Origin: Sarcina sp. DSM 11001
Lineage (GTDB): Bacteria; Bacillota; Clostridia; Lachnospirales; Lachnospiraceae
Assembly: GCF_900101015.1 (NCBI RefSeq)
Contig: NZ_FNFZ01000011.1
Span: 62,001-126,000, forward strand
Length of the DNA stretch: 64,000 nt
Direction of reading: 5' to 3'
This document shows positions 1-64,000 of this stretch, in pieces. The notes beneath the pieces are model-generated. The model made no database searches. It had not been told where the DNA came from and saw only the letters and a list, made by a program, of their open reading frames with translations. The position numbers and the translations under genes are program-made. Numbering within the stretch: the first letter of the stretch is position 1; each line of letters opens with the position of its first letter.

Positions 1-1
1 A

Positions 2-526
2 AGAAATGCCAAGGCGGTCAATTTCGGGATCGTGTACGGCATCAGCTCTTTCGGACTCTCCCAGGGACTTTCCATTTCCAGGGCGGAGGCGGCGGAATAC
101 ATAAAAGCCTATTTCAAGACCTATCCGGGAATCAAGATCTTCCTGGACGGACTTGTCTCCTCCGCAAAAAAAGAAGGATACGCGATCACCATGTACGGCC
201 GGCGGCGCCCCGTTCCGGAGCTCTCCTCCAGCAACTTCATGCAGCGGTCTTTCGGGGAGAGGGTCGCCATGAATTCACCCATCCAGGGTTCCGCGGCGGA
301 CATCATGAAAATAGCCATGATCCGGGTGTGGGAGAGGCTTGAGAGGGAGAAACTGCAGTCCAGGCTGATCCTCCAGATCCATGACGAATTGCTGATCGAG
401 ACCGCCCCCGGGGAAGAGGAGACGGTCCGCCGCATCCTTGAAGAGGAGATGGAACATGCGGCAGACCTGTCCGTACGTCTCGAGACAGATGTGCACAGCG
501 GAGCGGACTGGTATATGGCAAAATAA
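2..526 (+). CDS. polA: DNA polymerase I, C-terminal part (5' truncated by window edge)
   Basis: The open frame enters from the left edge, so only about the last 174 residues are present. The first residues read RNAKAVNFGIVYGISSFGLS, the O-helix (motif B) of family A polymerases, with the fingers-domain Arg, Lys and Tyr in place. Motif C is visible as QIHDELLIE, holding the palm-domain Asp that binds catalytic metal. The product fills gaps during lagging-strand maturation and excision repair. The frame ends with TAA at 524-526. In many Firmicutes polA lies next to coaE; here a WalJ-like gene sits between them. Identity is secure; the upstream 5'-nuclease and proofreading regions are not visible. 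Confidence 0.97.
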   Translation, partial: RNAKAVNFGIVYGISSFGLSQGLSISRAEAAEYIKAYFKTYPGIKIFLDGLVSSAKKEGYAITMYGRRRPVPELSSSNFMQRSFGERVAMNSPIQGSAADIMKIAMIRVWERLEREKLQSRLILQIHDELLIETAPGEEETVRRILEEEMEHAADLSVRLETDVHSGADWYMAK

Positions 527-530
527 AAAG

Positions 531-607
531 AGAGCAGTCGATGACGGCTGCAGGGAGTAACAAAAAAACAGAGCAGTCGATGACGGCTGCAGGGAGTAAC
601 AAAAAAC
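531..607 (+). repeat. 39-bp tandem duplication carrying a ribosome binding site
   Basis: Two near-perfect copies (531-569 and 570-607) start with AGAGCAGTCGATGACGGCTG and end in an A-rich run. Each contains AGGGAG. The AGGGAG of the second copy lies about 11 bases before the ATG of the next gene and is probably its Shine-Dalgarno site, so the whole leader including the SD has been duplicated. Confidence 0.9.
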
Positions 608-1405
608 ATGCGATTTGAAAGTATTGCCAGCGGAAGCAGCGGCAATTGTATCTATGTGGGTTCGGACAGGACCCATCTGCTGATGGATGTGGGCATCAGC
701 AGGAAGAGGACCGGGCAGGCTCTTCATGACATCGGACTGGATTTCAAGGACATCGACGGCATCTTTCTGACCCATGAACACTCGGACCATATCATGGGGC
801 TGCCGGTGATCGCCAAATATTCGCAGATGCCGATCTACGCGACGAAGGGGACGATCAGAGCCCTGGCCAGGATGCCGAAATACCGGGATATCGATCCGGA
901 CCGGTTTATCTGTATCCGCGCCGATGAGCCGGTCAGTGTGGGAGATCTCAAGATCGACCCCATGACGATTTCCCACGACGCGGCGGAGCCAGTGGGCTAC
1001 CGGGTTTATGAAGGCAGCAAGAAAGCCTGCATCTGCACAGACCTGGGCTGCTATACAGACTATACCCAGGCCTGCCTGCAGGACTCGGACGTCCTTCTTC
1101 TGGAATCCAACCACGATATCAACATGCTGCAGGTCGGGCATTATCCTTATTCCCTCAAACAGCGCATCCTGGGTAACCGCGGCCACCTGTCAAACGCCGC
1201 GAGCGGGCAGCTGCTCAGCCGGGTGCTCAACAGCCATCTGAAGGGGATTTTCCTGGGACATCTGAGCAAAGAAAACAACATCCCGGAGCTTGCTTTTGAG
1301 ACTGTCCGCGTAGAGCTCATGTTCTCGGAAGCAGGGTACCGCGCCGAGGAGCTCCCCATCCGGGTGGCGGAACGCGATGTCCCGTCGGGTCTCGTGGAGT
1401 TGTAA
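608..1405 (+). CDS. WalJ/YycJ-like metallo-beta-lactamase fold hydrolase
   Basis: This 265-residue protein has the metallo-beta-lactamase fold. The metal-binding HxHxDH motif is THEHSDH at residues 55-61, and further ligands probably lie around SHDAAE and in DLGCYTD. The stretch SNHDINMLQVGHYPYSLK followed by GHLSNAASG is typical of the YycJ/WalJ (VicX) group, linked in Bacillota to DNA repair and cell-wall regulation. No walRK genes are nearby; here it sits between polA and coaE, which fits a nucleic-acid role. The start ATG follows the AGGGAG in the duplicated leader. The precise substrate is unknown. Confidence 0.85.
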   Translation: MRFESIASGSSGNCIYVGSDRTHLLMDVGISRKRTGQALHDIGLDFKDIDGIFLTHEHSDHIMGLPVIAKYSQMPIYATKGTIRALARMPKYRDIDPDRFICIRADEPVSVGDLKIDPMTISHDAAEPVGYRVYEGSKKACICTDLGCYTDYTQACLQDSDVLLLESNHDINMLQVGHYPYSLKQRILGNRGHLSNAASGQLLSRVLNSHLKGIFLGHLSKENNIPELAFETVRVELMFSEAGYRAEELPIRVAERDVPSGLVEL

Positions 1406-1445
1406 AAGCACTGACTGATTACAACGCAGCTGCATTCTGCGTACA

Positions 1446-1582
1446 GGATTATATTAGCGTAAGGGACTAAATCAGCATGCGGGATTAAATCAGCGTGCGG
1501 GATTAAGTCAGCATGCGGGATTAAATCAGCGTGCGGGATTAAATCAGCATGCGGGATTAATTGCGCAGGGATTATATTAGCG
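1446..1582 (+). repeat. 18-bp tandem array with flanking direct repeats
   Basis: Five 18-bp units occupy 1463-1552, of the form GGGATTAAATCAGCATGC. CAT and CGT alternate at one position (CAT, CGT, CAT, CGT, CAT), giving a 36-bp higher-order period. The array is bracketed by the 14-bp direct repeat GGATTATATTAGCG at 1446-1459 and 1569-1582; the right copy runs into the ribosome binding region of coaE. It fills almost the whole spacer. Confidence 0.92.
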
Positions 1583-1595
1583 AAAGGATTTTATT

Positions 1596-2225
1596 ATGAA
1601 ACTGATCGGTGTGACCGGCGGAGTGGGATCCGGAAAATCGGAGATCCTCCGCTATCTGCAGACAACTTATAACTGTCGGATCCTGATGGCCGATGATGCG
1701 GCCCGCGCTCTTGAAGCACCGGGCGGCGGGATCTATGAAGACCTGATCGCTCTTTTAGAGGAATATCCGGGCACGGAGCCGATCACTCATCCTGACGGGC
1801 AGATCAATAACCCTGAAATGGCGCGCCGGATTTTTTCGAACCCGGCACTCCGGGAGAGAGTCAACCAGATGGTGCACCCTGCGGTAAAAATCTATGCGCT
1901 GGATGAGTACAAAAAAGAGTGTGAAGCCGGCAGGATCGACTTTTTTGTCCTGGAGGCAGCGCTCCTCATCGAGGCGGGCTACACGGCCGACATGGATTCC
2001 CTCTGGTACATCTACTGCAATGCCGACGAGCGCCGCAGGCGCCTGCGCGCGTCGCGCGGCTACAGCGATGAAAAGATCGACAACATTATGAAGAGCCAGC
2101 TCAGCGAGGATATCTACCGGAAAAACGCGGATGTTGTGATCGACAACAGCGGCGACCTCGCGGTTTCCTGCAGCCAGGTGGACGAGGCTCTGCAGAAAAT
2201 GGGATATATGCCGAAGAAACAGTAA
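1596..2225 (+). CDS. coaE: Dephospho-CoA kinase
   Basis: This enzyme phosphorylates the ribose 3'-hydroxyl of dephospho-CoA with ATP, the last step of coenzyme A synthesis in the cytosol. The 209-residue product opens with a P-loop, GVGSGKS, at residues 9-15. It also has the family sequence LMADDAARAL, in which the Asp acts near the acceptor site, and VHPAVK in the CoA domain. Length matches the family. An AAAGGA-like ribosome binding site precedes the ATG by about seven bases. The polA/coaE neighbourhood is common in Firmicutes. Confidence 0.95.
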   Translation: MKLIGVTGGVGSGKSEILRYLQTTYNCRILMADDAARALEAPGGGIYEDLIALLEEYPGTEPITHPDGQINNPEMARRIFSNPALRERVNQMVHPAVKIYALDEYKKECEAGRIDFFVLEAALLIEAGYTADMDSLWYIYCNADERRRRLRASRGYSDEKIDNIMKSQLSEDIYRKNADVVIDNSGDLAVSCSQVDEALQKMGYMPKKQ

Positions 2226-2253
2226 AATGCAAACAGCAAAGCGCCGAAATTAA

Positions 2254-2273
2254 AGTACTGCTTGTACAGTACT
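2254..2273 (+). other. Small inverted repeat in the coaE-ACT spacer
   Basis: AGTACTG (2254-2260) pairs with CAGTACT (2267-2273) across a six-base loop, and a third AGTACTG follows at 2281. There is no T tract, so it is not a convincing intrinsic terminator. The rest of the spacer up to 2340 shows only the GGAAGAAGGAGA ribosome binding region of the next gene. Confidence 0.4.
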
Positions 2274-2340
2274 ATTGGTAAAGTACTGTAACAGACGTGC
2301 GCATTGATCAGAACCATCAGGAAGAAGGAGACCAGCTATT

Positions 2341-2616
2341 ATGAAAAGAGCGATTATTACAGTAGTCGGGAAGGACACGATCGGCATTATTGCGCCCGTC
2401 TGTACGTACCTGGCGGAAAACAAGATCAATATCCTGGATATTTCCCAGACCATTGTCAACGGTTATTTTAATATGATGATGATCATCGATGTGACCGAGC
2501 CGGAGAAGCCTTTCGGAGTCATGGCGGATGAGCTGGCAACACTGGGCGAGGAAAAGATCGGTGTCCAGATCCGCTGTCAGAAAGAGGAGATCTTTGACCT
2601 GATGCACAGGATCTGA
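2341..2616 (+). CDS. ACT domain protein (UPF0237 family)
   Basis: A 91-residue single ACT domain. It begins [16 protein letters not shown], the beta-alpha start typical of UPF0237 proteins, followed by [23 protein letters not shown] domains usually bind amino acids or other small ligands and act as regulatory dimers. Family members are typically encoded directly before a UPF0210 (DUF711-like) gene, as here, which suggests the two work together, but the ligand and reaction are unknown. An AAGGAGA-type ribosome binding site lies just before the ATG. The last codons, ATC TGA, are repeated six more times downstream. Confidence 0.88.
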
Positions 2617-2742
2617 CCGGACAGGCCGGGAATCTGACCGGGTACGAACAGAATCTGACCAGGTACGAACAGAATCTGACCAGGTACGAACAGAATCTGA
2701 TCAGGTACGAACAGAATCTGTCCGGTTACGCACAAAATCTGA
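2611..2742 (+). repeat. 21-bp array that repeats the ACT gene's last codon and stop
   Basis: The hexamer ATCTGA, which at 2611-2616 is the final Ile codon and stop of the ACT gene, recurs at an exact 21-bp spacing at 2632, 2653, 2674, 2695, 2716 (as ATCTGT) and 2737. Between copies the sequence is mostly CCAGGTACGAACAGA. The period is a multiple of three, so stops recur in the frame of the upstream gene. The array separates two genes that are usually tightly linked. Confidence 0.95.
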
Positions 2743-2846
2743 CCGGACAGAGGCGGGGAAGGCCCCTTGATGCACTGGTGCGCCGTCTCATTGACAGGGC
2801 GGCAGACCGGGAGTTTCAGAGGGATTCAATTTGGAGGAATAAAAGA

Positions 2847-4211
2847 GTGATTAATTTTGCGGAAGTGGCTGAGACCAATGCGATGATAGACCGGGAAAAC
2901 CTGGATGTGAGAACGATCACGATGGGGATCAGCCTGCTGGACTGTGCGGACTCGGATCTGACAAGGTTTCGTGAAAAGATATATGAAAAGATCACGATGA
3001 GTGCCTGCAACCTGGTGAAGACAGGGGAGGAGATCACAAAGGAGTACGGGATCCCGATCGTCAACAAGCGGATCTCCATCACTCCGATCGCGATCGCGGG
3101 CGGCGGTGCCTGCCGCTGCAGTGACGACTATGTCACGGTCGCAAAGACCCTTGACCGGGCAGCCAAGGAGGTCGGAGTCAATTTCCTGGGCGGTTATTCC
3201 GCTCTGGTCTCCAAAGGGATGACACAGGCGGACCGTATGCTGATCGAGTCGATCCCGGACGCGCTCTCACAGACGGACGTCGTCTGCTCCAGCGTTAATG
3301 TCGGCTCCACCAGGACCGGCATCGACATGGACGCCGTGCGTCTGATGGGGGGAGTCATCAAGAGGACGGCGGAGCGCACGGCGGACAGAGATTCCTTTGG
3401 CTGCGCCAAGCTGGTCGTCTTTTGCAACGCGCCGGACGACAACCCCTTTATGGCAGGTGCCTTCCACGGGGTCACCGAGGCGGACCGGATCCTCAACATC
3501 GGTGTCAGCGGCCCGGGTGTGGTAAAGCGTGCCCTGGAAGAAGTCCACGGAGAGGATTTTGAGGTCCTGTGCGAGACCGTTAAAAAGACAGCCTTCAAGG
3601 TGACCCGCGTCGGCCAGCTGGTGGCCAGGGAGGCCTCCAGAAGGCTGGGCGTCCCTTTTGGCATCATCGACCTGTCCCTGGCGCCTACACCGGCTGTCGG
3701 CGACAGCGTGGCGGATATCCTGTGCGAGATGGGCCTCGAGAGCGCGGGCGCGCCCGGTACGACGGCAGCTCTTGCCCTCCTCAACGACCAGGTCAAAAAG
3801 GGCGGTGTCATGGCCTCCTCCTATGTCGGCGGCCTGTCCGGCGCTTTCATTCCGGTCAGTGAAGACCGCGGTATGATCCACGCGGCGCAGATCGGGTCTC
3901 TGACCCTGGAGAAGCTGGAAGCCATGACCTGCGTATGCTCCGTCGGTCTCGATATGATCGCAATTCCCGGTGATACAAAAGAGACTACGATCGCCGGTAT
4001 CATCGCCGATGAGATGGCGATCGGCATGATCAACCAGAAGACGACAGCCGTCCGCCTCATCCCCGTCATCGGCAAGGGCGTCGGCGAGATGGTCGATTTC
4101 GGCGGCCTCCTCGGCTATGCTCCCATCATGCCGGTCAACCGCTTTGGCTGTGACGAGTTCGTCAACCGCAAGGGCAGGATCCCGGCTCCGATCCACAGCT
4201 TCAAAAACTGA
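2847..4211 (+). CDS. UPF0210 / PFL family protein
   Basis: A 454-residue protein of the UPF0210 family (DUF711-like, described as related to pyruvate formate-lyase-type folds). It has the diagnostic start [13 protein letters not shown] and then [16 protein letters not shown]. Its reaction is not established. I chose GTG 2847 because GGAGGA sits at 2833-2838 and the protein then starts where the family does; an in-frame GTG at 2778 would add 23 atypical residues encoded partly by repeat sequence. It follows the ACT/UPF0237 gene as in many Firmicutes and archaea, so the ACT protein may regulate it. Length is normal for the family. Confidence 0.9.
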
Positions 4212-4309
4212 TGAAACCGGTTTTTTTCAGAAACGATTTGTAGTAAAATAAATTTGCGGTTTTTAATGTAGTCCCATTTGTTTGCAATGACATGGAGGAT
4301 ATAACGGGT

Positions 4310-5287
4310 ATGGAAAAAAAGTATGATGTGACAGCTCTGGGTGAACTTCTGATCGATTTTGTGCAGAATGGATTGAGTGATCAGGGAAACCCCCTTTTTG
4401 AGGCAAATCCCGGCGGAGCGCCCTGCAATGTGCTCGCCATGCTGACCAAGGCGGGAAAAAAGACAGCCTTCCTGGGCAAGGTCGGTAATGACATGTTCGG
4501 CCGCATGCTCAAGACCCGCGCCGGCGGTGAAGGTATCGACATGACGGGTCTCTTTATGGACGAGGAGGTCCATACGACCCTGGCTTTTGTTGAAAAGCTT
4601 CCCAACGGCGACAGAGACTTTTCCTTCTATCGCAAGCCCGGTGCGGACATCATGCTGACAAAGGACGAAGTCAAAGCCAGCGCTGCCCTGATCGAAGGCG
4701 CAAGGATCTTCCATTTCGGCACGCTCTCCATGACGGACGACGATGTCGAAAAAGCGACAAAGGAAGCTGTGAAGATCGCGAAAAAAGCCGGCTGCGTCAT
4801 TTCCTTTGACCCGAATCTCCGTCCTCCGCTCTGGAGCAGTGAGGAGAAAGCAAAAGAGAAGATCCGCTGGGGTCTCTCGCAGTGCGACGTCCTCAAGATC
4901 TCCGACAATGAGATCACCTTCATGACCGGCGAGGAGGACCTCGACAAGGGCATTCAGATGATCATCGATGAGTACAAGATCCCCCTTGTCTTTGCGACCT
5001 ACGGTCCCGATGGATCCAAGGCCTACTACAAGGACATCCAGGCTTATGAAAAGGGCTTCCTCAACCCGGCGACCATCGAGACCACCGGTGCCGGAGATAC
5101 CTTCTGCGCAAGCGCCCTCTACCATGTTCTCAAGTACGGTCTCGACGGCTTTGATGAGGAGAAGCTGCATGAGCTTCTGACCTTTGCCAATGCCGCCGCT
5201 TCCCTCGTGACCACGAAAAAGGGCGCCCTCTGCGTCATGCCGACATTGGACGAGGTACAGGCCTATATTAAGGCTGCCGGCAGATAA
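4310..5287 (+). CDS. PfkB-family sugar kinase, probably fructokinase
   Basis: A 325-residue ribokinase/PfkB-family kinase. The substrate-side motif GGAPCNVLAML and the C-terminal signature TTGAGDTFCASAL, with its catalytic Asp and anion-hole Gly-Ala-Gly, are intact. FDPNLRPPLW, typical of fructokinases, supports transfer of phosphate from ATP to fructose. I place the start at ATG 4310, about 11 bases after GGAGG (4294-4298), rather than the upstream in-frame ATG 4292 that overlaps the SD. The gene stands alone between the UPF0210 gene and a bidirectional terminator. Other PfkB substrates cannot be excluded. Confidence 0.85.
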   Translation: MEKKYDVTALGELLIDFVQNGLSDQGNPLFEANPGGAPCNVLAMLTKAGKKTAFLGKVGNDMFGRMLKTRAGGEGIDMTGLFMDEEVHTTLAFVEKLPNGDRDFSFYRKPGADIMLTKDEVKASAALIEGARIFHFGTLSMTDDDVEKATKEAVKIAKKAGCVISFDPNLRPPLWSSEEKAKEKIRWGLSQCDVLKISDNEITFMTGEEDLDKGIQMIIDEYKIPLVFATYGPDGSKAYYKDIQAYEKGFLNPATIETTGAGDTFCASALYHVLKYGLDGFDEEKLHELLTFANAAASLVTTKKGALCVMPTLDEVQAYIKAAGR

Positions 5288-5381
5288 ACAATTAAGATTA
5301 AGAATGCAAAAAACAGATAAAGAATACACGGAAAAAAGATAAACAATACATAGAAAATCTCCCTGGCCGTCTCTGTCAGGG

Positions 5382-5420
5382 CCGAAAAAAACAGCACCGT
5401 CGCGGTGCTGTTTTTTTCGG
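5382..5420. terminator. Bidirectional intrinsic terminator
   Basis: A perfect 18-bp stem (5382-5399 with 5403-5420) reads CCGAAAAAAACAGCACCG and its complement around a three-base loop. A and T runs on both arms let it end transcription from either side, between the convergent sugar kinase and pyruvate carboxylase genes. The spacer before it (5281-5349) has three degenerate copies of CAGATAAACAAT, the first overlapping the kinase stop codon. Confidence 0.95.
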
Positions 5421-5430
5421 TATTCCGGGG

Positions 5431-5454
5431 AAAAAGGAGGAGCAGGGCTCCTCC
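5431..5454 (-). terminator. Intrinsic terminator of pyruvate carboxylase
   Basis: GGAGGAGC (5436-5443) pairs with GCTCCTCC (5447-5454). On the minus strand the hairpin is followed by five T. A second, stronger hairpin without a T tract, GCGTCACCGGAC (5456-5467) with its complement at 5472-5483, lies between it and the stop codon of the carboxylase. Confidence 0.75.
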
Positions 5455-5527
5455 TGCGTCACCGGACATAAGTCCGGTGACGCTTCGGAAAATATTGAGA
5501 ACAAATTGATGAAGGATCCGTATGCGA

Positions 5528-8500
5528 TCACTCGATCCGCATAAGCAGCTGGCCGCCCTTGACGGTGTCGCCTTCCTGGACGAGGATCTCCTTGATGGTA
5601 CCGGCCATGCGGGCGCTGGTAGCGGTCTCCATCTTCATGGCCTCGATCGTGATGACGGTCTGGCCTTCTTCGACAGTGTCGCCGACCTTTACATTGATCG
5701 ATGCGACAGCGCCGGGGATGGAAGCGCCGACTTCGGACTTGTTCTCCGGATCGGCCATAGGCACCTTGGTGATGTGCTTCTGGGCTTCAGGATCCGCGAC
5801 CTTGACATCGCGGCGGATGCCGTTGAGCTCGAAGGAGACAGTGCGCATACCGTCTTTATCCACTTCGCCGGGTCCAAGGTACTTGATGACCAGGGTCTGG
5901 CCGTCCGCGATATTGACGCGGTTGGTCTCGCCGACGGAGAGACCGTGGAAGAAGACGTGGCTGCCCAGGCGCATGAGCAGACCATAGTGCTCTCTGTTCT
6001 TGTACCAGTCCTTATATACCTTCGGATAGAAGGCATAGGAGAGGACGGAGCGCCACTTGTAGTCGGGCTGGAAGGCCGCGACTTCGCGTTTGAGCTGTTC
6101 GAAGTCGACGGGCTTAAGCAGCTCGCCGGGACGGCAGGTGATGGGTTCCTTGCCCTTGAGGACGACCTCCTGCAGATCCTTGGGGAAGCCCCATGACGGC
6201 TGGCCCATCATGCCGGAGAAGTAGTCGACCACGGAATCCGGGAAGGCCAGGTCTTTGCCCCTTTCGACGATGTTCTCGGGAGTCAGGTCGTTCTGGGTCA
6301 TGAAGATCGCCAGGTCGCCGACCATCTTGGAGGAAGGAGTGACCTTGGTGATGCCGCCCAGGATCTGGTCGACTTTGCGGTAGTTTTCCTTGACCTCGGT
6401 GAAACGGTTGCCAAGGCCCATGCTCTCGACCTGAGGCTTGAGGTTGGTGTACTGGCCGCCGGGGATCTCATAACGGTAGATATCGGTAGCGGGGCTCTTG
6501 ATGCCGCCCTCGAAAGCGCCGTAGCGGAGGCGTACGTCTGCCCAGTAATCGGTGAGGTACTGGAGCTGGTCGAGATCAAGGCCTGTGTCTCTGGGCTGAC
6601 CCTGCAGCGCTGCCACGAGAGCGTTCATGGACGGGTTGGAGGTCAGGGAGGACATGGAGGAGATCGCGCAGTCGACGATGTCGACGCCGGCTTCGGCTGC
6701 CATCAGATATGTGGCGATCTGGTTGCCGGACGTATCGTGCGTGTGCAGGTGGATCGGGATGCCGACCTCCTGTTTGAGCGTGGTGATGAGCTTCTTGGCC
6801 GCGTAGGGCTTGAGAAGACCTGCCATATCCTTGATGGCGAGCGTGTGGGCACCGCGGCGCTCCAGCTCTTTGGCCATATCCACGTAGTATTTGAGGGTGA
6901 ACTTGTCGTTCTTGGGATCGAGGATGTCGCCGGTATAACATACGGCTGCCTCGAGGATCTTGTTCTGGTTGAGGACCTCGTCCATCGCGATCTCCATGCC
7001 CTTGACCCAGTTGAGGGAATCAAATACACGGAAGACGTCGATGCCGCTCCTGGCGGCTTCCTTGATGAACTCGCGGATCAGGTTGTCGGGGTAGTTGCTG
7101 TAGCCGACGCCGCTGGAGCCGCGCAGAAGCATCTGCAGAAGGATGTTAGGAGCCTTTTCGCGGATGAGGTCAAGACGGTCCCAGGGAGTCTCATGCAGGA
7201 AGCGGTAGGAGACATCGAAGGTCGCGCCGCCCCAGCACTCCAGGGAGAATGCATCGGCGAGGATCTCGCTGGTGCCTTCCATGCCCTTGACGATATCGCG
7301 TGTACGCACGCGGGTACCCAGCAGGGACTGGTGCGCGTCGCGGCAGGTGGTGTCGGTGATGAGGAGCTTCTGCTGCTTCTTGACCCATTTTGCGACCTCT
7401 TCGGGTCCCTTGGAGTCGAGCATCTGCTTGAGGCCCATCCTGCGGTTTCCGGTCACGGGAGGGAATCTCGGAGTTTCGTAGATCCTTGTCACGCGGTTCT
7501 CGGCGATGGAACGCTCCGCGATGAACGTGAGGATCTTGGTGGCGCGGTCCTCGCCCTGCTGGATCTCAAACAGGGAAGGGGTCTCGTCAATAAACTTGGT
7601 GTAGCACTTGCCTTCCTGGAAGGTCTCGTTCCTGAGTACGTTCGTGATGAAGGCGATATTGGTCTTTACGCCGCGGACATGCACTTCACGGATAGCCCTG
7701 AGCGCCTTTTTGCAGACACCCTTGAAGGTGCGGTCCCAGGAAGTGACCTTGACCAGCAGGGAATCATAGTACGGGGAGATGGTGGCGCCGGTGCCGGCTG
7801 TCGCCTCGTCCATACGAATACCGAAACCGCCGGATACGCGGTAGCCGGTGATACGGCCTGTGTCAGGCGCGAAGTTGTTGGTGGGATCCTCTGTCGTCAC
7901 GCGGCACTGGATCGCGAAACCGTCGAGTTTGAGGTCGGACTGCTTTGCGATGCCGATGCGGGGATCGGAGAGGGGAGCGCCTTCGGCGACCAGGATCTGG
8001 GCACGGACCAGGTCTACGCCGGTGACCATCTCAGTGACGGTGTGTTCGACCTGGATACGGGGGTTCATTTCGATGAAGTAGTAGTTCTCATCCTTGTCGA
8101 CGAGGAATTCCAGTGTACCGGCGTTGGTATAGCCGACACTCTTTGTGATCGCGACCGCGTCGCGGTAAAGTTTTTCCTTGACTTTCTGAGAAACAGAGAA
8201 AGCGGGAGTAAACTCAACGACCTTCTGATAACGGCGCTGCAGGGAGCAGTCACGCTCAAACAGGTGCGCCACGTTGCCGTGTTCGTCCGCCAGGACCTGG
8301 ACTTCGATATGCTTGGGGTTGACGAGGAATTTCTCCATGAAGATATCCCCGTTACCGAAGGATTTGAGAGCCTCTGCCTTGACAAGGTCGAAGTTGATAC
8401 CGACTTCCTCGACGGTGTCACAGCGGCGCATTCCGCGTCCGCCGCCGCCGGCGGCAGCCTTGAGGATCACCGGGAAGCCGAATTCCATACCCAGCTTCTG

Positions 8501-8941
8501 GGCTTCTTCACGGTCTTTAAGCGGTTCCTTTGTACCGGGAGTGGTGGGAACATTGCAGTCGATCGCCATCTGCTTGGCGCTGAGCTTGTCACCCATCATG
8601 TCCAGGATCGTGGACTTGGGACCGATGAATTTGATGCCGGCCTGTTCACAGGCACGGGCGAAATCGCCGTTCTCGGACAAAAAGCCGTAACCGGGATGAA
8701 TAGCATCGCAGTCATGCATCCTTGCCAGCTCGATGATCCTGGGAATATCCAGATAAGCGCCCAGCGGGCTCTCATTTTCACCGATCAGATAGGATTCGTC
8801 TGCTGCCGTACGGAAAGCCGCGTAAGTATCCTCATTGGAATAGATTGCGACTGTCTGCAGGCCAAGGTCGTGGCACGCACGGAAGACACGCATTGCGATC
8901 TCGCCGCGGTTTGCGACCAGGACTTTTTTGAATCTTGCCAT
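5528..8941 (-). CDS. pyc: Pyruvate carboxylase
   Basis: A full-length biotin enzyme that makes oxaloacetate from pyruvate, bicarbonate and ATP, feeding aspartate-family and C4 metabolism. The 1137 residues hold, in order, a biotin carboxylase domain starting KKVLVANRGEIAMRVFRA with the Gly-rich ATP loop AAGGGGRGM, a carboxyltransferase domain starting near TTCRDAHQSL, the conserved PC/OADA region, and a C-terminal biotinyl domain. The biotinylated Lys is in EAMKMET (about residue 1103). I start at MARFKK because AAGGAGGGG lies just upstream; the open frame extends 27 unlikely residues further. It is the only minus-strand gene in the window and has its own promoter region and terminator. Confidence 0.97.
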   Translation of the reverse strand: MARFKKVLVANRGEIAMRVFRACHDLGLQTVAIYSNEDTYAAFRTAADESYLIGENESPLGAYLDIPRIIELARMHDCDAIHPGYGFLSENGDFARACEQAGIKFIGPKSTILDMMGDKLSAKQMAIDCNVPTTPGTKEPLKDREEAQKLGMEFGFPVILKAAAGGGGRGMRRCDTVEEVGINFDLVKAEALKSFGNGDIFMEKFLVNPKHIEVQVLADEHGNVAHLFERDCSLQRRYQKVVEFTPAFSVSQKVKEKLYRDAVAITKSVGYTNAGTLEFLVDKDENYYFIEMNPRIQVEHTVTEMVTGVDLVRAQILVAEGAPLSDPRIGIAKQSDLKLDGFAIQCRVTTEDPTNNFAPDTGRITGYRVSGGFGIRMDEATAGTGATISPYYDSLLVKVTSWDRTFKGVCKKALRAIREVHVRGVKTNIAFITNVLRNETFQEGKCYTKFIDETPSLFEIQQGEDRATKILTFIAERSIAENRVTRIYETPRFPPVTGNRRMGLKQMLDSKGPEEVAKWVKKQQKLLITDTTCRDAHQSLLGTRVRTRDIVKGMEGTSEILADAFSLECWGGATFDVSYRFLHETPWDRLDLIREKAPNILLQMLLRGSSGVGYSNYPDNLIREFIKEAARSGIDVFRVFDSLNWVKGMEIAMDEVLNQNKILEAAVCYTGDILDPKNDKFTLKYYVDMAKELERRGAHTLAIKDMAGLLKPYAAKKLITTLKQEVGIPIHLHTHDTSGNQIATYLMAAEAGVDIVDCAISSMSSLTSNPSMNALVAALQGQPRDTGLDLDQLQYLTDYWADVRLRYGAFEGGIKSPATDIYRYEIPGGQYTNLKPQVESMGLGNRFTEVKENYRKVDQILGGITKVTPSSKMVGDLAIFMTQNDLTPENIVERGKDLAFPDSVVDYFSGMMGQPSWGFPKDLQEVVLKGKEPITCRPGELLKPVDFEQLKREVAAFQPDYKWRSVLSYAFYPKVYKDWYKNREHYGLLMRLGSHVFFHGLSVGETNRVNIADGQTLVIKYLGPGEVDKDGMRTVSFELNGIRRDVKVADPEAQKHITKVPMADPENKSEVGASIPGAVASINVKVGDTVEEGQTVITIEAMKMETATSARMAGTIKEILVQEGDTVKGGQLLMRIE

Positions 8942-9087
8942 TTGCCCCTCCTTAATTGTGAGACTGCCGCCGGGAAAGGAACAGCGGACCCCCATGCAGA
9001 TCCCCATACCCCTGCTCCTCATGGCTTTTGATCCGGCGGCAAAACCGTTACGAAAGCATTACTATAACATCAGACCACGACGAAGAG

Positions 9088-9115
9088 ATGATACATGGGA
9101 CGACTGTTAAAGCAA
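9088..9115 (-). promoter_or_regulatory. Candidate promoter of pyruvate carboxylase
   Basis: Read on the minus strand, TTGCTT (9115-9110) and TATCAT (9093-9088) are separated by 16 bases, a sigma-70/sigma-A-like arrangement about 150 bases before the carboxylase start. Another minus-strand TATAAT at about 9140-9145 lacks a good -35 partner. Confidence 0.35.
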
Positions 9116-9378
9116 CAGCCAATATACTGTCCAATTAACATTATATCTTGTTAAAAAACAGATAACAGTTTAAAATTGTTTTTTTTATGTGCAGATTCTC
9201 ATGCAATTTTTTGATTGATAGATAAATTGATGGATAACAGGTTATGTCCTTTTAAAAACAGGTCCTTTATGGTAATTTTAATGTCCTTCTTGATATTTTA
9301 ATTTTAGAAGAAAAGCAGTCTCCCGAAAACAGGGCAAAAAGGGCCAAAAAAAAGAATTATATTTTTTTAAAAAAAAGC

Positions 9379-9407
9379 TTGCGTTACCAGACGGGTTCTG
9401 TTATTAT
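9379..9407 (+). promoter_or_regulatory. Promoter of tRNA-Glu
   Basis: TTGCGT at 9379-9384 and TATTAT at 9402-9407 are spaced by 17 bases. Transcription would start near 9414, about 30 bases before the tRNA. Confidence 0.65.
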
Positions 9408-9443
9408 AGGTCTTGCGTTGAGCGGAACCGCTCAAAATCATAT

Positions 9444-9515
9444 GGCTCGTTGGTCAAGGGGTTAAGACGCTGCCCTCTCACGGCAGAATCATGGGTTCGA
9501 TTCCCGTACGAGCTG
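9444..9515 (+). tRNA. tRNA-Glu (anticodon CUC)
   Basis: The sequence folds into a full cloverleaf. The acceptor is GGCTCGT with ACGAGCT, the D stem GTC with GAC, the anticodon stem CTGCC with GGCAG around loop CTCTCAC, and the T stem ATGGG with CCCGT around TTCGATT. Anticodon CTC reads GAG codons. The discriminator base is G. No CCA is encoded, so a CCA-adding enzyme must finish the end. The first acceptor pair is G-U rather than G-C, which is slightly unusual. It stands alone with its own promoter and a strong hairpin right after it. Confidence 0.95.
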
Positions 9516-9520
9516 CGATG

Positions 9521-9551
9521 CAAAGAGACAGGATTTGATCCTGTCTCTTTG
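9521..9551 (+). terminator. Hairpin after tRNA-Glu
   Basis: CAAAGAGACAGGAT (9521-9534) pairs perfectly with ATCCTGTCTCTTTG (9538-9551) around a three-base loop, starting six bases after the tRNA. There is no T run after it, so it may act as a processing or stop signal rather than a classic terminator. Confidence 0.6.
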
Positions 9552-9612
9552 TGCGTGAACAAGAGGTTCGCGCCTTCCGTTAACGGTCCTTTTTCCAAAA
9601 CAAAAGTACTGC

Positions 9613-9641
9613 TTGCATTTTGGAAAAATATGTGCTATTGT
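9613..9641 (+). promoter_or_regulatory. Candidate promoter of the rimP operon
   Basis: TTGCAT at 9613-9618 and TATTGT at 9636-9641 are 17 bases apart. It lies about 200 bases before rimP, and the hairpin at 9731-9756 would then be in the leader and could attenuate transcription. Confidence 0.45.
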
Positions 9642-9730
9642 CGAAGCGTTGTATGTTCAAAAATATGTATGGTAATGTTTTATATACAATGCAGGATGTC
9701 ATGATGGTCAATTAAATATTGGATTTTTGG

Positions 9731-9756
9731 AAGTGGACCTGCAAGTCCACTTTTCT
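9731..9756 (+). terminator. Hairpin with T-rich tail before rimP
   Basis: AAGTGGAC (9731-9738) pairs with GTCCACTT (9745-9752), followed by TTCTT. It could terminate read-through from the tRNA or attenuate the rimP operon. Confidence 0.55.
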
Positions 9757-9836
9757 TATGCGCGAAGCAATGAGCCATGCACGGGTATCTGTTCACGCCT
9801 TATCCATTATTGACTGGAAAGGATACTGATTATTTT

Positions 9837-10505
9837 ATGAAGGGAAAAAAATCCGGCGCAGGAAACCGCTATGCCGCGGAGGCGGAAGCGCTGGCGGCGC
9901 CGATCGCGGAACCGCTCGGAATTTATATTTACGATGTCGAATATGTCAGGGACGGACAGGAATATTTCCTTAATGTTTATATTGATAAGGAAGGCGGCGT
10001 GACGATAGGGGACTGTGAGACCGTCAGCCGGGCCCTGTCAGATGCCCTGGACAGTGCCGACCTTATTTCTGATCCCTATACCCTGATCGTTTCCAGCCCC
10101 GGGCTGGGAAGGACACTGACAAAGGACCGGCACCTGCAGCACAGCATCGGACAGGATGTGGAGATCCATCTTTACAAACCGGATCCGGAGACCGGGGTGA
10201 AGGATATCACCGGTGAACTGGTGTCCTTTGATCCTGAACAGATCATCATCCTGGCAGAGCCGCCTGCTCCTCCCAGAGGAAAAGCGGGTGGAAAGAAAAA
10301 GGCAAAAAAGAAGAAGGCGGACGGAGAGAGTTCTGAAAACCGTCTTTCAGATGAAGGGACGTCTTACGATAAAGAGACGTCGGTTGAAAGTACGGCCCCC
10401 GGGGAAGAGGGAGAAAAATCTCGTCAGGACGGGGAAGACAAAAGACTGAGACTTGCACTGGAGCGCTCATCGATCGCATCCATAAGACTCGCTTTTTATT
10501 TTTGA
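9837..10505 (+). CDS. rimP: Ribosome maturation factor RimP with a charged insertion
   Basis: RimP binds the small ribosomal subunit during assembly. The N-terminal domain is normal, with GIYIYDVEYVRDG and the family motif VSSPGLGR at residues 85-92. The protein is 222 residues against about 155 for the family, because a Lys/Glu/Ser-rich stretch (about residues 141-203, including KKKAKKKK) interrupts the C-terminal SH3-like domain; the final strand resumes as SIRLAFYF. I start at ATG 9837, after GGAAAGGA; an in-frame ATG at 9777 adds atypical residues. It heads the conserved rimP-nusA-rnpM-ylxQ-infB-rbfA operon. Confidence 0.92.
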   Translation: MKGKKSGAGNRYAAEAEALAAPIAEPLGIYIYDVEYVRDGQEYFLNVYIDKEGGVTIGDCETVSRALSDALDSADLISDPYTLIVSSPGLGRTLTKDRHLQHSIGQDVEIHLYKPDPETGVKDITGELVSFDPEQIIILAEPPAPPRGKAGGKKKAKKKKADGESSENRLSDEGTSYDKETSVESTAPGEEGEKSRQDGEDKRLRLALERSSIASIRLAFYF

Positions 10506-10534
10506 TGGCACCGGAAATTATAGAAGGAGACAGC

Positions 10535-11971
10535 ATGAATACTGAGTTGAAAGAGGCGATCCTCGCCCTCGAAAAAGAGAAGAAAATCAGCAGCGAGACT
10601 CTGTTTTCCGCAATTGAGAATGCTTTGATCACCGCCTGCAAAAGCCATTTCGGCAAGGCAGAGAACATCAAGGTAAATATTGACCGGGATTCCTTTACCT
10701 ACTCCTGCTGCGCGGAAAAAACCGTCGTGGAAACTCCCGAGGAAGTTGAGGACAGTCTGGAACAGATCTCTCTTGAGGATGCCGCGAAGATTCAGAAGAC
10801 AGCACAGGTCGGAGATATCGTCAGCGTGGAGATCAACAGTAGAGATTTCGGTCGGATCGCCACCCAGATCGCGAAAAATGTGATCCTGCAGAAGATCAGA
10901 GAGGAAGAGCGCAGCGCTATCTTTGATGAATACAGCCAGAAGCAGAGGACCATCGTCACCGGCATCGTACAGCGCAATATCGGCCGCAATATCAGCGTGA
11001 ATCTGGGAAGCGCGGACGGCATCCTGAACGAGAAGGAACAGGTTCCCGGCGAACACCTGCACCCTACAGACAGGGTCAAGGTCTTCATCCTCGAGGTCCG
11101 GACTACCAACCGGGGACCCAGGATCCTGGTCAGCCGCACACATCCCGATCTTGTGAGAAGGCTCTTTGAACAGGAAGTGGCGGAAGTCAAGGACGGAGTC
11201 ATTGAGATCATGAGCATTGCCCGTGAGCCCGGCAGCCGCACCAAGATCGCGGTCCGGTCCAATGATCCCAATGTCGATCCGATCGGCGCCTGTGTAGGCA
11301 GCAACGGAAACAGAGTCAACAATATCGTTGACGAGCTGCGCGGCGAGAAGATCGATATCGTTGTCTGGGATGAAAACCCCGGCAATTTCATCCAGAACGC
11401 GCTTTCACCCGCCAATGTCGTGGCAGTTTTCGCGGATCCGGAGGAAAAAGTGGCCAAGGTGGTCGTCCCGGATTTCCAGCTCTCTCTTGCTATCGGCAAG
11501 GAGGGACAGAACGCGAGACTTGCCGCCCGTCTGACCGGATACAAGATCGATATCAAGAGCGAGACGCAGGCCAAGGATGCCTATGGATTCCGCTACGAGG
11601 ATTATCTCGACGAGGATGAAGAAGAGGACGAAGAGGAATACAGCGGCGAGTACGCCGGTGAAGAATCCGGCGATGAGAACGCTGAAGGCGAGTTTACCGG
11701 TGAAAAGTCCGGCGATGAGAACGCTGAAGGCGAGTTTACCGGTGAAGAGTCCGGCGATGAGAACGCTGAAGGCGAGTTTACCGGTGAAGAATCCGGCGAT
11801 GAGAACGCTGAAGGCGAGTTTACCGGTGAAGAGTCCGGTGATGAGAACGCTGAAGGCGGGTACGCCGGTGAAGCACCCGTCAGTGACAACTCTGAGGATG
11901 AGTACGCCGACGGCGGTTCTGACCAGGTGATCAGTGAAGAGAAAGCTGACAATGATCCTGCCGGTGTGTAA
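10535..11971 (+). CDS. nusA: Transcription factor NusA with an acidic repeat tail
   Basis: NusA binds RNA polymerase and nascent RNA and governs pausing, termination and antitermination. The 478-residue protein has the N-terminal polymerase-binding domain, an S1 domain (around QKQRTIVTGIVQRNIG) and two KH domains, with GACVGSNGNRVNNI in KH1 and LAIGKEGQNARLAARL in KH2. Firmicutes NusA usually stops soon after KH2. Here about 100 extra residues follow, an Asp/Glu-rich tail built from five near-identical 14-residue units. Start ATG 10535 sits five bases after AAGGAG; an upstream in-frame ATG overlaps the end of rimP and is unlikely. Confidence 0.96.
   Translation: MNTELKEAILALEKEKKISSETLFSAIENALITACKSHFGKAENIKVNIDRDSFTYSCCAEKTVVETPEEVEDSLEQISLEDAAKIQKTAQVGDIVSVEINSRDFGRIATQIAKNVILQKIREEERSAIFDEYSQKQRTIVTGIVQRNIGRNISVNLGSADGILNEKEQVPGEHLHPTDRVKVFILEVRTTNRGPRILVSRTHPDLVRRLFEQEVAEVKDGVIEIMSIAREPGSRTKIAVRSNDPNVDPIGACVGSNGNRVNNIVDELRGEKIDIVVWDENPGNFIQNALSPANVVAVFADPEEKVAKVVVPDFQLSLAIGKEGQNARLAARLTGYKIDIKSETQAKDAYGFRYEDYLDEDEEEDEEEYSGEYAGEESGDENAEGEFTGEKSGDENAEGEFTGEESGDENAEGEFTGEESGDENAEGEFTGEESGDENAEGGYAGEAPVSDNSEDEYADGGSDQVISEEKADNDPAGV
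11648..11857 (+). repeat. 42-bp in-frame tandem repeat (x5) in nusA
   Basis: Five copies begin at 11648, 11690, 11732, 11774 and 11816 and encode units of the form EFTGEESGDENAEG. A decayed sixth copy begins GYAGEAP. Copies are almost identical at DNA level, including synonymous positions, which points to recent expansion. Confidence 0.97.
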
Positions 11972-12002
11972 AGAGCTGGCCCTTGAGTGAACAGGAACGA
12001 GT

Positions 12003-12110
12003 GATCAAAAACGAATGATCATGAAACGAATGATCATGAAACAAATGATCATGAAACAAATGATCAGGAAATGATTGATCACGAAACGAATGATCACGAA
12101 ACGAGCGATC
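12003..12110 (+). repeat. 15-bp GATC-containing tandem array
   Basis: Eight units of the form GATCATGAAACGAAT fill the nusA-rnpM spacer. GATC occurs at 12003, 12017, 12032, 12047, 12062, 12077, 12092 and 12107, a period of 15 after the first step of 14. Most copies are within the palindrome TGATCA. Confidence 0.95.
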
Positions 12111-12180
12111 AAGACGATATAGAAACGAGAAAATACCTCGAGGCCGGTTGTCGGGCAGCCGGTAACGTGGAGACAGATAC

Positions 12181-12453
12181 ATGCAGAAGAAGATTCCGAT
12201 GCGCACATGCATCGGCTGTGGTACAATCAAACCTAAAAAAGAACTGGTACGAATCGTACTGACGCAGGATGGAAAGGTCATTGCGGACAGGACGGGGAGG
12301 GCAGGAGGCCGCGGCGCCTACCTGTGTGATGACCCGGCCTGTCTGGAGAAGGCGCTGAAGCGAAAGAGCTTTGCCAGAGCCTTTCATATGCAGATCGGGC
12401 CTGAAGCCTGTGACCGCCTGAAGGCAGAGATAGGAGGAGACAATGCAGGATAG
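12181..12453 (+). CDS. rnpM: RNase P modulator RnpM (YlxR family)
   Basis: A 90-residue YlxR/DUF448 protein. It has the family core PMRTCIGCGTIKPKKELVR, with its Cys-x-x-Cys, then GRAGGRGAYLC. Family members bind RNA, and the Bacillus homologue has been reported to modulate RNase P. The gene lies between nusA and the L7Ae-like gene as in most Firmicutes. A GGAGA site about seven bases before the ATG supports the start. Its end overlaps the next gene by 11 bases, which suggests translational coupling. Confidence 0.92.
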   Translation: MQKKIPMRTCIGCGTIKPKKELVRIVLTQDGKVIADRTGRAGGRGAYLCDDPACLEKALKRKSFARAFHMQIGPEACDRLKAEIGGDNAG

Positions 12454-12781
12454 GATCCTGGCGCTCCTTGGTATCGCAGCCAGGGCGGGCAAGATTGTCT
12501 CCGGCGGTTTCAGCGCTGAAGAGGCAGTCAGGAGCAGGAAGGCCCGGCTTGTGATCATTGCGAAGGACGCTAAGAATAATACAATCAAAAAGTTTACTGA
12601 CAAATGCAGTTTTTATAAAATTCCTGTCTGTTTTTACGGCTCAAAGGACACGCTCGGCCATGCGGTCGGGAGAGAGGACAGAGCCTGTGTCGCAGTAACG
12701 GACCGCGGACTTGCGGAAAGTATAGAAAGACTGTTCGAAGACTTGGGGAAAGGAGGCTGTGACGGAAATGAAAATCAGTGA
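12443..12781 (+). CDS. L7Ae/L30e-family RNA-binding protein (YlxQ)
   Basis: A 112-residue member of the ribosomal L7Ae/L30e/S12e/Gadd45 family. It opens ILALLGIAARAGKIVSGG, followed by KARLVIIAKDAKNNTIKK, the usual RNA-binding core. Bacterial members such as YlxQ are proposed to bind kink-turn RNA. It overlaps rnpM at its start (11 bases) and infB at its end (14 bases), so the three are probably translated in a coupled way. The SD AGGAGGAGA lies inside the end of rnpM. Its function in the cell is not defined. Confidence 0.9.
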   Translation: MQDRILALLGIAARAGKIVSGGFSAEEAVRSRKARLVIIAKDAKNNTIKKFTDKCSFYKIPVCFYGSKDTLGHAVGREDRACVAVTDRGLAESIERLFEDLGKGGCDGNENQ

Positions 12782-15700
12782 ACTGGCAGAAAAGTACGGC
12801 ATCAGCCAGGGGGAAATCCTCAGGTTTTTGAGAAACAAAGGGGTCGCTGCAGAATCAGCGGATATGAAGATTGAGGAGGGCGCAGTCAAGTTGGTTTCTG
12901 ACAAGTTTGAAGCGAGACACGGTGAAGAGGAAGAAAAGGTAAACAATACGCCTGCGGCGGGCAGTGACGGAAAAAAGGCTGCAGAAAACAAAGCTGCAGA
13001 TAACAAGGCTGCAGATAACGGGAAAAAGCCTGTCAAAAAGAAAAAGATCATTATTGTGACCGGCGGAACTGCCCAGAGCGGCCAGCGGGGCGCTTATTCG
13101 AGCGGTTCCGGCGCGTATAATCCCGGCGGTACAGGACGCGCGGGCGCATCCAGGGGCGGAAACCGCAGCGGCGGCGGAAATGCCGGCGCTTCGGGGAACG
13201 CGAATGCCTCCAGAGGACGCCAGCAGCGCTCCGGAGGTCAGGGCTCTGCAGATAACAGGGGCACAGGAAACCGCGACGGCGCAGGCCGCGGCGGACGCCA
13301 GGGCTCCGGAAACAGCGGATCCTTTGGCCGCGGCAAAAGCCAGGCTCAGCCCGTGCGCAAGCTTGTAAAGCCCACATTCCGCCAGACTCAGATGGAAGTG
13401 GATTTCCATAAGCCGGTCCAGCCGTCCAAAAAAGCAGCGGAAGCTAAAAAAGCAGCTGAGGCTGAGGCTCTCAGGGCAGCGGAAGCTGCTGCAAGGGCAG
13501 CCGAGGAGGCAGCAAAGGCAGAGGCCGAGAAGGCAAGAGAGGCAGCGGAAGCTGCCGCTCAGGCAGAAGCGGCTGCTGCACAGCAGCAGGCGGAACAGGC
13601 TCAGCAGTCCTCCGAGACCAAAGAAGCCAGGAATGCCGGCACAGGCAGGACCGAAGGTGCCCCCAGACAGCAGCGCGGCGGCGACCGTTCCGGACGCCAG
13701 GCCTCAGATTCCAGAGGCGGACGCGGCGAAGGCTCCAGAGGCGGCCAGCGTCAGGGAACTGACGGGCGCACAGGCCGTTCCGGCGGCGAAGGCCGGGGTG
13801 ACCGCGGCCAGCAGCGCCAGGGTGCCGACTCCAGAGGCGGACGCGGCGGAGCTCCCCGTCAGGGCACGGATTCCCGCGGCGGTTCCCGCCAGGGCGCGGA
13901 CGCCAAGGGCGGCCGTGGAGGATCTGCTCATGGCGGAGCACGTCCCGGGCAGGGCACAGGCGCTTCCAGGTCAGACAAGGGACGCGGCAAGAATTATCAG
14001 GAGAAAGACCGCAGATCCAGAAAGGATCAGATCTATAACGAGGACGAGAAGAGCCGCAGAAACAAGAGCGGACGCTTTATCCGTCCTGAGAAGAAGGATG
14101 AGACTCCCGCGGAAGAGCAGATCAAGACTATCTTTGTTCCCGAGAAGATCTCCATCCGTGAACTGGCTGAGAGAATGCATCTGCAGGCTGCCGAGATCAT
14201 CAAGAAGCTCTTCCTGCAGGGCAAGGCCATGACACCCAACAGCGAAGTCAGTTATGATGAGGCTGAGGAGATCGCGCTTGGCTACGATATCCTGTGCGAG
14301 AAAGAGCAGAAGGTCGACGTGATCGAAGAGCTGCTCCGCGAAGAGGAAGAGGACGAGGCCGAGATGGTTTCCCGTCCGCCCGTCGTCTGTGTCATGGGCC
14401 ATGTCGACCACGGCAAGACCTCCCTTCTGGATGCCATCCGCAGCACAAGCGTCACCAGCAAGGAGGCCGGCGGCATCACGCAGGCCATCGGCGCTTACAT
14501 GGTCTCCGTCAACGGAAGGGATATCACCTTCCTTGATACACCCGGTCATGAGGCTTTCACAGCCATGCGTATGCGCGGCGCCAATTCCACCGATATCGCC
14601 ATTCTGGTCGTCGCGGCCGATGACGGTGTCATGCCGCAGACGATTGAAGCTATCAACCACGCGAAAGCAGCCGGTGTCGAGATCGTGGTCGCTGTCAACA
14701 AGATCGATAAGGACGGCGCAAATCCCGAGCGTGTCAAGCAGCAGCTCACTGAATATGAGCTGATCCCCACGGAATGGGGCGGCTCCACGGAGTTCGTCGA
14801 AGTCTCCGCAAAGACCGGAGACGGGATCGAAGACCTGCTGGAGACGATCCTTCTGACTGCGGATATCATGGAGCTCAAGGCAAATCCCGACAGAAAGGCA
14901 AGAGGCCTTGTTCTGGAAGCCATGCTCGACAAGGGCCGTGGCCCTGTGGCCAATGTCCTGGTCCAGAAGGGCACGCTGCATATCGGCGACTTTATTTCCG
15001 CGGGCGCAAGCTCCGGCAAGGTCAGGGCCATGATCGATGACAAGGGCAGAAGGGTCAAAGAGGCCACTCCTTCCCATCCTGTCGAGATCCTCGGTCTGTC
15101 CGACGTCCCCAGCGCGGGAGAAGTATTCCTTGCCCACAATGATCTGCAGACAGCCAAATCCTATGCCGAGACCTACAAGGTCCAGCGTAAGGAGGAGCTC
15201 ATCGAAGAGACAAGGATGCGCATGAACCTGGACGACCTGTTCACACAGATGAAGGAAGGGACGCTCAAGGAATTCAACCTCATCCTCAAGGCGGATGTGC
15301 AGGGCTCCGTCGAAGCACTGCGTCAGAGCCTGCTCAAGCTCTCCAACGAGGAGGTCGTCGTCAAGGTCATCCACGCGGCGGTCGGCAATATCACAGAGTC
15401 CGATGTTTCCCTCGCTTCCGCTTCCAATGCCGTGATCATCGGCTTCAATGTCCGCCCGGACATGCTGGCCAAGTCCATGGCAGACCAGGAAGGGGTCGAC
15501 ATCCGCCTCTACAAGGTCATCTACCAGGCGATCGATGCTATCGAAGCAGCCCTCAAGGGCATGCTCGCCCCCGTCTACGAGGAGCGTGTCATCGGCCATG
15601 CCGAAGTCCGCATGCTCTTCAAGGCATCCCATGTCGGCAATATCGCCGGCTGCATGGTCCTCGACGGTGTCATCCGCCGCGGCTGCAAAGTCCGTATCCG

Positions 15701-15875
15701 CAGGGGTGACGAGCAGATCTTTGAAGGAAACCTCGCTTCTCTCAAGAGATTTAAGGACGACGTCAAGGAGGTCCGCGAGGGCTTTGACTGCGGTCTCGTC
15801 TTTGAGGGCTTTGACAAGATGCAGGTCGACGATATCATCGAGGCCTATGATCTTGTTGAAGTGCCGAGGGAATAA
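12768..15875 (+). CDS. infB: Translation initiation factor IF-2
   Basis: IF-2 is the GTPase that brings initiator tRNA to the ribosome. The 1035-residue protein has a first N-terminal helix-turn subdomain (MKISELAEKYGISQGEILR), then about 350 residues of low complexity (Gly/Arg/Ser-rich, then Ala/Glu/Lys-rich, then Gly/Arg/Gln-rich). A second IF2-N subdomain lies near residues 455-505, followed by the G domain: GHVDHGKT at about 543, DTPGHEAF, NKID and a SAK-type motif. Domains II-IV complete the C-terminus. ATG 12768 is about 11 bases after AGGAGG; the nearby GTG 12759 is too close to it. The linker is long for a bacterial IF-2. Confidence 0.97.
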   Translation: MKISELAEKYGISQGEILRFLRNKGVAAESADMKIEEGAVKLVSDKFEARHGEEEEKVNNTPAAGSDGKKAAENKAADNKAADNGKKPVKKKKIIIVTGGTAQSGQRGAYSSGSGAYNPGGTGRAGASRGGNRSGGGNAGASGNANASRGRQQRSGGQGSADNRGTGNRDGAGRGGRQGSGNSGSFGRGKSQAQPVRKLVKPTFRQTQMEVDFHKPVQPSKKAAEAKKAAEAEALRAAEAAARAAEEAAKAEAEKAREAAEAAAQAEAAAAQQQAEQAQQSSETKEARNAGTGRTEGAPRQQRGGDRSGRQASDSRGGRGEGSRGGQRQGTDGRTGRSGGEGRGDRGQQRQGADSRGGRGGAPRQGTDSRGGSRQGADAKGGRGGSAHGGARPGQGTGASRSDKGRGKNYQEKDRRSRKDQIYNEDEKSRRNKSGRFIRPEKKDETPAEEQIKTIFVPEKISIRELAERMHLQAAEIIKKLFLQGKAMTPNSEVSYDEAEEIALGYDILCEKEQKVDVIEELLREEEEDEAEMVSRPPVVCVMGHVDHGKTSLLDAIRSTSVTSKEAGGITQAIGAYMVSVNGRDITFLDTPGHEAFTAMRMRGANSTDIAILVVAADDGVMPQTIEAINHAKAAGVEIVVAVNKIDKDGANPERVKQQLTEYELIPTEWGGSTEFVEVSAKTGDGIEDLLETILLTADIMELKANPDRKARGLVLEAMLDKGRGPVANVLVQKGTLHIGDFISAGASSGKVRAMIDDKGRRVKEATPSHPVEILGLSDVPSAGEVFLAHNDLQTAKSYAETYKVQRKEELIEETRMRMNLDDLFTQMKEGTLKEFNLILKADVQGSVEALRQSLLKLSNEEVVVKVIHAAVGNITESDVSLASASNAVIIGFNVRPDMLAKSMADQEGVDIRLYKVIYQAIDAIEAALKGMLAPVYEERVIGHAEVRMLFKASHVGNIAGCMVLDGVIRRGCKVRIRRGDEQIFEGNLASLKRFKDDVKEVREGFDCGLVFEGFDKMQVDDIIEAYDLVEVPRE

Positions 15876-15877
15876 TG

Positions 15878-15905
15878 CCTTTTGGATCAAACCTTTTGGA
15901 TCAAA
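15878..15905 (+). repeat. 14-bp tandem duplication after infB
   Basis: CCTTTTGGATCAAA occurs at 15878-15891 and again at 15892-15905, beginning three bases after the infB stop codon. Confidence 0.85.
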
Positions 15906-15914
15906 GCATTCAGT

Positions 15915-15947
15915 ATCCCGGCCGGGAAATCGGTTCCCGGCCGGGAT
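15915..15947 (+). terminator. Strong hairpin after infB
   Basis: ATCCCGGCCGGGAA (15915-15928) pairs perfectly with TTCCCGGCCGGGAT (15934-15947) around a five-base loop. There is no T tract, so it may be an RNA-stability or partial-termination element within the operon. Confidence 0.55.
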
Positions 15948-15950
15948 TAA

Positions 15951-16014
15951 GCATGTTGATAAATAAGCATGTTGATAAATAAGCATGTTGATAAATAATC
16001 ATGTTGATAAAGCT
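15951..16014 (+). repeat. 16-bp tandem array (x4)
   Basis: GCATGTTGATAAATAA is repeated at 15951, 15967, 15983 and, with changes, 15999. Each unit brings in-frame or near-frame stop codons. The array begins right after the hairpin. Confidence 0.92.
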
Positions 16015-16032
16015 GTAAAGCTGATCAGCCCC

Positions 16033-16077
16033 GGATAAATGATTTTTTGCGGACAAATGATTTTTTGCGGGCAAGTG
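16033..16077 (+). repeat. 18-bp tandem repeat (x2.5)
   Basis: GGATAAATGATTTTTTGC at 16033-16050 and GGACAAATGATTTTTTGC at 16051-16068 are followed by a partial copy. It is a third unrelated repeat type in the single infB-rbfA spacer. Confidence 0.85.
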
Positions 16078-16115
16078 ATGGATAGATTTACAGATTAGAG
16101 GTCATAATCGCATTT

Positions 16116-16562
16116 ATGAGAAAAAACAGCGTAAAGAACAGAAAAATAAATGACGAAGTCCGCCGTGTCCTGGCTCAGATCATCAGCGGCGGGATCAAGG
16201 ACCCCAGGGTCAGTTCCATGACGAGCGTTCTCGCTGTCGAGGTGGCCCCTGATCTCAAGACCTGCAAGGTCTGGATCAGTGTATACGGGGATGAGGAAAA
16301 AAAGAAGGATACAATGGAAGGGTTAAAGAGCGCCTCCGGTTTTATCCGCGGCGAGCTGGCGCACAGGGTCAACCTGCGCAACACTCCTCAGCTGCAGTTC
16401 CTCCTGGATGATTCCATCGCCTACGGTGTGGAGATGTCCCGCCGGATCGACGAGGTCCGCGCCGCGGACCGCCAGGCGGAAGAGGCCAGAGGGGAGGAAA
16501 TCCCTTCCTCTCAGAGTTCTGAAGAGAACGGAGGACCGGATGCGGATACTGGACGAGCTTAA
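16116..16562 (+). CDS. rbfA: Ribosome-binding factor A
   Basis: RbfA binds the 30S subunit and helps 16S rRNA maturation, notably under cold stress. The KH-like core is clear: RRVLAQIISGGIKDPRV at the start, VWISVYGDEEKKK in the middle and LRNTPQLQFLLDDS near residues 88-101. At 148 residues it is about 25-30 longer than usual because of a C-terminal Glu/Ser-rich tail after MSRRIDEV. Its last 23 bases overlap the start of the DHH phosphoesterase gene. The gene follows infB as in most Firmicutes, but after an unusually long, repeat-filled spacer. Confidence 0.95.
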   Translation: MRKNSVKNRKINDEVRRVLAQIISGGIKDPRVSSMTSVLAVEVAPDLKTCKVWISVYGDEEKKKDTMEGLKSASGFIRGELAHRVNLRNTPQLQFLLDDSIAYGVEMSRRIDEVRAADRQAEEARGEEIPSSQSSEENGGPDADTGRA

Positions 16563-17508
16563 AGGATGCCGTACGATCGGGATCAGCGGGCATGAGAATC
16601 CGGACGGAGACTGCGCCGGGGCCTGCCTCGCCATGGCCCTTTTTCTGAAAAAAGCCATGCCGGAGGCCAGGACAGACGTTTTTCTGGAGGAACTCAGACC
16701 GGAGCTGTACAGAAATATCCCCGGGGCGGAGAAGGTAAAGACGGATTTTACCAGCGATGTGGACAGCTACGATGCCTTTATCGTGCTTGACTCCGCCTGC
16801 GACCGCATCGCGGGAGCCGGGGATATGTTTCTCAGAGCCGCAAAAACGATCAATATAGACCACCATATCAGCAATCCCGGTTCCGCCATGGTCAATTATA
16901 TTAATGGAGGATCCAGCAGTGCCTGTGAACTGGTCTATGAGGTCATCGATCAGGACTTACTGGACAGGGAGATCGCCCAGGCTCTCTATACCGGCATGGT
17001 GACAGACACAGGCTGCTTCCGCTTTTCGAATACATCGCAAAAGACCATGGAAACAGCTGGAAAACTCATCAGTTTCGGCTTTGACTTCCCCAGGATCGTC
17101 CGCGAGGTCTATTTTGAAAAGACATGGATCCAGCAGAAGGTTCTCGGGAAAGCCCTGATGAAAAGCAAAAGTATGCTCGGGGGACGATGTATCGTCAGCC
17201 GGCTGAACCAGGAGTGCATCAGGTCCCTGGGAGGCGTCGGGAAAGATGTCGAAGGGATCGTCAGCGCCCTGGTGTCCACGACCGGGGCGGACTGCTCAAT
17301 TTTTGCCCATGAGAGACCTTCCGGAGAGTGGCGTGTGAGCCTGCGCTCCAACCAGTATGTCAACGTAGCGGCGATCGCGGAGGTTTACGGCGGAGGCGGT
17401 CATATCCGCGCCAGCGGCTGTACGATCGGAACTGACCGGGATATCACTTTCTGCCTGATGAAAATGGTCGAAATGGCCGGTGAACAGCTCAAAGCCATGG
17501 AGGCCTGA
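16540..17508 (+). CDS. nrnA: DHH/DHHA1 phosphoesterase (NrnA-like nanoRNase)
   Basis: A 322-residue DHH-family protein, the kind that degrades short oligoribonucleotides and, in some members, pAp. Motif I is GHENPDGDCAGA near residues 16-27, and the DHH signature is IDHHIS at about residue 105. The C-terminal DHHA1 domain has VYGGGGHIRASGCT, which contacts substrate. The start at ATG 16540 is just after GGAGG and overlaps rbfA by 23 bases; longer starts would read rbfA out of frame. The rbfA-nrnA-truB-ribF order is typical of Firmicutes. Confidence 0.92.
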   Translation: MRILDELKGCRTIGISGHENPDGDCAGACLAMALFLKKAMPEARTDVFLEELRPELYRNIPGAEKVKTDFTSDVDSYDAFIVLDSACDRIAGAGDMFLRAAKTINIDHHISNPGSAMVNYINGGSSSACELVYEVIDQDLLDREIAQALYTGMVTDTGCFRFSNTSQKTMETAGKLISFGFDFPRIVREVYFEKTWIQQKVLGKALMKSKSMLGGRCIVSRLNQECIRSLGGVGKDVEGIVSALVSTTGADCSIFAHERPSGEWRVSLRSNQYVNVAAIAEVYGGGGHIRASGCTIGTDRDITFCLMKMVEMAGEQLKAMEA

Positions 17509-17553
17509 TTTATACATTACATTTTTAACCATTACATTTAAGAAAGGTTGAAT

Positions 17554-18624
17554 ATGCATCATGGAATGCTGACGATCTATAAAGAGGCCGGATATACCTC
17601 GAGCGATGCGGTCGCCCGTCTCCGCGGGATCCTGCGGATGAGAAAGATCGGTCACACCGGGACCCTGGATCCGGACGCTCAGGGCGTCCTTCCCATGTGC
17701 CTGGGCAATGCTACCCGTATCTGTGAGCTGATCGCCGACCGGGAAAAGGAATATGTCGCCGTGATGAGACTGGGTATAAAGACTGATACCCAGGACATGA
17801 GCGGGAATGTCCTTTTCAGGATGGAAGACGATGAGATGCTTTCCCGGCTGAGTACGGAGGAACGGATCCGGTCCGCCGCCGCTTCTTTTGTCGGAGAGAT
17901 CGATCAGGTCCCGCCGATGTATTCGGCGGTCAAGATCAACGGAAAACGTCTGTATGACATGGCTCGCAAGGGGATCACGGTGGAGAGGAAGCCCAGGCGG
18001 ATCACCATCTACTCGATCCGGGTGGAAAAGATAGAGCCTCCGCTGGTCACCATGCGGATCTGCTGTTCCAAAGGGACCTATATCCGCACCCTCTGTGAAG
18101 ATATCGGGGAGGCCCTGGGAACAGGAGCTGCCATGCAGTCTCTTCTCCGCACCCGGGTCGGACAGTTTTTCCTGGGAGAGGCCAGGACGCTTGATGAAGT
18201 CGAGCGGATCGCGAAGACCTCGCCGGAAGAGCTCCCCCTCCTGATCCGCCCTGTGGACAGCTTTTTTGAGGACCTCCCCGCCGGTATTTGCGCGGCAGAT
18301 GCCCTGAGGCTCCTGAAAAACGGCAATCCCCTCACGACGGAAGACCTGAGTTTTCCGGGGTCCTCTTCTGACCCTCTGGTTCAGACCGGGGCCAGTCGGG
18401 AGAGTCAGGACAGGACCGGAGCCGGGCAGACGGAGAATGGTTTTTCTACAGCAGAGAGGTCTGCTTCGGGAGAGATCCCTCCGCGGGCACCCCTTCCGGG
18501 GCTGAATCCGGCGGACAAAGTGATCCGCGTCTATGACGACAGAGGCGTATTTTACGGTCTTTATGTCAAAAAACAAAGGCAGAACCGCTTTACCGCATAC
18601 AAAATGTTTCTGCCGGAAGGATAA
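17554..18624 (+). CDS. truB: tRNA pseudouridine(55) synthase with an insertion
   Basis: TruB converts U55 of tRNAs to pseudouridine. The catalytic Asp is residue 39 in KIGHTGTLDPDAQGVLP, and the other motifs (VPPMYSAVKINGKRLYDMAR, then CSKGTYIRTL) are intact. At 356 residues it exceeds the usual 290-310. The excess is a Ser/Gly/Glu-rich stretch, about residues 267-317, set inside the C-terminal PUA-like region, after which the fold resumes at VIRVYDDRGVFYGLY. ATG 17554 follows AGAAAGG by six bases. Confidence 0.95.
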   Translation: MHHGMLTIYKEAGYTSSDAVARLRGILRMRKIGHTGTLDPDAQGVLPMCLGNATRICELIADREKEYVAVMRLGIKTDTQDMSGNVLFRMEDDEMLSRLSTEERIRSAAASFVGEIDQVPPMYSAVKINGKRLYDMARKGITVERKPRRITIYSIRVEKIEPPLVTMRICCSKGTYIRTLCEDIGEALGTGAAMQSLLRTRVGQFFLGEARTLDEVERIAKTSPEELPLLIRPVDSFFEDLPAGICAADALRLLKNGNPLTTEDLSFPGSSSDPLVQTGASRESQDRTGAGQTENGFSTAERSASGEIPPRAPLPGLNPADKVIRVYDDRGVFYGLYVKKQRQNRFTAYKMFLPEG

Positions 18625-18673
18625 GATAATAAGGATAATGATAAAGGGAAGCATAATTCCTTATATGATTCCC

Positions 18674-18748
18674 TGAACAATACAATTCCCTGAACAATAC
18701 AATTTCCTGAACAGTGCAATTCATTGAACAGGACATTTCATAAACAGG
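18674..18748 (+). repeat. 17-bp tandem array upstream of ribF
   Basis: TGAACAATACAATTCCC-type units start at 18674, 18691, 18708 and 18725, with a weaker one at 18741. The array fills the truB-ribF spacer and ends near the ribF start. Confidence 0.9.
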
Positions 18749-18773
18749 ACAGACAGGTTCGGACAGGTTTTCT

Positions 18774-19694
18774 ATGCAGATAATCAGAGATACGACAGAT
18801 TTTGTAAGTCCGGGAGAGACAGCGGTTTCGATCGGAAAATTTGACGGGGTCCATCTGGGCCACCGCAGGCTTCTGGAAGAGCTCATTGATCAGAAAGAAA
18901 AAGGACTTCTGGCTACAGTGTTCACTTTCGATCCTTATCCCGAGGTCTTTTTTGGATATGGTTCGAAACAGATGCTTACGACCCTTGAGGAGAAGGAGCA
19001 GATTTTTGAGAAGATGGGGATCGACATTCTTGTGGAATTTCCCTTCAATGCCGTCTCTGCCGCCACGCCCTCGAGGGAGTTTGTGACCAGGTTTCTGTGC
19101 AGCCATCTGCGCGCCAGGTTCATAGCGGCGGGTCCCGATCTCTCTTTCGGAGACCACGGAAGCGGCAATTTCAGCCTTCTCGAGGAGCTTGCTCCGGAGT
19201 ATGGTTTTACCGCGAAGAAGATCGAAAAGGTCATCATGGATGAGAACATCATCAGTTCCACCCTGATCCGCCGTCTTATCAGCACCGGAGAAGTCACTAC
19301 GGCGGCCAGGTATCTCGGCGAACCTTATATGGTGCGCGGGAGGATCGTGCACGGCAAGGCCCTCGGACGGAGGATCGGGATCCCGACCCTCAACCAGGTA
19401 CCGCCGGAAGATAAGCTCCTGCCGCCCTTCGGGGTCTATTATTCCGATGTCCTGATCGGGGAGAAAAAGTACTGCGGAATGACCAATATCGGCATCAAGC
19501 CTACAGTCTCGGAGGAAAAACGTGTCACGGTGGAGACCTACCTGTACGATTTCAGGGACGATATTTACGGAGAGACCGCCACTGTCCAGCTTTTGACCCA
19601 CAGACGTCCGGAGATGAAGTTCGGGTCTCTGGAGGAACTCAAGAAGACCATGGAGCAGGATATCCAGGCGGGCAGGGTCTACCACGGAATCTGA
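18774..19694 (+). CDS. ribF: Bifunctional riboflavin kinase / FAD synthetase
   Basis: The enzyme phosphorylates riboflavin to FMN and adenylylates FMN to FAD. The N-terminal nucleotidyltransferase domain has GKFDGVHLGH at residues 21-30 and the ISSTLIRRLI motif (ST-IR) near residue 162. The C-terminal riboflavin kinase domain begins at PYMVRGRIVHGKALGRRIG and includes the G-x-P-T loop GIPTLN. The 306-residue length fits the family. No strong SD is visible before ATG 18774; AGACAGG-like sequence nearby is weak. It follows truB and precedes rpsO, as in many Gram-positives. Confidence 0.95.
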   Translation: MQIIRDTTDFVSPGETAVSIGKFDGVHLGHRRLLEELIDQKEKGLLATVFTFDPYPEVFFGYGSKQMLTTLEEKEQIFEKMGIDILVEFPFNAVSAATPSREFVTRFLCSHLRARFIAAGPDLSFGDHGSGNFSLLEELAPEYGFTAKKIEKVIMDENIISSTLIRRLISTGEVTTAARYLGEPYMVRGRIVHGKALGRRIGIPTLNQVPPEDKLLPPFGVYYSDVLIGEKKYCGMTNIGIKPTVSEEKRVTVETYLYDFRDDIYGETATVQLLTHRRPEMKFGSLEELKKTMEQDIQAGRVYHGI

Positions 19695-19722
19695 GGTGCC
19701 GGCAGATTTTTTCAGATTTTTC

Positions 19723-19751
19723 TTTACACTTTCTGTCTGCTGTGCTATTAT
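19723..19751 (+). promoter_or_regulatory. Promoter of rpsO
   Basis: TTTACA (19723-19728) and TATTAT (19746-19751) are separated by 17 bases, just after ribF. The roughly 110-base leader before rpsO contains GC-rich inverted segments and could bind S15 for feedback control, as known for rpsO leaders in several bacteria; I could not fold it reliably. Confidence 0.6.
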
Positions 19752-19867
19752 ATATTGGTTCGTGCGTCAATATACACGGACAGGAAACTATATACCGATG
19801 CTTTGCGGATGGGTACTCCGTCCTCCGCGCGGCATCCGGTGAATGAACAAAACAGGAGGAATAACAA

Positions 19868-20134
19868 ATGATTTCTAAAGAAAAGAAAACCGCGATCATG
19901 CAGGAATATGCCCGTAAGGAAGGCGATACCGGCTCACCCGAAGTCCAGATCGCTGTTCTGACAGAGCGCATCCGTGAGCTCACCGAGCACATCAAGAAGC
20001 ATCCGAAGGATCATCATTCGGGCCGCGGCCTTCAGAAGATGGTCGGTAAGCGCAGAGGCCTTCTCGATTATGTCAAGAAGAACAACATCGAGGAGTATCG
20101 TGCACTGATCAAGAGGCTCGGCATCAGAAAGTGA
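19868..20134 (+). CDS. rpsO: Small ribosomal subunit protein S15
   Basis: S15 is a primary 16S rRNA-binding protein of the 30S platform. The 88-residue sequence has the family pattern: [20 protein letters not shown] near the start, the central motif [14 protein letters not shown]-like (here [14 protein letters not shown]), and [21 protein letters not shown] sits about seven bases before the ATG. It has its own promoter and is followed by pnp, a very widespread pair. Confidence 0.97.
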
Positions 20135-20266
20135 TTCGATGCATGCCTGCATCCTGCTGCTTATAGGGAGATCGGTTCCCGTTATGTAAGCAGGAAGAGG
20201 ATGACGCATGATATGCCTGTAACGATCGGAACAGTTGCATGATCATTTGCGAACAGTTCCATAGGG

Positions 20267-20302
20267 CGGCAGGAGCCGGCAGTCCGGTTCCTGCCGCTTT
20301 TC
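20267..20302 (+). terminator. Hairpin between rpsO and pnp
   Basis: CGGCAGGAGCCGG (20267-20279) pairs with CCGGTTCCTGCCG (20284-20296), with one G-U pair, followed by CTTTTC. It may partly terminate the rpsO transcript or form the processed leader that controls pnp in other bacteria. An A/G-rich stretch of AAGAAG repeats follows, up to the pnp SD. Confidence 0.6.
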
Positions 20303-20382
20303 ACAGGTTTCCTTAGGTTTTCAAAAACCAAAAGAAGAAGAGAAGAAGCGAAGAAGCGACAAGAAGCGTAAGGAGAAGAAAC

Positions 20383-22509
20383 ATGTACAAAACTTATTCA
20401 CTGGAAGTCGGCGGACGCACGCTGAGCGTCGATATCGGCAGGATCGGCAAACAGGCCGGCGGCTGCGCGTTCATGCATTACGGCGACACGACTGTGGCCT
20501 GCTTTGCAACGGCTTCCGAGAAGCCCCGCGACGGGATCGACTTTTTCCCGCTGAGCGTGGAGTATACTGAGAAATATTATTCTGTCGGCAAGATGCCCGG
20601 CGGTTTCAATAAGCGCGAGGGAAGGCCCAGCGAGAACGCTGTCCTGACCAGCCGTGTCATCGACCGTCCCATGCGTCCGCTGTTCCCCAAGGATATGCGC
20701 AATGACGTCACTCTCGAGTGCCTGGTCATGAGCGTGGATCCCGCCTGCAGGCCCGAGCTGGTCGGCATGCTGGGCGCAGCGATCGCCACCGCGATCTCCG
20801 ACATTCCTTTTGACGGCCCTGTTGCCATGACCCAGATCGGTATGGTGGGCGGCGAACCCGTCATCAACCCCTCCCAGGAGCAGTGGGACAAGGGTGACCT
20901 GCGTCTGACTGTTGCCTCCAGAGAGGACAAGGTCATGATGATCGAGGCTGGCGCCAACGAGATCCCCGACGAGGAGATGATCCGCTGCATCTATATCGCT
21001 GATGAGCAGAACAAAAAGATCATCGAGTGGATCAAGGGCATCGTCGCCGAGTGCGGTAAAGAGAAGCGTGCTTATGAGAGCTGCGCGATCCCTGAGGAAC
21101 TCTTTGCTGCCATCAAGGAGATCGTGCCTCCCGCCCACATGGAGGAAGCGGTCTTCACAGACGACAAGCAGGTCCGCGAGGGCAATGTCTCCGTTTTCAA
21201 GGAGAAGCTCCGCGAGGCATTTGCCGATAACGAGGAGTGGCTTGCCATCCTCGACGAGGCAGTCTACCAGTATGAGAAGAAGACTGTCCGCAAGATGATC
21301 CTCAAGGACAACAAGCGCCCTGACGGCCGCGCACTGGACCAGATCCGTCCCCTCGCCGCCGAGGTCGACATCATCCCGCGCGTCCACGGCTCCGCCATGT
21401 TCACCCGCGGCCAGACCCAGATCTGCGATGTGGTCACTCTCGCTCCCCTTTCTGACGCGCAGCGCGTCGAGGGCCTTGACCCCAACATCACAGAGAAGCG
21501 CTATGTCCACCACTACAATTTCCCGTCCTACTCTGTAGGCGAGACCAGGGTCTCCAGAGGACCCGGCCGCCGCGAGATCGGTCACGGTGCCCTGGCTGAG
21601 CGCGCGCTCATGCCTGTGCTGCCCTCCATCGACGAGTTCCCCTATGCGATCCGCGCGGTCTCCGAGACCTTCGAATCCAACGGATCCACTTCCATGGCTT
21701 CGACCTGCGCGTCCTGCATGGCCCTGATGGCAGCAGGTGTCCCGATCAAAAAGCCCGTCGCCGGCATCAGCTGCGGTCTGGTCACAGGCGAGACCGACGA
21801 TGATTTTGTTCTCCTCACCGACATCCAGGGCCTCGAGGACTTCTTTGGCGACATGGATTTCAAGGTGACCGGCACAAAGGACGGCATCACCGCGATCCAG
21901 ATGGATATCAAGATCCACGGCCTGACAAAGGATATCGTGACCGGCGCGATCGCCCGCTGCCGTGAGGCAAGAAACTTCATCATGGACGGCGTCATGCACG
22001 ATGCCATCGAGGCACCTCGTCCTACTGTCAACGAATACGCACCGAAGATCGACTTCATGCAGATCGATCCCGAGAAGATCGGCGATGTTGTCGGCCAGCG
22101 CGGCAAGACCATCAACGAGATCATCAAGCGCACCGGTGTCCAGATCGACATCAATGACGACGGCAGCGTCTCCATCTGCGGCAGTGAGCAGAAGGGCATG
22201 GACGAAGCCAAGCGCATGATCGAGATCATCACATCTGAATTTGAAGAAGGCCAGATCCTGGAAGGCGTTGTCGTCAGCATCAAGGAATTCGGCGCCTTCA
22301 TCGAGTTTGCACCCGGCAAAGAGGGTATGGTGCATATCTCCAAGATCGCTCCTCACCGCATTGAGCATGTGGAAGACGTCCTCACCCTTGGTGACAAGGT
22401 GCGCGTCGTCTGCCTCGGCAAGGACCGCATGGGCAGGCTCTCCTTCTCCATCAAGGACGCTCAGAAACCTGCCGGAGGAAACGGCGGCAGGCGCGGCAGG
22501 AGGTCCTGA
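20383..22509 (+). CDS. pnp: Polynucleotide phosphorylase
   Basis: PNPase is a phosphorolytic 3'-5' exoribonuclease central to RNA turnover. The 708-residue protein holds two RNase PH-like domains, the first with YYSVGKMPGGFNKREGRPSE and the second with HYNFPSYSVGETRVSRGPGR and then EIGHGALAERAL. They are joined by an alpha-helical linker. A KH domain follows (IGDVVGQRGKTINEIIKRTG), then an S1 domain (GAFIEFAPGKEGMVHIS). Length and order match the family. AGGAGAAGA lies right before the ATG. It follows rpsO as in most bacteria. Confidence 0.98.
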   Translation: MYKTYSLEVGGRTLSVDIGRIGKQAGGCAFMHYGDTTVACFATASEKPRDGIDFFPLSVEYTEKYYSVGKMPGGFNKREGRPSENAVLTSRVIDRPMRPLFPKDMRNDVTLECLVMSVDPACRPELVGMLGAAIATAISDIPFDGPVAMTQIGMVGGEPVINPSQEQWDKGDLRLTVASREDKVMMIEAGANEIPDEEMIRCIYIADEQNKKIIEWIKGIVAECGKEKRAYESCAIPEELFAAIKEIVPPAHMEEAVFTDDKQVREGNVSVFKEKLREAFADNEEWLAILDEAVYQYEKKTVRKMILKDNKRPDGRALDQIRPLAAEVDIIPRVHGSAMFTRGQTQICDVVTLAPLSDAQRVEGLDPNITEKRYVHHYNFPSYSVGETRVSRGPGRREIGHGALAERALMPVLPSIDEFPYAIRAVSETFESNGSTSMASTCASCMALMAAGVPIKKPVAGISCGLVTGETDDDFVLLTDIQGLEDFFGDMDFKVTGTKDGITAIQMDIKIHGLTKDIVTGAIARCREARNFIMDGVMHDAIEAPRPTVNEYAPKIDFMQIDPEKIGDVVGQRGKTINEIIKRTGVQIDINDDGSVSICGSEQKGMDEAKRMIEIITSEFEEGQILEGVVVSIKEFGAFIEFAPGKEGMVHISKIAPHRIEHVEDVLTLGDKVRVVCLGKDRMGRLSFSIKDAQKPAGGNGGRRGRRS

Positions 22510-22619
22510 GTTACAATACGATAACAAACCAAACAATACGATCACATACAGAAACGCGGATGCGGAACGGGATCTTCTGCGGAAGACTTCCTGCCCGCAT
22601 CCAACGTTCTATGTCAATG

Positions 22620-22650
22620 AAAAGGCAGCTCCGTGGAACTGCCTTTTCGT
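22620..22650 (+). terminator. Intrinsic terminator after pnp
   Basis: AAAAGGCAG (22620-22628) pairs with CTGCCTTTT (22639-22647) around a short loop that can pair further. The T-rich right arm gives terminator character. It lies about 70 bases before the prfC start. Confidence 0.75.
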
Positions 22651-22716
22651 GTGGCATGGAACAGGGAGGTTCTGTGTTCCCTGCCTGGACAGAAAAACGA
22701 AAAAAGGATTTGTAAT

Positions 22717-24309
22717 ATGGCTTCAATAAAAGAGGAAGTAGCGCGGCGGCGCACCTTTGCCATCATTTCGCACCCTGATGCCGGCAAGACGACCCTGACG
22801 GAGAAATTCCTTCTCTATGGAGGGGCCATCAATCTCGCGGGAAGCGTAAAGGGCAAGGCGACCGCCCGCCATGCAGTCTCCGACTGGATGGAGATTGAAA
22901 AACAGAGGGGAATCTCGGTCACGAGCAGCGTCCTGCAGTTTGAGTACGGCGGATGCTGTGTCAATCTGCTGGATACACCCGGCCACCAGGACTTTTCCGA
23001 GGATACCTACCGCACACTGATGGCTGCGGACTCCGCTGTCATGGTCATCGATGCGTCCAAGGGCGTAGAGGCCCAGACCAGGAAGCTGTTCCAGGTCTGT
23101 ACCATGCGCCACATCCCGATCTTTACCTTCATCAACAAGATGGACAGGGATGCCCTGGATACCTTTGACCTGCTCGATGATATTGAAAAAAATCTCGGGA
23201 TCGACACCTGTCCGATGAACTGGCCGATCGGGTCCGGAAAAGCCTTCCGCGGTGTTTATGAGCGGGAGACCGGCGAGGTCATTCTCTACTCCGATACGGA
23301 GAAGGGGACGAAGGAAGGTAAGCAGGAGCGCATCCCCCTGTCGGATGAGGACAGGATCCTGAACGCTATAGGAGAAGACGCTTTCGAGACTCTCTCGGGA
23401 GAAGTGGAGCTCCTGGACGGGGCAAGTGCGGCCTTTGATCTGGAGGCAGTCCGGGCGGGAATGCTGACACCTGTCTTTTTCGGATCCGCCCTCAATAATT
23501 TCGGCGTTGAGATCTTCCTGCAGAACTTCCTTACCATGGCTCTGCCTCCTTCAGCCAGAAGCTCTGACCAGGGGATGATCGATCCCGTGGAAGAGGGCTT
23601 CTCCGCCTTTGTGTTCAAGATCCAGGCCAATATGAACAAGGCCCACAGGGACAGGATTGCCTTTATGAGGATCTGTTCCGGCCGGTACGAGATCGGCATG
23701 GAGGTCAGACACGTGCAGTCCGGCAGGGTGCAGCGCCTTTCACAGCCCCAGCAGCTCATGGCCAGCGATCGCAAGATCCTCGATGAGGCCTATGCCGGGG
23801 ATATCATCGGCGTCTTTGATCCGGGCCTGTATTCCATCGGAGATACCTTCTGCATGCCCAAACGCAGTTTCCGTTACGAGGGGATTCCCACCTTTGCGCC
23901 GGAGCACTTTGCCCGCGTCCGCCAGGTCGACACCATGAAGCGCGACCAGTTTGTCAAGGGCATCACCCAGATCGCCCAGGAGGGCGCGATCCAGATCTTC
24001 CAGGAGTACAACACAGGTATGGAGGAGATCATCTGCGGTGTCGTCGGCATGCTGCAGTTCGACGTCCTCAAATTCCGCTTAAAGAGCGAGTACAATGTTG
24101 AAATACTACTGGATACACTTCCCTATGAGCACATCCGCTGGATCGTGAACAAGGATATTGATGTCATGAAGATCACGGGCACGACAGATATGAAGAGGAT
24201 CAGAGACCTGAAGGGCAACCCTCTGCTGCTGTTCATCAACCCCTGGTCTGTCGGAATGGTCCTGGACCGCAACGAAGGGCTGCAGCTGGAGAATTTCTCC
24301 CGCAACTGA
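22717..24309 (+). CDS. prfC: Peptide chain release factor 3
   Basis: RF3 is a GTPase that recycles RF1/RF2 after peptide release. The 530-residue protein has the G motifs ISHPDAGKTTLTEK (G1), DTPGHQDFSEDTYR (G3) and INKMDRD (G4), and the RF3-specific region with KGITQIAQEGAIQIFQE and GVVGMLQFDVLKFRLKSEY. The start MASIKEEVARRRTF at 22717 is preceded by AAAAAGGA; an in-frame start at 22633 would read through the pnp terminator and is rejected. It appears to be a single-gene unit. Confidence 0.96.
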   Translation: MASIKEEVARRRTFAIISHPDAGKTTLTEKFLLYGGAINLAGSVKGKATARHAVSDWMEIEKQRGISVTSSVLQFEYGGCCVNLLDTPGHQDFSEDTYRTLMAADSAVMVIDASKGVEAQTRKLFQVCTMRHIPIFTFINKMDRDALDTFDLLDDIEKNLGIDTCPMNWPIGSGKAFRGVYERETGEVILYSDTEKGTKEGKQERIPLSDEDRILNAIGEDAFETLSGEVELLDGASAAFDLEAVRAGMLTPVFFGSALNNFGVEIFLQNFLTMALPPSARSSDQGMIDPVEEGFSAFVFKIQANMNKAHRDRIAFMRICSGRYEIGMEVRHVQSGRVQRLSQPQQLMASDRKILDEAYAGDIIGVFDPGLYSIGDTFCMPKRSFRYEGIPTFAPEHFARVRQVDTMKRDQFVKGITQIAQEGAIQIFQEYNTGMEEIICGVVGMLQFDVLKFRLKSEYNVEILLDTLPYEHIRWIVNKDIDVMKITGTTDMKRIRDLKGNPLLLFINPWSVGMVLDRNEGLQLENFSRN

Positions 24310-24438
24310 GAAATGTCCGCGCGGAAGTCCCTGTATTGCGGCACAATGATTCCGCCCTTGAGGGAGCGTGGGAAGAATAGTTGAACTTTATTTCACAGCC
24401 TCTTTTATCCTATGCAAATTGAGGGAATTCTGTTACAA

Positions 24439-24444
24439 TATAAT
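24439..24444 (+). promoter_or_regulatory. Candidate -10 box before the Asp23 gene
   Basis: A perfect TATAAT, preceded by TTACAA, lies about 130 bases before the Asp23 gene. The -35 partner is unclear: TTGAGG is present but only 14 bases upstream. It is the likely promoter region for the Asp23-nusB-xseA block. The rest of the 24310-24573 spacer shows no gene. Confidence 0.4.
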
Positions 24445-24573
24445 TTGTTCGACAGCATCTGCCGTGGATCACAAAAATCTGCGGATGCTGGTCAGACTGG
24501 CAGGCTGTATTTGTGTTTGAGGAATGCGGCACCAGGTACACGGAACTGGTTTTGCCGGCGTGGAGGATTTTAT

Positions 24574-24939
24574 ATGGCACAGGATAAGATTGTTAACACA
24601 GTGGCAGATATCGGAACAGTCAAGATCGCGGACGATGTCGTGGCGATGATCGCGGCGTTTGCTGCCCTCGATGTAGAGGGAGTCGCCTGTATGCCCGGTG
24701 AAGTCACACGCGAAATGATCAGCAAAGGCGGTATGAAAAAGATCGCCAAGAGCGTCAAGGTCGATGTGACGAGAGAAGGGGTCAGGGCTGATCTCTCCAT
24801 CATAATGGAATACGGATACAACATTCCCGCGACAAGCAGCCGGGTACAGAAAAGGGTCAAAAACGCGATCGAGGAGATGACGGGACTTGCCGTGATCGAC
24901 GTGGATATCCATATCTCCGGGATCTCCATCCCGGAATAA
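24574..24939 (+). CDS. Asp23/Gls24-family envelope stress protein (YqhY-like)
   Basis: A 121-residue Asp23 (DUF322) protein with the family pattern VADIGTVKIADDVVAMIAAF at the N-terminus and GVRADLSIIMEYGYNIPAT in the middle. Related YqhY genes in Firmicutes sit beside nusB and have been linked to fatty-acid synthesis or envelope homeostasis; the exact role here is inferred. The start at MAQDKI follows GGAGGA (24562-24567) by six bases. The longer in-frame start lacks an SD and overlaps the promoter region. It begins the conserved block through recN. Confidence 0.9.
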   Translation: MAQDKIVNTVADIGTVKIADDVVAMIAAFAALDVEGVACMPGEVTREMISKGGMKKIAKSVKVDVTREGVRADLSIIMEYGYNIPATSSRVQKRVKNAIEEMTGLAVIDVDIHISGISIPE

Positions 24940-25002
24940 GACCGGAGCATCCGGCCGTGATCACAGGTCCGGGAAAGACATCGGGAGGCCACAGGCACAG
25001 AT

Positions 25003-25488
25003 ATGAAGCAGAGAGCATTTAAGGAACAGGTATTCAAGCTCCTTTTCAGAGCGGATTTTAATACAAAGGAAGAACTGCTGGAGCAGGTCCCGATCTATTT
25101 TGAGAGCGGGGATCTGACTGTCGTGCCTGAGGACCGCGCCAGGATCGAAGAGAGACTGCGCGCCATCCTGGACAGGCTCCCTGAGATCGACCAGCAGATC
25201 GCCGGCAGGCTCAAAAACTGGAGACCGGAGAGGATCGGCAAGGTGGAGCGCACTGTGCTCCGCATGACAGTTTATGAACTTCAGACAGACACCGGGACTC
25301 CGACTGCCGTCGTGATCAATGACGCCATCGAGCTGGCCAGAAAGTTCGGCCAGGACGGCGCCGGCCAGTTTGTCAACGGAGTGCTGGCTGCCTTTGTTCC
25401 CTCGAATAATAAACCCGGCACTGCTAAAGCTGATACTGAAAAACCTGAAACTGAAAAATCTGAAACTGAAAAACCCGAAAAATCCTGA
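25003..25488 (+). CDS. nusB: Transcription antitermination factor NusB with a repeat tail
   Basis: NusB binds boxA RNA with S10 during rRNA antitermination. The 161-residue sequence has the all-helical fold with AFKEQVFKLLFRADF at the start and the diagnostic VLRMTVYEL plus VVINDAIELARKFGQDGAGQ. After FVNGVLAAF the family normally ends; here a short tail of 5-residue units (PETEK/SETEK) follows, encoded by 15-bp repeats that run up to the stop codon. folD, often next to nusB in Bacillus, is absent; xseA follows 10 bases later. Confidence 0.95.
   Translation: MKQRAFKEQVFKLLFRADFNTKEELLEQVPIYFESGDLTVVPEDRARIEERLRAILDRLPEIDQQIAGRLKNWRPERIGKVERTVLRMTVYELQTDTGTPTAVVINDAIELARKFGQDGAGQFVNGVLAAFVPSNNKPGTAKADTEKPETEKSETEKPEKS
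25432..25485 (+). repeat. 15-bp in-frame repeats at the nusB 3' end
   Basis: Units GAAACTGAAAAATCT and close variants start at 25432, 25447 and 25462, with a partial copy at 25477. They encode the PETEK-like tail and stop directly at the TGA. Confidence 0.9.
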
Positions 25489-25498
25489 GGCAGACAAA

Positions 25499-26833
25499 AT
25501 GCGCAATGTGTATTCGGTCTCCAGGATCAATGCCTACATCCGCCGCATGTTTTCAGAGGATTACCTGCTCAGGAATGTGCTGGTCCGCGGGGAAGTGAGC
25601 AACTGTAAATACCATGCTTCGGGTCATATATATTTTACGCTGAAGGACGCCTCCGGGACGTTGTCCTGCGTCATGTTCGCAGGCCGTCGAAGGGGGCTTT
25701 CTTTTCCCATGCAGAACGGGGACCAGGTGATCGCCGAGGGGACGGTCGATGTTTATGAGCGCGCGGGGAGTTATCAGCTCTACGTGGTCAGGATCGTCCG
25801 TGACGGGGTCGGAGAGCTGGCGGAGAGATTCGAGCTTCTCAAAAAGAAACTGCTGGAGCAGGGGATGTTCGATGAGTCCTATAAACAGCCCGTTCCCCGC
25901 TATATCCGTACTCTGGGAGTAGTGACAGCTTCCACAGGGGCAGCTGTGCGGGATATCATCCAGATTTCCAAAAGACGCAACCCTTATATCAGGATCATCC
26001 TCTATCCAGCCATTGTACAGGGAGACGCGGCGCCGGACAGTATTGTCCGGGGCATCCGGACGCTGGACAGGCTCGGGGTCGATGTGATCATCATCGGGCG
26101 CGGGGGAGGATCCCTGGAGGACCTGTGGGCCTTCAATGAGGAGCGGGTGGCTGAAGCTGTCTTTGAATGTATGACACCCATCATCTCCGCCGTCGGCCAT
26201 GAGACGGATACGGTGATCACAGATTTTGTCGCCGACCTCCGCGCGCCTACGCCGTCAGCCGCAGCGGAGCTCGCTGTCTTTGACTACCGGCGCTTTCAGG
26301 ATGATCTCGATGCTTACCGGAAAAGTCTGGACGATGCCTTTGCCCAGACAGTACTCGCTCGCAGGAACAGCCTGCGGCAGGCAGAGCGGTCCCTGCGCCA
26401 CCTCTCTCCGGACGCGAGGATCCGGGATCAGCGGATGAGGACGGACCGGGCTTTTGAACAGATCGACCGCCTGATGCAGGACCGGATCGACAGCCTCCGC
26501 AGGGAGGCGATGCAGAAGGACCGGCTCGACCTCCTGATCAACGGAGCTCTGCAGGCGGCGAAAAGGCAGGTACCGGACCGGACAGATCTGGACCGCCTGA
26601 TGGAGATCCGCCTGTCGGACAAAAGGCATTCTCTGGAGCTGCTGGCAGGATCCCTGGCCCATCTCTCTCCGCTGGCGAGACTCTCCGGCGGCTACGGCTT
26701 TGTGTCGGAACCGGGAGGAAAGGCAGTCCGCAGCGCCGGCCAGCTCAGACCCGGAGACAGGTTCTGCGTCCGCTTTCGCGACGGCAGTGTCGACGGCAGT
26801 GTCGACGCTGTTCATCCGTTAACCATTCTTTAA
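25499..26833 (+). CDS. xseA: Exodeoxyribonuclease VII large subunit
   Basis: The catalytic and DNA-binding subunit of ExoVII, which degrades single-stranded DNA. The 444-residue protein starts with an OB-fold (GEVSNCKYHASGHIYFTLKD). The catalytic core follows with TASTGAAVRDIIQISKRRNP, IIIGRGGGSLEDLWAFNEE and SAVGHETDTVITDFVADLRA. A long coiled-coil helix and a C-terminal segment complete it. I start at ATG 25499, just after the nusB stop with GAGG eight bases upstream; longer in-frame starts overlap nusB. xseB follows. Confidence 0.96.
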   Translation: MRNVYSVSRINAYIRRMFSEDYLLRNVLVRGEVSNCKYHASGHIYFTLKDASGTLSCVMFAGRRRGLSFPMQNGDQVIAEGTVDVYERAGSYQLYVVRIVRDGVGELAERFELLKKKLLEQGMFDESYKQPVPRYIRTLGVVTASTGAAVRDIIQISKRRNPYIRIILYPAIVQGDAAPDSIVRGIRTLDRLGVDVIIIGRGGGSLEDLWAFNEERVAEAVFECMTPIISAVGHETDTVITDFVADLRAPTPSAAAELAVFDYRRFQDDLDAYRKSLDDAFAQTVLARRNSLRQAERSLRHLSPDARIRDQRMRTDRAFEQIDRLMQDRIDSLRREAMQKDRLDLLINGALQAAKRQVPDRTDLDRLMEIRLSDKRHSLELLAGSLAHLSPLARLSGGYGFVSEPGGKAVRSAGQLRPGDRFCVRFRDGSVDGSVDAVHPLTIL

Positions 26834-26895
26834 GATCAACTATTCTCCATAATTGACCGTTCTTCAAGTCCGGACCGGACAGAAAGAGTTTACAG

Positions 26896-27315
26896 ATGAG
26901 TCAGAAGGATCTAAATTACACCGCGGCAGAGCCCTTTAATGAACAGGACCCCTTTACAGACAGCACCTTTACAGGCGGTCCATTTACAGATGCCCCTGCT
27001 GCGGGCGGCCCTTTTTTGGAAGGCCCTTTTACCCAGGGACCGGCTTCCCGGGAGGCTCCTGAACCCGGTGCTCAGGAAATATCCGGGGCGGCTGAGGAGG
27101 ATCTGCCTGTGGAAGAGGCATTTGCCAGGCTCGAGCAGCTGATCCGGCGGATGGAATCGGAGGACATTTCCCTCGAGGATTCCTTCGCCTGCTATGAGCA
27201 GGGGATCCGTCTCGTGCGCTACTGCAATGAGCGGATCGACCAGGTGGAAAAGAAGGTGCAGATACTCCGGGGAGAAGGGTTTTCCCAGTCTCCGCCTGAC
27301 AGCAGGGAGGGATAA
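26896..27315 (+). CDS. xseB: Exodeoxyribonuclease VII small subunit with N-terminal extension
   Basis: XseB subunits coat the XseA coiled coil. The canonical helical-hairpin core is residues 67-127 (EEAFARLEQLIRRMESEDIS, then LEDSFACYEQGIRLV). It is preceded by about 66 extra residues of low complexity in which Pro-Phe recurs (PF at about 13, 19, 29, 39 and 44, often as GGPF or GPFT). Known XseB proteins are about 70-80 residues. The ATG at 26896 has only a weak SD (GAAAGAG), so a downstream start cannot be excluded, but no better start lies right before the core. The gene ends two bases before ispA. Confidence 0.88.
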   Translation: MSQKDLNYTAAEPFNEQDPFTDSTFTGGPFTDAPAAGGPFLEGPFTQGPASREAPEPGAQEISGAAEEDLPVEEAFARLEQLIRRMESEDISLEDSFACYEQGIRLVRYCNERIDQVEKKVQILRGEGFSQSPPDSREG

Positions 27316-27317
27316 GA

Positions 27318-28265
27318 GTGAATTCAGAGAAGAAGCTTTCGGAAGAACAGTTTTCGCAGATCATGGACGGTCTGGTGGAGGAATGTGAAGATGTCCTTCG
27401 CAGATTCCTGCCCGACCCGGACCACATGCCCTCCGGCGAGGAACCGGCGGCTACTGTCGCCTCCGCCATGCGCTACAGCACGATGGCCGGAGGCAAGAGG
27501 CTCAGACCCCTTCTGATCGCCAGGATCAGTGATCTCTACGGGGGAGACCGGCAGCTGGCGGAGCCCTTTATGGCAGCCCTGGAGATGATCCACACCTATT
27601 CGCTGGTGCATGACGATCTCCCGGCCATGGATGACGACGACTACCGCAGGGGCAGGAAGACCACCCATATCGTCTACGGTGAGGGAATGGCGGTCCTGGC
27701 AGGGGACGGGCTCCTCAATTTTGCCTATGAGACTGCCGCAGCGGCATTTGACGCGGCCGGCACTCCTGAACAGACACAGGCTGTGGTGCGGGCGCTCCGC
27801 GTCCTGATGCGCAACGCCGGCATTTACGGCATGGTGGGAGGGCAGTGCGCTGATCTCGAGGCGGAGAATTCCGGAACAGCGGTGACTCCTCAGCTTTTGG
27901 AGTACATCCACAGCCACAAGACTGCCTGCATGATCCAGAGCGGCTTTATGATCGGCGCGATCCTGGCGGGCGCCCCGCAGGAGGACATCCTCAGGCTCGA
28001 AAAAATCGGCCGCAGCATCGGGATCGCCTTCCAGATCCAGGATGACATCCTCGATGTCATCGGGGACAGCGCCGAACTGGGCAAAACTGTCGGAAGCGAT
28101 GAGAAGGATGGGAAGGCGACCTATGTGACCCTTCATGGACTGGAAAAGGCCGGCAGGGATGTGCGCGCCCTCACTGAGGAAGCCATGGCAGACCTGGAGG
28201 CCCTTTCGGTCAGGGATGACTTCCTTACCGGACTGGTGCAGAAGCTCGTCTCGAGAAAAAACTGA
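27318..28265 (+). CDS. ispA: Polyprenyl (farnesyl/geranyl) diphosphate synthase
   Basis: A short-chain trans-prenyltransferase that elongates DMAPP with IPP to geranyl/farnesyl diphosphate. The first aspartate-rich motif is DDLPAMDDDD near residue 98, followed by YRRG; the second is QIQDDILDVIGD. The chain-length region before the first motif (EMIHTYSLVH) fits an FPP synthase. GTG 27318 is preceded by AGGGAGG. The 315-residue length is slightly above the family norm. In many Firmicutes dxs lies between ispA and tlyA; here it is missing. Confidence 0.93.
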   Translation: MNSEKKLSEEQFSQIMDGLVEECEDVLRRFLPDPDHMPSGEEPAATVASAMRYSTMAGGKRLRPLLIARISDLYGGDRQLAEPFMAALEMIHTYSLVHDDLPAMDDDDYRRGRKTTHIVYGEGMAVLAGDGLLNFAYETAAAAFDAAGTPEQTQAVVRALRVLMRNAGIYGMVGGQCADLEAENSGTAVTPQLLEYIHSHKTACMIQSGFMIGAILAGAPQEDILRLEKIGRSIGIAFQIQDDILDVIGDSAELGKTVGSDEKDGKATYVTLHGLEKAGRDVRALTEEAMADLEALSVRDDFLTGLVQKLVSRKN

Positions 28266-28409
28266 GAAAGAAACCGGAGATCAGGCCGGAGCATCAGCTA
28301 TATCAGGGAATCCATATTTAAGGAAAACTTTAAAGATTTAATTTTTTGAGAAAATAATAAACAGAATTTTTTTAAAAATAGAGATTGAGAAAGAAAGGGC
28401 GCCGCGATA

Positions 28410-29228
28410 ATGAAAAAGAGGCTGGATGTCCTGCTGACGGAACGGGGACTGGCTCCCTCCAGGGAAAAGGCAAAGGCCCTGATCATGGCAGGCATCGTCT
28501 TTGTAGATAATCAGAAAGAGGATAAGCCCGGGACTGCGTTTCCGGAAGAAGCAGTCATCGAGGTCCGGGGCCAGGGGCTCAGGTATGTCAGCCGGGGAGG
28601 TCTGAAGCTGGAGAAAGCACTGCAGTGCTTTCCGATCAGGCTCACAGGCCGGGTCTGTATGGATATCGGCGCATCGACAGGAGGCTTCACGGACTGTATG
28701 CTCCAGAACGGCGCGGCGAAGGTCTATGCCATTGACGTTGGCTACGGGCAGCTCGACTGGAAGCTCCGTGAAGATCCCCGTGTCATCTGCATGGAAAAGA
28801 CCAATTTCCGGTATGTGAAGCCGGAGGACCTGGATCCGGAATTTAGACCGGACTTCGCCAGCGTGGACGTATCCTTTATTTCTTTGTCTAAGATCCTGCC
28901 TCCTGCCGCCGCCATCCTGCCTGAAGGCGCTGAGATGGTGTGCCTGATCAAACCGCAGTTTGAAGCTGGCAGGGAGAAGGTGGGCAGGAAGGGTGTCGTC
29001 CGGGATCCCGGGGTACATGCCGAAGTCATTGAGCAGTGCCTTCGGACAGCTGAGGAGAATGGTTTTGCCGTAAAGGGGCTGACCTGGTCTCCGATCAGGG
29101 GACCTGAAGGAAATATTGAGTATCTGATGTATCTTAACCGTCAGAGCGGACAGGGAACGGCTGATGATTGTGCGGCGGATCCGGATACGATCCGGGAACT
29201 GGTGCGCAGGTCCCATGAAGAGTTATGA
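28410..29228 (+). CDS. TlyA-family rRNA (cytidine-2'-O)-methyltransferase / S4-FtsJ protein
   Basis: A 272-residue protein with an N-terminal S4 RNA-binding domain (KKRLDVLLTERGLAPSREKA, then VDNQ). Its FtsJ-type Rossmann methyltransferase domain has the SAM motif MDIGASTGGFTDCML near residues 88-102 and IKPQFEAGR. TlyA proteins methylate 2'-OH groups in rRNA; the Bacillus homologue YqxC sits in this same gene order. A GAAAGGG sequence precedes the ATG. The 144-base gap after ispA is AT-rich and holds nothing recognisable. Confidence 0.92.
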   Translation: MKKRLDVLLTERGLAPSREKAKALIMAGIVFVDNQKEDKPGTAFPEEAVIEVRGQGLRYVSRGGLKLEKALQCFPIRLTGRVCMDIGASTGGFTDCMLQNGAAKVYAIDVGYGQLDWKLREDPRVICMEKTNFRYVKPEDLDPEFRPDFASVDVSFISLSKILPPAAAILPEGAEMVCLIKPQFEAGREKVGRKGVVRDPGVHAEVIEQCLRTAEENGFAVKGLTWSPIRGPEGNIEYLMYLNRQSGQGTADDCAADPDTIRELVRRSHEEL

Positions 29229-29259
29229 GGAGGACGGTTCCGGACCGGTTTAAGCCACT

Positions 29260-30111
29260 GTGAGTATAGAGCGTTTTTTTATCATTGCAAACAGAGACAA
29301 GGACAAAAACCAGACCTTTTCAGAACAGGTCAGGAAGTTCGTCCTGGAAAACGGGAGAGACTGCCGCATTGCTTTCACGGATGAGGAGCGCATGGAAATG
29401 CGCTATCTTTTGAGGAAAGATCTGGACGGCGTGATCGTTCTCGGCGGAGACGGGACTGTCCTGGAGGCTGCCCATCTGACAGCCGGGACCGGGACCCCTA
29501 TCGTCGGGATCAATATCGGTAATCTGGGGTATCTCGCCGAGATAGAGAACAGAAACTGGCAGCAGGCCATGTACAGTGTCCTGAACGGAGATTATGAAAT
29601 AGAAAACAGGATGATGCTGCAGGGTTATGTCGAGGACAGCGGGAGAACACCCTATCCAGGAGCCTCCGGGCGGGCGCTCAACGATATCGTCATCACCCGC
29701 AACCGCGGGCTTCAGGTACTGAAATTCAGAGTCTATGTGGACGGGCAGTTCCTCAACCGCTTCAGCGCGGACGGGATCATTGTCTCGACGCCGACCGGAT
29801 CCACGGCCTACAGCATGTCTGCGGGGGGGCCTATTGTGGAGCCCAAAGCCAGGATGATCCTGATGACCCTGATCAGTCCGCACACGCTCAACAACAGGAG
29901 TATCGTCTTATCCGCGGATGACCATATCGTGATCGAGATGGAGCAGCCGGAACACGGGAGGATCCTGTTTGCGGAATGTGATTTTGACGGGACCGGCAAT
30001 ATGGGGCTCCAGGGAGGGGACCGGATCGTGATCTCTGCGGCGCCCGAACCGACCAGGCTGATCCGCCTGAGCAGGCTGAGCTTCCTGGAGACGCTCCAGA
30101 GAAAGATGTAA
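29260..30111 (+). CDS. nadK: NAD kinase
   Basis: The enzyme phosphorylates NAD to NADP. The catalytic GGDGT motif is at residues 62-66 in VIVLGGDGTVLEAAH. The NE-type region has lost some canonical letters but keeps GRALNDIVITR, and SADGIIVSTPTGSTAYSMSAGGPIV is the second conserved block. The product is 283 residues. The start GTG 29260 lacks a close SD; the GAGGAGG upstream is over 20 bases away, so the start is somewhat uncertain. Its last seven codons including the stop are duplicated in the spacer before argR. Confidence 0.93.
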   Translation: MSIERFFIIANRDKDKNQTFSEQVRKFVLENGRDCRIAFTDEERMEMRYLLRKDLDGVIVLGGDGTVLEAAHLTAGTGTPIVGINIGNLGYLAEIENRNWQQAMYSVLNGDYEIENRMMLQGYVEDSGRTPYPGASGRALNDIVITRNRGLQVLKFRVYVDGQFLNRFSADGIIVSTPTGSTAYSMSAGGPIVEPKARMILMTLISPHTLNNRSIVLSADDHIVIEMEQPEHGRILFAECDFDGTGNMGLQGGDRIVISAAPEPTRLIRLSRLSFLETLQRKM

Positions 30112-30133
30112 GCGCTCCGGAGAAAAATGTGAA
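30092..30133 (+). repeat. 21-bp in-frame duplication of the nadK 3' end
   Basis: The segment at 30092-30112, ending in the nadK codons AGA AAG ATG TAA, is copied at 30113-30133 with a few changes and ends AAA ATG TGA in the same frame. The copy therefore carries a second in-frame stop 21 bases after the first. Confidence 0.85.
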
Positions 30134-30153
30134 AGGGGATATAAGCTGAGAAT

Positions 30154-30606
30154 ATGAAAAATAAGCGTCACGAGGCAATACTGGAGATCATACAGCAAAA
30201 GAACATTGCTACACAGGAAGAACTGCAGAAAGAATTGTGTACGCGGGGGTTTGCAGTAACACAGGCGACTGTATCACGCGATATTCGAAGGCTTCATCTC
30301 ATGAAACAGCAGGTGTCAGGCGGCAGAAATATTTATGTCCTTCCGTCCGGGAAAGGGGATCAGGAGAACAGCAGGCTGATCCGTGTCCTGAGGGATTCCG
30401 TCAGGGGAGTTGACAGCGCCCAGAACATTCTGGTGATCAGAACAGATGCCGGAATGGCAATGGCTGCGGCTGCCGCGATCGACAACCTGACGATCACCGG
30501 AATACTGGGGTGTATCGCCGGAGATGATACGATCATGGCTGTCCTGCAGTCGCCGGAGGCGGCAGAGCAGGCATGTGAGAAGCTCAGACAGGATCTGCAG
30601 GATTAA
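30154..30606 (+). CDS. argR: Arginine repressor ArgR/AhrC
   Basis: A 150-residue hexameric regulator of arginine synthesis and breakdown. The N-terminal winged helix has ILEIIQQKNIATQEELQKEL and ATVSRDIRRLHL, the recognition helix. The C-terminal domain has the arginine-binding stretch GMAMAAAAAIDNL followed by GCIAGDDTIMAV. The nadK-argR-recN order matches Bacillus and Clostridium. An AAAGGGGA site precedes the ATG. No arginine biosynthesis genes are in the window, so its targets lie elsewhere. Confidence 0.95.
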   Translation: MKNKRHEAILEIIQQKNIATQEELQKELCTRGFAVTQATVSRDIRRLHLMKQQVSGGRNIYVLPSGKGDQENSRLIRVLRDSVRGVDSAQNILVIRTDAGMAMAAAAAIDNLTITGILGCIAGDDTIMAVLQSPEAAEQACEKLRQDLQD

Positions 30607-30614
30607 AAACACCG

Positions 30615-30655
30615 GGATAAAAATAACGGAATAAAAATAACGGAATAAAACAAAA
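30615..30655 (+). repeat. 14-bp tandem repeat before recN
   Basis: GGATAAAAATAAC at 30615, GGAATAAAAATAAC at 30628 and GGAATAAAACAAAAA at 30642 form a short array starting nine bases after the argR stop. Confidence 0.85.
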
Positions 30656-30705
30656 ATCAGGATTTGCAGATAAGCACTTTCTTTACAGGTCCTAAGGAGG
30701 AATGT

Positions 30706-32391
30706 ATGCTTCTGAGCCTTCATGTTAAAAACCTTGCCCTGATCGAGGAGGAGGAAGTGACCTTTACGGACGGCCTCAACATATTGACGGGCGAGACGGG
30801 GGCAGGAAAATCGATCATCATCGGATCCATTAATCTGGCGCTGGGCGCGCGGGCGGACAAAAATATCATCCGCACAGGAGCGGACTATGCCCTGATCGAG
30901 CTGACCTTTCAGGCGGATCATCCGCGTCAGCTCCAGAAACTGGAGGAATTCGGTCTCTTTCCGGAGGAGGACAATATCATCCTGATCAAACGCAGGATCC
31001 TTCCATCGAGGAGCATCTGCTCGATCTGCGGCGAGACAGTCCCGCTCAGACAGCTCAGGGAAGTCGGCGGGATGCTGATCGATATTTACGGCCAGCGGGA
31101 AAACCAGAGACTTCTGCAGAGAGAAGCCCAGAGAAGGACCGTGGATGAATATGGCGGCAGCGAGACCGCCTCTCTTCTGGAAGAAACCTCCAATGCTTAC
31201 CACAGGTGGAAAAAGCTGTCGGACGAGTGGGACAGAGACGATATGGATGAATCCGCCCGTCTGAGAGAACTGGACCTTCTGACTTATGAGGCAGATGAGA
31301 TTGAAGCGGCCGCCCTCAGAGAAGGAGAGGAGGAGGAGCTCTCCCGTGAGCAGAAAAAGCTGGGAAGCTTCCGGCGGATCTCGGAGGCGGCGGGAAATGC
31401 CTATGGCCTCACCTCCGAGGAAAGCGCCGCCTCAATGATCGGACGGGCCTGTCGGGAGATCTCCTCAGTCTCCGGGATCGACGAAGGCCTCGACAGCCTG
31501 GCAGGACAGCTGTCCGACATCGACGGTCTCCTGTCTGATTTTAACAGGAGCCTCAGGGATTATATTGAAGGACTCACCTTTGACCCCGCCAGGCTTGCGC
31601 AGATAGAAGACAGGCTTGACATTATACGCAGGTGCATGGATAAATACGGCGGATCGGTCGGGGAGATTCAGAAGGCCCTTGAAGAGCGCAGGGACAGGAT
31701 TAGCTTCCTGGAAGCCTACGAGAAGCGCCGCGCCGCTCTCTCCGAAGACCTCACCGCAGCCCGCGCCGATCTGGAAAAAGCTTGTTCCACGCTGACAAAA
31801 GCAAGAGAAAAGGCGGCTCTGTCTTTCGCGGAAGCCATGAAGGAGGCGCTGCTGGAGCTGAATTTCCTGCGTGTCGAGTTCGCCATCAGGGTGGAGCCTG
31901 ACCGGGACCGTCCCGGTCCTGAGGGCTGGGACCATGTTTCCATGCATATCTCCATGAACCCGGGCGAACCCCTGCGTCCTCTGGAACAGATCGCCAGCGG
32001 AGGAGAGCTCTCAAGGATCATGCTCGCCCTCAAGACAGTCTTTGCCGGAAAGGACGAGCTCTACAGCTTTGTCTTTGACGAGATCGACACAGGGATCAGC
32101 GGACAGACCGCCTGGAAGGTATCCGGCAAAATGGGAAGACTGGCCAGGGAACACCAGATCCTCTGTATCACCCATCTTCCGCAGATCGCTGCCATGCAGG
32201 ACAGCCATTTCCTGATCGAAAAAAAGGCGGAGGAGGACAGCACTGCGACGCATATCCGCAGACTTTCGCCTGAAGAGAGCGACCGGGAGCTGGCAAGGCT
32301 TCTGGGGGCGGGGGAGATCACCCCGGCTGCCCTTGAAAACGCAAGAGAGATGAAGCAGACGGCCGAAATGGAGAAACACCCGGCAGTCTGA
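30706..32391 (+). CDS. recN: DNA repair protein RecN
   Basis: RecN is an SMC-like ATPase in double-strand break repair. The 561-residue protein has Walker A GETGAGKS at residues 29-36 in LNILTGETGAGKSIIIGS, a central coiled-coil region, the ABC signature IASGGELSRIMLALK, and Walker B FDEIDTGISG. ATG 30706 lies just after AAGGAGGAATGT with good spacing; an earlier in-frame start includes the SD itself. It closes the Asp23-recN block and is followed by a terminator. Confidence 0.96.
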   Translation: MLLSLHVKNLALIEEEEVTFTDGLNILTGETGAGKSIIIGSINLALGARADKNIIRTGADYALIELTFQADHPRQLQKLEEFGLFPEEDNIILIKRRILPSRSICSICGETVPLRQLREVGGMLIDIYGQRENQRLLQREAQRRTVDEYGGSETASLLEETSNAYHRWKKLSDEWDRDDMDESARLRELDLLTYEADEIEAAALREGEEEELSREQKKLGSFRRISEAAGNAYGLTSEESAASMIGRACREISSVSGIDEGLDSLAGQLSDIDGLLSDFNRSLRDYIEGLTFDPARLAQIEDRLDIIRRCMDKYGGSVGEIQKALEERRDRISFLEAYEKRRAALSEDLTAARADLEKACSTLTKAREKAALSFAEAMKEALLELNFLRVEFAIRVEPDRDRPGPEGWDHVSMHISMNPGEPLRPLEQIASGGELSRIMLALKTVFAGKDELYSFVFDEIDTGISGQTAWKVSGKMGRLAREHQILCITHLPQIAAMQDSHFLIEKKAEEDSTATHIRRLSPEESDRELARLLGAGEITPAALENAREMKQTAEMEKHPAV

Positions 32392-32404
32392 CAAAAGGAC
32401 AAGA

Positions 32405-32433
32405 GGACAGGGGTTATTTCCCCTGTCCGGTTT
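32405..32433 (+). terminator. Terminator after recN
   Basis: GGACAGGGG (32405-32413) pairs with CCCCTGTCC (32420-32428), followed by GGTTTCT. The T tract is weak but the position, 13 bases after the recN stop, fits. Confidence 0.65.
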
Positions 32434-32437
32434 CTAT

Positions 32438-32566
32438 AGGGACTTTAAGTGGTACTTTAAAGTGGTATTTTAAAGTGGTATTTTAAAGCGGTATTTTAAA
32501 GCGGTACTTTAAAGCGGTACTTTATATCAGTTTTTTAAATCAGTACTTTAAATCAGTATTTTAATC
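32438..32566 (+). repeat. 13-bp TTTAAA-containing tandem array
   Basis: GGTATTTTAAAGC-type units begin at 32451, 32464, 32477, 32490, 32503 and 32516, an exact 13-bp period. Three or four decayed copies then continue (TCAGTACTTTAAA type) to about 32566. A longer imperfect repeat with TTTTTTGAGGACT follows at about 32570-32620. This fills the 285-base gap between recN and the DUF1836 gene. Confidence 0.93.
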
Positions 32567-32676
32567 GGGGCTTTTTTGAGGACTCCCATGAAGGATTTCA
32601 TGGGGACCTTTTTGAGGACTTCTGCAGGGACGATCTGCGGGCAGGTCCTGAATGCGGAAAGGAGGGAACAGGTGTA

Positions 32677-33405
32677 ATGAACAGACAGTCTGAAGAGATG
32701 CGCAGGGAGCTGGATCAGATCTTTGAGGCCTTTCCCTATATACGCAAAGAGGATATCCCGGCGATCGATCTCTACATGGACCAGGTCACGACCTTTCTGC
32801 AGAGAAACCTCAGCGGACTCTCCCGCGATCCGGACGGGGACAAGTTCCTGACGAAGACTATGATCAATAACTATGTCAAGAACAAGGTCCTGATCCCTCC
32901 GGTCAAAAAGAAATACAGCAGGGACCACCTGATGCTGCTGATCATGATCTATTATCTGAAGAGCTTTCTGTCCATCGGCGATATCCGGTCGGCGATCACG
33001 CCGGTCATGGAACGATACGCGTCCCCGCCTGACGATCCTGCGGAGCGCAAAAAGGAAGCCCAGACGAAAAAAAAGGAACGGGCGGAGAGAACGGCATCCA
33101 GGGAGGAAAGGCAGCAGAGGGCGGAAAAGGGAAACCGGAAGCCGGCTGAACAGCACGCGGACCCGGCAGGAGCCGGTCAGGGACTGGGAAAGATCTACGA
33201 CCGGGTCATCGGGGAGATCTTTGAGGGGCTTCCCGGGATCAGAAAGGATATTGAAGAGCAGATCGAGTATGCGGAGAATGATTTTGTCCTCGCGCCGGAG
33301 GAAGACCGGCCCATGCTGCAGCGCTTTTCCCTCATCTGCAGACTCAGCTCGGAGATCTACGTGCGGAAACTGTTTATTGAAAAACTGCTGGACAGCGGAG
33401 AATGA
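32677..33405 (+). CDS. DUF1836 domain protein
   Basis: A 242-residue protein with the DUF1836 signature: FLTKTMINNYVKNKVLIPP, then KKKYSRDHLMLLIMIYYLK. This region resembles a MerR-like winged helix-turn-helix, so a DNA-binding role is possible but unproven. The domain is interrupted by a highly charged Lys/Glu/Arg/Gln stretch at about residues 115-171 before resuming with YDRVIGEIFEG. AAAGGAGGG precedes the ATG. The last nine codons are duplicated downstream. Confidence 0.8.
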   Translation: MNRQSEEMRRELDQIFEAFPYIRKEDIPAIDLYMDQVTTFLQRNLSGLSRDPDGDKFLTKTMINNYVKNKVLIPPVKKKYSRDHLMLLIMIYYLKSFLSIGDIRSAITPVMERYASPPDDPAERKKEAQTKKKERAERTASREERQQRAEKGNRKPAEQHADPAGAGQGLGKIYDRVIGEIFEGLPGIRKDIEEQIEYAENDFVLAPEEDRPMLQRFSLICRLSSEIYVRKLFIEKLLDSGE

Positions 33406-33476
33406 CGAACATCTGTCCGGAAGGGGTAGACGGCAGAAAAACTGCTGTTGAAAAACTGCCGGACAGCGGAGAATAA
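33378..33476 (+). repeat. Duplicated 3' end of the DUF1836 gene
   Basis: The 28 bases at 33378-33405, ending the gene with GACAGCGGAGAATGA, recur at 33449-33476 with two changes, ending in TAA instead of TGA. A partial copy (GAAAAACTGCTG) lies between them at 33436-33447. The second copy ends a few bases before the pcrA ribosome binding site. Confidence 0.88.
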
Positions 33477-33486
33477 TGGTAGGAAT

Positions 33487-35934
33487 ATGTCTATATATGA
33501 AACACTGAACAGGGAACAACAAAAGGCCTGTTTCCAGACGGAGGGACCGGTGCTTATCCTCGCGGGAGCGGGAAGCGGCAAGACCCGGGTCATCACGCAC
33601 AGGATCGCCTATCTGATCGAGGAATGTGAAGTCAGTCCCTGGAATATCCTGGCCATCACCTTTACCAACAAGGCTGCCGGGGAAATGCGCGAGCGCGTGG
33701 ACCAGATCCTGGGCGGCGGCGCGCAGGGAGTCTGGATCTCGACTTTCCATTCTATGTGTGTCCGTATCCTCCGCAGGCATATTGACCTTCTGGGTTACGA
33801 GCCGTCCTTTGTCATCTACGACACGGACGACCAGAAAACAGTGATGAAGGAGGTCTGCAAAAAGCTGAGGATCAACACAAAGGATCTGAGGGAGAGGGAG
33901 ATCCTGTCAGCGGTCTCGGCCGCCAAAAATGAGCTTATGACGCCGCTGCAGTACCATGAGGAGTATGACGGCGAGAGCTACCGCAAAAAACAGATCGGTC
34001 TGGCCTACGAGGAATACCAGCGCCTTTTGCGCAAAAACAACGCTCTGGACTTTGACGACCTGCTCATGAAGACCGTGGAGCTTCTGCATTCCCACGACGA
34101 GGTGCTGGATATGTACCGGCACCGCTTCCGCTATATCATGGTGGACGAATACCAAGATACCAATGCTGCCCAGTTCGAGATCGTGCGCCTTTTGGCAGGA
34201 GGGTACAGGAACCTTTGCGTGGTCGGAGACGATGATCAGTCCATCTACAAATTCCGCGGGGCGGACATCCGCAATATCCTGGATTTCGAAAAGGTCTATC
34301 CGGATGCCATGGTCGTGCGCCTGGAGCGGAACTACCGCTCCACCCAGACGATCCTGGACGCGGCCAACGCCGTGATCGCCAACAACCGCAGGCGTAAGGA
34401 AAAGGCTCTCTGGACAGACCATGGGAAAGGAGTCCCGGTCCGGCTGAGAAGCTTTTCGACAGCCATGGAGGAGGCATCCTTTGTCGTCCGGGATATTCAG
34501 GACAAGATGGACAGGGACAAATCCCTGACCTACAAAGATTTTGCGGTCCTTTACCGTACCAATGCCCAGGCCCGTCTCATCGAGGAACGGCTGGTCCTGG
34601 GGTCTGTCCCCTACAATGTGGTGGGCGGCACCAATTTCTATGACCGCCGGGAGATCAAGGACGTCCTCTGTTATCTCAAGACCATCGATAACGGCCGGGA
34701 TGACCTGGCAGTGCGCCGCATCATCAATGTCCCCAAAAGGGGCATCGGGGCGACGACCGTCACACGGGCGGCAGACTACGCCGCGTTCTCCGGGAAGTCC
34801 CTCTTCGAGGTCATGGAAAGAGGAGACCAGATCCCGGACATCAAAAAGGCGGGACTCAAGCTCAGGGCCTTTGCGGAGATGATCCATGAGTGCAGACAGT
34901 ATGCCCTGACCCACTCGCTGGTCGAGCTGGGCAGGTTTGTCCTGGAGACCACTGGATATATCGAAGCGCTCCGGGCTTCGGGGGAAGAGGACGCCGAGGA
35001 CCGGGAGAACAATGTCCAGGAGCTTATGAGCAAGCTCGCCGATTTTGAACAGCGGATGAGCGACGAGGACCAGGAAGCCACCCTCACGGGATTTCTGGAG
35101 GATGTTGCTCTCGTGGCGGATATCGATGACGTCCAGGAGGGAGACAACAGGGTCCTTTTGATGACGCTGCACAGCGCCAAGGGCCTGGAGTTTCCCCACG
35201 TTTATCTCACAGGGATGGAGGAGAACATTTTTCCATCCTACCAGTCTGTCCAGGATTACACGGGAGAGGCCATCGAAGAGGAAAGGCGGCTCGCCTATGT
35301 GGGGATCACCAGGGCCATGCAGGATCTGACGCTGACCCGGGCGCAGTGCAGGATGATCCGCGGAGAGGTGCATTTCAATCCTGTAAGCCGCTTTGCTGCC
35401 GAGATTCCGGAGGACCTCGTCGACGACGATACTGTCCGCAGGACCAGGAGGAACTATTCTTTTGACCTGGACCTGGAGGCAGATTCCGGAGAGATCCCCT
35501 TCGGCAGCCCATCCGCCGGCCGTTCCCGGTCAGGCGGCTCATATTCTGCGGGTTCATCCTTCGGCGGGAAAGAAGCAGGAGGGAAGCCGGCTTCGGCAGT
35601 ATCAGCGTCAGACAGAGCCGGGGGGATTTCCGCTTCTGTCCGGAAACGGCCCAAAGCTGTTTACAGCGGCCGCCATACGGCAGAGGACAAGAAACCCTTT
35701 ATTGCCAGGACTTCCGCGGGAAAAACCGCAGTTCCGGGGTCTTTGAGAAAAGGCATGCCGGCTCCGGCGGAGCCGGATTACGGTGTGGGAGACCGGGTCA
35801 GCCATATCAAATATGGAAGCGGGACTGTGAGCGCTCTGGAAAAGACACCCAGGGATTACAAGGTAACTGTGCAGTTTGAAGAGTACGGACAAAAGGTCAT
35901 GTACGCCGGCTTTGCGAAACTGAAAAAGATATAA
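33487..35934 (+). CDS. pcrA: ATP-dependent DNA helicase PcrA (UvrD family)
   Basis: A superfamily 1 3'-5' helicase for repair and rolling-circle replication. The 815-residue protein has motif I LAGAGSGKTRVITHRIAYL at residues 25-43, motif Ia ITFTNKAAGEMRER, motif II VDEYQDTN, motif III VVGDDDQSIYKFRGAD, and later motifs including TLHSAKGLEFPHV and YVGITRAMQDL. A low-complexity linker leads to a C-terminal Tudor-like domain, VGDRVSHIKYGSGTVSAL, which in PcrA contacts RNA polymerase. ATG 33487 is preceded by a short GGTAGGA; an in-frame TTG upstream lies within duplicated sequence and is rejected. Confidence 0.96.
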   Translation: MSIYETLNREQQKACFQTEGPVLILAGAGSGKTRVITHRIAYLIEECEVSPWNILAITFTNKAAGEMRERVDQILGGGAQGVWISTFHSMCVRILRRHIDLLGYEPSFVIYDTDDQKTVMKEVCKKLRINTKDLREREILSAVSAAKNELMTPLQYHEEYDGESYRKKQIGLAYEEYQRLLRKNNALDFDDLLMKTVELLHSHDEVLDMYRHRFRYIMVDEYQDTNAAQFEIVRLLAGGYRNLCVVGDDDQSIYKFRGADIRNILDFEKVYPDAMVVRLERNYRSTQTILDAANAVIANNRRRKEKALWTDHGKGVPVRLRSFSTAMEEASFVVRDIQDKMDRDKSLTYKDFAVLYRTNAQARLIEERLVLGSVPYNVVGGTNFYDRREIKDVLCYLKTIDNGRDDLAVRRIINVPKRGIGATTVTRAADYAAFSGKSLFEVMERGDQIPDIKKAGLKLRAFAEMIHECRQYALTHSLVELGRFVLETTGYIEALRASGEEDAEDRENNVQELMSKLADFEQRMSDEDQEATLTGFLEDVALVADIDDVQEGDNRVLLMTLHSAKGLEFPHVYLTGMEENIFPSYQSVQDYTGEAIEEERRLAYVGITRAMQDLTLTRAQCRMIRGEVHFNPVSRFAAEIPEDLVDDDTVRRTRRNYSFDLDLEADSGEIPFGSPSAGRSRSGGSYSAGSSFGGKEAGGKPASAVSASDRAGGISASVRKRPKAVYSGRHTAEDKKPFIARTSAGKTAVPGSLRKGMPAPAEPDYGVGDRVSHIKYGSGTVSALEKTPRDYKVTVQFEEYGQKVMYAGFAKLKKI

Positions 35935-36113
35935 AGAGCGTGGGTGGGGGGCGCCGGGAATCTTTTTTATTTTTTTATGGAAAAGTCACTGCGCAGGTGA
36001 TATAGTTATTTATAAGTATTGATATTGGCAGGTCTGGTTTTGCTGTGAGCGAGATGGCGGACGTTTTCCTGCTCGAAACATCAGAATCTTTTGAGAAACA
36101 GGAAGGAGTGGGC

Positions 36114-36452
36114 ATGTACATGGATATCACCAAGGCTAAATTTCAGGAACTGATCGATGCAGTCAAGGCGAGAAATAAGGAATCAGAGAACAAACTGGTC
36201 TGGGGACTTGCCCTGGTCGGAGGCGTTGTGATCGTCGCCATCATTGCTTATGCCGTCTACCGTTTCCTTACGCCGGATTACTACGATGACTACGACGATG
36301 ATGATTTTGATGATGACTTCGACGACTTTGACGAGGAAGACTTCGAAGAAGAGGACGAAGGAGCAGAGGAAGCCGCTGAGGAAGCTGAAGCTGAAGCAGA
36401 GGCAGAGCCTGCAGAAGAGGAAGCTAAAGAAGAGCCTGCTGATGAAGCGTAA
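36114..36452 (+). CDS. Small single-span membrane protein with acidic tail
   Basis: A 112-residue protein I do not recognise. Residues 1-26 are charged, residues about 28-50 form one hydrophobic span (LVWGLALVGGVVIVAIIAYA), and the rest is almost entirely Asp/Glu with Tyr, then Glu/Ala. The span type and the C-terminal acidic tail suggest a small anchored protein with the tail probably outside or at the membrane surface, but topology is not decided by the sequence. ATG 36114 follows AAGGAG by five bases; an upstream in-frame GTG at 36045 has no SD. It sits between pcrA and the M16C peptidase. Confidence 0.7.
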   Translation: MYMDITKAKFQELIDAVKARNKESENKLVWGLALVGGVVIVAIIAYAVYRFLTPDYYDDYDDDDFDDDFDDFDEEDFEEEDEGAEEAAEEAEAEAEAEPAEEEAKEEPADEA

Positions 36453-36593
36453 TGAAATACGTGCCAGCAGTACTTCCAGGGGCGTATTTTCCTGATGAAA
36501 AGACCGGGCGGGGAATCTATGATCTTTTATCCCCTGATGCCCTGACCGGGACGGATCAATACGACAGGAATAACAGGAAGAGATAGAGAGAAG

Positions 36594-36625
36594 CAGGAGC
36601 CTTCTGAGGAAAGCTCCTGTTTCTT
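36594..36625 (+). terminator. Terminator before the M16C gene
   Basis: CAGGAGC (36594-36600) pairs with GCTCCTG (36613-36619) and is followed by TTTCTT. It would end the transcript of the small membrane protein gene. Confidence 0.6.
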
Positions 36626-36626
36626 A

Positions 36627-36690
36627 TTGAGAAAGAGTACTTTTGAGAAGGAGTACTTTGAGAAGAAGTACCATTGAGAAGGAGTATCAG
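36627..36690 (+). repeat. 15-16-bp array of Shine-Dalgarno-like units
   Basis: Units of the form TTGAGAAGGAGTACT start at 36627, 36643, 36658 and 36674. Each contains GAGAA(A/G)GAGTA-type purine sequence, and the last AAGGAG lies about 12 bases before the chosen start of the M16C gene. Confidence 0.88.
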
Positions 36691-36696
36691 TATTTT

Positions 36697-39600
36697 ATGA
36701 TAAAAAAGGATCAGGAACAGAAAATAGCCAGCCTGGCGGCCTATGAGGTGATCGCCCACAGGGCTCTGCCGGATGTGGACAGCGACAGCTGGCTTCTCAG
36801 GCACAAAAAGACAGGGGCGCGGATCGCCCTGCTTCCCAAAGACGACAGCAACAAGGTCTTTTATATCGCCTTCCGCACGCCTCCGGAGGATTCCACCGGT
36901 GTCGCGCACATCATAGAGCACACCGTCCTGTGCGGTTCAAGGGAGTTTCCCGTCAAGGATCCCTTCATTGAACTTGCGAAGGGGTCTCTGAATACCTTCC
37001 TCAATGCCATGACTTACCCGGACAAGACCGTCTATCCCGTGGCGAGCTGCAACGACCAGGATTTCAAGAACCTGATGCACGTCTACCTGGACGCTGTTTT
37101 TTATCCTAATATTTATAAGGAACAGAACATTTTCCGCCAGGAGGGCTGGCATTATGAGACCGGGGATGCCGACAGTGAGATCACTGTGAACGGCGTCGTT
37201 TATAATGAGATGAAAGGCGCGCTCTCCTCCGCGGAGGATATCCTCAGCCGGCAGATCAACGCTTCGCTCTACCCGCACACGACCTACGCGAATGAATCCG
37301 GCGGGGACCCGGCCTGCATCCCGGATCTGACCTACGAGGCCTATCTGGACTTCCACAGGCGTTACTATCATCCGTCCAACAGCTATATCTATCTCTACGG
37401 CGACATGGACATGGCGGAGCGGCTCGAATGGATCGACGAGCATTATCTGTCCCATTTTGACCGGCTGGACATCGACTCCACGATTGAGACGGAACCGGCG
37501 TTTGCAGAGCCCGTGGAGGCCAGGTGCGTCTATTCGATCCTTCCCGAGGAGGATCCGAAGGGCAAGTCCTTCCTGTCCTGGAACGTGGCGGCGCTCCCCG
37601 ACGGGCTGGACGCAGGCCGGAACATGGCGCTCAGGATCCTCAACTATGCGCTGTGCGACGCCGAGGGCGCGCCCGTTCGCAAGGCCCTGCGCGACAGGGG
37701 GCTGGGCGAGGACGTCTATACGATCTTTGAAAACGAGATCCGCCAGCCCAGCTATTCGATCATTTCCAAGTACACGGATCCGGAGCGGAAGGAGGAGTTT
37801 GTTACCACGATCCGGGATACCCTCTCGGACATCGCGTCCGCCGGCATCAGCAGCCGTGCGCTGGAGGCGGGGATCAACTATTACGAGTTCCGTTACCGCG
37901 AGGCGGACTTCGGCACATATCCGAAGGGCCTCGTCTACGGCCTGAACGCGCTGGATTCCTGGCTCTATGACGATGAAAAGCCCTTTATCGGCCTCACGAT
38001 CGGAGACTATTTCGATTTTCTCCGGAAGGAGAAGGACAATGGCTTTTTTGAAAAAATGATCCGCGAGTGCCTTCTGGACAACCCGCACTGCGCGATTGTC
38101 GTCCTGGAACCCGAGCAGGGGCTGTCCGCAAAAAAGGACGAGGAGATGCGCGTGCGCCTGAAGGCATTTGCCGCCGGGCTTACACCTTCGCAGAGGCAGG
38201 GGATCGTGGAGGAGCTCGCTGCCCTCCGGACCTGGCAGAAGAAGGAGGATTCGGAGGAGGATCTGCACAGGATCCCCATGCTGCAGCGGGCCGACCTCAC
38301 GCGGAAGGCTGTCCAGGTCTGCACCGGGGTGCAGGAGATCCCCGTGCCGGAGACCATCCGGCTGGGGACCAAAAAGGAGGGGCCTGAGGCCGTGGAGAAC
38401 GCCCCGAAGAAGTTCACAGCCGTCACGCACCCGGTCTCCACGAACCACATCGACTACCTGACCTTCCTCTTCGACGTGGGAGGGCTCTCCGAGGAGCATA
38501 TCCGGCACCTCGGGATTTTTCGCACGCTGTTCAGCGTGCTGGACACAGAGTCCCACGACTACACGTCCCTGGGGCACGAGATCAACATCTATACCGGAGG
38601 GGTCAGTTCCACTGTGACCTCCTACAACTGGTACGGGCCGAGGGACAAGGTTCCGGCATCCGCTGCGGACGCGGACGGGCAGTTCCCCTTCCGGCTCACC
38701 TTCGAGGTCTCAGTGCGCACGCTCCACAGGAACCTGCGCCCCGCCCTGCGGCTCCTGCGGGAGATCCTGCTCTCGACCAATTACAATATGCCGACCCGCA
38801 TCCTGGAAGTGCTCGAGGAGGAGCGGGCAGGCATGCGCGCCGGCATGGCATCCGCCGGCCACGCGACCGCCGCGCAGCGCGCCATGTCCTATCTGTCCAG
38901 GTCCGCTGCCCTGATGGATCTCATTTCGGGGCTCGGCGCCTATGAGATGCTCGACAGGACCTGCGCAAACCTCGAAAACATGGAGGGAGCCGTGGAACTC
39001 TGCAGTCTTCTGCAGGAAATGGCGGTTGCCATCTTCAACGTGGACAACATGACCTTTGACTGCACGGCCTGCCCCGAGGACATCCAGGAGATCCTCGCCG
39101 GGGTTCAGGATCTCGCGACGTCGATCATGAACGGCAACGGGGTCGTGCACCCCGACCACTCCCCCGACCCGGAGATGTGCAAGGCCTGCACTCTGGCCTG
39201 CCCTTCGAGGCCCGATGCCGCCCGCGCCCTCTTTGCGACGAGGGTCGGCAGACCCCCGCAGGCAGCAGCATTCACCGGCCTGGAGACGGTGGAAAAGAAG
39301 CACAGCTTCCTTCCGGAGCCGGTAAAGAAAAACGAAGGTCTTACAACGGCCGGCCAGGTCCAGTTCGTCTGCCGCGCCGGGCGCTTTGACACCGCAGTGC
39401 GGCCGGTCACCGGGGCCTTCCGCGTACTGCGCGTCCTCCTCGGCTACGACTATCTGTGGAACCGCGTGCGCGTGGAGGGCGGCGCCTACGGCTGCATGAG
39501 CAGCTTTTTGCGCGACGGGCTGGCCTACATGGTGTCCTACCGCGATCCGCACCTCAGGCAGACCATCGATACCTTCGAAGCAACGCCTGCATTCCTCCGC

Positions 39601-39903
39601 TCCTTCGAAGCGGATGAGCGCACGATGACCAAGTACATCATCGGCGCGGTCAGCGCCATGGATCAGCCCATGACGCCCTTTGTCTACGGCAGGTATTCCC
39701 TGAATGCCTATCTGATGGGACTTACCGATGCCGATCTGCAGAGGGAGAGGGATGAAGTGCTCGACGCCGGCGTCGAAGAGATCCGCGCCCTCGCGGACTA
39801 TCTGGACGACGTCCTGGCGGACCAGTGCCTGTGCGTCGTCGGGAGCGATGCGAAGCTCCGCGAGAACAGTGCCCTGTTCGGAGAGATCCGGAAGCTTGTG
39901 TGA
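36697..39903 (+). CDS. M16C-family metallopeptidase (insulinase/presequence-protease type)
   Basis: A 1068-residue zinc peptidase of the M16C group. The inverted zinc motif HxxEH is HIIEH at residues 71-75 in GVAHIIEHTVLCGS, and EMKGALSS downstream supplies the distal Glu ligand region. The four-domain layout is suggested by length and by the C-terminal half with VRVEGGAYGC and MVSYRDPHL. The eukaryotic relative degrades mitochondrial presequences; bacterial members are cytosolic oligopeptidases of unclear role. I start at ATG 36697 because upstream in-frame codons come from the repeat array. No signal peptide is visible. Confidence 0.92.
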   Translation: MIKKDQEQKIASLAAYEVIAHRALPDVDSDSWLLRHKKTGARIALLPKDDSNKVFYIAFRTPPEDSTGVAHIIEHTVLCGSREFPVKDPFIELAKGSLNTFLNAMTYPDKTVYPVASCNDQDFKNLMHVYLDAVFYPNIYKEQNIFRQEGWHYETGDADSEITVNGVVYNEMKGALSSAEDILSRQINASLYPHTTYANESGGDPACIPDLTYEAYLDFHRRYYHPSNSYIYLYGDMDMAERLEWIDEHYLSHFDRLDIDSTIETEPAFAEPVEARCVYSILPEEDPKGKSFLSWNVAALPDGLDAGRNMALRILNYALCDAEGAPVRKALRDRGLGEDVYTIFENEIRQPSYSIISKYTDPERKEEFVTTIRDTLSDIASAGISSRALEAGINYYEFRYREADFGTYPKGLVYGLNALDSWLYDDEKPFIGLTIGDYFDFLRKEKDNGFFEKMIRECLLDNPHCAIVVLEPEQGLSAKKDEEMRVRLKAFAAGLTPSQRQGIVEELAALRTWQKKEDSEEDLHRIPMLQRADLTRKAVQVCTGVQEIPVPETIRLGTKKEGPEAVENAPKKFTAVTHPVSTNHIDYLTFLFDVGGLSEEHIRHLGIFRTLFSVLDTESHDYTSLGHEINIYTGGVSSTVTSYNWYGPRDKVPASAADADGQFPFRLTFEVSVRTLHRNLRPALRLLREILLSTNYNMPTRILEVLEEERAGMRAGMASAGHATAAQRAMSYLSRSAALMDLISGLGAYEMLDRTCANLENMEGAVELCSLLQEMAVAIFNVDNMTFDCTACPEDIQEILAGVQDLATSIMNGNGVVHPDHSPDPEMCKACTLACPSRPDAARALFATRVGRPPQAAAFTGLETVEKKHSFLPEPVKKNEGLTTAGQVQFVCRAGRFDTAVRPVTGAFRVLRVLLGYDYLWNRVRVEGGAYGCMSSFLRDGLAYMVSYRDPHLRQTIDTFEATPAFLRSFEADERTMTKYIIGAVSAMDQPMTPFVYGRYSLNAYLMGLTDADLQRERDEVLDAGVEEIRALADYLDDVLADQCLCVVGSDAKLRENSALFGEIRKLV

Positions 39904-40076
39904 CCGGATCCGGTATGTTTTTGATATTTTTTGATATTGAATACGGAATAATAGAAAGGATATCGGGGTCAAAAGACGGTTTGACGTTCCTCAGAGCCTT
40001 TTCCGGCTTTTGACCTTTATTTTGACCTTTAAATCATAGAAATCCTTTACATCATAAATAATAAGGAAAGACACAA

Positions 40077-41063
40077 ATGGCAGAAAACATGGAAAAAGAG
40101 AACCGGGCAGTTCCAGCGCAGGAGATCCCGGATGAGGAGACCGCCGCGAAGCCTGTGCTGAAAAAGGCCGGCTTTGCCACGATCATCGGGCGTCCCAACG
40201 TGGGCAAGTCCACGCTCATGAACCGCATGATCGGACAGAAGATCGCGATCACCTCCTATAAGCCCCAGACGACGCGGACCAAGATCCGCACGATCTACAC
40301 CGGGGAGGAGGGACAGATCGTTTTCCTGGACACCCCCGGCATCCACCAGAGCCGGACGAAGCTGGGAGAATACATGGTCAAGGCGGCCAAAGGGACCCTG
40401 AAAGAGGTGGATGTCATCCTCTGGCTGGTGGAACCCAGGCAGAAGATCTCCGAAGAGGATCAGGCGATCATCGCTCTTTTGAAGGAAGTCAAAACGCCGG
40501 TGATCGTTGTGATCAATAAGATCGATAAGGTAAAAAAGGCAGAGATTCTGCCGGTCATCGCAGGTTATTCACAGGCGGGGGATTTTCATGAGATCATCCC
40601 GGTCAGCGCCCGCACCGGCGACGGTGTGGACCACCTGATGGAGGTGCTGTTCAGCCTGCTGCCTGCCGGGGAGCCCTTCTACGATGAAGATATGGTGACG
40701 ACCCAGACTGAGCGGGAGATCGCCGGCGAGATCATCCGTGAAAAAGCCCTGCGCCTTCTCCAGGAGGAGGTGCCCCACGGGATCGCCGTCACGATCGAGA
40801 CTATGAAGATGCGATCCCGCAAGGGAAAAGGGGAGATCTGCGACATCGATGCCTCCATAATCTGCGAGCGGGAGGGACACAAACGCATCGTTATCGGAAA
40901 AGGCGGCGAAATGCTCCGCAGGATCGGGACAGACGCGCGAAAAGACATTGAAAATATGCTCCAGTGCCAGGTCAACCTCAAGCTCTGGGTCAAAGTCCGC
41001 AGGGACTGGAAGGATGACGACACCCAGATGAGGTCCTTCGGCTATGACGACCGGAAGCTGTAA
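40077..41063 (+). CDS. era: GTPase Era
   Basis: Era is a GTPase that binds the 3' end of 16S rRNA and aids 30S assembly. The 328-residue protein has G1 GRPNVGKS at residues 38-45, the Era switch TRTKIRTIYT, G3 DTPGIHQ, G4 NKIDK and a C-terminal KH domain with RIVIGKGGEMLRRIG. About 28 charged residues precede the usual start, making it slightly longer than typical. AAGGAAA precedes the ATG. The 173-base gap before it shows no gene or clear hairpin. recO follows, the usual partner. Confidence 0.96.
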   Translation: MAENMEKENRAVPAQEIPDEETAAKPVLKKAGFATIIGRPNVGKSTLMNRMIGQKIAITSYKPQTTRTKIRTIYTGEEGQIVFLDTPGIHQSRTKLGEYMVKAAKGTLKEVDVILWLVEPRQKISEEDQAIIALLKEVKTPVIVVINKIDKVKKAEILPVIAGYSQAGDFHEIIPVSARTGDGVDHLMEVLFSLLPAGEPFYDEDMVTTQTEREIAGEIIREKALRLLQEEVPHGIAVTIETMKMRSRKGKGEICDIDASIICEREGHKRIVIGKGGEMLRRIGTDARKDIENMLQCQVNLKLWVKVRRDWKDDDTQMRSFGYDDRKL

Positions 41064-41141
41064 GACCGCCGGCTCTTTTTTGGCGACAGCTGCTGAGGCC
41101 ATAAGTGATCGTTTTTCCCGGGTACAGCAGGGGGTTTTATA

Positions 41142-41795
41142 ATGACAGATACTGTGGAAGTGACAGCGCTCGTATTAAAGAGCACTCCCGTCGGAGAATA
41201 TGACCGGCGCGTTGTCCTGCTGACAAGAGAGCAGGGGAGGATCGCCTGCTTTGCCCGCGGGGCGCGCCGCCCGGGTAGTCCTGTCATGGCAGCGTCCCTC
41301 CCCTTCTGCTTCGGAACCTACCGCCTGCGCTCCGGCCGGAACTCCAATGTCCTGGTCGAAGCAAAGGTCCAGTATTTTTTTGAAAAGATCAGAATTGATA
41401 TGGAGGCGGCCTGTTACGCCTCCTATTTTGCCGAGGTGATGCATTATATCACCCGGGAGAACAACGACGAGGCAGCCCTGCTCCTGCTGGTTTTCCAGTC
41501 TCTGCGGGCCCTGGAGGCAGACCGGATTCCCAACCGTCTGGTCCGGGCGGTCTTTGAGATCCGGACCCTGGTGATTGAAGGTGAATTCCGTCCTCCGGAC
41601 GAAAGGGATCCATTTTCTCCTTCCACCCTGCAGGCCGTCCGTCATATTATGCAGGCGCCGGTCCGGACCCTCTACACCTTCGCCGTCTCTGACACAGTGC
41701 TGGCGGAGCTTGAACACATTGCGGAGATTTCCCTGCAGCGGAGCCTCGGGCACAGGTTTGAAAGCCTGGAGATCCTGAAAGCTCTCCAGATGTGA
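41142..41795 (+). CDS. recO: DNA repair protein RecO (short form)
   Basis: RecO loads RecA through RecF-OR. The 217-residue protein has the N-terminal OB fold with ALVLKSTPVGEYDRRVVLLT and GRIACFARGARRP, then the helical domain with CYASYFAEVMHYITREN. Family members are usually about 240-260 residues and often carry a four-Cys zinc site in the helical domain; here the corresponding region goes from IEGEFRPPDERDPF to TLQAVRHIM without a Cys-x-x-Cys pair. It follows era, and a GGGGG-type SD lies before the ATG. Confidence 0.88.
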   Translation: MTDTVEVTALVLKSTPVGEYDRRVVLLTREQGRIACFARGARRPGSPVMAASLPFCFGTYRLRSGRNSNVLVEAKVQYFFEKIRIDMEAACYASYFAEVMHYITRENNDEAALLLLVFQSLRALEADRIPNRLVRAVFEIRTLVIEGEFRPPDERDPFSPSTLQAVRHIMQAPVRTLYTFAVSDTVLAELEHIAEISLQRSLGHRFESLEILKALQM

Positions 41796-41844
41796 GACAG
41801 GGCCTCGGAGCTCCTGAGCTCCTGAGAATTTCAGATTCTAATAG

Positions 41845-41873
41845 TTGAAAAAAGCACCTGACTGTTTTATAAT
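41845..41873 (+). promoter_or_regulatory. Strong promoter of glyQS
   Basis: TTGAAA (41845-41850) and TATAAT (41868-41873) are separated by exactly 17 bases, a near-consensus sigma-A promoter. Transcription would start at about 41880, leaving a leader of about 55 bases, too short for a T-box. Confidence 0.8.
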
Positions 41874-41893
41874 GACTGTTCAGGTGTCTTTTT
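41855..41893 (+). terminator. recO terminator that contains the glyQS promoter
   Basis: CACCTGA (41855-41861) pairs with TCAGGTG (41880-41886), followed by TCTTTTTTT. The loop holds the TATAAT of the glyQS promoter, so the terminator of one unit and the promoter of the next share the same bases. Confidence 0.65.
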
Positions 41894-41934
41894 TTAACGG
41901 AAAAAGAAATTACAGGTTAAGGAGTTAAAGCAGT

Positions 41935-43323
41935 ATGGAAAAGACTATGGACAAGATCGTTGCGCTGTGCAACAACAGAGGATTCATCTATCCCGGGTCC
42001 CAGATCTACGGGGGCCTTGCCAATACGTGGGATTACGGCAACCTGGGCGTTGAGCTCAAGAACAATGTCAAGAAGGCCTGGTGGCAGAAATTTGTCACTG
42101 AAACACCCGAGAACGTGGGTGTGGACTGCGCCATCCTGATGAATCCCCGGACATGGATCGCCAGCGGACATCTGGCCAGTTTTTCCGATCCTCTCATGGA
42201 CTGCAAGGCCTGCGGTTCACGTTTCCGCGCGGACAAGCTGATCGAGGATTACGCCCAGGAGAAGGGGATGACCCTTGACGGCAGTGTCGACGGTTGGACC
42301 AGCGATGAGATGATGGGCTTTATCAACAAGTTCAGCGTGCCCTGTCCGGAGTGCGGCAAGTTCCACTGGACAGATATCCGTCAGTTTAATCTGATGTTCA
42401 AGACCTTCCAGGGCGTGACTGAGGATTCAAGCGCCACAGTTTATCTGCGTCCCGAGACGGCACAGGGCATTTTCGTCAATTTCAAGAATGTCCAGCGCAC
42501 CTCCCGCAAGAAGATCCCCTTCGGGATCTGCCAGGTCGGCAAGTCCTTCCGCAATGAGATCACACCCGGCAACTTCACCTTCCGCACACGCGAGTTCGAG
42601 CAGATGGAGCTGGAGTTTTTCTGCGAGCCCGACACCGACCTCGAGTGGTTCAAATACTGGAAGGATTTCTGCTGGAACTGGCTGATGACCCTGGGCCTTA
42701 AGCCCGAGGAGACCCGCCTTCGCGACCACGATCAGGAAGAGCTTTCCTTCTATTCCAAAGCAACCACGGACATCGAGTTCCTGTTCCCCTTCGGCTGGGG
42801 TGAGCTGTGGGGCATCGCGGACAGGACCGATTATGACCTGACCCAGCACCAGAACACCTCCGGAGAGGATCTGACTTATTTTGACGATGTCAAAAAGACC
42901 CGTTATGTCCCCTACGTCATCGAGCCTTCGCTGGGCGCGGACCGCGTCACGCTGGCCTTCCTGTGCGCGGCTTATGACGAAGAGGAGCTTGAGGGCGGCG
43001 ACAAGCGCACTGTCATGCGTTTCCATCCGGCCCTGGCGCCTGTCAAGATCGGCGTCCTGCCTCTGTCCAAAAAGCTCACCGGCGAGGCGTTCGAGATCTA
43101 CAAAAAGCTCTCCAGGCACTACAACTGCGAGTTCGACGACCGCGGCAATATCGGCAAGCGCTATCGCAGACAGGATGAGATCGGCACACCCTTCTGCCTG
43201 ACCTACGACTTTGAGTCGGCAGAGGACAAGGCTGTCACCATCCGCATGCGCGACAGCATGGAGCAGGTGCGTGTCCCGATCGACCAGCTGGATGCCTGGT
43301 TCCTGGATAAGTTCGATTTCTGA
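41935..43323 (+). CDS. glyQS: Glycyl-tRNA synthetase, single-chain class II type
   Basis: This enzyme charges tRNA-Gly. The 462-residue protein is the homodimeric type: [20 protein letters not shown] at the start, motif 2-like region [20 protein letters not shown], and the C-terminal anticodon-binding domain from [12 protein letters not shown] to [10 protein letters not shown]. Two CxxC pairs (CKACGSRF and CPECGKF) suggest a zinc-binding insertion. ATG 41935 follows AAGGAG. The gene has its own promoter, and its 3' end with the stop codon is exactly duplicated. Confidence 0.96.
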
Positions 43324-43356
43324 TCTTGAAGGAGACTTTCTGATCTTGAAGGAGAA
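43317..43356 (+). repeat. 20-bp duplication of the glyQS 3' end
   Basis: TTTCTGATCTTGAAGGAGA at 43317-43335, spanning the glyQS stop TGA, is repeated exactly at 43337-43355. The unit includes GAAGGAGA, so the copy also creates a second SD-like sequence before alaS. Confidence 0.92.
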
Positions 43357-43425
43357 AGGAAGACTCGGGAGACAAAGAACCGTCCCCTGTCTCCATCTTT
43401 CTTTTCGATAAATAAGAGGATTACG

Positions 43426-46098
43426 ATGAAAAATTATGGTGTAAACGAGCTGCGTGAGATGTTTTTGAGATTTTTCGAGAGCAAGGGGCATCTGCGCATG
43501 AACAGCTTTTCCCTGGTTCCGCACAATGACAAGAGCCTGCTGATCATCAACTCCGGCATGGCTCCTTTGAAGCCCTATTTCACCGGGCAGGAGATCCCGC
43601 CCCGCAGGCGTGTGACGACCTGCCAGAAGTGCATCCGTACCGGTGACCTGGAGAACGTGGGCAAGACTGCCCGCCACGGCACCTTCTTTGAGATGCTGGG
43701 CAACTTCTCCTTTGGTGATTATTTCAAAAAAGAGGCCATTCCGTGGGCATGGGAGTTTTTGACCGAGTGGGTCGGCCTGGATCCCGAGCGCCTGTACCCT
43801 TCTGTCTATGAGGGGGACGACGAAGCTTATGAAATCTGGCTGAACACCATGCATATCCCGGCGGACCGGATCTACAAATTCGGCAAAGAGGACAACTTCT
43901 GGGAGCACGGCTCCGGTCCCTGCGGCCCCTGTACTGAGATCTACTATGACCGCGGAGAGAAGTGGGGGAACGGCCCCGATGATGTGATGGGCGGCGAAGG
44001 CGACCGCTACATGGAGGTCTGGAACGTCGTCTTCTCCCAGTTCAACAACGACGGCAAGGGTCATTATACAGATCTGGTCCAGAAAAACATTGATACCGGT
44101 ATGGGTCTGGAGCGTCTGGCTGTGGCGGTACAGGATGTCGAGTCCCTTTTCGATGTCGACACTGTCCGTGCCCTGCGCGACAAGGTCTGTGAGCTCGCCC
44201 ACTGCGAATACGGCAAAGAGCATGAGATCGATGTTTCCGTCCGTATCATCACCGACCATATCCGGTCCACTACCTTTATGATCTCCGACGGTATCATGCC
44301 CACCAACGAGGGCCGGGGCTATGTGCTCCGCCGTCTGATCCGCCGCGCGATCCGCCAGGGCAGAAAGCTCGGGATCAAAGAGGCGTTTATGACGACCCTC
44401 GCCGACGCTGTGATCGAGGGCTCCAAGGACGGTTATCCCGAGCTCGAAGAGAAGCGGGAGTTCATCCTGAACAACATCCGCCTCGAGGAGGAGCGTTTTG
44501 AAAAGACGATCGACCAGGGCCTGGAGATCCTGAACGGCTTCCTGGACAAGCTCCGCGCGGAAGGAAAGACAGAGATCTCTGGCGCGGACGCCTTCCTGCT
44601 CTATGACACCTATGGATTCCCCATCGACTCCACCGAGGATGTGGCCGCGGAGAACGGCTGCACCGTGGATCAGGCCGGTTTTGAGGCTGCCCGCGAAGAG
44701 GCGAGACAGAAGTCCAAAGGCTCCTGGATCAAGACCAATTACAGCGGCGCCGCCGCCACAGTCTATGACCAGATGGATGCTTCCCTGGTCACGGAGTTCA
44801 CCGGTTATGACCGCCTGACCGATACTTCCAGGATCGTCGCACTGGCGCATCTGGCCGACCTCGATGAAAAGGGCGAAAAGACCGGGCCCGATGAGCTCGC
44901 TGACGCGGTGACGGACGGCATGAGGGCTGCCATCATCACGGAAAAGACTCCTTTCTATGCGACCAAGGGCGGCCAGGTAGGCGATATCGGCACGATCAGC
45001 TGCGGCAATGCCTCTTTCAAAGTTGAGAAGACAGAGCCCGTCTCCGGCCAGAAGGTGGCCCACATCGGTGTGGTGACCTCCGGCATGTTCAAGATGGGCG
45101 ATGAGGTCACGCTCACCGTCGATGACAGGGAACGCCGCGACACCTGCCGCAACCACAGCGCGACCCACCTGATGCAGAAGGCCCTGCGTGAAGTACTCGG
45201 CACTCATGTCGAGCAGAAGGGCTCCTATCAGGATGCGGGCAGGACTCGTTTCGACTTCAGCCACTATCAGGCGATGACAGCACAGGAGCTCAAAAAGGTC
45301 GAAGATCTCGTCAATGAGAAGATCAGCGAGGGGCTTGATGTTCAGACAGCGGTCATGGGGATCGAAGACGCGAAAAAGAGCGGCGCCATGGCCCTGTTCG
45401 GCGAGAAGTACGGCGATGAAGTCCGCGTCGTGAAGATGGGAGATTTCTCCACTGAGCTCTGCGGCGGAACCCATGTAAAGAATACCAGCCAGATCGGTCA
45501 GTTCAAGATCCTCTCCGAGAACGGCGTCGCTGCCGGCGTCCGCAGGATCGAAGCCCTGACCGGCGACAATGTGCGTTCTTATTATGAAGAGATGGAGTGC
45601 GAGATGAATGAGGCGGCTGCTCTCGTCAAGGCGACGCCCGCGACCCTCGCGGACCATATCAAAAAGCTCCAGGAGGAGCTCCGCGCTGTCCGCGGTGAGG
45701 TCGAATCCCTCAAGGCCAAAGAGGCCCAGTCCGCCCTCGGCGATGTCATGGACAAGGTCACTGACATCGGCGGCGTGAAGTTCCTGGCGGCGGCTGTCCC
45801 CGGCGTGGACATGAACGGCCTGCGCGACCTCGGCGACCAGCTCAAGGAGAAGATGGGCGGCGGTGTCGTCCTGCTGCTCTCCGACAAGGACGGGAAGGTC
45901 AGCATGATGACCATGGCGACAGAGGATGCCATTGGGAAGGGTGCCCATGCGGGCAATCTCATCAAGGCAATCGCGAAGGAAGTCGGCGGTGGCGGCGGCG
46001 GCAGGCCCAATATGGCCCAGGCAGGCGGCAAAAAACCCGCAGGGATTCCCGCGGCGATCGAAAAAGCGCCCGAGGTCCTCAGAGGAATGCTGAAATAA
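43426..46098 (+). CDS. alaS: Alanyl-tRNA synthetase
   Basis: This enzyme charges tRNA-Ala and edits mischarged Ser/Gly. The 890-residue protein has the class II core (LREMFLRFFESKGH, then GMAPLKPYF), the helical tRNA-recognition part, the editing domain with HSATHLMQKAL (HxxxH) and CGGTHV with zinc-ligating Cys/His, and the C-terminal DHHA1-like C-Ala domain with GGGGGGRPNMAQAGG. Length is normal for bacteria. AAGAGGA precedes the ATG. Directly after glyQS it probably shares its transcript. Confidence 0.97.
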   Translation: MKNYGVNELREMFLRFFESKGHLRMNSFSLVPHNDKSLLIINSGMAPLKPYFTGQEIPPRRRVTTCQKCIRTGDLENVGKTARHGTFFEMLGNFSFGDYFKKEAIPWAWEFLTEWVGLDPERLYPSVYEGDDEAYEIWLNTMHIPADRIYKFGKEDNFWEHGSGPCGPCTEIYYDRGEKWGNGPDDVMGGEGDRYMEVWNVVFSQFNNDGKGHYTDLVQKNIDTGMGLERLAVAVQDVESLFDVDTVRALRDKVCELAHCEYGKEHEIDVSVRIITDHIRSTTFMISDGIMPTNEGRGYVLRRLIRRAIRQGRKLGIKEAFMTTLADAVIEGSKDGYPELEEKREFILNNIRLEEERFEKTIDQGLEILNGFLDKLRAEGKTEISGADAFLLYDTYGFPIDSTEDVAAENGCTVDQAGFEAAREEARQKSKGSWIKTNYSGAAATVYDQMDASLVTEFTGYDRLTDTSRIVALAHLADLDEKGEKTGPDELADAVTDGMRAAIITEKTPFYATKGGQVGDIGTISCGNASFKVEKTEPVSGQKVAHIGVVTSGMFKMGDEVTLTVDDRERRDTCRNHSATHLMQKALREVLGTHVEQKGSYQDAGRTRFDFSHYQAMTAQELKKVEDLVNEKISEGLDVQTAVMGIEDAKKSGAMALFGEKYGDEVRVVKMGDFSTELCGGTHVKNTSQIGQFKILSENGVAAGVRRIEALTGDNVRSYYEEMECEMNEAAALVKATPATLADHIKKLQEELRAVRGEVESLKAKEAQSALGDVMDKVTDIGGVKFLAAAVPGVDMNGLRDLGDQLKEKMGGGVVLLLSDKDGKVSMMTMATEDAIGKGAHAGNLIKAIAKEVGGGGGGRPNMAQAGGKKPAGIPAAIEKAPEVLRGMLK

Positions 46099-46113
46099 GC
46101 GATGCTGAAATAA
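46087..46113 (+). repeat. 15-bp in-frame duplication of the alaS 3' end
   Basis: ATGCTGAAATAA at 46087-46098 (last three codons and stop) recurs at 46102-46113, 15 bases on and in the same frame, giving a second in-frame TAA. Confidence 0.85.
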
Positions 46114-46126
46114 AAGCAGAAAACTG

Positions 46127-46154
46127 TTGACGCACAGGTTTTACGTGCTATAAT
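46127..46154 (+). promoter_or_regulatory. Promoter of rpsU
   Basis: TTGACG (46127-46132) and TATAAT (46149-46154) are 16 bases apart, just after the alaS end. The leader to rpsU is about 125 bases with no obvious strong hairpin. Confidence 0.75.
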
Positions 46155-46287
46155 TGTAATGCATGTTTTTGCAGGGGAATATCTAAAAACGGGAAAACAA
46201 CAATTCCTTTGCTAAAATAATGATAATAACCTGTTCAGTCTGGACATTCGGTGTCGAACTGAGGGGACTGAAGGGAGGGTAGAGCAT

Positions 46288-46464
46288 ATGTCAAGCGTTA
46301 TTGTCAAAGAAAATGAGACATTGGACAGCGCACTGCGCCGCTTCAAGAGAAGCTGTGCGAAGGCGGGCATCCAGCAGGAGATTCGTAAGAGAGAGCATTA
46401 CGAGAAGCCCAGCGTCAAGCGCAAAAAAAAGTCTGAAGCTGCCAGAAAGCGCAAGTATAACTGA
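46288..46464 (+). CDS. rpsU: Small ribosomal subunit protein S21
   Basis: S21 is a small, very basic protein of the 30S subunit near the anti-Shine-Dalgarno region. The 58-residue translation begins [20 protein letters not shown] and continues with [20 protein letters not shown], then a Lys/Arg-rich tail [15 protein letters not shown]. This matches Firmicutes S21 in length and pattern. AAGGGAGGG lies about ten bases before the ATG. The gene has its own promoter and terminator. Confidence 0.96.
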
Positions 46465-46554
46465 TTCGGCGGTTATCTGAAAGCAGCGCTGTTGCAAAGC
46501 AGCTATTTGTCCGCGGGAGGCAGGTCCTCCGGCATCATGAACAAAATGACCAGG

Positions 46555-46585
46555 AAACCCCGGCTTTGCTGCCGGGGTTTTCTTT
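46555..46585 (+). terminator. Terminator of rpsU
   Basis: AAACCCCGGC (46555-46564) pairs perfectly with GCCGGGGTTT (46571-46580) around a six-base loop, followed by TCTTT. Confidence 0.9.
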
Positions 46586-46590
46586 AGGGA

Positions 46591-46690
46591 AAAAGCCGGA
46601 ATCTTAAAAAGCCGGAATCTTAAAAAGCCGGAATCTTAAGAGGAACCGGAATCTTAAGAGGAGCCGGACTTTCAGGAAGGCCGGATTTTT
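46591..46690 (+). repeat. 16-18-bp tandem array before scpB
   Basis: Units of the form AAAAGCCGGAATCTTA have CCGGA at 46596, 46612, 46628, 46646, 46664 and 46681: exact 16-bp steps first, then 17-18. It occupies most of the 300-base rpsU-scpB gap. The unit shares CCGG with the adjacent rpsU terminator. Confidence 0.9.
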
Positions 46691-46764
46691 AAATATAAAG
46701 CCGGGAAGCAGGGGCGGCCCTGCGGTGTAAGTGACAATTCTGAATGAACCGTCCAGGAGGAAGC

Positions 46765-47406
46765 ATGGCGGAAGAGACAGCAGAAAGCAGACCTTATCAT
46801 GAAGATCCGTCCGGGCAGGATCGTGCCCCGGAACAGGCGGACATGGATATCCTGGCCGCCGCGCTCGAGTCCATCCTTTTCGCCATGGGGGACTCTGTCC
46901 CGATCGCTGAGATCGCGAGGGCACTTTGTGTACCGGAAGAACGCGCGAGAGAGACTGCAGACCTGCTCGCGGAGCGATACAGGAAGAAAGACAGCGGGCT
47001 TATCCTTAACTGGCTTGAGGACGAGGTCCAGCTCTCCACAAAGCCTGAAATGAACGAATACCTGATCAGGATCGCCAGTGAGCCCAAAAAGCCGAAGCTG
47101 ACACCGACATTGATGGAGACCCTCTCGATCATTGCCTTCCGTCAGCCTGTGACAAGGATGGAAGTGGAAAACATCCGCGGGGTGAACAGTGATTTTGCGA
47201 TCAGCCGCCTGGTCTCCTTTGACCTGGTCCAGGAAGTCGGAAGAAAAGAAGTCCCGGGCCGACCGCTTTTGTTCGGGACGACACAGCAGTTCCTGCGGTC
47301 TTTCGGGATCTCTTCCCTGGAGGAACTTCCCCAGCTCGACGTCTCACGGATGGAGGTGTTCAAGGAAGAGGCGGAAGAGGAGATCACCTCACGCCTGAAC
47401 ATATAA
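46765..47406 (+). CDS. scpB: Segregation and condensation protein B
   Basis: ScpB is the paired winged-helix (kite) subunit of the SMC-ScpAB condensin. The 213-residue protein has ALESILFAMGDSVPIAEIAR in the first winged helix, LTPTLMETLSIIAFRQPVTR and VENIRGVNSDFAISRLV in the second, and GRPLLFGTTQQFLRSFGI near the end. About 25 acidic residues precede the fold. AGGAGG lies four bases before ATG 46765. scpA, usually directly upstream, is not here; rpsU and a repeat array are instead. Confidence 0.93.
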   Translation: MAEETAESRPYHEDPSGQDRAPEQADMDILAAALESILFAMGDSVPIAEIARALCVPEERARETADLLAERYRKKDSGLILNWLEDEVQLSTKPEMNEYLIRIASEPKKPKLTPTLMETLSIIAFRQPVTRMEVENIRGVNSDFAISRLVSFDLVQEVGRKEVPGRPLLFGTTQQFLRSFGISSLEELPQLDVSRMEVFKEEAEEEITSRLNI

Positions 47407-47480
47407 TTGTTTTCGTTTCAAATCTTGCCTGAACATTTAACTATTTTCATCTGTTTCACGCCTTAATATATAAAAAATAT
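47393..47480 (+). repeat. 34-bp imperfect repeats echoing the scpB 3' end
   Basis: GCCTGAACATATAATTGTTT at 47393, spanning the scpB stop, is followed 34 bases later by GCCTGAACATTTAACTATTT at 47427 and a weaker GCCTTAATATATAA at 47460. The spacer up to 47652 then holds a TATACT box at 47508 without a clear -35 and two small hairpins (around 47520-47540 and 47597-47616). Confidence 0.75.
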
Positions 47481-47652
47481 ACTGTTTTTCTTTTTGCGGA
47501 GCTGTGGTATACTGTGTAATGCTTTTTCTCAAAAAGCACTGATATCCCGCATGATCTGTACAATATTTTTTTACAATATTTATACAGGCTCATAAACGGC
47601 AGGTGAAAAACTGCCGGATAAAACTATCTTTTACAATTTGGAGGTCCAAAAC

Positions 47653-49071
47653 ATGAGCAGTTCTTCAATAGCGATACAGCGGATTCATTCTCTGCTCGAC
47701 GCAAACAGCTTTGTTGAGATCGGCGCGCTGGTCAGGGCCAGGGCTACAGATTTTAACACTGCACCCGTCGGAGAGGCCTCCGACGGTGTTATCACAGGAT
47801 ACGGACTGATAGATGGAAGGCTGGTCTATATCTACAGCCAGAATGCCGACGTTGCCGGGGGCAGCATCGGCGAGATGCACGCTAAAAAAATCGTCAAGCT
47901 GTACAGCCTGGCCATCAAGACGGGCGCACCCGTGATCGGCCTGATCGATTCCGCAGGCCTGCGCCTTCAGGAGGGAATGGACGCCCTCAACGCCTTTGGC
48001 CTGATCTATGCACAGCAGGCAAAGGCTTCCGGGATCATTCCCCAGATCTCCGTCATTTTCGGCAGCTGCGGGGGCGGCCTTGCTCTGTTTCCTGCCATGA
48101 CGGACTTCACCCTGATGGAGAATGACGCGAAGCTGTTCGTAAATTCCCCCAATGCCCTTGCAGGCAACCGGGAAGAGGCCGATGATACAGCGGCGGCAGC
48201 CTTCAAGGCCGCTTGCGGCGATGTGGATTTTGTCGGTACCCAAGAGGAGATCATGGACCAGATCAGATACCTGATCAACATCCTTCCCTCAAACAATGAG
48301 GACGAATCATCGGGTGAGTGCAGCGATGACCTGAACCGTCTGTGCCCCTTCGCGGAGGCCTTCACAGAGGATCCTCTTGCCGCCCTCACCGAGATCGCGG
48401 ACAACAGCCTGTTCTTTGAGATGAAGAGGGACTATGCCAAAGAGATGGTCACGGGTTTTGCCCGCCTGGGCGGGACCACCGTCGGGATCATTGCGAACCG
48501 CACCGCCTCCTTCAATGAGAACGGAGTAAAGAGCGCGGAGTACACTAAAGGCCTCACGACGGCAGGCTGCAGGAAAGCTGCTGCCCTGGTCCGTTTCTGT
48601 GATGCTTTTGAGATCCCCGTGATAACTCTCACGAACGCGGCAGGCTTTGCTGCGACGAAGGAGGAAGAAGCGGGTATTGCCAGTGCCGCAGGGCAGCTGG
48701 CGGCGGCTTTTGCCTGCGCGAACGTTCCCAGGATCAATGTGATCACCGGCCGTGCAGCTGCAAGCGCCTACGCAGTCATGAACAGCTGCGCACTCGGCGC
48801 GGACCTCACCTTTGCCTATAGGGGCGCGTCTGTCGGCATCCTTGAAGGTAAATATGCCGCTCCCATCCTCTGCAGCGGAACAGCTCAGGAGATCGCCCGT
48901 ACGGCAAGGGAGTATGATGACCTGCAGAACAGCATTGAGTCTGCGGCAGCCCGCGGGTATGTCGATCAGATCATCCGGCCCGAGGATGTGCGCAAGCAGC
49001 TGATCGGCGCTGTCGAGGTGCTGTATTCCAAACGCGAAGCCCTTCCCTCCAGAAAACATGCCTCTGTGTGA
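47653..49071 (+). CDS. Biotin-dependent carboxyltransferase subunit (MmdA/12S-like)
   Basis: A 472-residue crotonase-fold carboxyltransferase of the acyl-CoA carboxylase/decarboxylase type, with two repeated halves. The N-terminal half has GLIDSAGLRLQEGMDALNAF and GSCGGGLALFPAMTDFTLM; the C-terminal half has TLTNAAGFAATKEEEAG and ITGRAAASAYAVMNS. C-terminal GYVDQIIRPEDVRKQL is typical. The oxyanion-hole neighbourhoods differ from standard MmdA/PccB (usually Gly-Pro-Cys-Ala-Gly-Gly and Arg-Lys-x-x-Gly-Gly-Ala), so the acyl-CoA substrate is uncertain. GGAGG precedes ATG 47653. It starts the Na+ decarboxylase-like cluster. Confidence 0.85.
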   Translation: MSSSSIAIQRIHSLLDANSFVEIGALVRARATDFNTAPVGEASDGVITGYGLIDGRLVYIYSQNADVAGGSIGEMHAKKIVKLYSLAIKTGAPVIGLIDSAGLRLQEGMDALNAFGLIYAQQAKASGIIPQISVIFGSCGGGLALFPAMTDFTLMENDAKLFVNSPNALAGNREEADDTAAAAFKAACGDVDFVGTQEEIMDQIRYLINILPSNNEDESSGECSDDLNRLCPFAEAFTEDPLAALTEIADNSLFFEMKRDYAKEMVTGFARLGGTTVGIIANRTASFNENGVKSAEYTKGLTTAGCRKAAALVRFCDAFEIPVITLTNAAGFAATKEEEAGIASAAGQLAAAFACANVPRINVITGRAAASAYAVMNSCALGADLTFAYRGASVGILEGKYAAPILCSGTAQEIARTAREYDDLQNSIESAAARGYVDQIIRPEDVRKQLIGAVEVLYSKREALPSRKHASV

Positions 49072-49157
49072 CCGCAGGGGGATGAAACAGGGAATCGCCG
49101 TATCCGGGACGGGTCCCGGACGCGCACATTTTTCATAATAATAAACGAGGACTAGAG

Positions 49158-49967
49158 ATGAGAAAGAAACTGACATGTTTACTCGCGGTCTTTGCCTGCA
49201 TCCTGGCGCTGACAGCCTGCGGCGGGACCACTGCCCCGCAGCAGGAAGAGATCGACGAGGACATCAGGAATGAGCTCTTTTCGATCGCGGAGACCACAGT
49301 CCAGCAGATGGACACAGTCGTCACTTCCGGACTGGTGGAGCAGCAGAAGGATAACGGAGTGATCTATGCCGGTCTGCAGAGCTGGGAGAGCGCCAAAAAG
49401 GAAACAGGAGAGGTCGATTTTTCCGCGGATACCGATGGAAACGGCATTGCGGACTGTTTTGAGGAAAAGACCATCACTGTTAATGACGAAGGCGATTATA
49501 TCGTGACGGTCGGAGTGACAGGGGCGCAGAAGACCGCTGACTGTGTGGTGACCTTTAATAAGGATATTTCCGACTATGTATCGATCGTGACAAATGTCAA
49601 TTATACTTTTTCGGAGCTGATGCAGCAGGCCGGAATGAATACCATCCTGGGTATGGGGACGACCTTTGCCGTCCTGATCCTGCTCAGTCTGATCATTGCG
49701 GCATTCGGCAGGATCCTGACCACTGCCTCCCGGAAGAAAGCCGAGGCGGATCATAAGAAGGAAGAAGAGGAGATGAAGAAATCCGGTGTTTTTGCCGGAG
49801 GTGCTTCCGCTCCCGTAGCCGGATCACTGCCGGCCGGCGTGTCCGATGAGGGGCAGCTCGTGGCCGTGATCGCTGCCGCGGTCGCCGCATACAGGGCGCA
49901 GACAGAACCGTCTGCTGATCCCGGGGCTTTCGTGGTCCGCAGGATCCGCCGCGTCCGGGGCAGATAA
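49158..49967 (+). CDS. OadG-like gamma subunit with lipoprotein signal
   Basis: A 269-residue protein with a lipoprotein signal ending LTAC (Cys 21), an extracytoplasmic domain of about 130 residues, one transmembrane span around residues 160-185 (GTTFAVLILLSLIIAAFGRI), and a charged then Ala-rich cytosolic tail. The span plus tail matches OadG/MmdC gamma subunits, which link the biotin carrier and carboxyltransferase to the membrane pump; the extra lipoprotein domain is not part of minimal OadG. The tail end, VRRIRRVRGR, is very basic. GAGG precedes the ATG. Confidence 0.82.
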   Translation: MRKKLTCLLAVFACILALTACGGTTAPQQEEIDEDIRNELFSIAETTVQQMDTVVTSGLVEQQKDNGVIYAGLQSWESAKKETGEVDFSADTDGNGIADCFEEKTITVNDEGDYIVTVGVTGAQKTADCVVTFNKDISDYVSIVTNVNYTFSELMQQAGMNTILGMGTTFAVLILLSLIIAAFGRILTTASRKKAEADHKKEEEEMKKSGVFAGGASAPVAGSLPAGVSDEGQLVAVIAAAVAAYRAQTEPSADPGAFVVRRIRRVRGR

Positions 49968-50067
49968 CATAAGATCCGAAGCAGATAAGAAAAAACCATC
50001 AGGACCTGTCCGAGGGTCTTATGAAAAAATGATCATAGGTTTATGATTTAGATTCAGGAGGTACATA

Positions 50068-50472
50068 ATGAAGAGCTATACCATTACCGTGAATGGAACC
50101 GCATATGAAGTGACTGTGGAAGAGACGACCGGAACCGGAGCAGCTGCTGTTCCCGCTATGCCGCGTCCTGCAGCCCAGACTGCTCCCATGCCCGTGGCTC
50201 CCGCTGCAGCTCCTGCAGCAGCTCCCGCTCCCGCAGCGGCACCTGCCGGAAATGCCGGCGCTACCAGGATCGAAGCCGGAGCGGCAGGCAAAGTGTTCAA
50301 GATCGAAGTGACAGCCGGACAGGCAGTCAAGAAGGGCGACACCGTCGTGATCCTTGAAGCAATGAAGATGGAGATCCCCATGGTCTCTCCTGTGGACGGC
50401 AAGGTTGCTACCATCAACTGCGCTGTCGGTGATCCGGTTGAGGCAGGAACCCTCCTGGCGACGATTGACTGA
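50068..50472 (+). CDS. Biotin carrier subunit (biotin/lipoyl attachment protein)
   Basis: A 134-residue biotin carrier of the 1.3S/MmdD type. A short N-terminal strand segment (MKSYTITVNGTAYEVTV) is followed by a flexible Ala/Pro linker (about residues 24-64) and a biotinyl domain. The Lys to be biotinylated is residue 100 in EAMKME. It would shuttle carboxyl groups between the carboxyltransferase subunits and the beta pump. AGGAGG lies before the ATG. No biotin carboxylase is encoded in the cluster, fitting a decarboxylase or transcarboxylase. Confidence 0.95.
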   Translation: MKSYTITVNGTAYEVTVEETTGTGAAAVPAMPRPAAQTAPMPVAPAAAPAAAPAPAAAPAGNAGATRIEAGAAGKVFKIEVTAGQAVKKGDTVVILEAMKMEIPMVSPVDGKVATINCAVGDPVEAGTLLATID

Positions 50473-50562
50473 CGCCGATTTTATGATTAGCGCGCATTTT
50501 CGATCCGGCGCGCGGAAACTATCCGGCAATCTGCCGGTGGTTCAATTCCAGGAGGCCTTTTT

Positions 50563-51708
50563 ATGACATATATTTTTGATACGCTGGATAATCTGATCCA
50601 TCAGACTGCGTTTTTAAGTCTGACATGGGGCAATTACCTGATGATCCTCGTTGCGTTTGTCTTTCTATATCTGGCAATCGCCAAGGACTTCGAGCCCCTT
50701 CTCCTTGTCCCGATCGCGTTCGGCATGCTGCTCGTCAATATTTATCCCGATATCATGGCGAGACCTGCGAACGGATCTCCGGGCGGACTTCTGTACTACT
50801 TTTTTACCCTCGATGAATGGGCGATCCTGCCGTCCCTGATCTTTATGGGCGTCGGCGCGATGACGGATTTCGGACCCCTGATCGCGAATCCCATGAGTTT
50901 CCTCCTGGGTGCGGCTGCACAGTTCGGTATCTTCAGTGCCTATTTCGGCGCGATCGCGCTGGGCTTTAACGGCAAGGCGGCTGCCGCCATCTCCATCATC
51001 GGCGGAGCTGACGGCCCGACCTCCATATTCCTTTGTTCCAAGCTGGGGCAGACGGAGCTCCTGGGTCCGATCGCCGTGGCAGCCTATTCGTATATGTCCC
51101 TCGTCCCGATCATCCAGCCTCCCATTATGAAGGCTCTGACGACGGATAAGGAACGGAAGATCAAAATGGAACAGCTGCGTCCTGTCTCGAAGCTGGAGAG
51201 GATCCTGTTCCCCATCGTCGTCACAGTCGTTGTCTGCATGATCCTGCCCACTACGGCTCCGCTCGTCGGCATGCTGATGCTGGGCAATCTCTTCCGCGAG
51301 TGCGGAGTCACCCGCCAGCTGACAGAGACGGCATCCAATGCCATGATGTATATCGTCGTCATTTTCCTGGGTACTTCCGTCGGCGCAACCACCAGCGCGG
51401 AGGCATTTTTGAACGTAACGACGCTCAAGATCGTCGCCCTGGGCCTGATCGCCTTCTCTTTCGGAACGGCGGCAGGGTGCCTTTTCGGCAAACTCATGTG
51501 TATCGTGACAGGCGGCAAGGTCAATCCGCTGATCGGATCCGCGGGCGTCTCCGCCGTACCGATGGCGGCGCGTGTCTCGCAGAAGGTGGGTTCGGAGTAT
51601 GATCCCACCAACTTCCTGCTCATGCACGCCATGGGACCTAATGTCGCGGGTGTCATCGGAACCGCTGTCGTTGCCGGTGTATTCATGGCCGTGTTCGGCA
51701 TAGTGTAA
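50563..51708 (+). CDS. oadB: Na+-translocating decarboxylase beta subunit
   Basis: A 381-residue membrane protein of the OadB/MmdB/GcdB family, with about 9-11 hydrophobic spans. It decarboxylates carboxybiotin and pumps Na+ outward. The hallmark GGADGPTSI, with the Na+-binding Asp at residue 150, is intact, as are later family features such as SVGATTSAEAFL and NPLIGSAGVSAVPMAAR. AGGAGG precedes the ATG. It lies between the biotin carrier and the OadA-like gene. Confidence 0.95.
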   Translation: MTYIFDTLDNLIHQTAFLSLTWGNYLMILVAFVFLYLAIAKDFEPLLLVPIAFGMLLVNIYPDIMARPANGSPGGLLYYFFTLDEWAILPSLIFMGVGAMTDFGPLIANPMSFLLGAAAQFGIFSAYFGAIALGFNGKAAAAISIIGGADGPTSIFLCSKLGQTELLGPIAVAAYSYMSLVPIIQPPIMKALTTDKERKIKMEQLRPVSKLERILFPIVVTVVVCMILPTTAPLVGMLMLGNLFRECGVTRQLTETASNAMMYIVVIFLGTSVGATTSAEAFLNVTTLKIVALGLIAFSFGTAAGCLFGKLMCIVTGGKVNPLIGSAGVSAVPMAARVSQKVGSEYDPTNFLLMHAMGPNVAGVIGTAVVAGVFMAVFGIV

Positions 51709-51812
51709 GGTACTGTTACTTTGGGAACTGCTGCCGGACAGCTTCCGATGATCCAGAGCATCTCCCGGAAGCTGCCTGAGAACAGGTCCCCAGATGAGGA
51801 GAATAAAAGAAC

Positions 51813-53237
51813 ATGTCTGATAATACAGTGAATAAAACCCTCAAACCGGTGAAGATCAACGAGACGGTCCTCAGGGACGCCCACCAGTCCCTGATCGCGA
51901 CCCGCATGCCCACAGAGATCATGCTCCCCATTGTCGATAAGATGGACAAGATTGGTTATAATGCCATCGAGTGCTGGGGAGGCGCTACATTTGACGCCTG
52001 CCTGCGCTTCCTGAAGGAGGATCCCTGGGACAGGCTCCGCAAACTCCGCGCGGGCTTTAAGAATACGAAACTCCAGATGCTGCTCCGCGGCCAGAACCTT
52101 TTGGGCTACAGCCACTATTCGGATGACGTAGTGGAATACTTCGTACAGAAATCCATCGCGAACGGCATCGACATCATCCGTATCTTTGACTGCCTCAATG
52201 ACCTGCGCAATCTGGATACGAGTGTCCGCGCGACAAAAAAAGAGGGGGGGCATGCCCAGATCGCTCTGTCCTATACGATCGGTTCCGCCTATGATGAGAA
52301 TTACTGGATGAATATCGCGAAGGAGATCGAGAACATGGGTGCAGATTCTATCTGCATCAAGGATATGGCTGGTCTTCTCGTTCCCTACGAGGCGGAGAAG
52401 CTCGTCCGCGCCTTAAAGTCCGCGACGAATCTGCCTATCGACCTGCACACCCATTACACATCGGGCTGCGCTTCGATGACCTGCATGAAGGCTGCGGAAG
52501 CAGGCGTCGATATCATCGACTGCGCGATCAGCCCCTTCGCTCTGGGTACATCCCAGCCCGCGACCGAGGTCATGGTAGGTGCCTTCCAGGGTACGCCCTA
52601 TGACACTGGTCTTGACCAGGCCGCCCTCAAGGAGATCGCGGATTACTTCACACCCTACCGCGAAGAATGCCTGGAGAACGGACTGCTCAGCACCAAGGTG
52701 CTCGGTGTCAATATCCGCACGCTCCTGTATCAGGTTCCCGGCGGCATGCTGTCCAATATGGTCAGCCAGCTGGCAGAGCAGGGCGCAGGCGACCGTCTCA
52801 CAGAGGTTCTCGAGGAAGTGCCCCGTGTCCGCGAAGAGCTCGGACAGCCTCCGCTTGTCACTCCTTCCTCTCAGATCGTCGGCACTCAGGCGGTCATGAA
52901 TGTCCTGATGGGCGAGCGCTACAAGGTATCCTCTGCCCAGACCAAAGACCTTGTAAGCGGACGCTACGGCCGCACGACCCTGCCGATCAGTGAGGAGATC
53001 CGCAAAAAGATCATCGGAGATGAAAAGCCCATTACCTGCCGTCCCGCCGATCTGATCCCTCCGCAGCTTCCCAAATTCGAGGAGGAGTGCGCCCAGTGGA
53101 AGCAGCAGGAAGAGGACGTGCTGTCCTATGCCCTGTTCCCCCAGGTCGCCGTTGATTTCTTTAAATACCGCCTCGCTCAGCAGAGCGGTGTAGACCTGAC
53201 AAAAGCAGACGTGAAAAACGGAGCTTATCCCGCCTGA
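51813..53237 (+). CDS. OadA/5S-like carboxyltransferase subunit (no biotin domain)
   Basis: A 474-residue protein equal to the carboxyltransferase part of oxaloacetate decarboxylase alpha, pyruvate carboxylase and transcarboxylase 5S. It has VLRDAHQSLIATRM at the start, a metal-binding motif DLHTHYTSG, and PGGMLSNMVSQL followed by the conserved PC/OADA helical region ending near EDVLSYALFPQVA. It lacks a biotinyl domain, so it must use the separate carrier encoded upstream. It exchanges carboxyl groups between oxaloacetate/pyruvate and biotin. It is paralogous to the central part of the pyc product in this window. Confidence 0.92.
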   Translation: MSDNTVNKTLKPVKINETVLRDAHQSLIATRMPTEIMLPIVDKMDKIGYNAIECWGGATFDACLRFLKEDPWDRLRKLRAGFKNTKLQMLLRGQNLLGYSHYSDDVVEYFVQKSIANGIDIIRIFDCLNDLRNLDTSVRATKKEGGHAQIALSYTIGSAYDENYWMNIAKEIENMGADSICIKDMAGLLVPYEAEKLVRALKSATNLPIDLHTHYTSGCASMTCMKAAEAGVDIIDCAISPFALGTSQPATEVMVGAFQGTPYDTGLDQAALKEIADYFTPYREECLENGLLSTKVLGVNIRTLLYQVPGGMLSNMVSQLAEQGAGDRLTEVLEEVPRVREELGQPPLVTPSSQIVGTQAVMNVLMGERYKVSSAQTKDLVSGRYGRTTLPISEEIRKKIIGDEKPITCRPADLIPPQLPKFEEECAQWKQQEEDVLSYALFPQVAVDFFKYRLAQQSGVDLTKADVKNGAYPA

Positions 53238-53245
53238 TCCCTTGT

Positions 53246-53274
53246 TTGACCGGTCGTTCGATAATCTCTAATAT
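53246..53274 (+). promoter_or_regulatory. Candidate promoter of a structured RNA
   Basis: TTGACC (53246-53251) and TAATAT (53269-53274) are exactly 17 bases apart, just after the OadA-like gene. Transcription would begin near 53281, shortly before a multibranched inverted-repeat region. Confidence 0.5.
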
Positions 53275-53280
53275 CATAAC

Positions 53281-53512
53281 TTCTAAGTTCATAATATCTA
53301 ATATCCATGAGCCGGAGAGAAACAGCCGCGGCGCCCGTCCTTTTGAGGACGGGCGCTGCGGCCTGCGAGACCCCGTTACAGATCGCTTTACGTCTGGGGG
53401 GCCGCCGTTCCACTTGGGTTTTTGCGCTGAAACCACGCAAAAACGTCTGTTATCTCGAGTTTCGAAACAGTCTTAAGTGTAACGAAATATATTCTCCGGC
53501 TCATATTTTTCT
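53281..53512 (+). ncRNA. Candidate structured noncoding RNA
   Basis: The segment can fold into a closed multibranch shape. P1 joins ATGAGCCGGAGA (53307-53318) to TCTCCGGCTCAT (53493-53504). P2 is a hairpin GCGCCCGTCC (53331-53340) with GGACGGGCGC (53347-53356), extended by GCCGC/GCGGC. P3 joins CGTTACA (53374-53380) to TGTAACG (53478-53484). Inside P3 is a hairpin GTTTTTGCG with CGCAAAAAC, plus the palindrome GTTTCGAAAC. The right arm of P1 runs into ATTTTTCT. A promoter-like pair lies upstream. No open frame looks coding. 6S RNA is one known RNA with a similar overall plan, but I cannot assign a family. Confidence 0.45.
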
Positions 53513-53679
53513 ACTCAATTTCTTTATTATCTGGTATCATAGAAATAGCTGTTTTTACTTGAAGACCGCTCAGGCAGATACAGGGACGCGGCTGTCCGCC
53601 CATCAGCAGCAGTGCCGCTTTCTTTTTTGCAGGCTACTATAGACCCCGGGTCAGGCACCAGAGGTGATTTTTAAAGATT
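53513..53679 (+). other. Leader region of the debranching enzyme gene
   Basis: AT-rich at first, with a possible -10 TATCAT near 53541. It then holds a weak hairpin (GCGGC 53588-53592 with GCCGC 53614-53618) followed by TTTCTTTTTT, which looks like an intrinsic terminator or attenuator about 55 bases before the gene. GAGGTG near 53662 may be the SD. Confidence 0.4.
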
Positions 53680-55785
53680 ATGAGACGAAATGTAGTAAAC
53701 TCTATTTTAGATCACGACAGGCAAAAGCCATTCGATGAGATCTCGGGCTTCAGTGTCCGACCGGGCAATTGTCTGCTCAATGGTGCGACAAAGATGAATG
53801 ACGGGGTAAATTTCACGATTTATTCCCGGTATGCCACTTCCTGTGAACTGTTGCTTTTCCGCCGCAAGGCGGATATGCCGTATGCGATCATCCGTATTCC
53901 CGAGCGTTACCGCACCGGCGGGATCTATTCTATTTTTATCTATTCTCTGAAGATCGAAGAGTTTGAATACTGCTATAGATTCAACGGGCCTTATGACCCG
54001 TCCAGAGGTCTGCTTTTTGACCGCAAAAAGCTGATCCTTGATCCCTATGCCAGGGCGGTGACCGGGCAGCGCGCCTGGGGCGCGGCTAAATCGTCGGGCG
54101 CTTATCATGCCAGGGTCGTCAGGGACAGTTTTGTATGGAGAAAGGCCGATTTTCCCCGCACTAAGATGGAGGACACCATCATTTATGAGATGCATGTGCG
54201 CGGCTTTACAAGGCATAAATCCTCTAAGGTCAAATATCCCGGTACTTTCGCGGGGATCATTGAAAAGATCCCTTATCTCAAGAAGCTTGGAATCACGGCG
54301 GTCGAGCTGATGCCCGTCTTTGAATTTGACGAGACGATCAACACCAGGACCCACAACGGCAAGAGGCTGTTGGAATACTGGGGCTATAATACAGTTTCTT
54401 TCTTTGCACCCAACACGGCCTACTCGGCCTCACTGGAGTACAATGAGGAAGGAACCGAGCTCAAGGAGCTCATCCAGCTGCTCAAGGACAACAAGATCGA
54501 GGTCTATCTGGACGTCGTCTTTAACCACACCGCGGAGGGAGACAAGAACGGGCCCTTTATGTGTTTCAAGGGCCTTGACAACAGTGTCTACTACATGCTC
54601 ACGCCTGGAGGGGAGTACTACAATTTCAGCGGATGCGGCAATACCTTTAACTGCAACCATCCGGTCGTGGTCCGCTATATCATGGACTGTCTCCGCTACT
54701 GGGTGACGCAGTATCATGTCGACGGCTTCCGTTTTGATCTGGCCAGTATCCTGGGCAGGAACCGAAAGGGTATCCCGGTCGGGGATCCGCCCCTGCTCAG
54801 GGCTATCTCGGAGGACCCTGTCCTTGCGGAGACCAAGCTCATCGCGGAGCCCTGGGACGCGGGCGGCATGTACCAGGTCGGCAGCTTCCCGGCTTATGGC
54901 CGGTGGGCGGAGTGGAACGGCCGCTACAGAGATGCGCTCCGCGACTATCTCAAGGGCAATTTCTGGAACGCGGAGGAGACCGCGGACAGGATCATGGGCT
55001 CGCCCGACCTGTATAAGCACGGTTACAACGGCTTCCGCTCCTCCATCAATTTCATCACCTGCCACGACGGCTTCACACTTCACGACCTGTTTGCCTACAA
55101 CCACAAACACAACGAAGCAAACGGCTGGAACAATGTGGACGGCGCTAATGACAACCGCAGCTGGAACTGCGGGGTCGAGGGTCCTACGGACGATCCCGTG
55201 ATCCGGGCCCTCCGCCTTAAAATGATGCGCAATGCCATCACAGTCCTGATGTGCAGCCGGGGGACTCCCATGATCTATGCGGGGGATGAATTCGGGAATA
55301 CCCAGCACGGCAATAACAACAGCTACTGTCAGGACAATGAGGTCTCCTGGCTCAACTGGGATTATCTGCGCCTCAATAAGGACTTCTTCAATTTTTACCG
55401 GAACGTGATCGCCTTCCGCAAAAAGCACCCCGTCATCAGCAGGCCGCTTCAGCCCGCCCACTGCGGACTTCCGGACTGTATCGCCTGCGGCGCGAACCCC
55501 GATGACCACGTGATCGGCCGGGCGAACAAGGTACTGGGGATCCTCTTTGCGGGACATGAAGAGGGGGCTGTCGGTGATGATGTCGTCTACATGGCCATCA
55601 ATGCCTACTGGGAGCCGGTCGAGATCAGGCTTCCCGCTCTCCGCGCAGGCCTGTCCTGGGGGATCAACATCAATACGGATGCGGGGGACAATGTTTTTTA
55701 TCACAAAAACGCGGAATTCCTCAAGAGCCCCCTGTTTCTGCTCAAGGAGAGGAGCGTGGCCGTATTCACCCTGTTCCACCAGTAA
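53680..55785 (+). CDS. glgX: Glycogen debranching enzyme (GlgX/isoamylase type)
   Basis: A 701-residue GH13 alpha-1,6-glucosidase that removes branches from glycogen or related glucans. An N-terminal CBM48-like domain (VRPGNCLLNGATKMNDGVNF) precedes the catalytic barrel. Conserved regions are DVVFNHTAEG (I), DGFRFDLAS with the nucleophile Asp (II), LIAEPWDAGG with the acid/base Glu (III) and TCHDGFTLHD (IV). The order and spacing are those of GlgX/TreX. No glycogen synthesis genes are in the window. A GAGGTG-type SD precedes ATG 53680. Confidence 0.93.
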   Translation: MRRNVVNSILDHDRQKPFDEISGFSVRPGNCLLNGATKMNDGVNFTIYSRYATSCELLLFRRKADMPYAIIRIPERYRTGGIYSIFIYSLKIEEFEYCYRFNGPYDPSRGLLFDRKKLILDPYARAVTGQRAWGAAKSSGAYHARVVRDSFVWRKADFPRTKMEDTIIYEMHVRGFTRHKSSKVKYPGTFAGIIEKIPYLKKLGITAVELMPVFEFDETINTRTHNGKRLLEYWGYNTVSFFAPNTAYSASLEYNEEGTELKELIQLLKDNKIEVYLDVVFNHTAEGDKNGPFMCFKGLDNSVYYMLTPGGEYYNFSGCGNTFNCNHPVVVRYIMDCLRYWVTQYHVDGFRFDLASILGRNRKGIPVGDPPLLRAISEDPVLAETKLIAEPWDAGGMYQVGSFPAYGRWAEWNGRYRDALRDYLKGNFWNAEETADRIMGSPDLYKHGYNGFRSSINFITCHDGFTLHDLFAYNHKHNEANGWNNVDGANDNRSWNCGVEGPTDDPVIRALRLKMMRNAITVLMCSRGTPMIYAGDEFGNTQHGNNNSYCQDNEVSWLNWDYLRLNKDFFNFYRNVIAFRKKHPVISRPLQPAHCGLPDCIACGANPDDHVIGRANKVLGILFAGHEEGAVGDDVVYMAINAYWEPVEIRLPALRAGLSWGININTDAGDNVFYHKNAEFLKSPLFLLKERSVAVFTLFHQ

Positions 55786-55790
55786 CATTC

Positions 55791-55810
55791 AAGACTCGTG
55801 AGCGAGTCTT
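55791..55810 (+). terminator. Hairpin after glgX
   Basis: AAGACTCG (55791-55798) pairs perfectly with CGAGTCTT (55803-55810) around a four-base loop, five bases after the glgX stop. There is no T tract. Confidence 0.5.
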
Positions 55811-55854
55811 GCGCGCCGAAGAATATATCAACTGCAATAACTCCGGAGGAAAAT

Positions 55855-56529
55855 ATGAGCGGTACAAAAATACTGATCGTAGATGATGAGCAGAGAATGC
55901 GCAAACTCGTGCGGGACTACCTGATCCGGGAAGGGTACAGTGTCCTGGAGGCTGCGGACGGACGCAGCGCGCTGGACCAGTTTTATAATGATGGAAATAT
56001 CTCCCTGATCATCCTGGATGTCATGATGCCTGAGATGGATGGCTGGCAGGTCTGTGCCGAGATCAGAAAGACTTCAAAGGTCCCGATCATCATGCTCACG
56101 GCAAAAAGCGATGAGCGCGATGAACTCAGGGGATTTGACCTGGGAGTTGACGAATATGTGACGAAGCCCTTCAGCCCGCGCACCCTTTCCGCCCGCGTCG
56201 GCGCGATTCTGCGCAGGACCATGGGAACGGCTGCCCAGAAGCATCTGGAGGCGGGCGGCATAGAGATCGACAAGGCGGCCCACATCGTGACCATCGACAA
56301 AAAGCCTGTGGAGCTGAGCTTTAAAGAGTTTGAGCTCCTGCAGTATTTCATGGAAAACAACGGGATCGCCCTATCGCGCGAACGCATCCTGAACAGTGTC
56401 TGGAATTATGACTATTACGGAGATGCGCGCACGATCGACACACACGTCAAAAAGCTGCGCAGCAAGCTGGGGGACAAGGCTTCCCTGATCAAGACAGTGT
56501 GGGGGATCGGCTATAAATTTGAGGCATGA
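55855..56529 (+). CDS. OmpR/PhoB-family response regulator
   Basis: A 224-residue regulator. The receiver domain starts KILIVDDEQRMRKLVRDYL, with the phospho-acceptor Asp 55 in IILDVMMPEMDG and the conserved Lys in VTKPFSPR. The C-terminal winged helix has ELSFKEFELLQYFMENNG, ALSRERILNSVWNYDYYGD and RTIDTHVKKLRSKLGD. ATG 55855 is close after CCGGAGGAAA; an in-frame start at 55798 would lie within the hairpin. The sensor kinase follows. The signal and target genes are not evident. Confidence 0.95.
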   Translation: MSGTKILIVDDEQRMRKLVRDYLIREGYSVLEAADGRSALDQFYNDGNISLIILDVMMPEMDGWQVCAEIRKTSKVPIIMLTAKSDERDELRGFDLGVDEYVTKPFSPRTLSARVGAILRRTMGTAAQKHLEAGGIEIDKAAHIVTIDKKPVELSFKEFELLQYFMENNGIALSRERILNSVWNYDYYGDARTIDTHVKKLRSKLGDKASLIKTVWGIGYKFEA

Positions 56530-56656
56530 AGGTTATAGTACACGCCCCCGACAGGGTGTGTACTGTAAGGCATGAAGACCTGCCGGACCATTGCAGGCAG
56601 GGCTGGGAGTACAGAACTGAGAAACTGCCGTCGGAGGACGGACCAGGAGGCGGAAA

Positions 56657-58291
56657 TTGAAAGAGCAGCGGGAGAATAAACAAAAGCGGGGAATGATGGT
56701 CTCCGTCCGTGCCCTTTTCGGCATTCTTTTCTTTCTGCTGATGATCGGAACGATCCTTCTGAGCTGTCTCTTTAACTCCATGTTCCTGGAAAGATATTAT
56801 GTCTCTGACAGAAAAAACGCCCTGATCCGCGTCTATACCGATCTCCAGAATGCTTCGGTCAAGGATCTTCTCCAGTCGGATGATTTCGATATCTCGCTGC
56901 GGCAGTCCCTCAGACAGGGAAATGTCAGCCTCCTGGTGATGGATTCCGGGACCAGGAAGGTCAAGGTCTGGTCCGCGGACGAATCTGTGATGGAAGACCG
57001 CCTTTATGCCAATATTTTCGGCATTACTCCTGTCATGGAAGAAAAGGAGCAGGAGAAGGAGACCGGTGGAAACAGAGGCAGGAGGGAAAACGGGGAAAAC
57101 GAAGAGCAGGGGCAGTATGAAGAGGACGGTTATATTTCTAATTATGTCATCGTCCGGATCCTGGAGCAGGAACAGCCCTATACGATCAATGTGGTCCTGG
57201 ACCGCCGGGGAGGGACGAGGAGTCTCGAAATGTGGGGGCCGCTCGGTGAGAGCAGCTTCTTTTTACTGCGCTCCCCTCTGGAGGATATCCGCAGCAGCGC
57301 CGCAGCCGCCAACCGTTTCTTTGGCTATGTGGGTGTGGGGCTGGCCGTGGCGGGTGCCATCCTCGCCTGGTGGCTCTCCAGGCTGATCACAGCGCCGATC
57401 CGGCAGCTGACCGAGATCTCCGACAGGATGAAGAGCCTGGATTTCAGTGCCAAATATGAGGGCAGGGGACGGACGGAGCTCGACCTTCTGGGACGGAATA
57501 TGAACGAGGTCTCCCAGAAGCTCGAGGAGACGATCTCCGCCCTGCGGACGGCCAACAACGACCTCAGACGGGATCTGGACCGCCGCAACCGGGAGGAGGA
57601 GATGCGCCGGGAGTTTCTCTCCAATGTCACGCATGAACTCAAGACCCCGATCGCCCTGGTCCGCGGCTACGCAGAGGGGCTCCAGGACGGCATAGCGGAC
57701 GATCCTGAAAACCGCGCCTTCTATCTGGAGACGATCGTTGAGGAGTCCGACAGGATGAACAACATCGTCCAAAAGGTCCTGCAGCTCAACCAGCTGGAAT
57801 TCGGGGACGGAAGTGTCTCCATGGAACGGTTTGACATCACGGCGCTGATCAGCAACTATCTGGAGAACGCGTCCATCCTGGCGCAGAAAAACGGCCTGAC
57901 TGTGCAGTTTGAACAAAAGGATCCCCTGTTTGTCTGGGGCGATCCCTTCCTGATCCAGGAGGTTTTTCAGAACTATTACAGCAATGCCCTGAACCACGCG
58001 GACGGAGAAAAAGTCATCGATATCCGCTGTGAACCCGCAGGGGATCTTGTCCGGGTGACAGTCTTTAATACGGGGAACCCCATTCCGGAGAAATCCCTGC
58101 CCCATATCTGGGAGAAATTCTACAAAGTGGACAAGGCCAGGACCAGGGCTTACGGCGGCTCCGGCGTCGGGCTTTCCATTGTAAAGGCGATCATGGACCT
58201 CCACCACAGGGACTATGGCGTCGAAAATTACGAGAACGGCGTCGCTTTCTGGTTTGAACTGGACCGGAGCGGCGACAAGGGCAGTTCCTGA
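56657..58291 (+). CDS. Sensor histidine kinase
   Basis: A 544-residue membrane kinase that pairs with the preceding regulator. A first span (ALFGILFFLLMIGTILLSCL) is followed by an extracytoplasmic domain of about 170 residues with an acidic Glu/Gly/Asn-rich stretch, a second span (GYVGVGLAVAGAILAWWLSR), a HAMP domain, a HisKA domain with the phospho-His 326 in SNVTHELKTPIALVRGYAEG, and an HATPase domain with NYYSNALNHADG (N box) and GGSGVGLSIVKAI (G2). The start is TTG 56657 with AGGAGG six bases upstream. The spacer before it has a hairpin near 56537-56565 and an echo of the regulator's last codons. Confidence 0.94.
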   Translation: MKEQRENKQKRGMMVSVRALFGILFFLLMIGTILLSCLFNSMFLERYYVSDRKNALIRVYTDLQNASVKDLLQSDDFDISLRQSLRQGNVSLLVMDSGTRKVKVWSADESVMEDRLYANIFGITPVMEEKEQEKETGGNRGRRENGENEEQGQYEEDGYISNYVIVRILEQEQPYTINVVLDRRGGTRSLEMWGPLGESSFFLLRSPLEDIRSSAAAANRFFGYVGVGLAVAGAILAWWLSRLITAPIRQLTEISDRMKSLDFSAKYEGRGRTELDLLGRNMNEVSQKLEETISALRTANNDLRRDLDRRNREEEMRREFLSNVTHELKTPIALVRGYAEGLQDGIADDPENRAFYLETIVEESDRMNNIVQKVLQLNQLEFGDGSVSMERFDITALISNYLENASILAQKNGLTVQFEQKDPLFVWGDPFLIQEVFQNYYSNALNHADGEKVIDIRCEPAGDLVRVTVFNTGNPIPEKSLPHIWEKFYKVDKARTRAYGGSGVGLSIVKAIMDLHHRDYGVENYENGVAFWFELDRSGDKGSS

Positions 58292-58308
58292 AGCCTTGGG
58301 AGGTGAAC

Positions 58309-58914
58309 ATGACAGCGATCATTGATTATGATGCGGGCAATATACGGAGCGTGGAGAATGCGGTCCGTTATCTGGGCCATGAGGCGGTCGTGACCGCCGA
58401 CAGCAGCCGGATCCTGTCGGCAGACCATGTCATCCTGCCGGGCGTGGGCGCCTTTGGAGACGCCATGGAAAAGCTCCGGTCAGCCGGACTGGAGGATACC
58501 ATCCGTCAGGCGGTGAAGGCCGGAATCCCTTTTCTGGGGATCTGCCTGGGGCTCCAGCTTCTGTTTGAGGAGAGCGAGGAGAGTCCCGGCGTGAAGGGCT
58601 TATGCCTGCTGCCGGGCAGGATACGCCGGATCCCCGAAGGAGACGGCCGCAAGGTCCCCCAGATCGGCTGGAATGACCTCAGTTTTCCCCGTGAAAGCCG
58701 GCTTTTCCGGGGGATCCCGGAGGGCAGCTACGTCTATTTTGTCCACTCCTATTATCTGGAGGCGGCTGATCCGGCTGATGTTGCAGCCAGGACCGAATAC
58801 GGCGTCCGCATCGACGCGGCCGTCGAGAAGGGCAATCTCTTTGCCTGCCAGTTCCATCCGGAAAAGAGCGAGCGCACAGGGATGCGGATCCTGGAGAATT
58901 TCCTGAATCTGTGA
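58309..58914 (+). CDS. hisH: Imidazole glycerol phosphate synthase subunit HisH
   Basis: The glutaminase subunit that supplies ammonia to HisF in histidine synthesis. The 201-residue class I amidotransferase has the catalytic Cys 79 in [12 protein letters not shown], and the His and Glu of the triad in CQFHPEKSE near residue 182. The oxyanion region [10 protein letters not shown] is present. ATG 58309 follows GGGAGG. It overlaps no gene but is 35 bases from hisF; the other his genes are not in the window, so the pathway is split. Confidence 0.95.
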
Positions 58915-58949
58915 CAAGGTCATCTGACAACAGAAGCGGAGGCAATCCT

Positions 58950-59711
58950 ATGCTGACAAAAAGAATCATTCCCTGCCTGGACGTAAACCGCGGCAGAGTC
59001 GTAAAGGGCGTTAATTTCGTTTCCCTGAGGGACGCGGGCGACCCGGTCGAAGCAGGCGAAGCCTATTCCAGAGCCGGCGCCGATGAACTGGTCTTTCTGG
59101 ACATAACGGCTACGAGTGATGCCCGCGCCACCGTCGCGGACATGGTGCGCAGAGTGGCGGAGAGGGTCTTCATTCCTTTTACTGTCGGGGGAGGGATCCG
59201 GACGACCGGGGACATGCGGGCCATCCTGAGAGAAGGCGCGGACAAGATCTCGATCAATTCCGCAGCGATCAACCGTCCGGAACTCATCGCCGAAGGAGCC
59301 GAGAGATTCGGCAGCCAGTGCATCGTAGTTGCCATCGATGCCCGCCGCAGACCTTCCGGGGAAGGCTGGACCATCTACAGGAGCGGCGGACGGATCGACA
59401 CAGGGATCGATGCCGTAGAATGGGCAGTGCAGGCCGAAAAGCTGGGTGCCGGCGAGATCCTTCTCACCAGCATGGATGGAGACGGGACAAAGAACGGATA
59501 TGACCTGGAACTCACCCGGGCGATCTCGGATGCTGTCCGCATACCCGTCATAGCTTCGGGCGGAGCAGGAACTCTGGAACATTTCTATGATGCCCTGACG
59601 GCTGGCGGAGCTGACGCGGCGCTGGCGGCTTCCCTCTTCCACTTCAAGGAACTGGAGATCCGTGAGGTCAAGGAATACCTGCACGCAAGAGGGATCCCGG
59701 TCAGGCTGTGA
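58950..59711 (+). CDS. hisF: Imidazole glycerol phosphate synthase subunit HisF
   Basis: The cyclase subunit that uses HisH-derived ammonia to make imidazole glycerol phosphate and AICAR. The 253-residue TIM barrel has [19 protein letters not shown] with catalytic Asp 11, a second Asp in IVVAIDARR, the phosphate loops [10 protein letters not shown] and [11 protein letters not shown], and [17 protein letters not shown] start at ATG 58950 with GGAGG seven bases before; an in-frame GTG overlapping hisH lacks an SD. It forms a pair with hisH. Confidence 0.96.
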
Positions 59712-59782
59712 TCTTAGACCCGGGTCTTACGGAGCCAGCCGGGGAACCAGGTGCTGCCCGTTTAGAAAGGATTTTTATTATT

Positions 59783-61630
59783 ATGTCCGGTTTTATGGAT
59801 TTTTGGAGAAACAGAAGCAGACTTTTTTTCAAAAATGGTGAGACAGAATCCGATGGAGAGACAAAAATGAAAGCAGAGGGCATGAAAACAGAAGAGTTCA
59901 AGACAGAAGACATTATAGCGGAAAAAGCAGCGGCAGAAGAAGCAGCAGAAGAAACAGCAATAGAAAAACCAGCGGCAGAAGAAACAGCGGCAAAAGAAAC
60001 AGCGGCAGAAGAAGCAGCGGCAGAAGAAACAGCGGCAAAAGAAACAGCGGCAAAAGAAACAGCAATAGAAAAAGCAGCGACAGAAGTAAAAACCGCAGAA
60101 AACAGCAGCGCGCAGCAGGCAGGAGCGGAAAAGGAACCGGAGAATGCAGCCTCCGCATCCGGACAGGATCAGATCCCGGATCCGGAAGAGGTCTTTAAAC
60201 ATTTTTATGCCATCTCCGCGATCCCGCACGGTTCATTTTTCACAAAGGAACTGAGTGATTATCTGGAAAACTTCGCGTCGGAGAACGGGCTGGCCTGCAT
60301 GAGGGACGAGGCCGGAAATCTGATCATTTCCAGGCCGGGTTCCAAGGGATATGAGAATGCCGAGCCGCTGGCCCTCCAGGGTCATATCGATATGGTCCTT
60401 GAAAAAGAAGCTTCCAATTCCATTAACATGGAAAAAGAACCCATTACCCTGATCAAGGACGGGGACTGGCTGCGGGCTGACCGGACAACGCTGGGCGGCG
60501 ATGACGGGATCGCTGTCGCCATGATGATGGCCCTTCTGACGGATAAAACCATTGAGTGCCCTCCCCTCGAATGCATTTTTACTGTTGATGAAGAGGTGGG
60601 ACTCAGGGGCGCCTATGCTCTGGACCTCAGCGGGCTCAAAAGCCGCAGGATGATCAACCTGGATTCGGAAGAGGAAGGTGTCATCACCTCTGCCTGTGCG
60701 GGAGGGGTCCAGATGATCTGCACTCTGCCCGGCATCAGACGGGAGAAAAAGGGAAAACCCATGGAGATCACGATCAGCGGCCTGCTCGGCGGTCATTCAG
60801 GAGAGATGATCGGCAAAGGAAGAGCTAACGCGGACCGTCTCCTGGCCCGTCTTCTTTACAGGCTTGACAAAGAGGCAAAATATTACCTGATCAGCTTCAA
60901 CGGCGGAAAAAAGGACAACGCGATCCCCAGGGAGGCGAAGGCAGAGATCCTTTTTGCCGGAAATTATTCCAAAAAAAATATTCGTGAGACTGTCAGGAAT
61001 TTTGCAAATGATATCGCGAAGGAATACAGTGTGACAGATCCTGATATCGAGATCACGACGCGGTGGATGGATAAGGACGGAGAAAAAGAAGATAAATATA
61101 TTGTTTTCAGACGCAAGGACACCAGGCGTATGGTGCGGTTCCTCATGGCCCTGCCCAATGGAGTGATCCGGTTTTCTCCCCTCTTCAAGGATATCCCCCG
61201 GACCTCCCTCAATCTCGGGATCGTCAAGACCATGGCGGACGGTATGTATACGGACTCCCTGCTCCGGAGCAGTCTGGACTCCCAGAAACAGATGCTGGTG
61301 AACCGTATCCTGTGCATCGCGGAGGAGTTCGGCATCGACGCAAAAACAGATGGCTCCTATCCCGCCTGGGAACTGGTCGAGAAATCCCAATTCAGAGAGA
61401 TGGCGGCAGAGGTCTACCGCCGTGTGACCGGAAAGGAAGCAAAGGTCCAGGTGACCCATGGAGGCCTTGAGTGCGGCATTCTGGCGGCAAAGGTCCCCGG
61501 ACTCGAATGTATTTCGATCGGGCCTGACATGGAAGAGATCCACACTCCTGCCGAACGGCTGAGCATTCCCTCCTGTCAGAGAACCTGGGAATATGTCAAA
61601 GAGCTCGTTGCCGCCTGCGCGAAGGCCTGA
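59783..61630 (+). CDS. pepD: M20-family aminoacyl-histidine dipeptidase (PepD-like) with repeat N-terminus
   Basis: A 615-residue zinc dipeptidase. The M20 core starts near residue 135 and has LALQGHIDMVLEK (metal His 201, Asp 203), GGDDGIAVAMMMAL, TVDEEVGLRGAYALD with the catalytic Glu, NLDSEEEGVI and GLLGGHSGEMIGKGRAN. Family members are about 480-490 residues; here about 130 extra N-terminal residues are mostly 5-residue units such as AAEET and AAKET, likely a long helix. ATG 59783 is preceded by AGAAAGGA. If translation began later, the repeats would be untranslated, but no SD-supported start was found before the core. Confidence 0.9.
   Translation: MSGFMDFWRNRSRLFFKNGETESDGETKMKAEGMKTEEFKTEDIIAEKAAAEEAAEETAIEKPAAEETAAKETAAEEAAAEETAAKETAAKETAIEKAATEVKTAENSSAQQAGAEKEPENAASASGQDQIPDPEEVFKHFYAISAIPHGSFFTKELSDYLENFASENGLACMRDEAGNLIISRPGSKGYENAEPLALQGHIDMVLEKEASNSINMEKEPITLIKDGDWLRADRTTLGGDDGIAVAMMMALLTDKTIECPPLECIFTVDEEVGLRGAYALDLSGLKSRRMINLDSEEEGVITSACAGGVQMICTLPGIRREKKGKPMEITISGLLGGHSGEMIGKGRANADRLLARLLYRLDKEAKYYLISFNGGKKDNAIPREAKAEILFAGNYSKKNIRETVRNFANDIAKEYSVTDPDIEITTRWMDKDGEKEDKYIVFRRKDTRRMVRFLMALPNGVIRFSPLFKDIPRTSLNLGIVKTMADGMYTDSLLRSSLDSQKQMLVNRILCIAEEFGIDAKTDGSYPAWELVEKSQFREMAAEVYRRVTGKEAKVQVTHGGLECGILAAKVPGLECISIGPDMEEIHTPAERLSIPSCQRTWEYVKELVAACAKA
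59920..60075 (+). repeat. 15-bp in-frame repeats in the pepD N-terminal region
   Basis: Units of the form GCGGCAGAAGAAACA and GCGGCAAAAGAAACA repeat about ten times with small variations, encoding AAEET and AAKET steps. Longer blocks of several units also recur, a sign of nested duplications. Confidence 0.9.
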
Positions 61631-61692
61631 TGATAAGGCAGTAGACTGAAAACCCCAAATCGCACGGTAAGATGGGAAAGGAATGAGAGGAT

Positions 61693-62376
61693 ATGGCAGC
61701 GATCACCGGGGACTGGCTGGAGGCCCTCCGGCCGGAGTTCTCAAAACCATATTACAGGGACCTGTTCGCCTTTGTGCAGCAGGAATACAGGACCAGGACG
61801 ATCTATCCGCCTGCACAGGATCTCTTTAACGCCCTTCACGAGACACCGCTTGGAAGCGTGCGGGCAGTGATCCTGGGCCAGGATCCCTACCACGGAGAGG
61901 GCCAGGCCCACGGAATGTGCTTTTCCGTCCGTCCCGGCTGTCCGCCTCCTCCCTCCCTGATCAATATTTTCAGGGAGCTTCACGATGACCTGGGATGCTT
62001 CGAACCCGATAACGGCTACCTGATCAAATGGGCGCGCCAGGGAGTGCTGCTCCTCAATACGGTCCTGACTGTCCGCGCCCATCAGGCCAATTCCCACCGG
62101 GGCCGCGGATGGGAGCAGTTCACGGACGCGATCCTCAGGGCGGTGGACGCCCAGGACCGGCCGATCGTCTATATGCTCTGGGGGACGCCTGCCCAGACCA
62201 AGGCAGCCATGCTGGGAAATCCCCGGCACCTCATCCTCAGGGCTCCCCACCCCAGCCCCCTGTCCGCCTACCGCGGGTTTTTCGGCTGCAGGCACTTCAG
62301 CAGATGCAATGCCTTTCTGGAGAAAAACGGAGTGCCGCCCATAGACTGGCAGATTGAAAACCTGGGACAGGTTTAG
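61693..62376 (+). CDS. ung: Uracil-DNA glycosylase (family 1)
   Basis: The enzyme removes uracil from DNA in base-excision repair. The 227-residue protein has the catalytic water-activating motif VILGQDPYHGEGQAHG with Asp 64, then FSVRPGCPPPPSLINIFREL, the Asn motif VLLLNTVLTVR, and HPSPLSAYRGFFGC with the catalytic His. All key residues are intact and the length is normal. It follows pepD with a GGAATGAGAGGA-like SD upstream. Confidence 0.97.
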   Translation: MAAITGDWLEALRPEFSKPYYRDLFAFVQQEYRTRTIYPPAQDLFNALHETPLGSVRAVILGQDPYHGEGQAHGMCFSVRPGCPPPPSLINIFRELHDDLGCFEPDNGYLIKWARQGVLLLNTVLTVRAHQANSHRGRGWEQFTDAILRAVDAQDRPIVYMLWGTPAQTKAAMLGNPRHLILRAPHPSPLSAYRGFFGCRHFSRCNAFLEKNGVPPIDWQIENLGQV

Positions 62377-62534
62377 CTCACATTTGTTAAGAAATACCGG
62401 TCAGATGAGTCACTGACCACAAAAGCCGGTGCTGCTTAAATCAAACAGGCCAGGCAGATAAAGCAGCAGAGACCCTGGTCCGATGAAGTACTGATCACCA
62501 GGCCTGAGAAAACCAAGAAATGAGAGGAATCAAT

Positions 62535-63815
62535 ATGAATAAAATCCCCTATGTAACCAGGGAAAAAGCCGAAGAGATCGCCGCGCAGTATCCCACCCCC
62601 TTTTATCTCTATGATGAGAAAGGAATCCGGGAGAACGCGAAGGCTGTAAAAGAGGCCTTTGCCTGGAACCCCGGCTTTCGGGAATACTTTGCCGTCAAGG
62701 CGACGCCCAATCCCTATATCATGGATATATTCCGCGATTACGGCTTCGGCTTTGACTGCTCTTCAATGACGGAGCTGATGCTGTCGAATGCCGTGGGGGC
62801 CTCGGGACATGAGATCATGTTTTCCTCCAACGACACTCCCGCTCAGGAGTACGCCTTTGCGGCGAAGCTGGGCGCCATCATCAATCTCGATGACATCACC
62901 CACATCCCCTTCCTTGAAAAGATCCTGGACGGGAAGTTCCCGGAGACCATGTCCCTGCGCTACAATCCCGGCGGCGTCTTCCAGATGAGCAACGGGATCA
63001 TGGACAATCCCGGCGATTCCAAATATGGCTTTACCAAGGCTCAGCTCTTCGAAGGCTACCGGATCCTCAGGGACAAGGGAGTGAAGCACTTCGGCCTGCA
63101 CGCTTTCCTCGCCAGCAATACGGTCTCCAATGACTATTACCCGGAACTGGCCGGAAGACTTTTCAGCCTGGCGGCAGAGGCACAGCGGGAACTCGGCATC
63201 CACTTTGCCTTCATCAATCTCTCCGGCGGCGTAGGAGTCCCCTACCGCAAGAGCGAGGTCCCCAATGATATTCGTGTGATCGGAGAGGGAGTGCGGGAAA
63301 AATACGAGCGCATCCTCGTCCCCGCGGGAATGGGAGATGTCGCGATCTATACCGAGATGGGACGCTTCATGCTCGCCCCCTACGGTGCTCTCGTGACCAG
63401 GGCGATCCACTCCAAGCATATTTACAAGGAATATATCGGCGTCGACGCCTGCGCGGCCAACCTCATGCGCCCCGCCATGTACGGCGCCTATCACCATATC
63501 ACTGTCCTGGGCAAAGAGAACGAGATCTGCGATCACACCTATGACGTGGTCGGGTCCCTCTGCGAAAACAACGACAAATTCGCCATTGACAGGGAGCTTC
63601 CCCGGATCGACCAGGGAGACCTGCTCTTTATCCATGATGCCGGTGCCCACGGCTTTGCCATGGGCTACAATTACAACGGCCGCCTGTGGAGCGCCGAGCT
63701 TCTCCTCAAGGAGGACGGCTCTGTCCAGCAGATCCGCCGCGCTCAGGAGCCCAGGGATTATTTCGCCACCTTTGACCAGACCCCTTACTATGCGAAGATG
63801 TTCCCGGAAGGGTAA
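62535..63815 (+). CDS. lysA: Diaminopimelate decarboxylase-family PLP enzyme
   Basis: A 426-residue fold-III PLP decarboxylase, most likely forming lysine from meso-diaminopimelate. The Schiff-base Lys is residue 55 in YFAVKATPNP. Further features are INLSGGVGVPY (phosphate loop), EMGRFMLAPYG, and the C-terminal active-site Cys/Tyr region GSLCENNDKFA with HDAGAHGFAMGYNYNGR. ATG 62535 follows AGAGGA; an in-frame ATG at 62520 lies before that SD. Other alanine-racemase-fold decarboxylases are less likely but possible. It stands alone, followed by a strong terminator; the spacer before it has an imperfect repeat (about 62400 and 62479). Confidence 0.85.
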   Translation: MNKIPYVTREKAEEIAAQYPTPFYLYDEKGIRENAKAVKEAFAWNPGFREYFAVKATPNPYIMDIFRDYGFGFDCSSMTELMLSNAVGASGHEIMFSSNDTPAQEYAFAAKLGAIINLDDITHIPFLEKILDGKFPETMSLRYNPGGVFQMSNGIMDNPGDSKYGFTKAQLFEGYRILRDKGVKHFGLHAFLASNTVSNDYYPELAGRLFSLAAEAQRELGIHFAFINLSGGVGVPYRKSEVPNDIRVIGEGVREKYERILVPAGMGDVAIYTEMGRFMLAPYGALVTRAIHSKHIYKEYIGVDACAANLMRPAMYGAYHHITVLGKENEICDHTYDVVGSLCENNDKFAIDRELPRIDQGDLLFIHDAGAHGFAMGYNYNGRLWSAELLLKEDGSVQQIRRAQEPRDYFATFDQTPYYAKMFPEG

Positions 63816-63868
63816 AAGTATTCCTGAAGGTCGACAGACAAATAAACAATGGAAGGCCTGGATTATCT

Positions 63869-63905
63869 AAAAAGCCCCGGCGGGTCAGGACCCGCGGGGC
63901 TTTTT
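63869..63905. terminator. Bidirectional terminator after lysA
   Basis: AAAAAGCCCC (63869-63878) and GCGGGT (63880-63885) pair with ACCCGC (63890-63895) and GGGGCTTTTT (63896-63905), with one bulged G. A and T runs on both arms suit either direction. The remaining 95 bases to the window end show no gene. Confidence 0.95.
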
Positions 63906-64000
63906 AACAGTCCGGACAGTTTTGAATCCGGGCAACATTCCGATTAGGATTCTCGTACGACATTTTATTCTTCATCACGGAATTGTACCCACGATGAAGC

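Follow-up and report, generated by a model that had tools for sequence, protein, structure and literature searches.

Related gut bacteria carry many short tandem copies, mostly between genes

A group of related gut bacteria in the Lachnospiraceae carries many short tandem copies, mostly between genes. The arrays listed in a preliminary description of a 64-kb stretch of one genome (hereafter, the window) are a sample of a genome-wide and clade-wide state. In the sampled data, the excess of arrays extends across the clade, array units in any one orthologous spacer are unrelated between species, arrays in genes preserve the reading frame, and the simplest duplications share a junction pattern and a length cutoff. 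On balance, we favor as the explanation an elevated, genome-wide birth rate of short duplications, followed by growth and by filtering through selection, with topoisomerase I (TopA) as a more tentative source.

Arrays in the window were called with Tandem Repeats Finder (TRF), and spacers and genes throughout are those of our own gene caller rather than annotation. The merged set (score ≥50, period ≥9) has 25 arrays, 16 in spacers and nine in genes (table 1). Spacer arrays occupy 14% of spacer bases, and all nine genic arrays have periods divisible by three. In contrast, a single dinucleotide shuffle of the window's spacers yielded no arrays. Arrays had been described at 19 positions, and 16 of these are TRF arrays with scores of at least 50 that start within ∼20 bp of the described coordinates (531, 1463, 2611, 11648, 12003, 15878, 15951, 16033, 18674, 25432, 30615, 32451, 36627, 43317, 46596, and 59920), whereas 30092, 46087, and 47393 have only weak or spaced direct repeats by eye. 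Copies with CATGC and CGTGC alternate in the array upstream of coaE, which therefore probably grew as 36-bp dimers.

Table 1. Tandem arrays in the 64-kb window, with unit length and copy number.
Position	Strand	Feature	Basis
525..606		Spacer array, 39 bp x2.1, polA-MBL spacer	TRF; Pfam
1446..1560		Spacer array, 18 bp x5.4, upstream of coaE	TRF; sequence
2630..2744		Spacer array, 21 bp x5.5	TRF
5310..5357		Spacer array, 22 bp x2.2	TRF
9262..9302		Weak spacer array, 21 bp x2.0, score 52	TRF
10341..10381	+	Coding array, 18 bp x2.2, rimP	TRF; Pfam
11655..11873	+	Coding array, 42 bp x5.2 (higher-order 126 bp), NusA C-terminal tail	TRF; Pfam
11996..12104		Spacer array, 15 bp x7.3, nusA-ylxR	TRF
12970..13019	+	Coding array, 15 bp x3.4, N-terminal part of IF-2	TRF; Pfam
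13500..13545	+	Coding array, 24 bp x1.9, IF-2 N-terminal part	TRF
15878..15905		Perfect duplication, 14 bp x2, junction without extra homology; looks like a young birth	TRF
15948..16011		Spacer array, 16 bp x4.0, infB-rbfA	TRF
16032..16079		Spacer array, 18 bp x2.7, infB-rbfA	TRF
18668..18730		Spacer array, 17 bp x3.7, truB-ribF	TRF
23957..24006	+	Coding array, 24 bp x2.1	TRF
25426..25480	+	Coding array, 15 bp x3.7, C-terminal tail of NusB; overlaps start of exonuclease VII large-subunit ORF	TRF; Pfam
26779..26807	+	Coding array, 12 bp x2.4, end of exonuclease VII large-subunit ORF	TRF; Pfam
30600..30650		Spacer array, 14 bp x3.6	TRF
32442..32564		Spacer array, 13 bp x9.5	TRF
36627..36686		Spacer array, ~15-16 bp x3.9, AAGGAG (RBS-like) within unit	TRF
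43317..43355		Duplication, 20 bp x2, upstream of alaS	TRF; Pfam
46590..46657		Spacer array, 16 bp x4.1	TRF
50197..50228	+	Coding array, 12 bp x2.7	TRF
53267..53305		Weak spacer array, 15 bp x2.6, score 50	TRF
59928..60086	+	Coding array, 15 bp x10.8, N-terminal part of M20-family peptidase ORF	TRF; Pfam

Beyond the window, a 703-kb sample of the same genome has 177 spacer arrays (1.29 per kb of spacer) and 108 coding arrays. The window, which is included in this sample, is ∼1.6 times denser (2.09 spacer arrays per kb of spacer). Units are mutually unrelated, as originally noted: only four of the 177 spacer arrays match another (blastn-short, E ≤ 1e-3). The proposed difference in periods is likewise borne out, with multiples of three in 102 of 108 coding versus 65 of 177 spacer arrays and, across four clade genomes, in 81 of 85 genic arrays (95%) versus 45 of 124 spacer arrays, the latter unbiased modulo three. 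The frame filter is equal in genes of other Lachnospiraceae (188 of 194 periods are multiples of three). Arrays are also thinned toward start codons. Of 112 arrays in co-directional spacers, 29 lie in the first fifth of the spacer but only 8 in the last, next to the downstream start codon (p = 0.0008), and in the 703-kb sample, density is lowest in divergent spacers (0.99 per kb, compared to 1.58 in co-directional and 2.12 in convergent spacers). Unrelated units, the modulo-three pattern, and this thinning fit the suggestion in the preliminary description of a general duplication process coupled with selection against frame-breaking copies. Two stretches of Escherichia coli K-12 (100 kb) have five arrays, all within annotated genes.

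The clade consists of ten genomes on one branch of the tree with support of 1.0; most genomes were sampled over only ∼5–60 kb. Spacer arrays number 257 in 205.1 kb in the clade (1.25 per kb) versus 39 in 94.8 kb in 47 other genomes of the genus (0.41 per kb). Without the window's genome, the clade still has 1.04 per kb (p = 4.7e-7, treating arrays as independent), and a per-genome test of those with at least 15 kb, eight from the clade and 31 others, gives p = 0.0008. Coding arrays are ∼fourfold denser as well (0.169 versus 0.039 per kb; ten and 47 genomes), and arrays with at least four copies number 80 in 1303 kb in the ten clade genomes versus 3 in 1065 kb elsewhere in the genus. Among orthologous spacers longer than 30 bp between rimP and ribF, an array is present in 8 of 21 from four clade genomes and in 5 of 163 from other Lachnospiraceae loci. 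None of 11 pairs of arrays from different species in one orthologous spacer are similar; in the nusA-ylxR spacer of genome G008, the 39-bp unit is unrelated to the 15-bp unit of the window. The density was described as unusual, and the samples agree, as it is absent from other members of the genus and from most other Lachnospiraceae loci, with a few loci that do show it. No report of such arrays in Lachnospiraceae was found in the literature searched by titles and abstract openings.

Perfect two-copy duplications were taken as births. Junctions, period ranges, and boundary motifs were scanned in nine clade genomes (without G037), whereas the set used for birth density has periods of 8–18 bp with up to 2 bp extra and covers all ten. 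Births in spacers are ∼fourfold denser in the clade (82 in 193.8 kb versus 10 in 92.0 kb, p = 3e-6). The difference is present in spacers of 100–200 bp (0.71 versus 0.08 per kb) and 200–1500 bp (0.39 versus 0.12 per kb), and is not significant in those of 20–100 bp (3 versus 2 births). Lengths are at most 18 bp in 36 of 38 births, and the excess of perfect duplications spans periods of 7–18 bp with few above. Below 7 bp, the chance level masks duplications, and arrays of longer period also occur. Matching bases beyond the unit number 0, 1, 2, 3, 4, 5, and ≥6 bp in 16, 10, 5, 1, 1, 2, and 3 of the 38 births, compared to 21.4, 10.7, 4.0, 1.3, 0.4, 0.1, and 0.1 expected without microhomology. Homology is thus 0–2 bp in 31 births, near the expectation for none, and at least 3 bp in seven, where ∼2 are expected, indicating that a slippage class exists. 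Gapped direct repeats are also enriched in the nine genomes and look partly like decayed duplications.

These patterns are consistent with a process in which births, mostly ≤18 bp and mostly without flanking homology, would occur at a raised rate across clade genomes. Once two copies are present, slippage or unequal exchange could expand some to 3–10 copies, with growth apparently also proceeding dimer by dimer. Selection would purge frame-breaking copies in genes as well as those close to promoters or start codons, leaving most survivors in spacers and in-frame tails. More tentatively, the source may be TopA, a type IA topoisomerase. It would nick one strand, a few bases would be added to the free 3′ end, and the enzyme-held 5′ end would be re-joined to the extended 3′ end, leaving a head-to-tail copy. 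The TopA lead is post hoc, having arisen after the data were seen. In E. coli, TopA R168C causes de novo tandem duplications of 2–19 bp with no dependence on repeats, according to the part of PMC6954433 used here. The E. coli mutator residues R168 and R35 are intact in all 25 aligned TopA sequences of the genus (seven from the clade). Six residues after the catalytic Tyr, however, T is replaced by V or I in nine of the ten clade genomes and in the array-rich genome G035; clade member G011 has T. G038 (V) and G002 (I) have 1 and 0 spacer arrays, with <2 kb of spacer sampled in each. Across Lachnospiraceae, the genotype was checked for 50 of the 67 infB loci initially listed, the remaining 17 having been dropped by hand, blind to genotype. 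The V/I pattern, which is blind to a changed neighboring residue or an incomplete genome, was not found for the array-rich infB loci L088, L091, L095, and L102, and is present in the genome of L066, whose infB locus has no spacer array.

Duplication boundaries bear on the same question. TopA prefers to cleave with C at −4, according to the part of PMC7587558 used here. In spacers of the ten clade genomes, C is at −4 of 48 of 132 boundaries versus 29.9 expected (one-sided p = 2.6e-4), an excess first noticed in an earlier motif scan of nine of these genomes. Imperfect duplications, examined as a separate set, show it only weakly raised (11 of 38, expected 8.7), and it is not raised in coding events of the clade (17 of 72, expected 19.2) or spacers of other genomes (15 of 68, expected 14.1). 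A stronger departure is T at +3 within the unit (56 of 132, expected 35.6). Overall, duplication ends in clade genomes have no strong motif, the main departures being T at +3 and +2, C at −4, and an AT-rich unit. We offer as a tentative possibility that the clade is a natural, long-lived mutator lineage, in which the T-to-V/I change near the TopA active site would yield extended, re-joined cleavage complexes that seed homology-free duplications of up to ∼18 bp genome-wide, over evolutionary time inflating spacers and protein linkers and even placing an array inside MutS.

Relaxed selection alone, with births at an ordinary rate and larger, less compact genomes tolerating and retaining spacer insertions, is rather unlikely to account for the arrays. 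Against it stand the higher density of perfect duplications per kb of spacer at matched spacer lengths above 100 bp, the ∼fourfold rise in coding arrays, and the array-rich genome G035, which is compact, with 8% non-coding DNA. Nevertheless, spacer array density correlates with non-coding fraction (Spearman 0.41, 39 genomes), the median spacer is 204 bp in the window's genome versus 114 bp in 12 other genomes of the genus, and the youngest spacer arrays (TRF, ≥95% match) are only twofold denser (0.290 per kb in four clade genomes versus 0.146 in 13 other genomes of the genus). We infer that the birth rate is raised in the clade and that tolerance is not acting alone; relaxed selection may contribute because clade genomes tend toward more non-coding DNA.

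Generation of the arrays by classical slippage during replication, or by unprocessed flaps, between short direct repeats already present is less plausible still, given that junction homology is near chance in 31 of 38 births, even though the seven with at least 3 bp are consistent with it and slippage is probably used in multi-copy growth. This alternative corresponds to a polA/FEN1-type defect. Yet the PolA 5′ nuclease domain and RecJ are present in 25 of 25 genomes, and the motifs of the former look intact by eye in the four clade members aligned. Loss of MutS, MutL, PolA 5′ nuclease, RecJ, RecD2, or SbcD is rejected, as all were matched in the seven clade genomes searched. Among the 25 genomes searched, RecD2 has no match over the cutoff in one non-clade genome and SbcD none in two; in G000, G009, G010, G052, and G055, the match to SbcD is split. 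Filling in of staggered breaks followed by blunt, Ku-type joining would be expected to leave homology-free tandem copies, but none of the 25 genomes (seven from the clade) has a match to Ku, making this route very improbable. A mobile repeat family, a CRISPR-like array, or an assembly artifact is scarcely credible, having nothing in its favor beyond repetition itself. The mobile family is rejected because 173 of 177 spacer arrays have no match to another. Several genomes that were assembled separately show the same state, and copies have often diverged, making the long-read artifact that had been raised as a possibility unlikely.

Mismatch repair, also raised initially, is not favored as a cause. 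MutS and MutL genes are present in 25 of 25 genomes (seven from the clade), and short microsatellites do not appear to be enriched to a similar degree, at raw densities of 0.21 versus 0.15 per kb for homopolymers and 0.14 versus 0.22 per kb for dinucleotide repeats (ten clade genomes versus the rest). Mismatch-repair mutators share the feature of raised insertion and deletion, but PMC6954433 describes their main targets as homopolymers and short microsatellites. A close likeness is to the E. coli topA R168C mutant (Bachar et al. 2019, PMC6954433), which forms short, head-to-tail, repeat-independent duplications (2–19 bp being the range of its galK assay). Unlike that laboratory point mutant, this is a natural clade with accumulated and grown arrays, an intact R168, and a different candidate residue in TopA.

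Satellite-rich prokaryotes named in the part of Subirana and Messeguer (2019, PMC6749651) used here include Methanosarcina, Methanobrevibacter ruminantium, and Burkholderia. These prokaryotes are similar in having many short arrays, and M. ruminantium also in that its 36 long-repeat satellites share no sequence and are dispersed. In the 703-kb sample, TRF found 83 satellites per Mb (≥4 copies, 10–200 bp), 47 of them in spacers, compared to a bacterial maximum of 23 per Mb in table 1 of that paper and its threshold of >4 per Mb for satellite-rich genomes, the methods being different. In the analysis that gave the satellite densities and median spacers, the infB group omitted four array-rich loci. 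The clade comparison and junction analysis are provided here, and we noticed neither in the part of PMC6749651 used.

PMC6954433 calls unknown the mechanism by which non-repeating sequence first gives rise to tandem repeats. Dense, perfect, mostly homology-free births in a natural clade, relatives with low density, and a named candidate residue together make the question of repeat origin testable. The proposed process would also show a non-mobile route for the growth of bacterial spacers and protein tails. The pattern resembles that of the E. coli topA mutator and may shed light on the origin of repeats in non-repetitive DNA.

Tandem Repeats Finder (TRF; score of at least 50, period of at least 9) bore out 16 of the 19 places where the preliminary description had listed arrays in the window. 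Merging gives 25 arrays (16 spacer, nine coding), and all nine coding arrays have periods divisible by three; after a dinucleotide shuffle, the window's spacers held none. In a 703 kb sample of the whole genome (4.15 Mb, 76 contigs), gene calling by a simple codon-based method plus TRF yielded 177 arrays in spacers (1.29 per spacer kb), 65 of them with periods divisible by three, and 108 in genes, 102 of them with such periods. In co-directional spacers, arrays occur throughout the first four fifths, and the fifth nearest the downstream start codon is sparse (29, 26, 28, 21, and 8 arrays by fifth toward the start; n = 112). Array density is lowest in divergent spacers. Selection on arrays is visible as a frame filter in genes and a bias in position and orientation in spacers. 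Both the earlier observation and its interpretation, a general duplication process with selection, hold.

Features located by coordinate or contig (G000, the window's genome; L185, a locus in it)
Feature	Location	Observation
Window	C30:62001-126000	
Listed places not borne out	window 30092, 46087, 47393	weak or spaced direct repeats
Gene order	window 1-2225	polA-MBL-coaE; polA-coaE-MBL in genomes G008, G018, G004
MutS array	L185 17432-17492 (G000:C26:57432-57492)	12 bp, five copies, inside inserted segment
Additional type IA topoisomerase-like genes/fragments	G000:C73, C69, C21	

Arrays occupy 10.4% of spacer bases in this genome versus 2.6% in 12 other genus genomes (520 kb) and 0.7% in other Lachnospiraceae infB loci (1192 kb; L088, L091, L095, and L102 left out as array-rich). 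Arrays of at least four copies occur at 83, 0, and 13 per Mb, respectively, with the same four loci excluded. Among named genomes, the best matches to the window's infB are uncultured Lachnospiraceae assemblies, for example from sheep duodenum.

The duplication process is concentrated in one clade. A 55-tip tree built from CoaE and part of PolA places ten genomes, including that of the window, on one branch with support of 1.0. Across a survey of 57 genus genomes, spacers of these ten contain 257 arrays over 205.1 kb versus 39 over 94.8 kb for the other 47, and coding arrays occur at 0.169 versus 0.039 per kb. Density is uneven inside the clade (0.43/kb in G009 and 0.64/kb in G055), and G035, outside it in the tree, is an array-dense outlier (seven spacer arrays in 4.47 kb, once a further 20 kb was added). 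Values of ∼1/kb also occur in nonclade genomes G045, G033, G028, G016, and G058, each from one to three arrays, so single-genome densities from at most 20 kb are rough.

The rimP-nusA-ylxR-ylxQ-infB-rbfA-nrnA-truB-ribF operon is retained in most compared loci (gene names in the window are based on Pfam matches; nrnA, ylxQ, and ribF are our names, by operon order, for DHH-family, L7Ae-family, and FAD-synthetase/flavokinase matches). Eight of 21 operon spacers longer than 30 bp hold an array in the clade versus 5 of 163 in others, and the infB-rbfA spacer measures 237–304 bp in four clade genomes, whereas its median length elsewhere (n = 64) is 43.5 bp. None of 11 pairs of arrays from different species in a common orthologous spacer was similar (blastn-short), making a conserved function of individual arrays unlikely.

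Repeats of other kinds were also observed. A dispersed short intergenic word, GATGAAGAATAA, is in 16 of 418 spacers sampled from the window's genome, and GGGACGGTTC/GGGACGGTCC intergenic elements are in six of seven clade genomes and none of four others examined; these words are possibly small mobile or regulatory repeats.

When a tandem copy arises between existing direct repeats, it is accompanied by a partial third copy equal in length to the repeat. Nine clade genomes (1313 kb) contain 38 perfect two-copy duplications, taken as births. Their junction homology of 0, 1, 2, 3, 4, 5, and at least 6 bp was observed in 16, 10, 5, 1, 1, 2, and 3 cases versus 21.4, 10.7, 4.0, 1.3, 0.4, 0.1, and 0.1 by chance. 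Homology is therefore not evident in most births, although a minority show it. Units are at most 18 bp in 36 of the 38; in the two with longer units, the homology is 7 and 24 bp. Per Mb, the clade has 28.9 duplications of this type versus 6.9 in the rest of the genus plus infB loci, where the homology of 17 duplications is similarly spread but somewhat higher (at least 3 bp in five).

Clade spacers exceed shuffles by ∼6–9 per 100 kb at every period of 7–11 and by ∼3 at every period of 12–18, the latter partly fragments of larger arrays, with little beyond; the rest of the genus reaches 0–1 at periods 8–10. Clade spacers hold 0.42 births of 8–18 bp per kb versus 0.11 in the rest. By spacer length, births per kb are 0.71 versus 0.08 at 100–200 bp and 0.39 versus 0.12 above 200 bp; at 20–100 bp, three versus two cases do not differ significantly. 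Homopolymers (0.21 versus 0.15 per kb) and dinucleotide repeats (0.14 versus 0.22 per kb) suggest that microsatellite-type slippage is not comparably raised. The clade excess is probably a rise in homology-independent births. For the youngest spacer arrays found by TRF, density in four clade genomes is only twice that in 13 others of the genus, which leaves room for relaxed selection as a contributor.

An enzyme candidate is topoisomerase I. One study describes E. coli topA R168C as causing 2–19 bp tandem duplications independent of existing repeats (PMC6954433). R168, R35, and other checked active-site positions are unchanged in all 25 genus TopA sequences aligned. At the equivalent of E. coli T325, six residues after catalytic Y319, 61 genus genomes have T (47), V (9), I (4), or L (1). 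Nine of ten clade genomes have V or I (G011 has T), as do G035, G038, G002, and G027 outside it, the last without array sampling. Pooled spacer density is 1.25/kb in 12 V/I genomes, mostly of one clade, versus 0.37/kb in 44 T genomes. In the clade, the ORFs for MutL and for a type IA topoisomerase III-like protein tend to exceed those of relatives in length, with exceptions.

A codon-pattern scan of 50 Lachnospiraceae genomes found V/I in two clade controls and one other genome, whose locus has no spacer arrays, and not in four array-rich lineages. The V/I-to-array link was not seen outside the genus sample, and array-rich L088, L091 (from Butyrivibrio sp. VCB2006), L095, and L102 lack the pattern, so other causes probably exist. 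Type IA topoisomerase I favors C four bases 5' of its cut (PMC7587558). C at −4 of duplication ends is in excess in clade spacers (48 of 132 boundaries versus 29.9 expected), as we had noticed before learning of this preference. The excess was not seen in coding events or other genomes, and a separate imperfect-duplication set gave 11 of 38 versus 8.7 expected. T at +3 and +2 inside the unit is also raised, with +3 departing more than C at −4. In clade co-directional births, C at −4 was more often on the template strand (15 of 36) than on the other (8 of 36), but these numbers are too small for a judgment. Because the C excess is limited to clade spacers, T at +3 is stronger, and the link is unseen outside the genus sample, we regard TopA as a good lead rather than a result. 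What this adds to the preliminary description is a clade-concentrated duplication process with a testable enzyme candidate.
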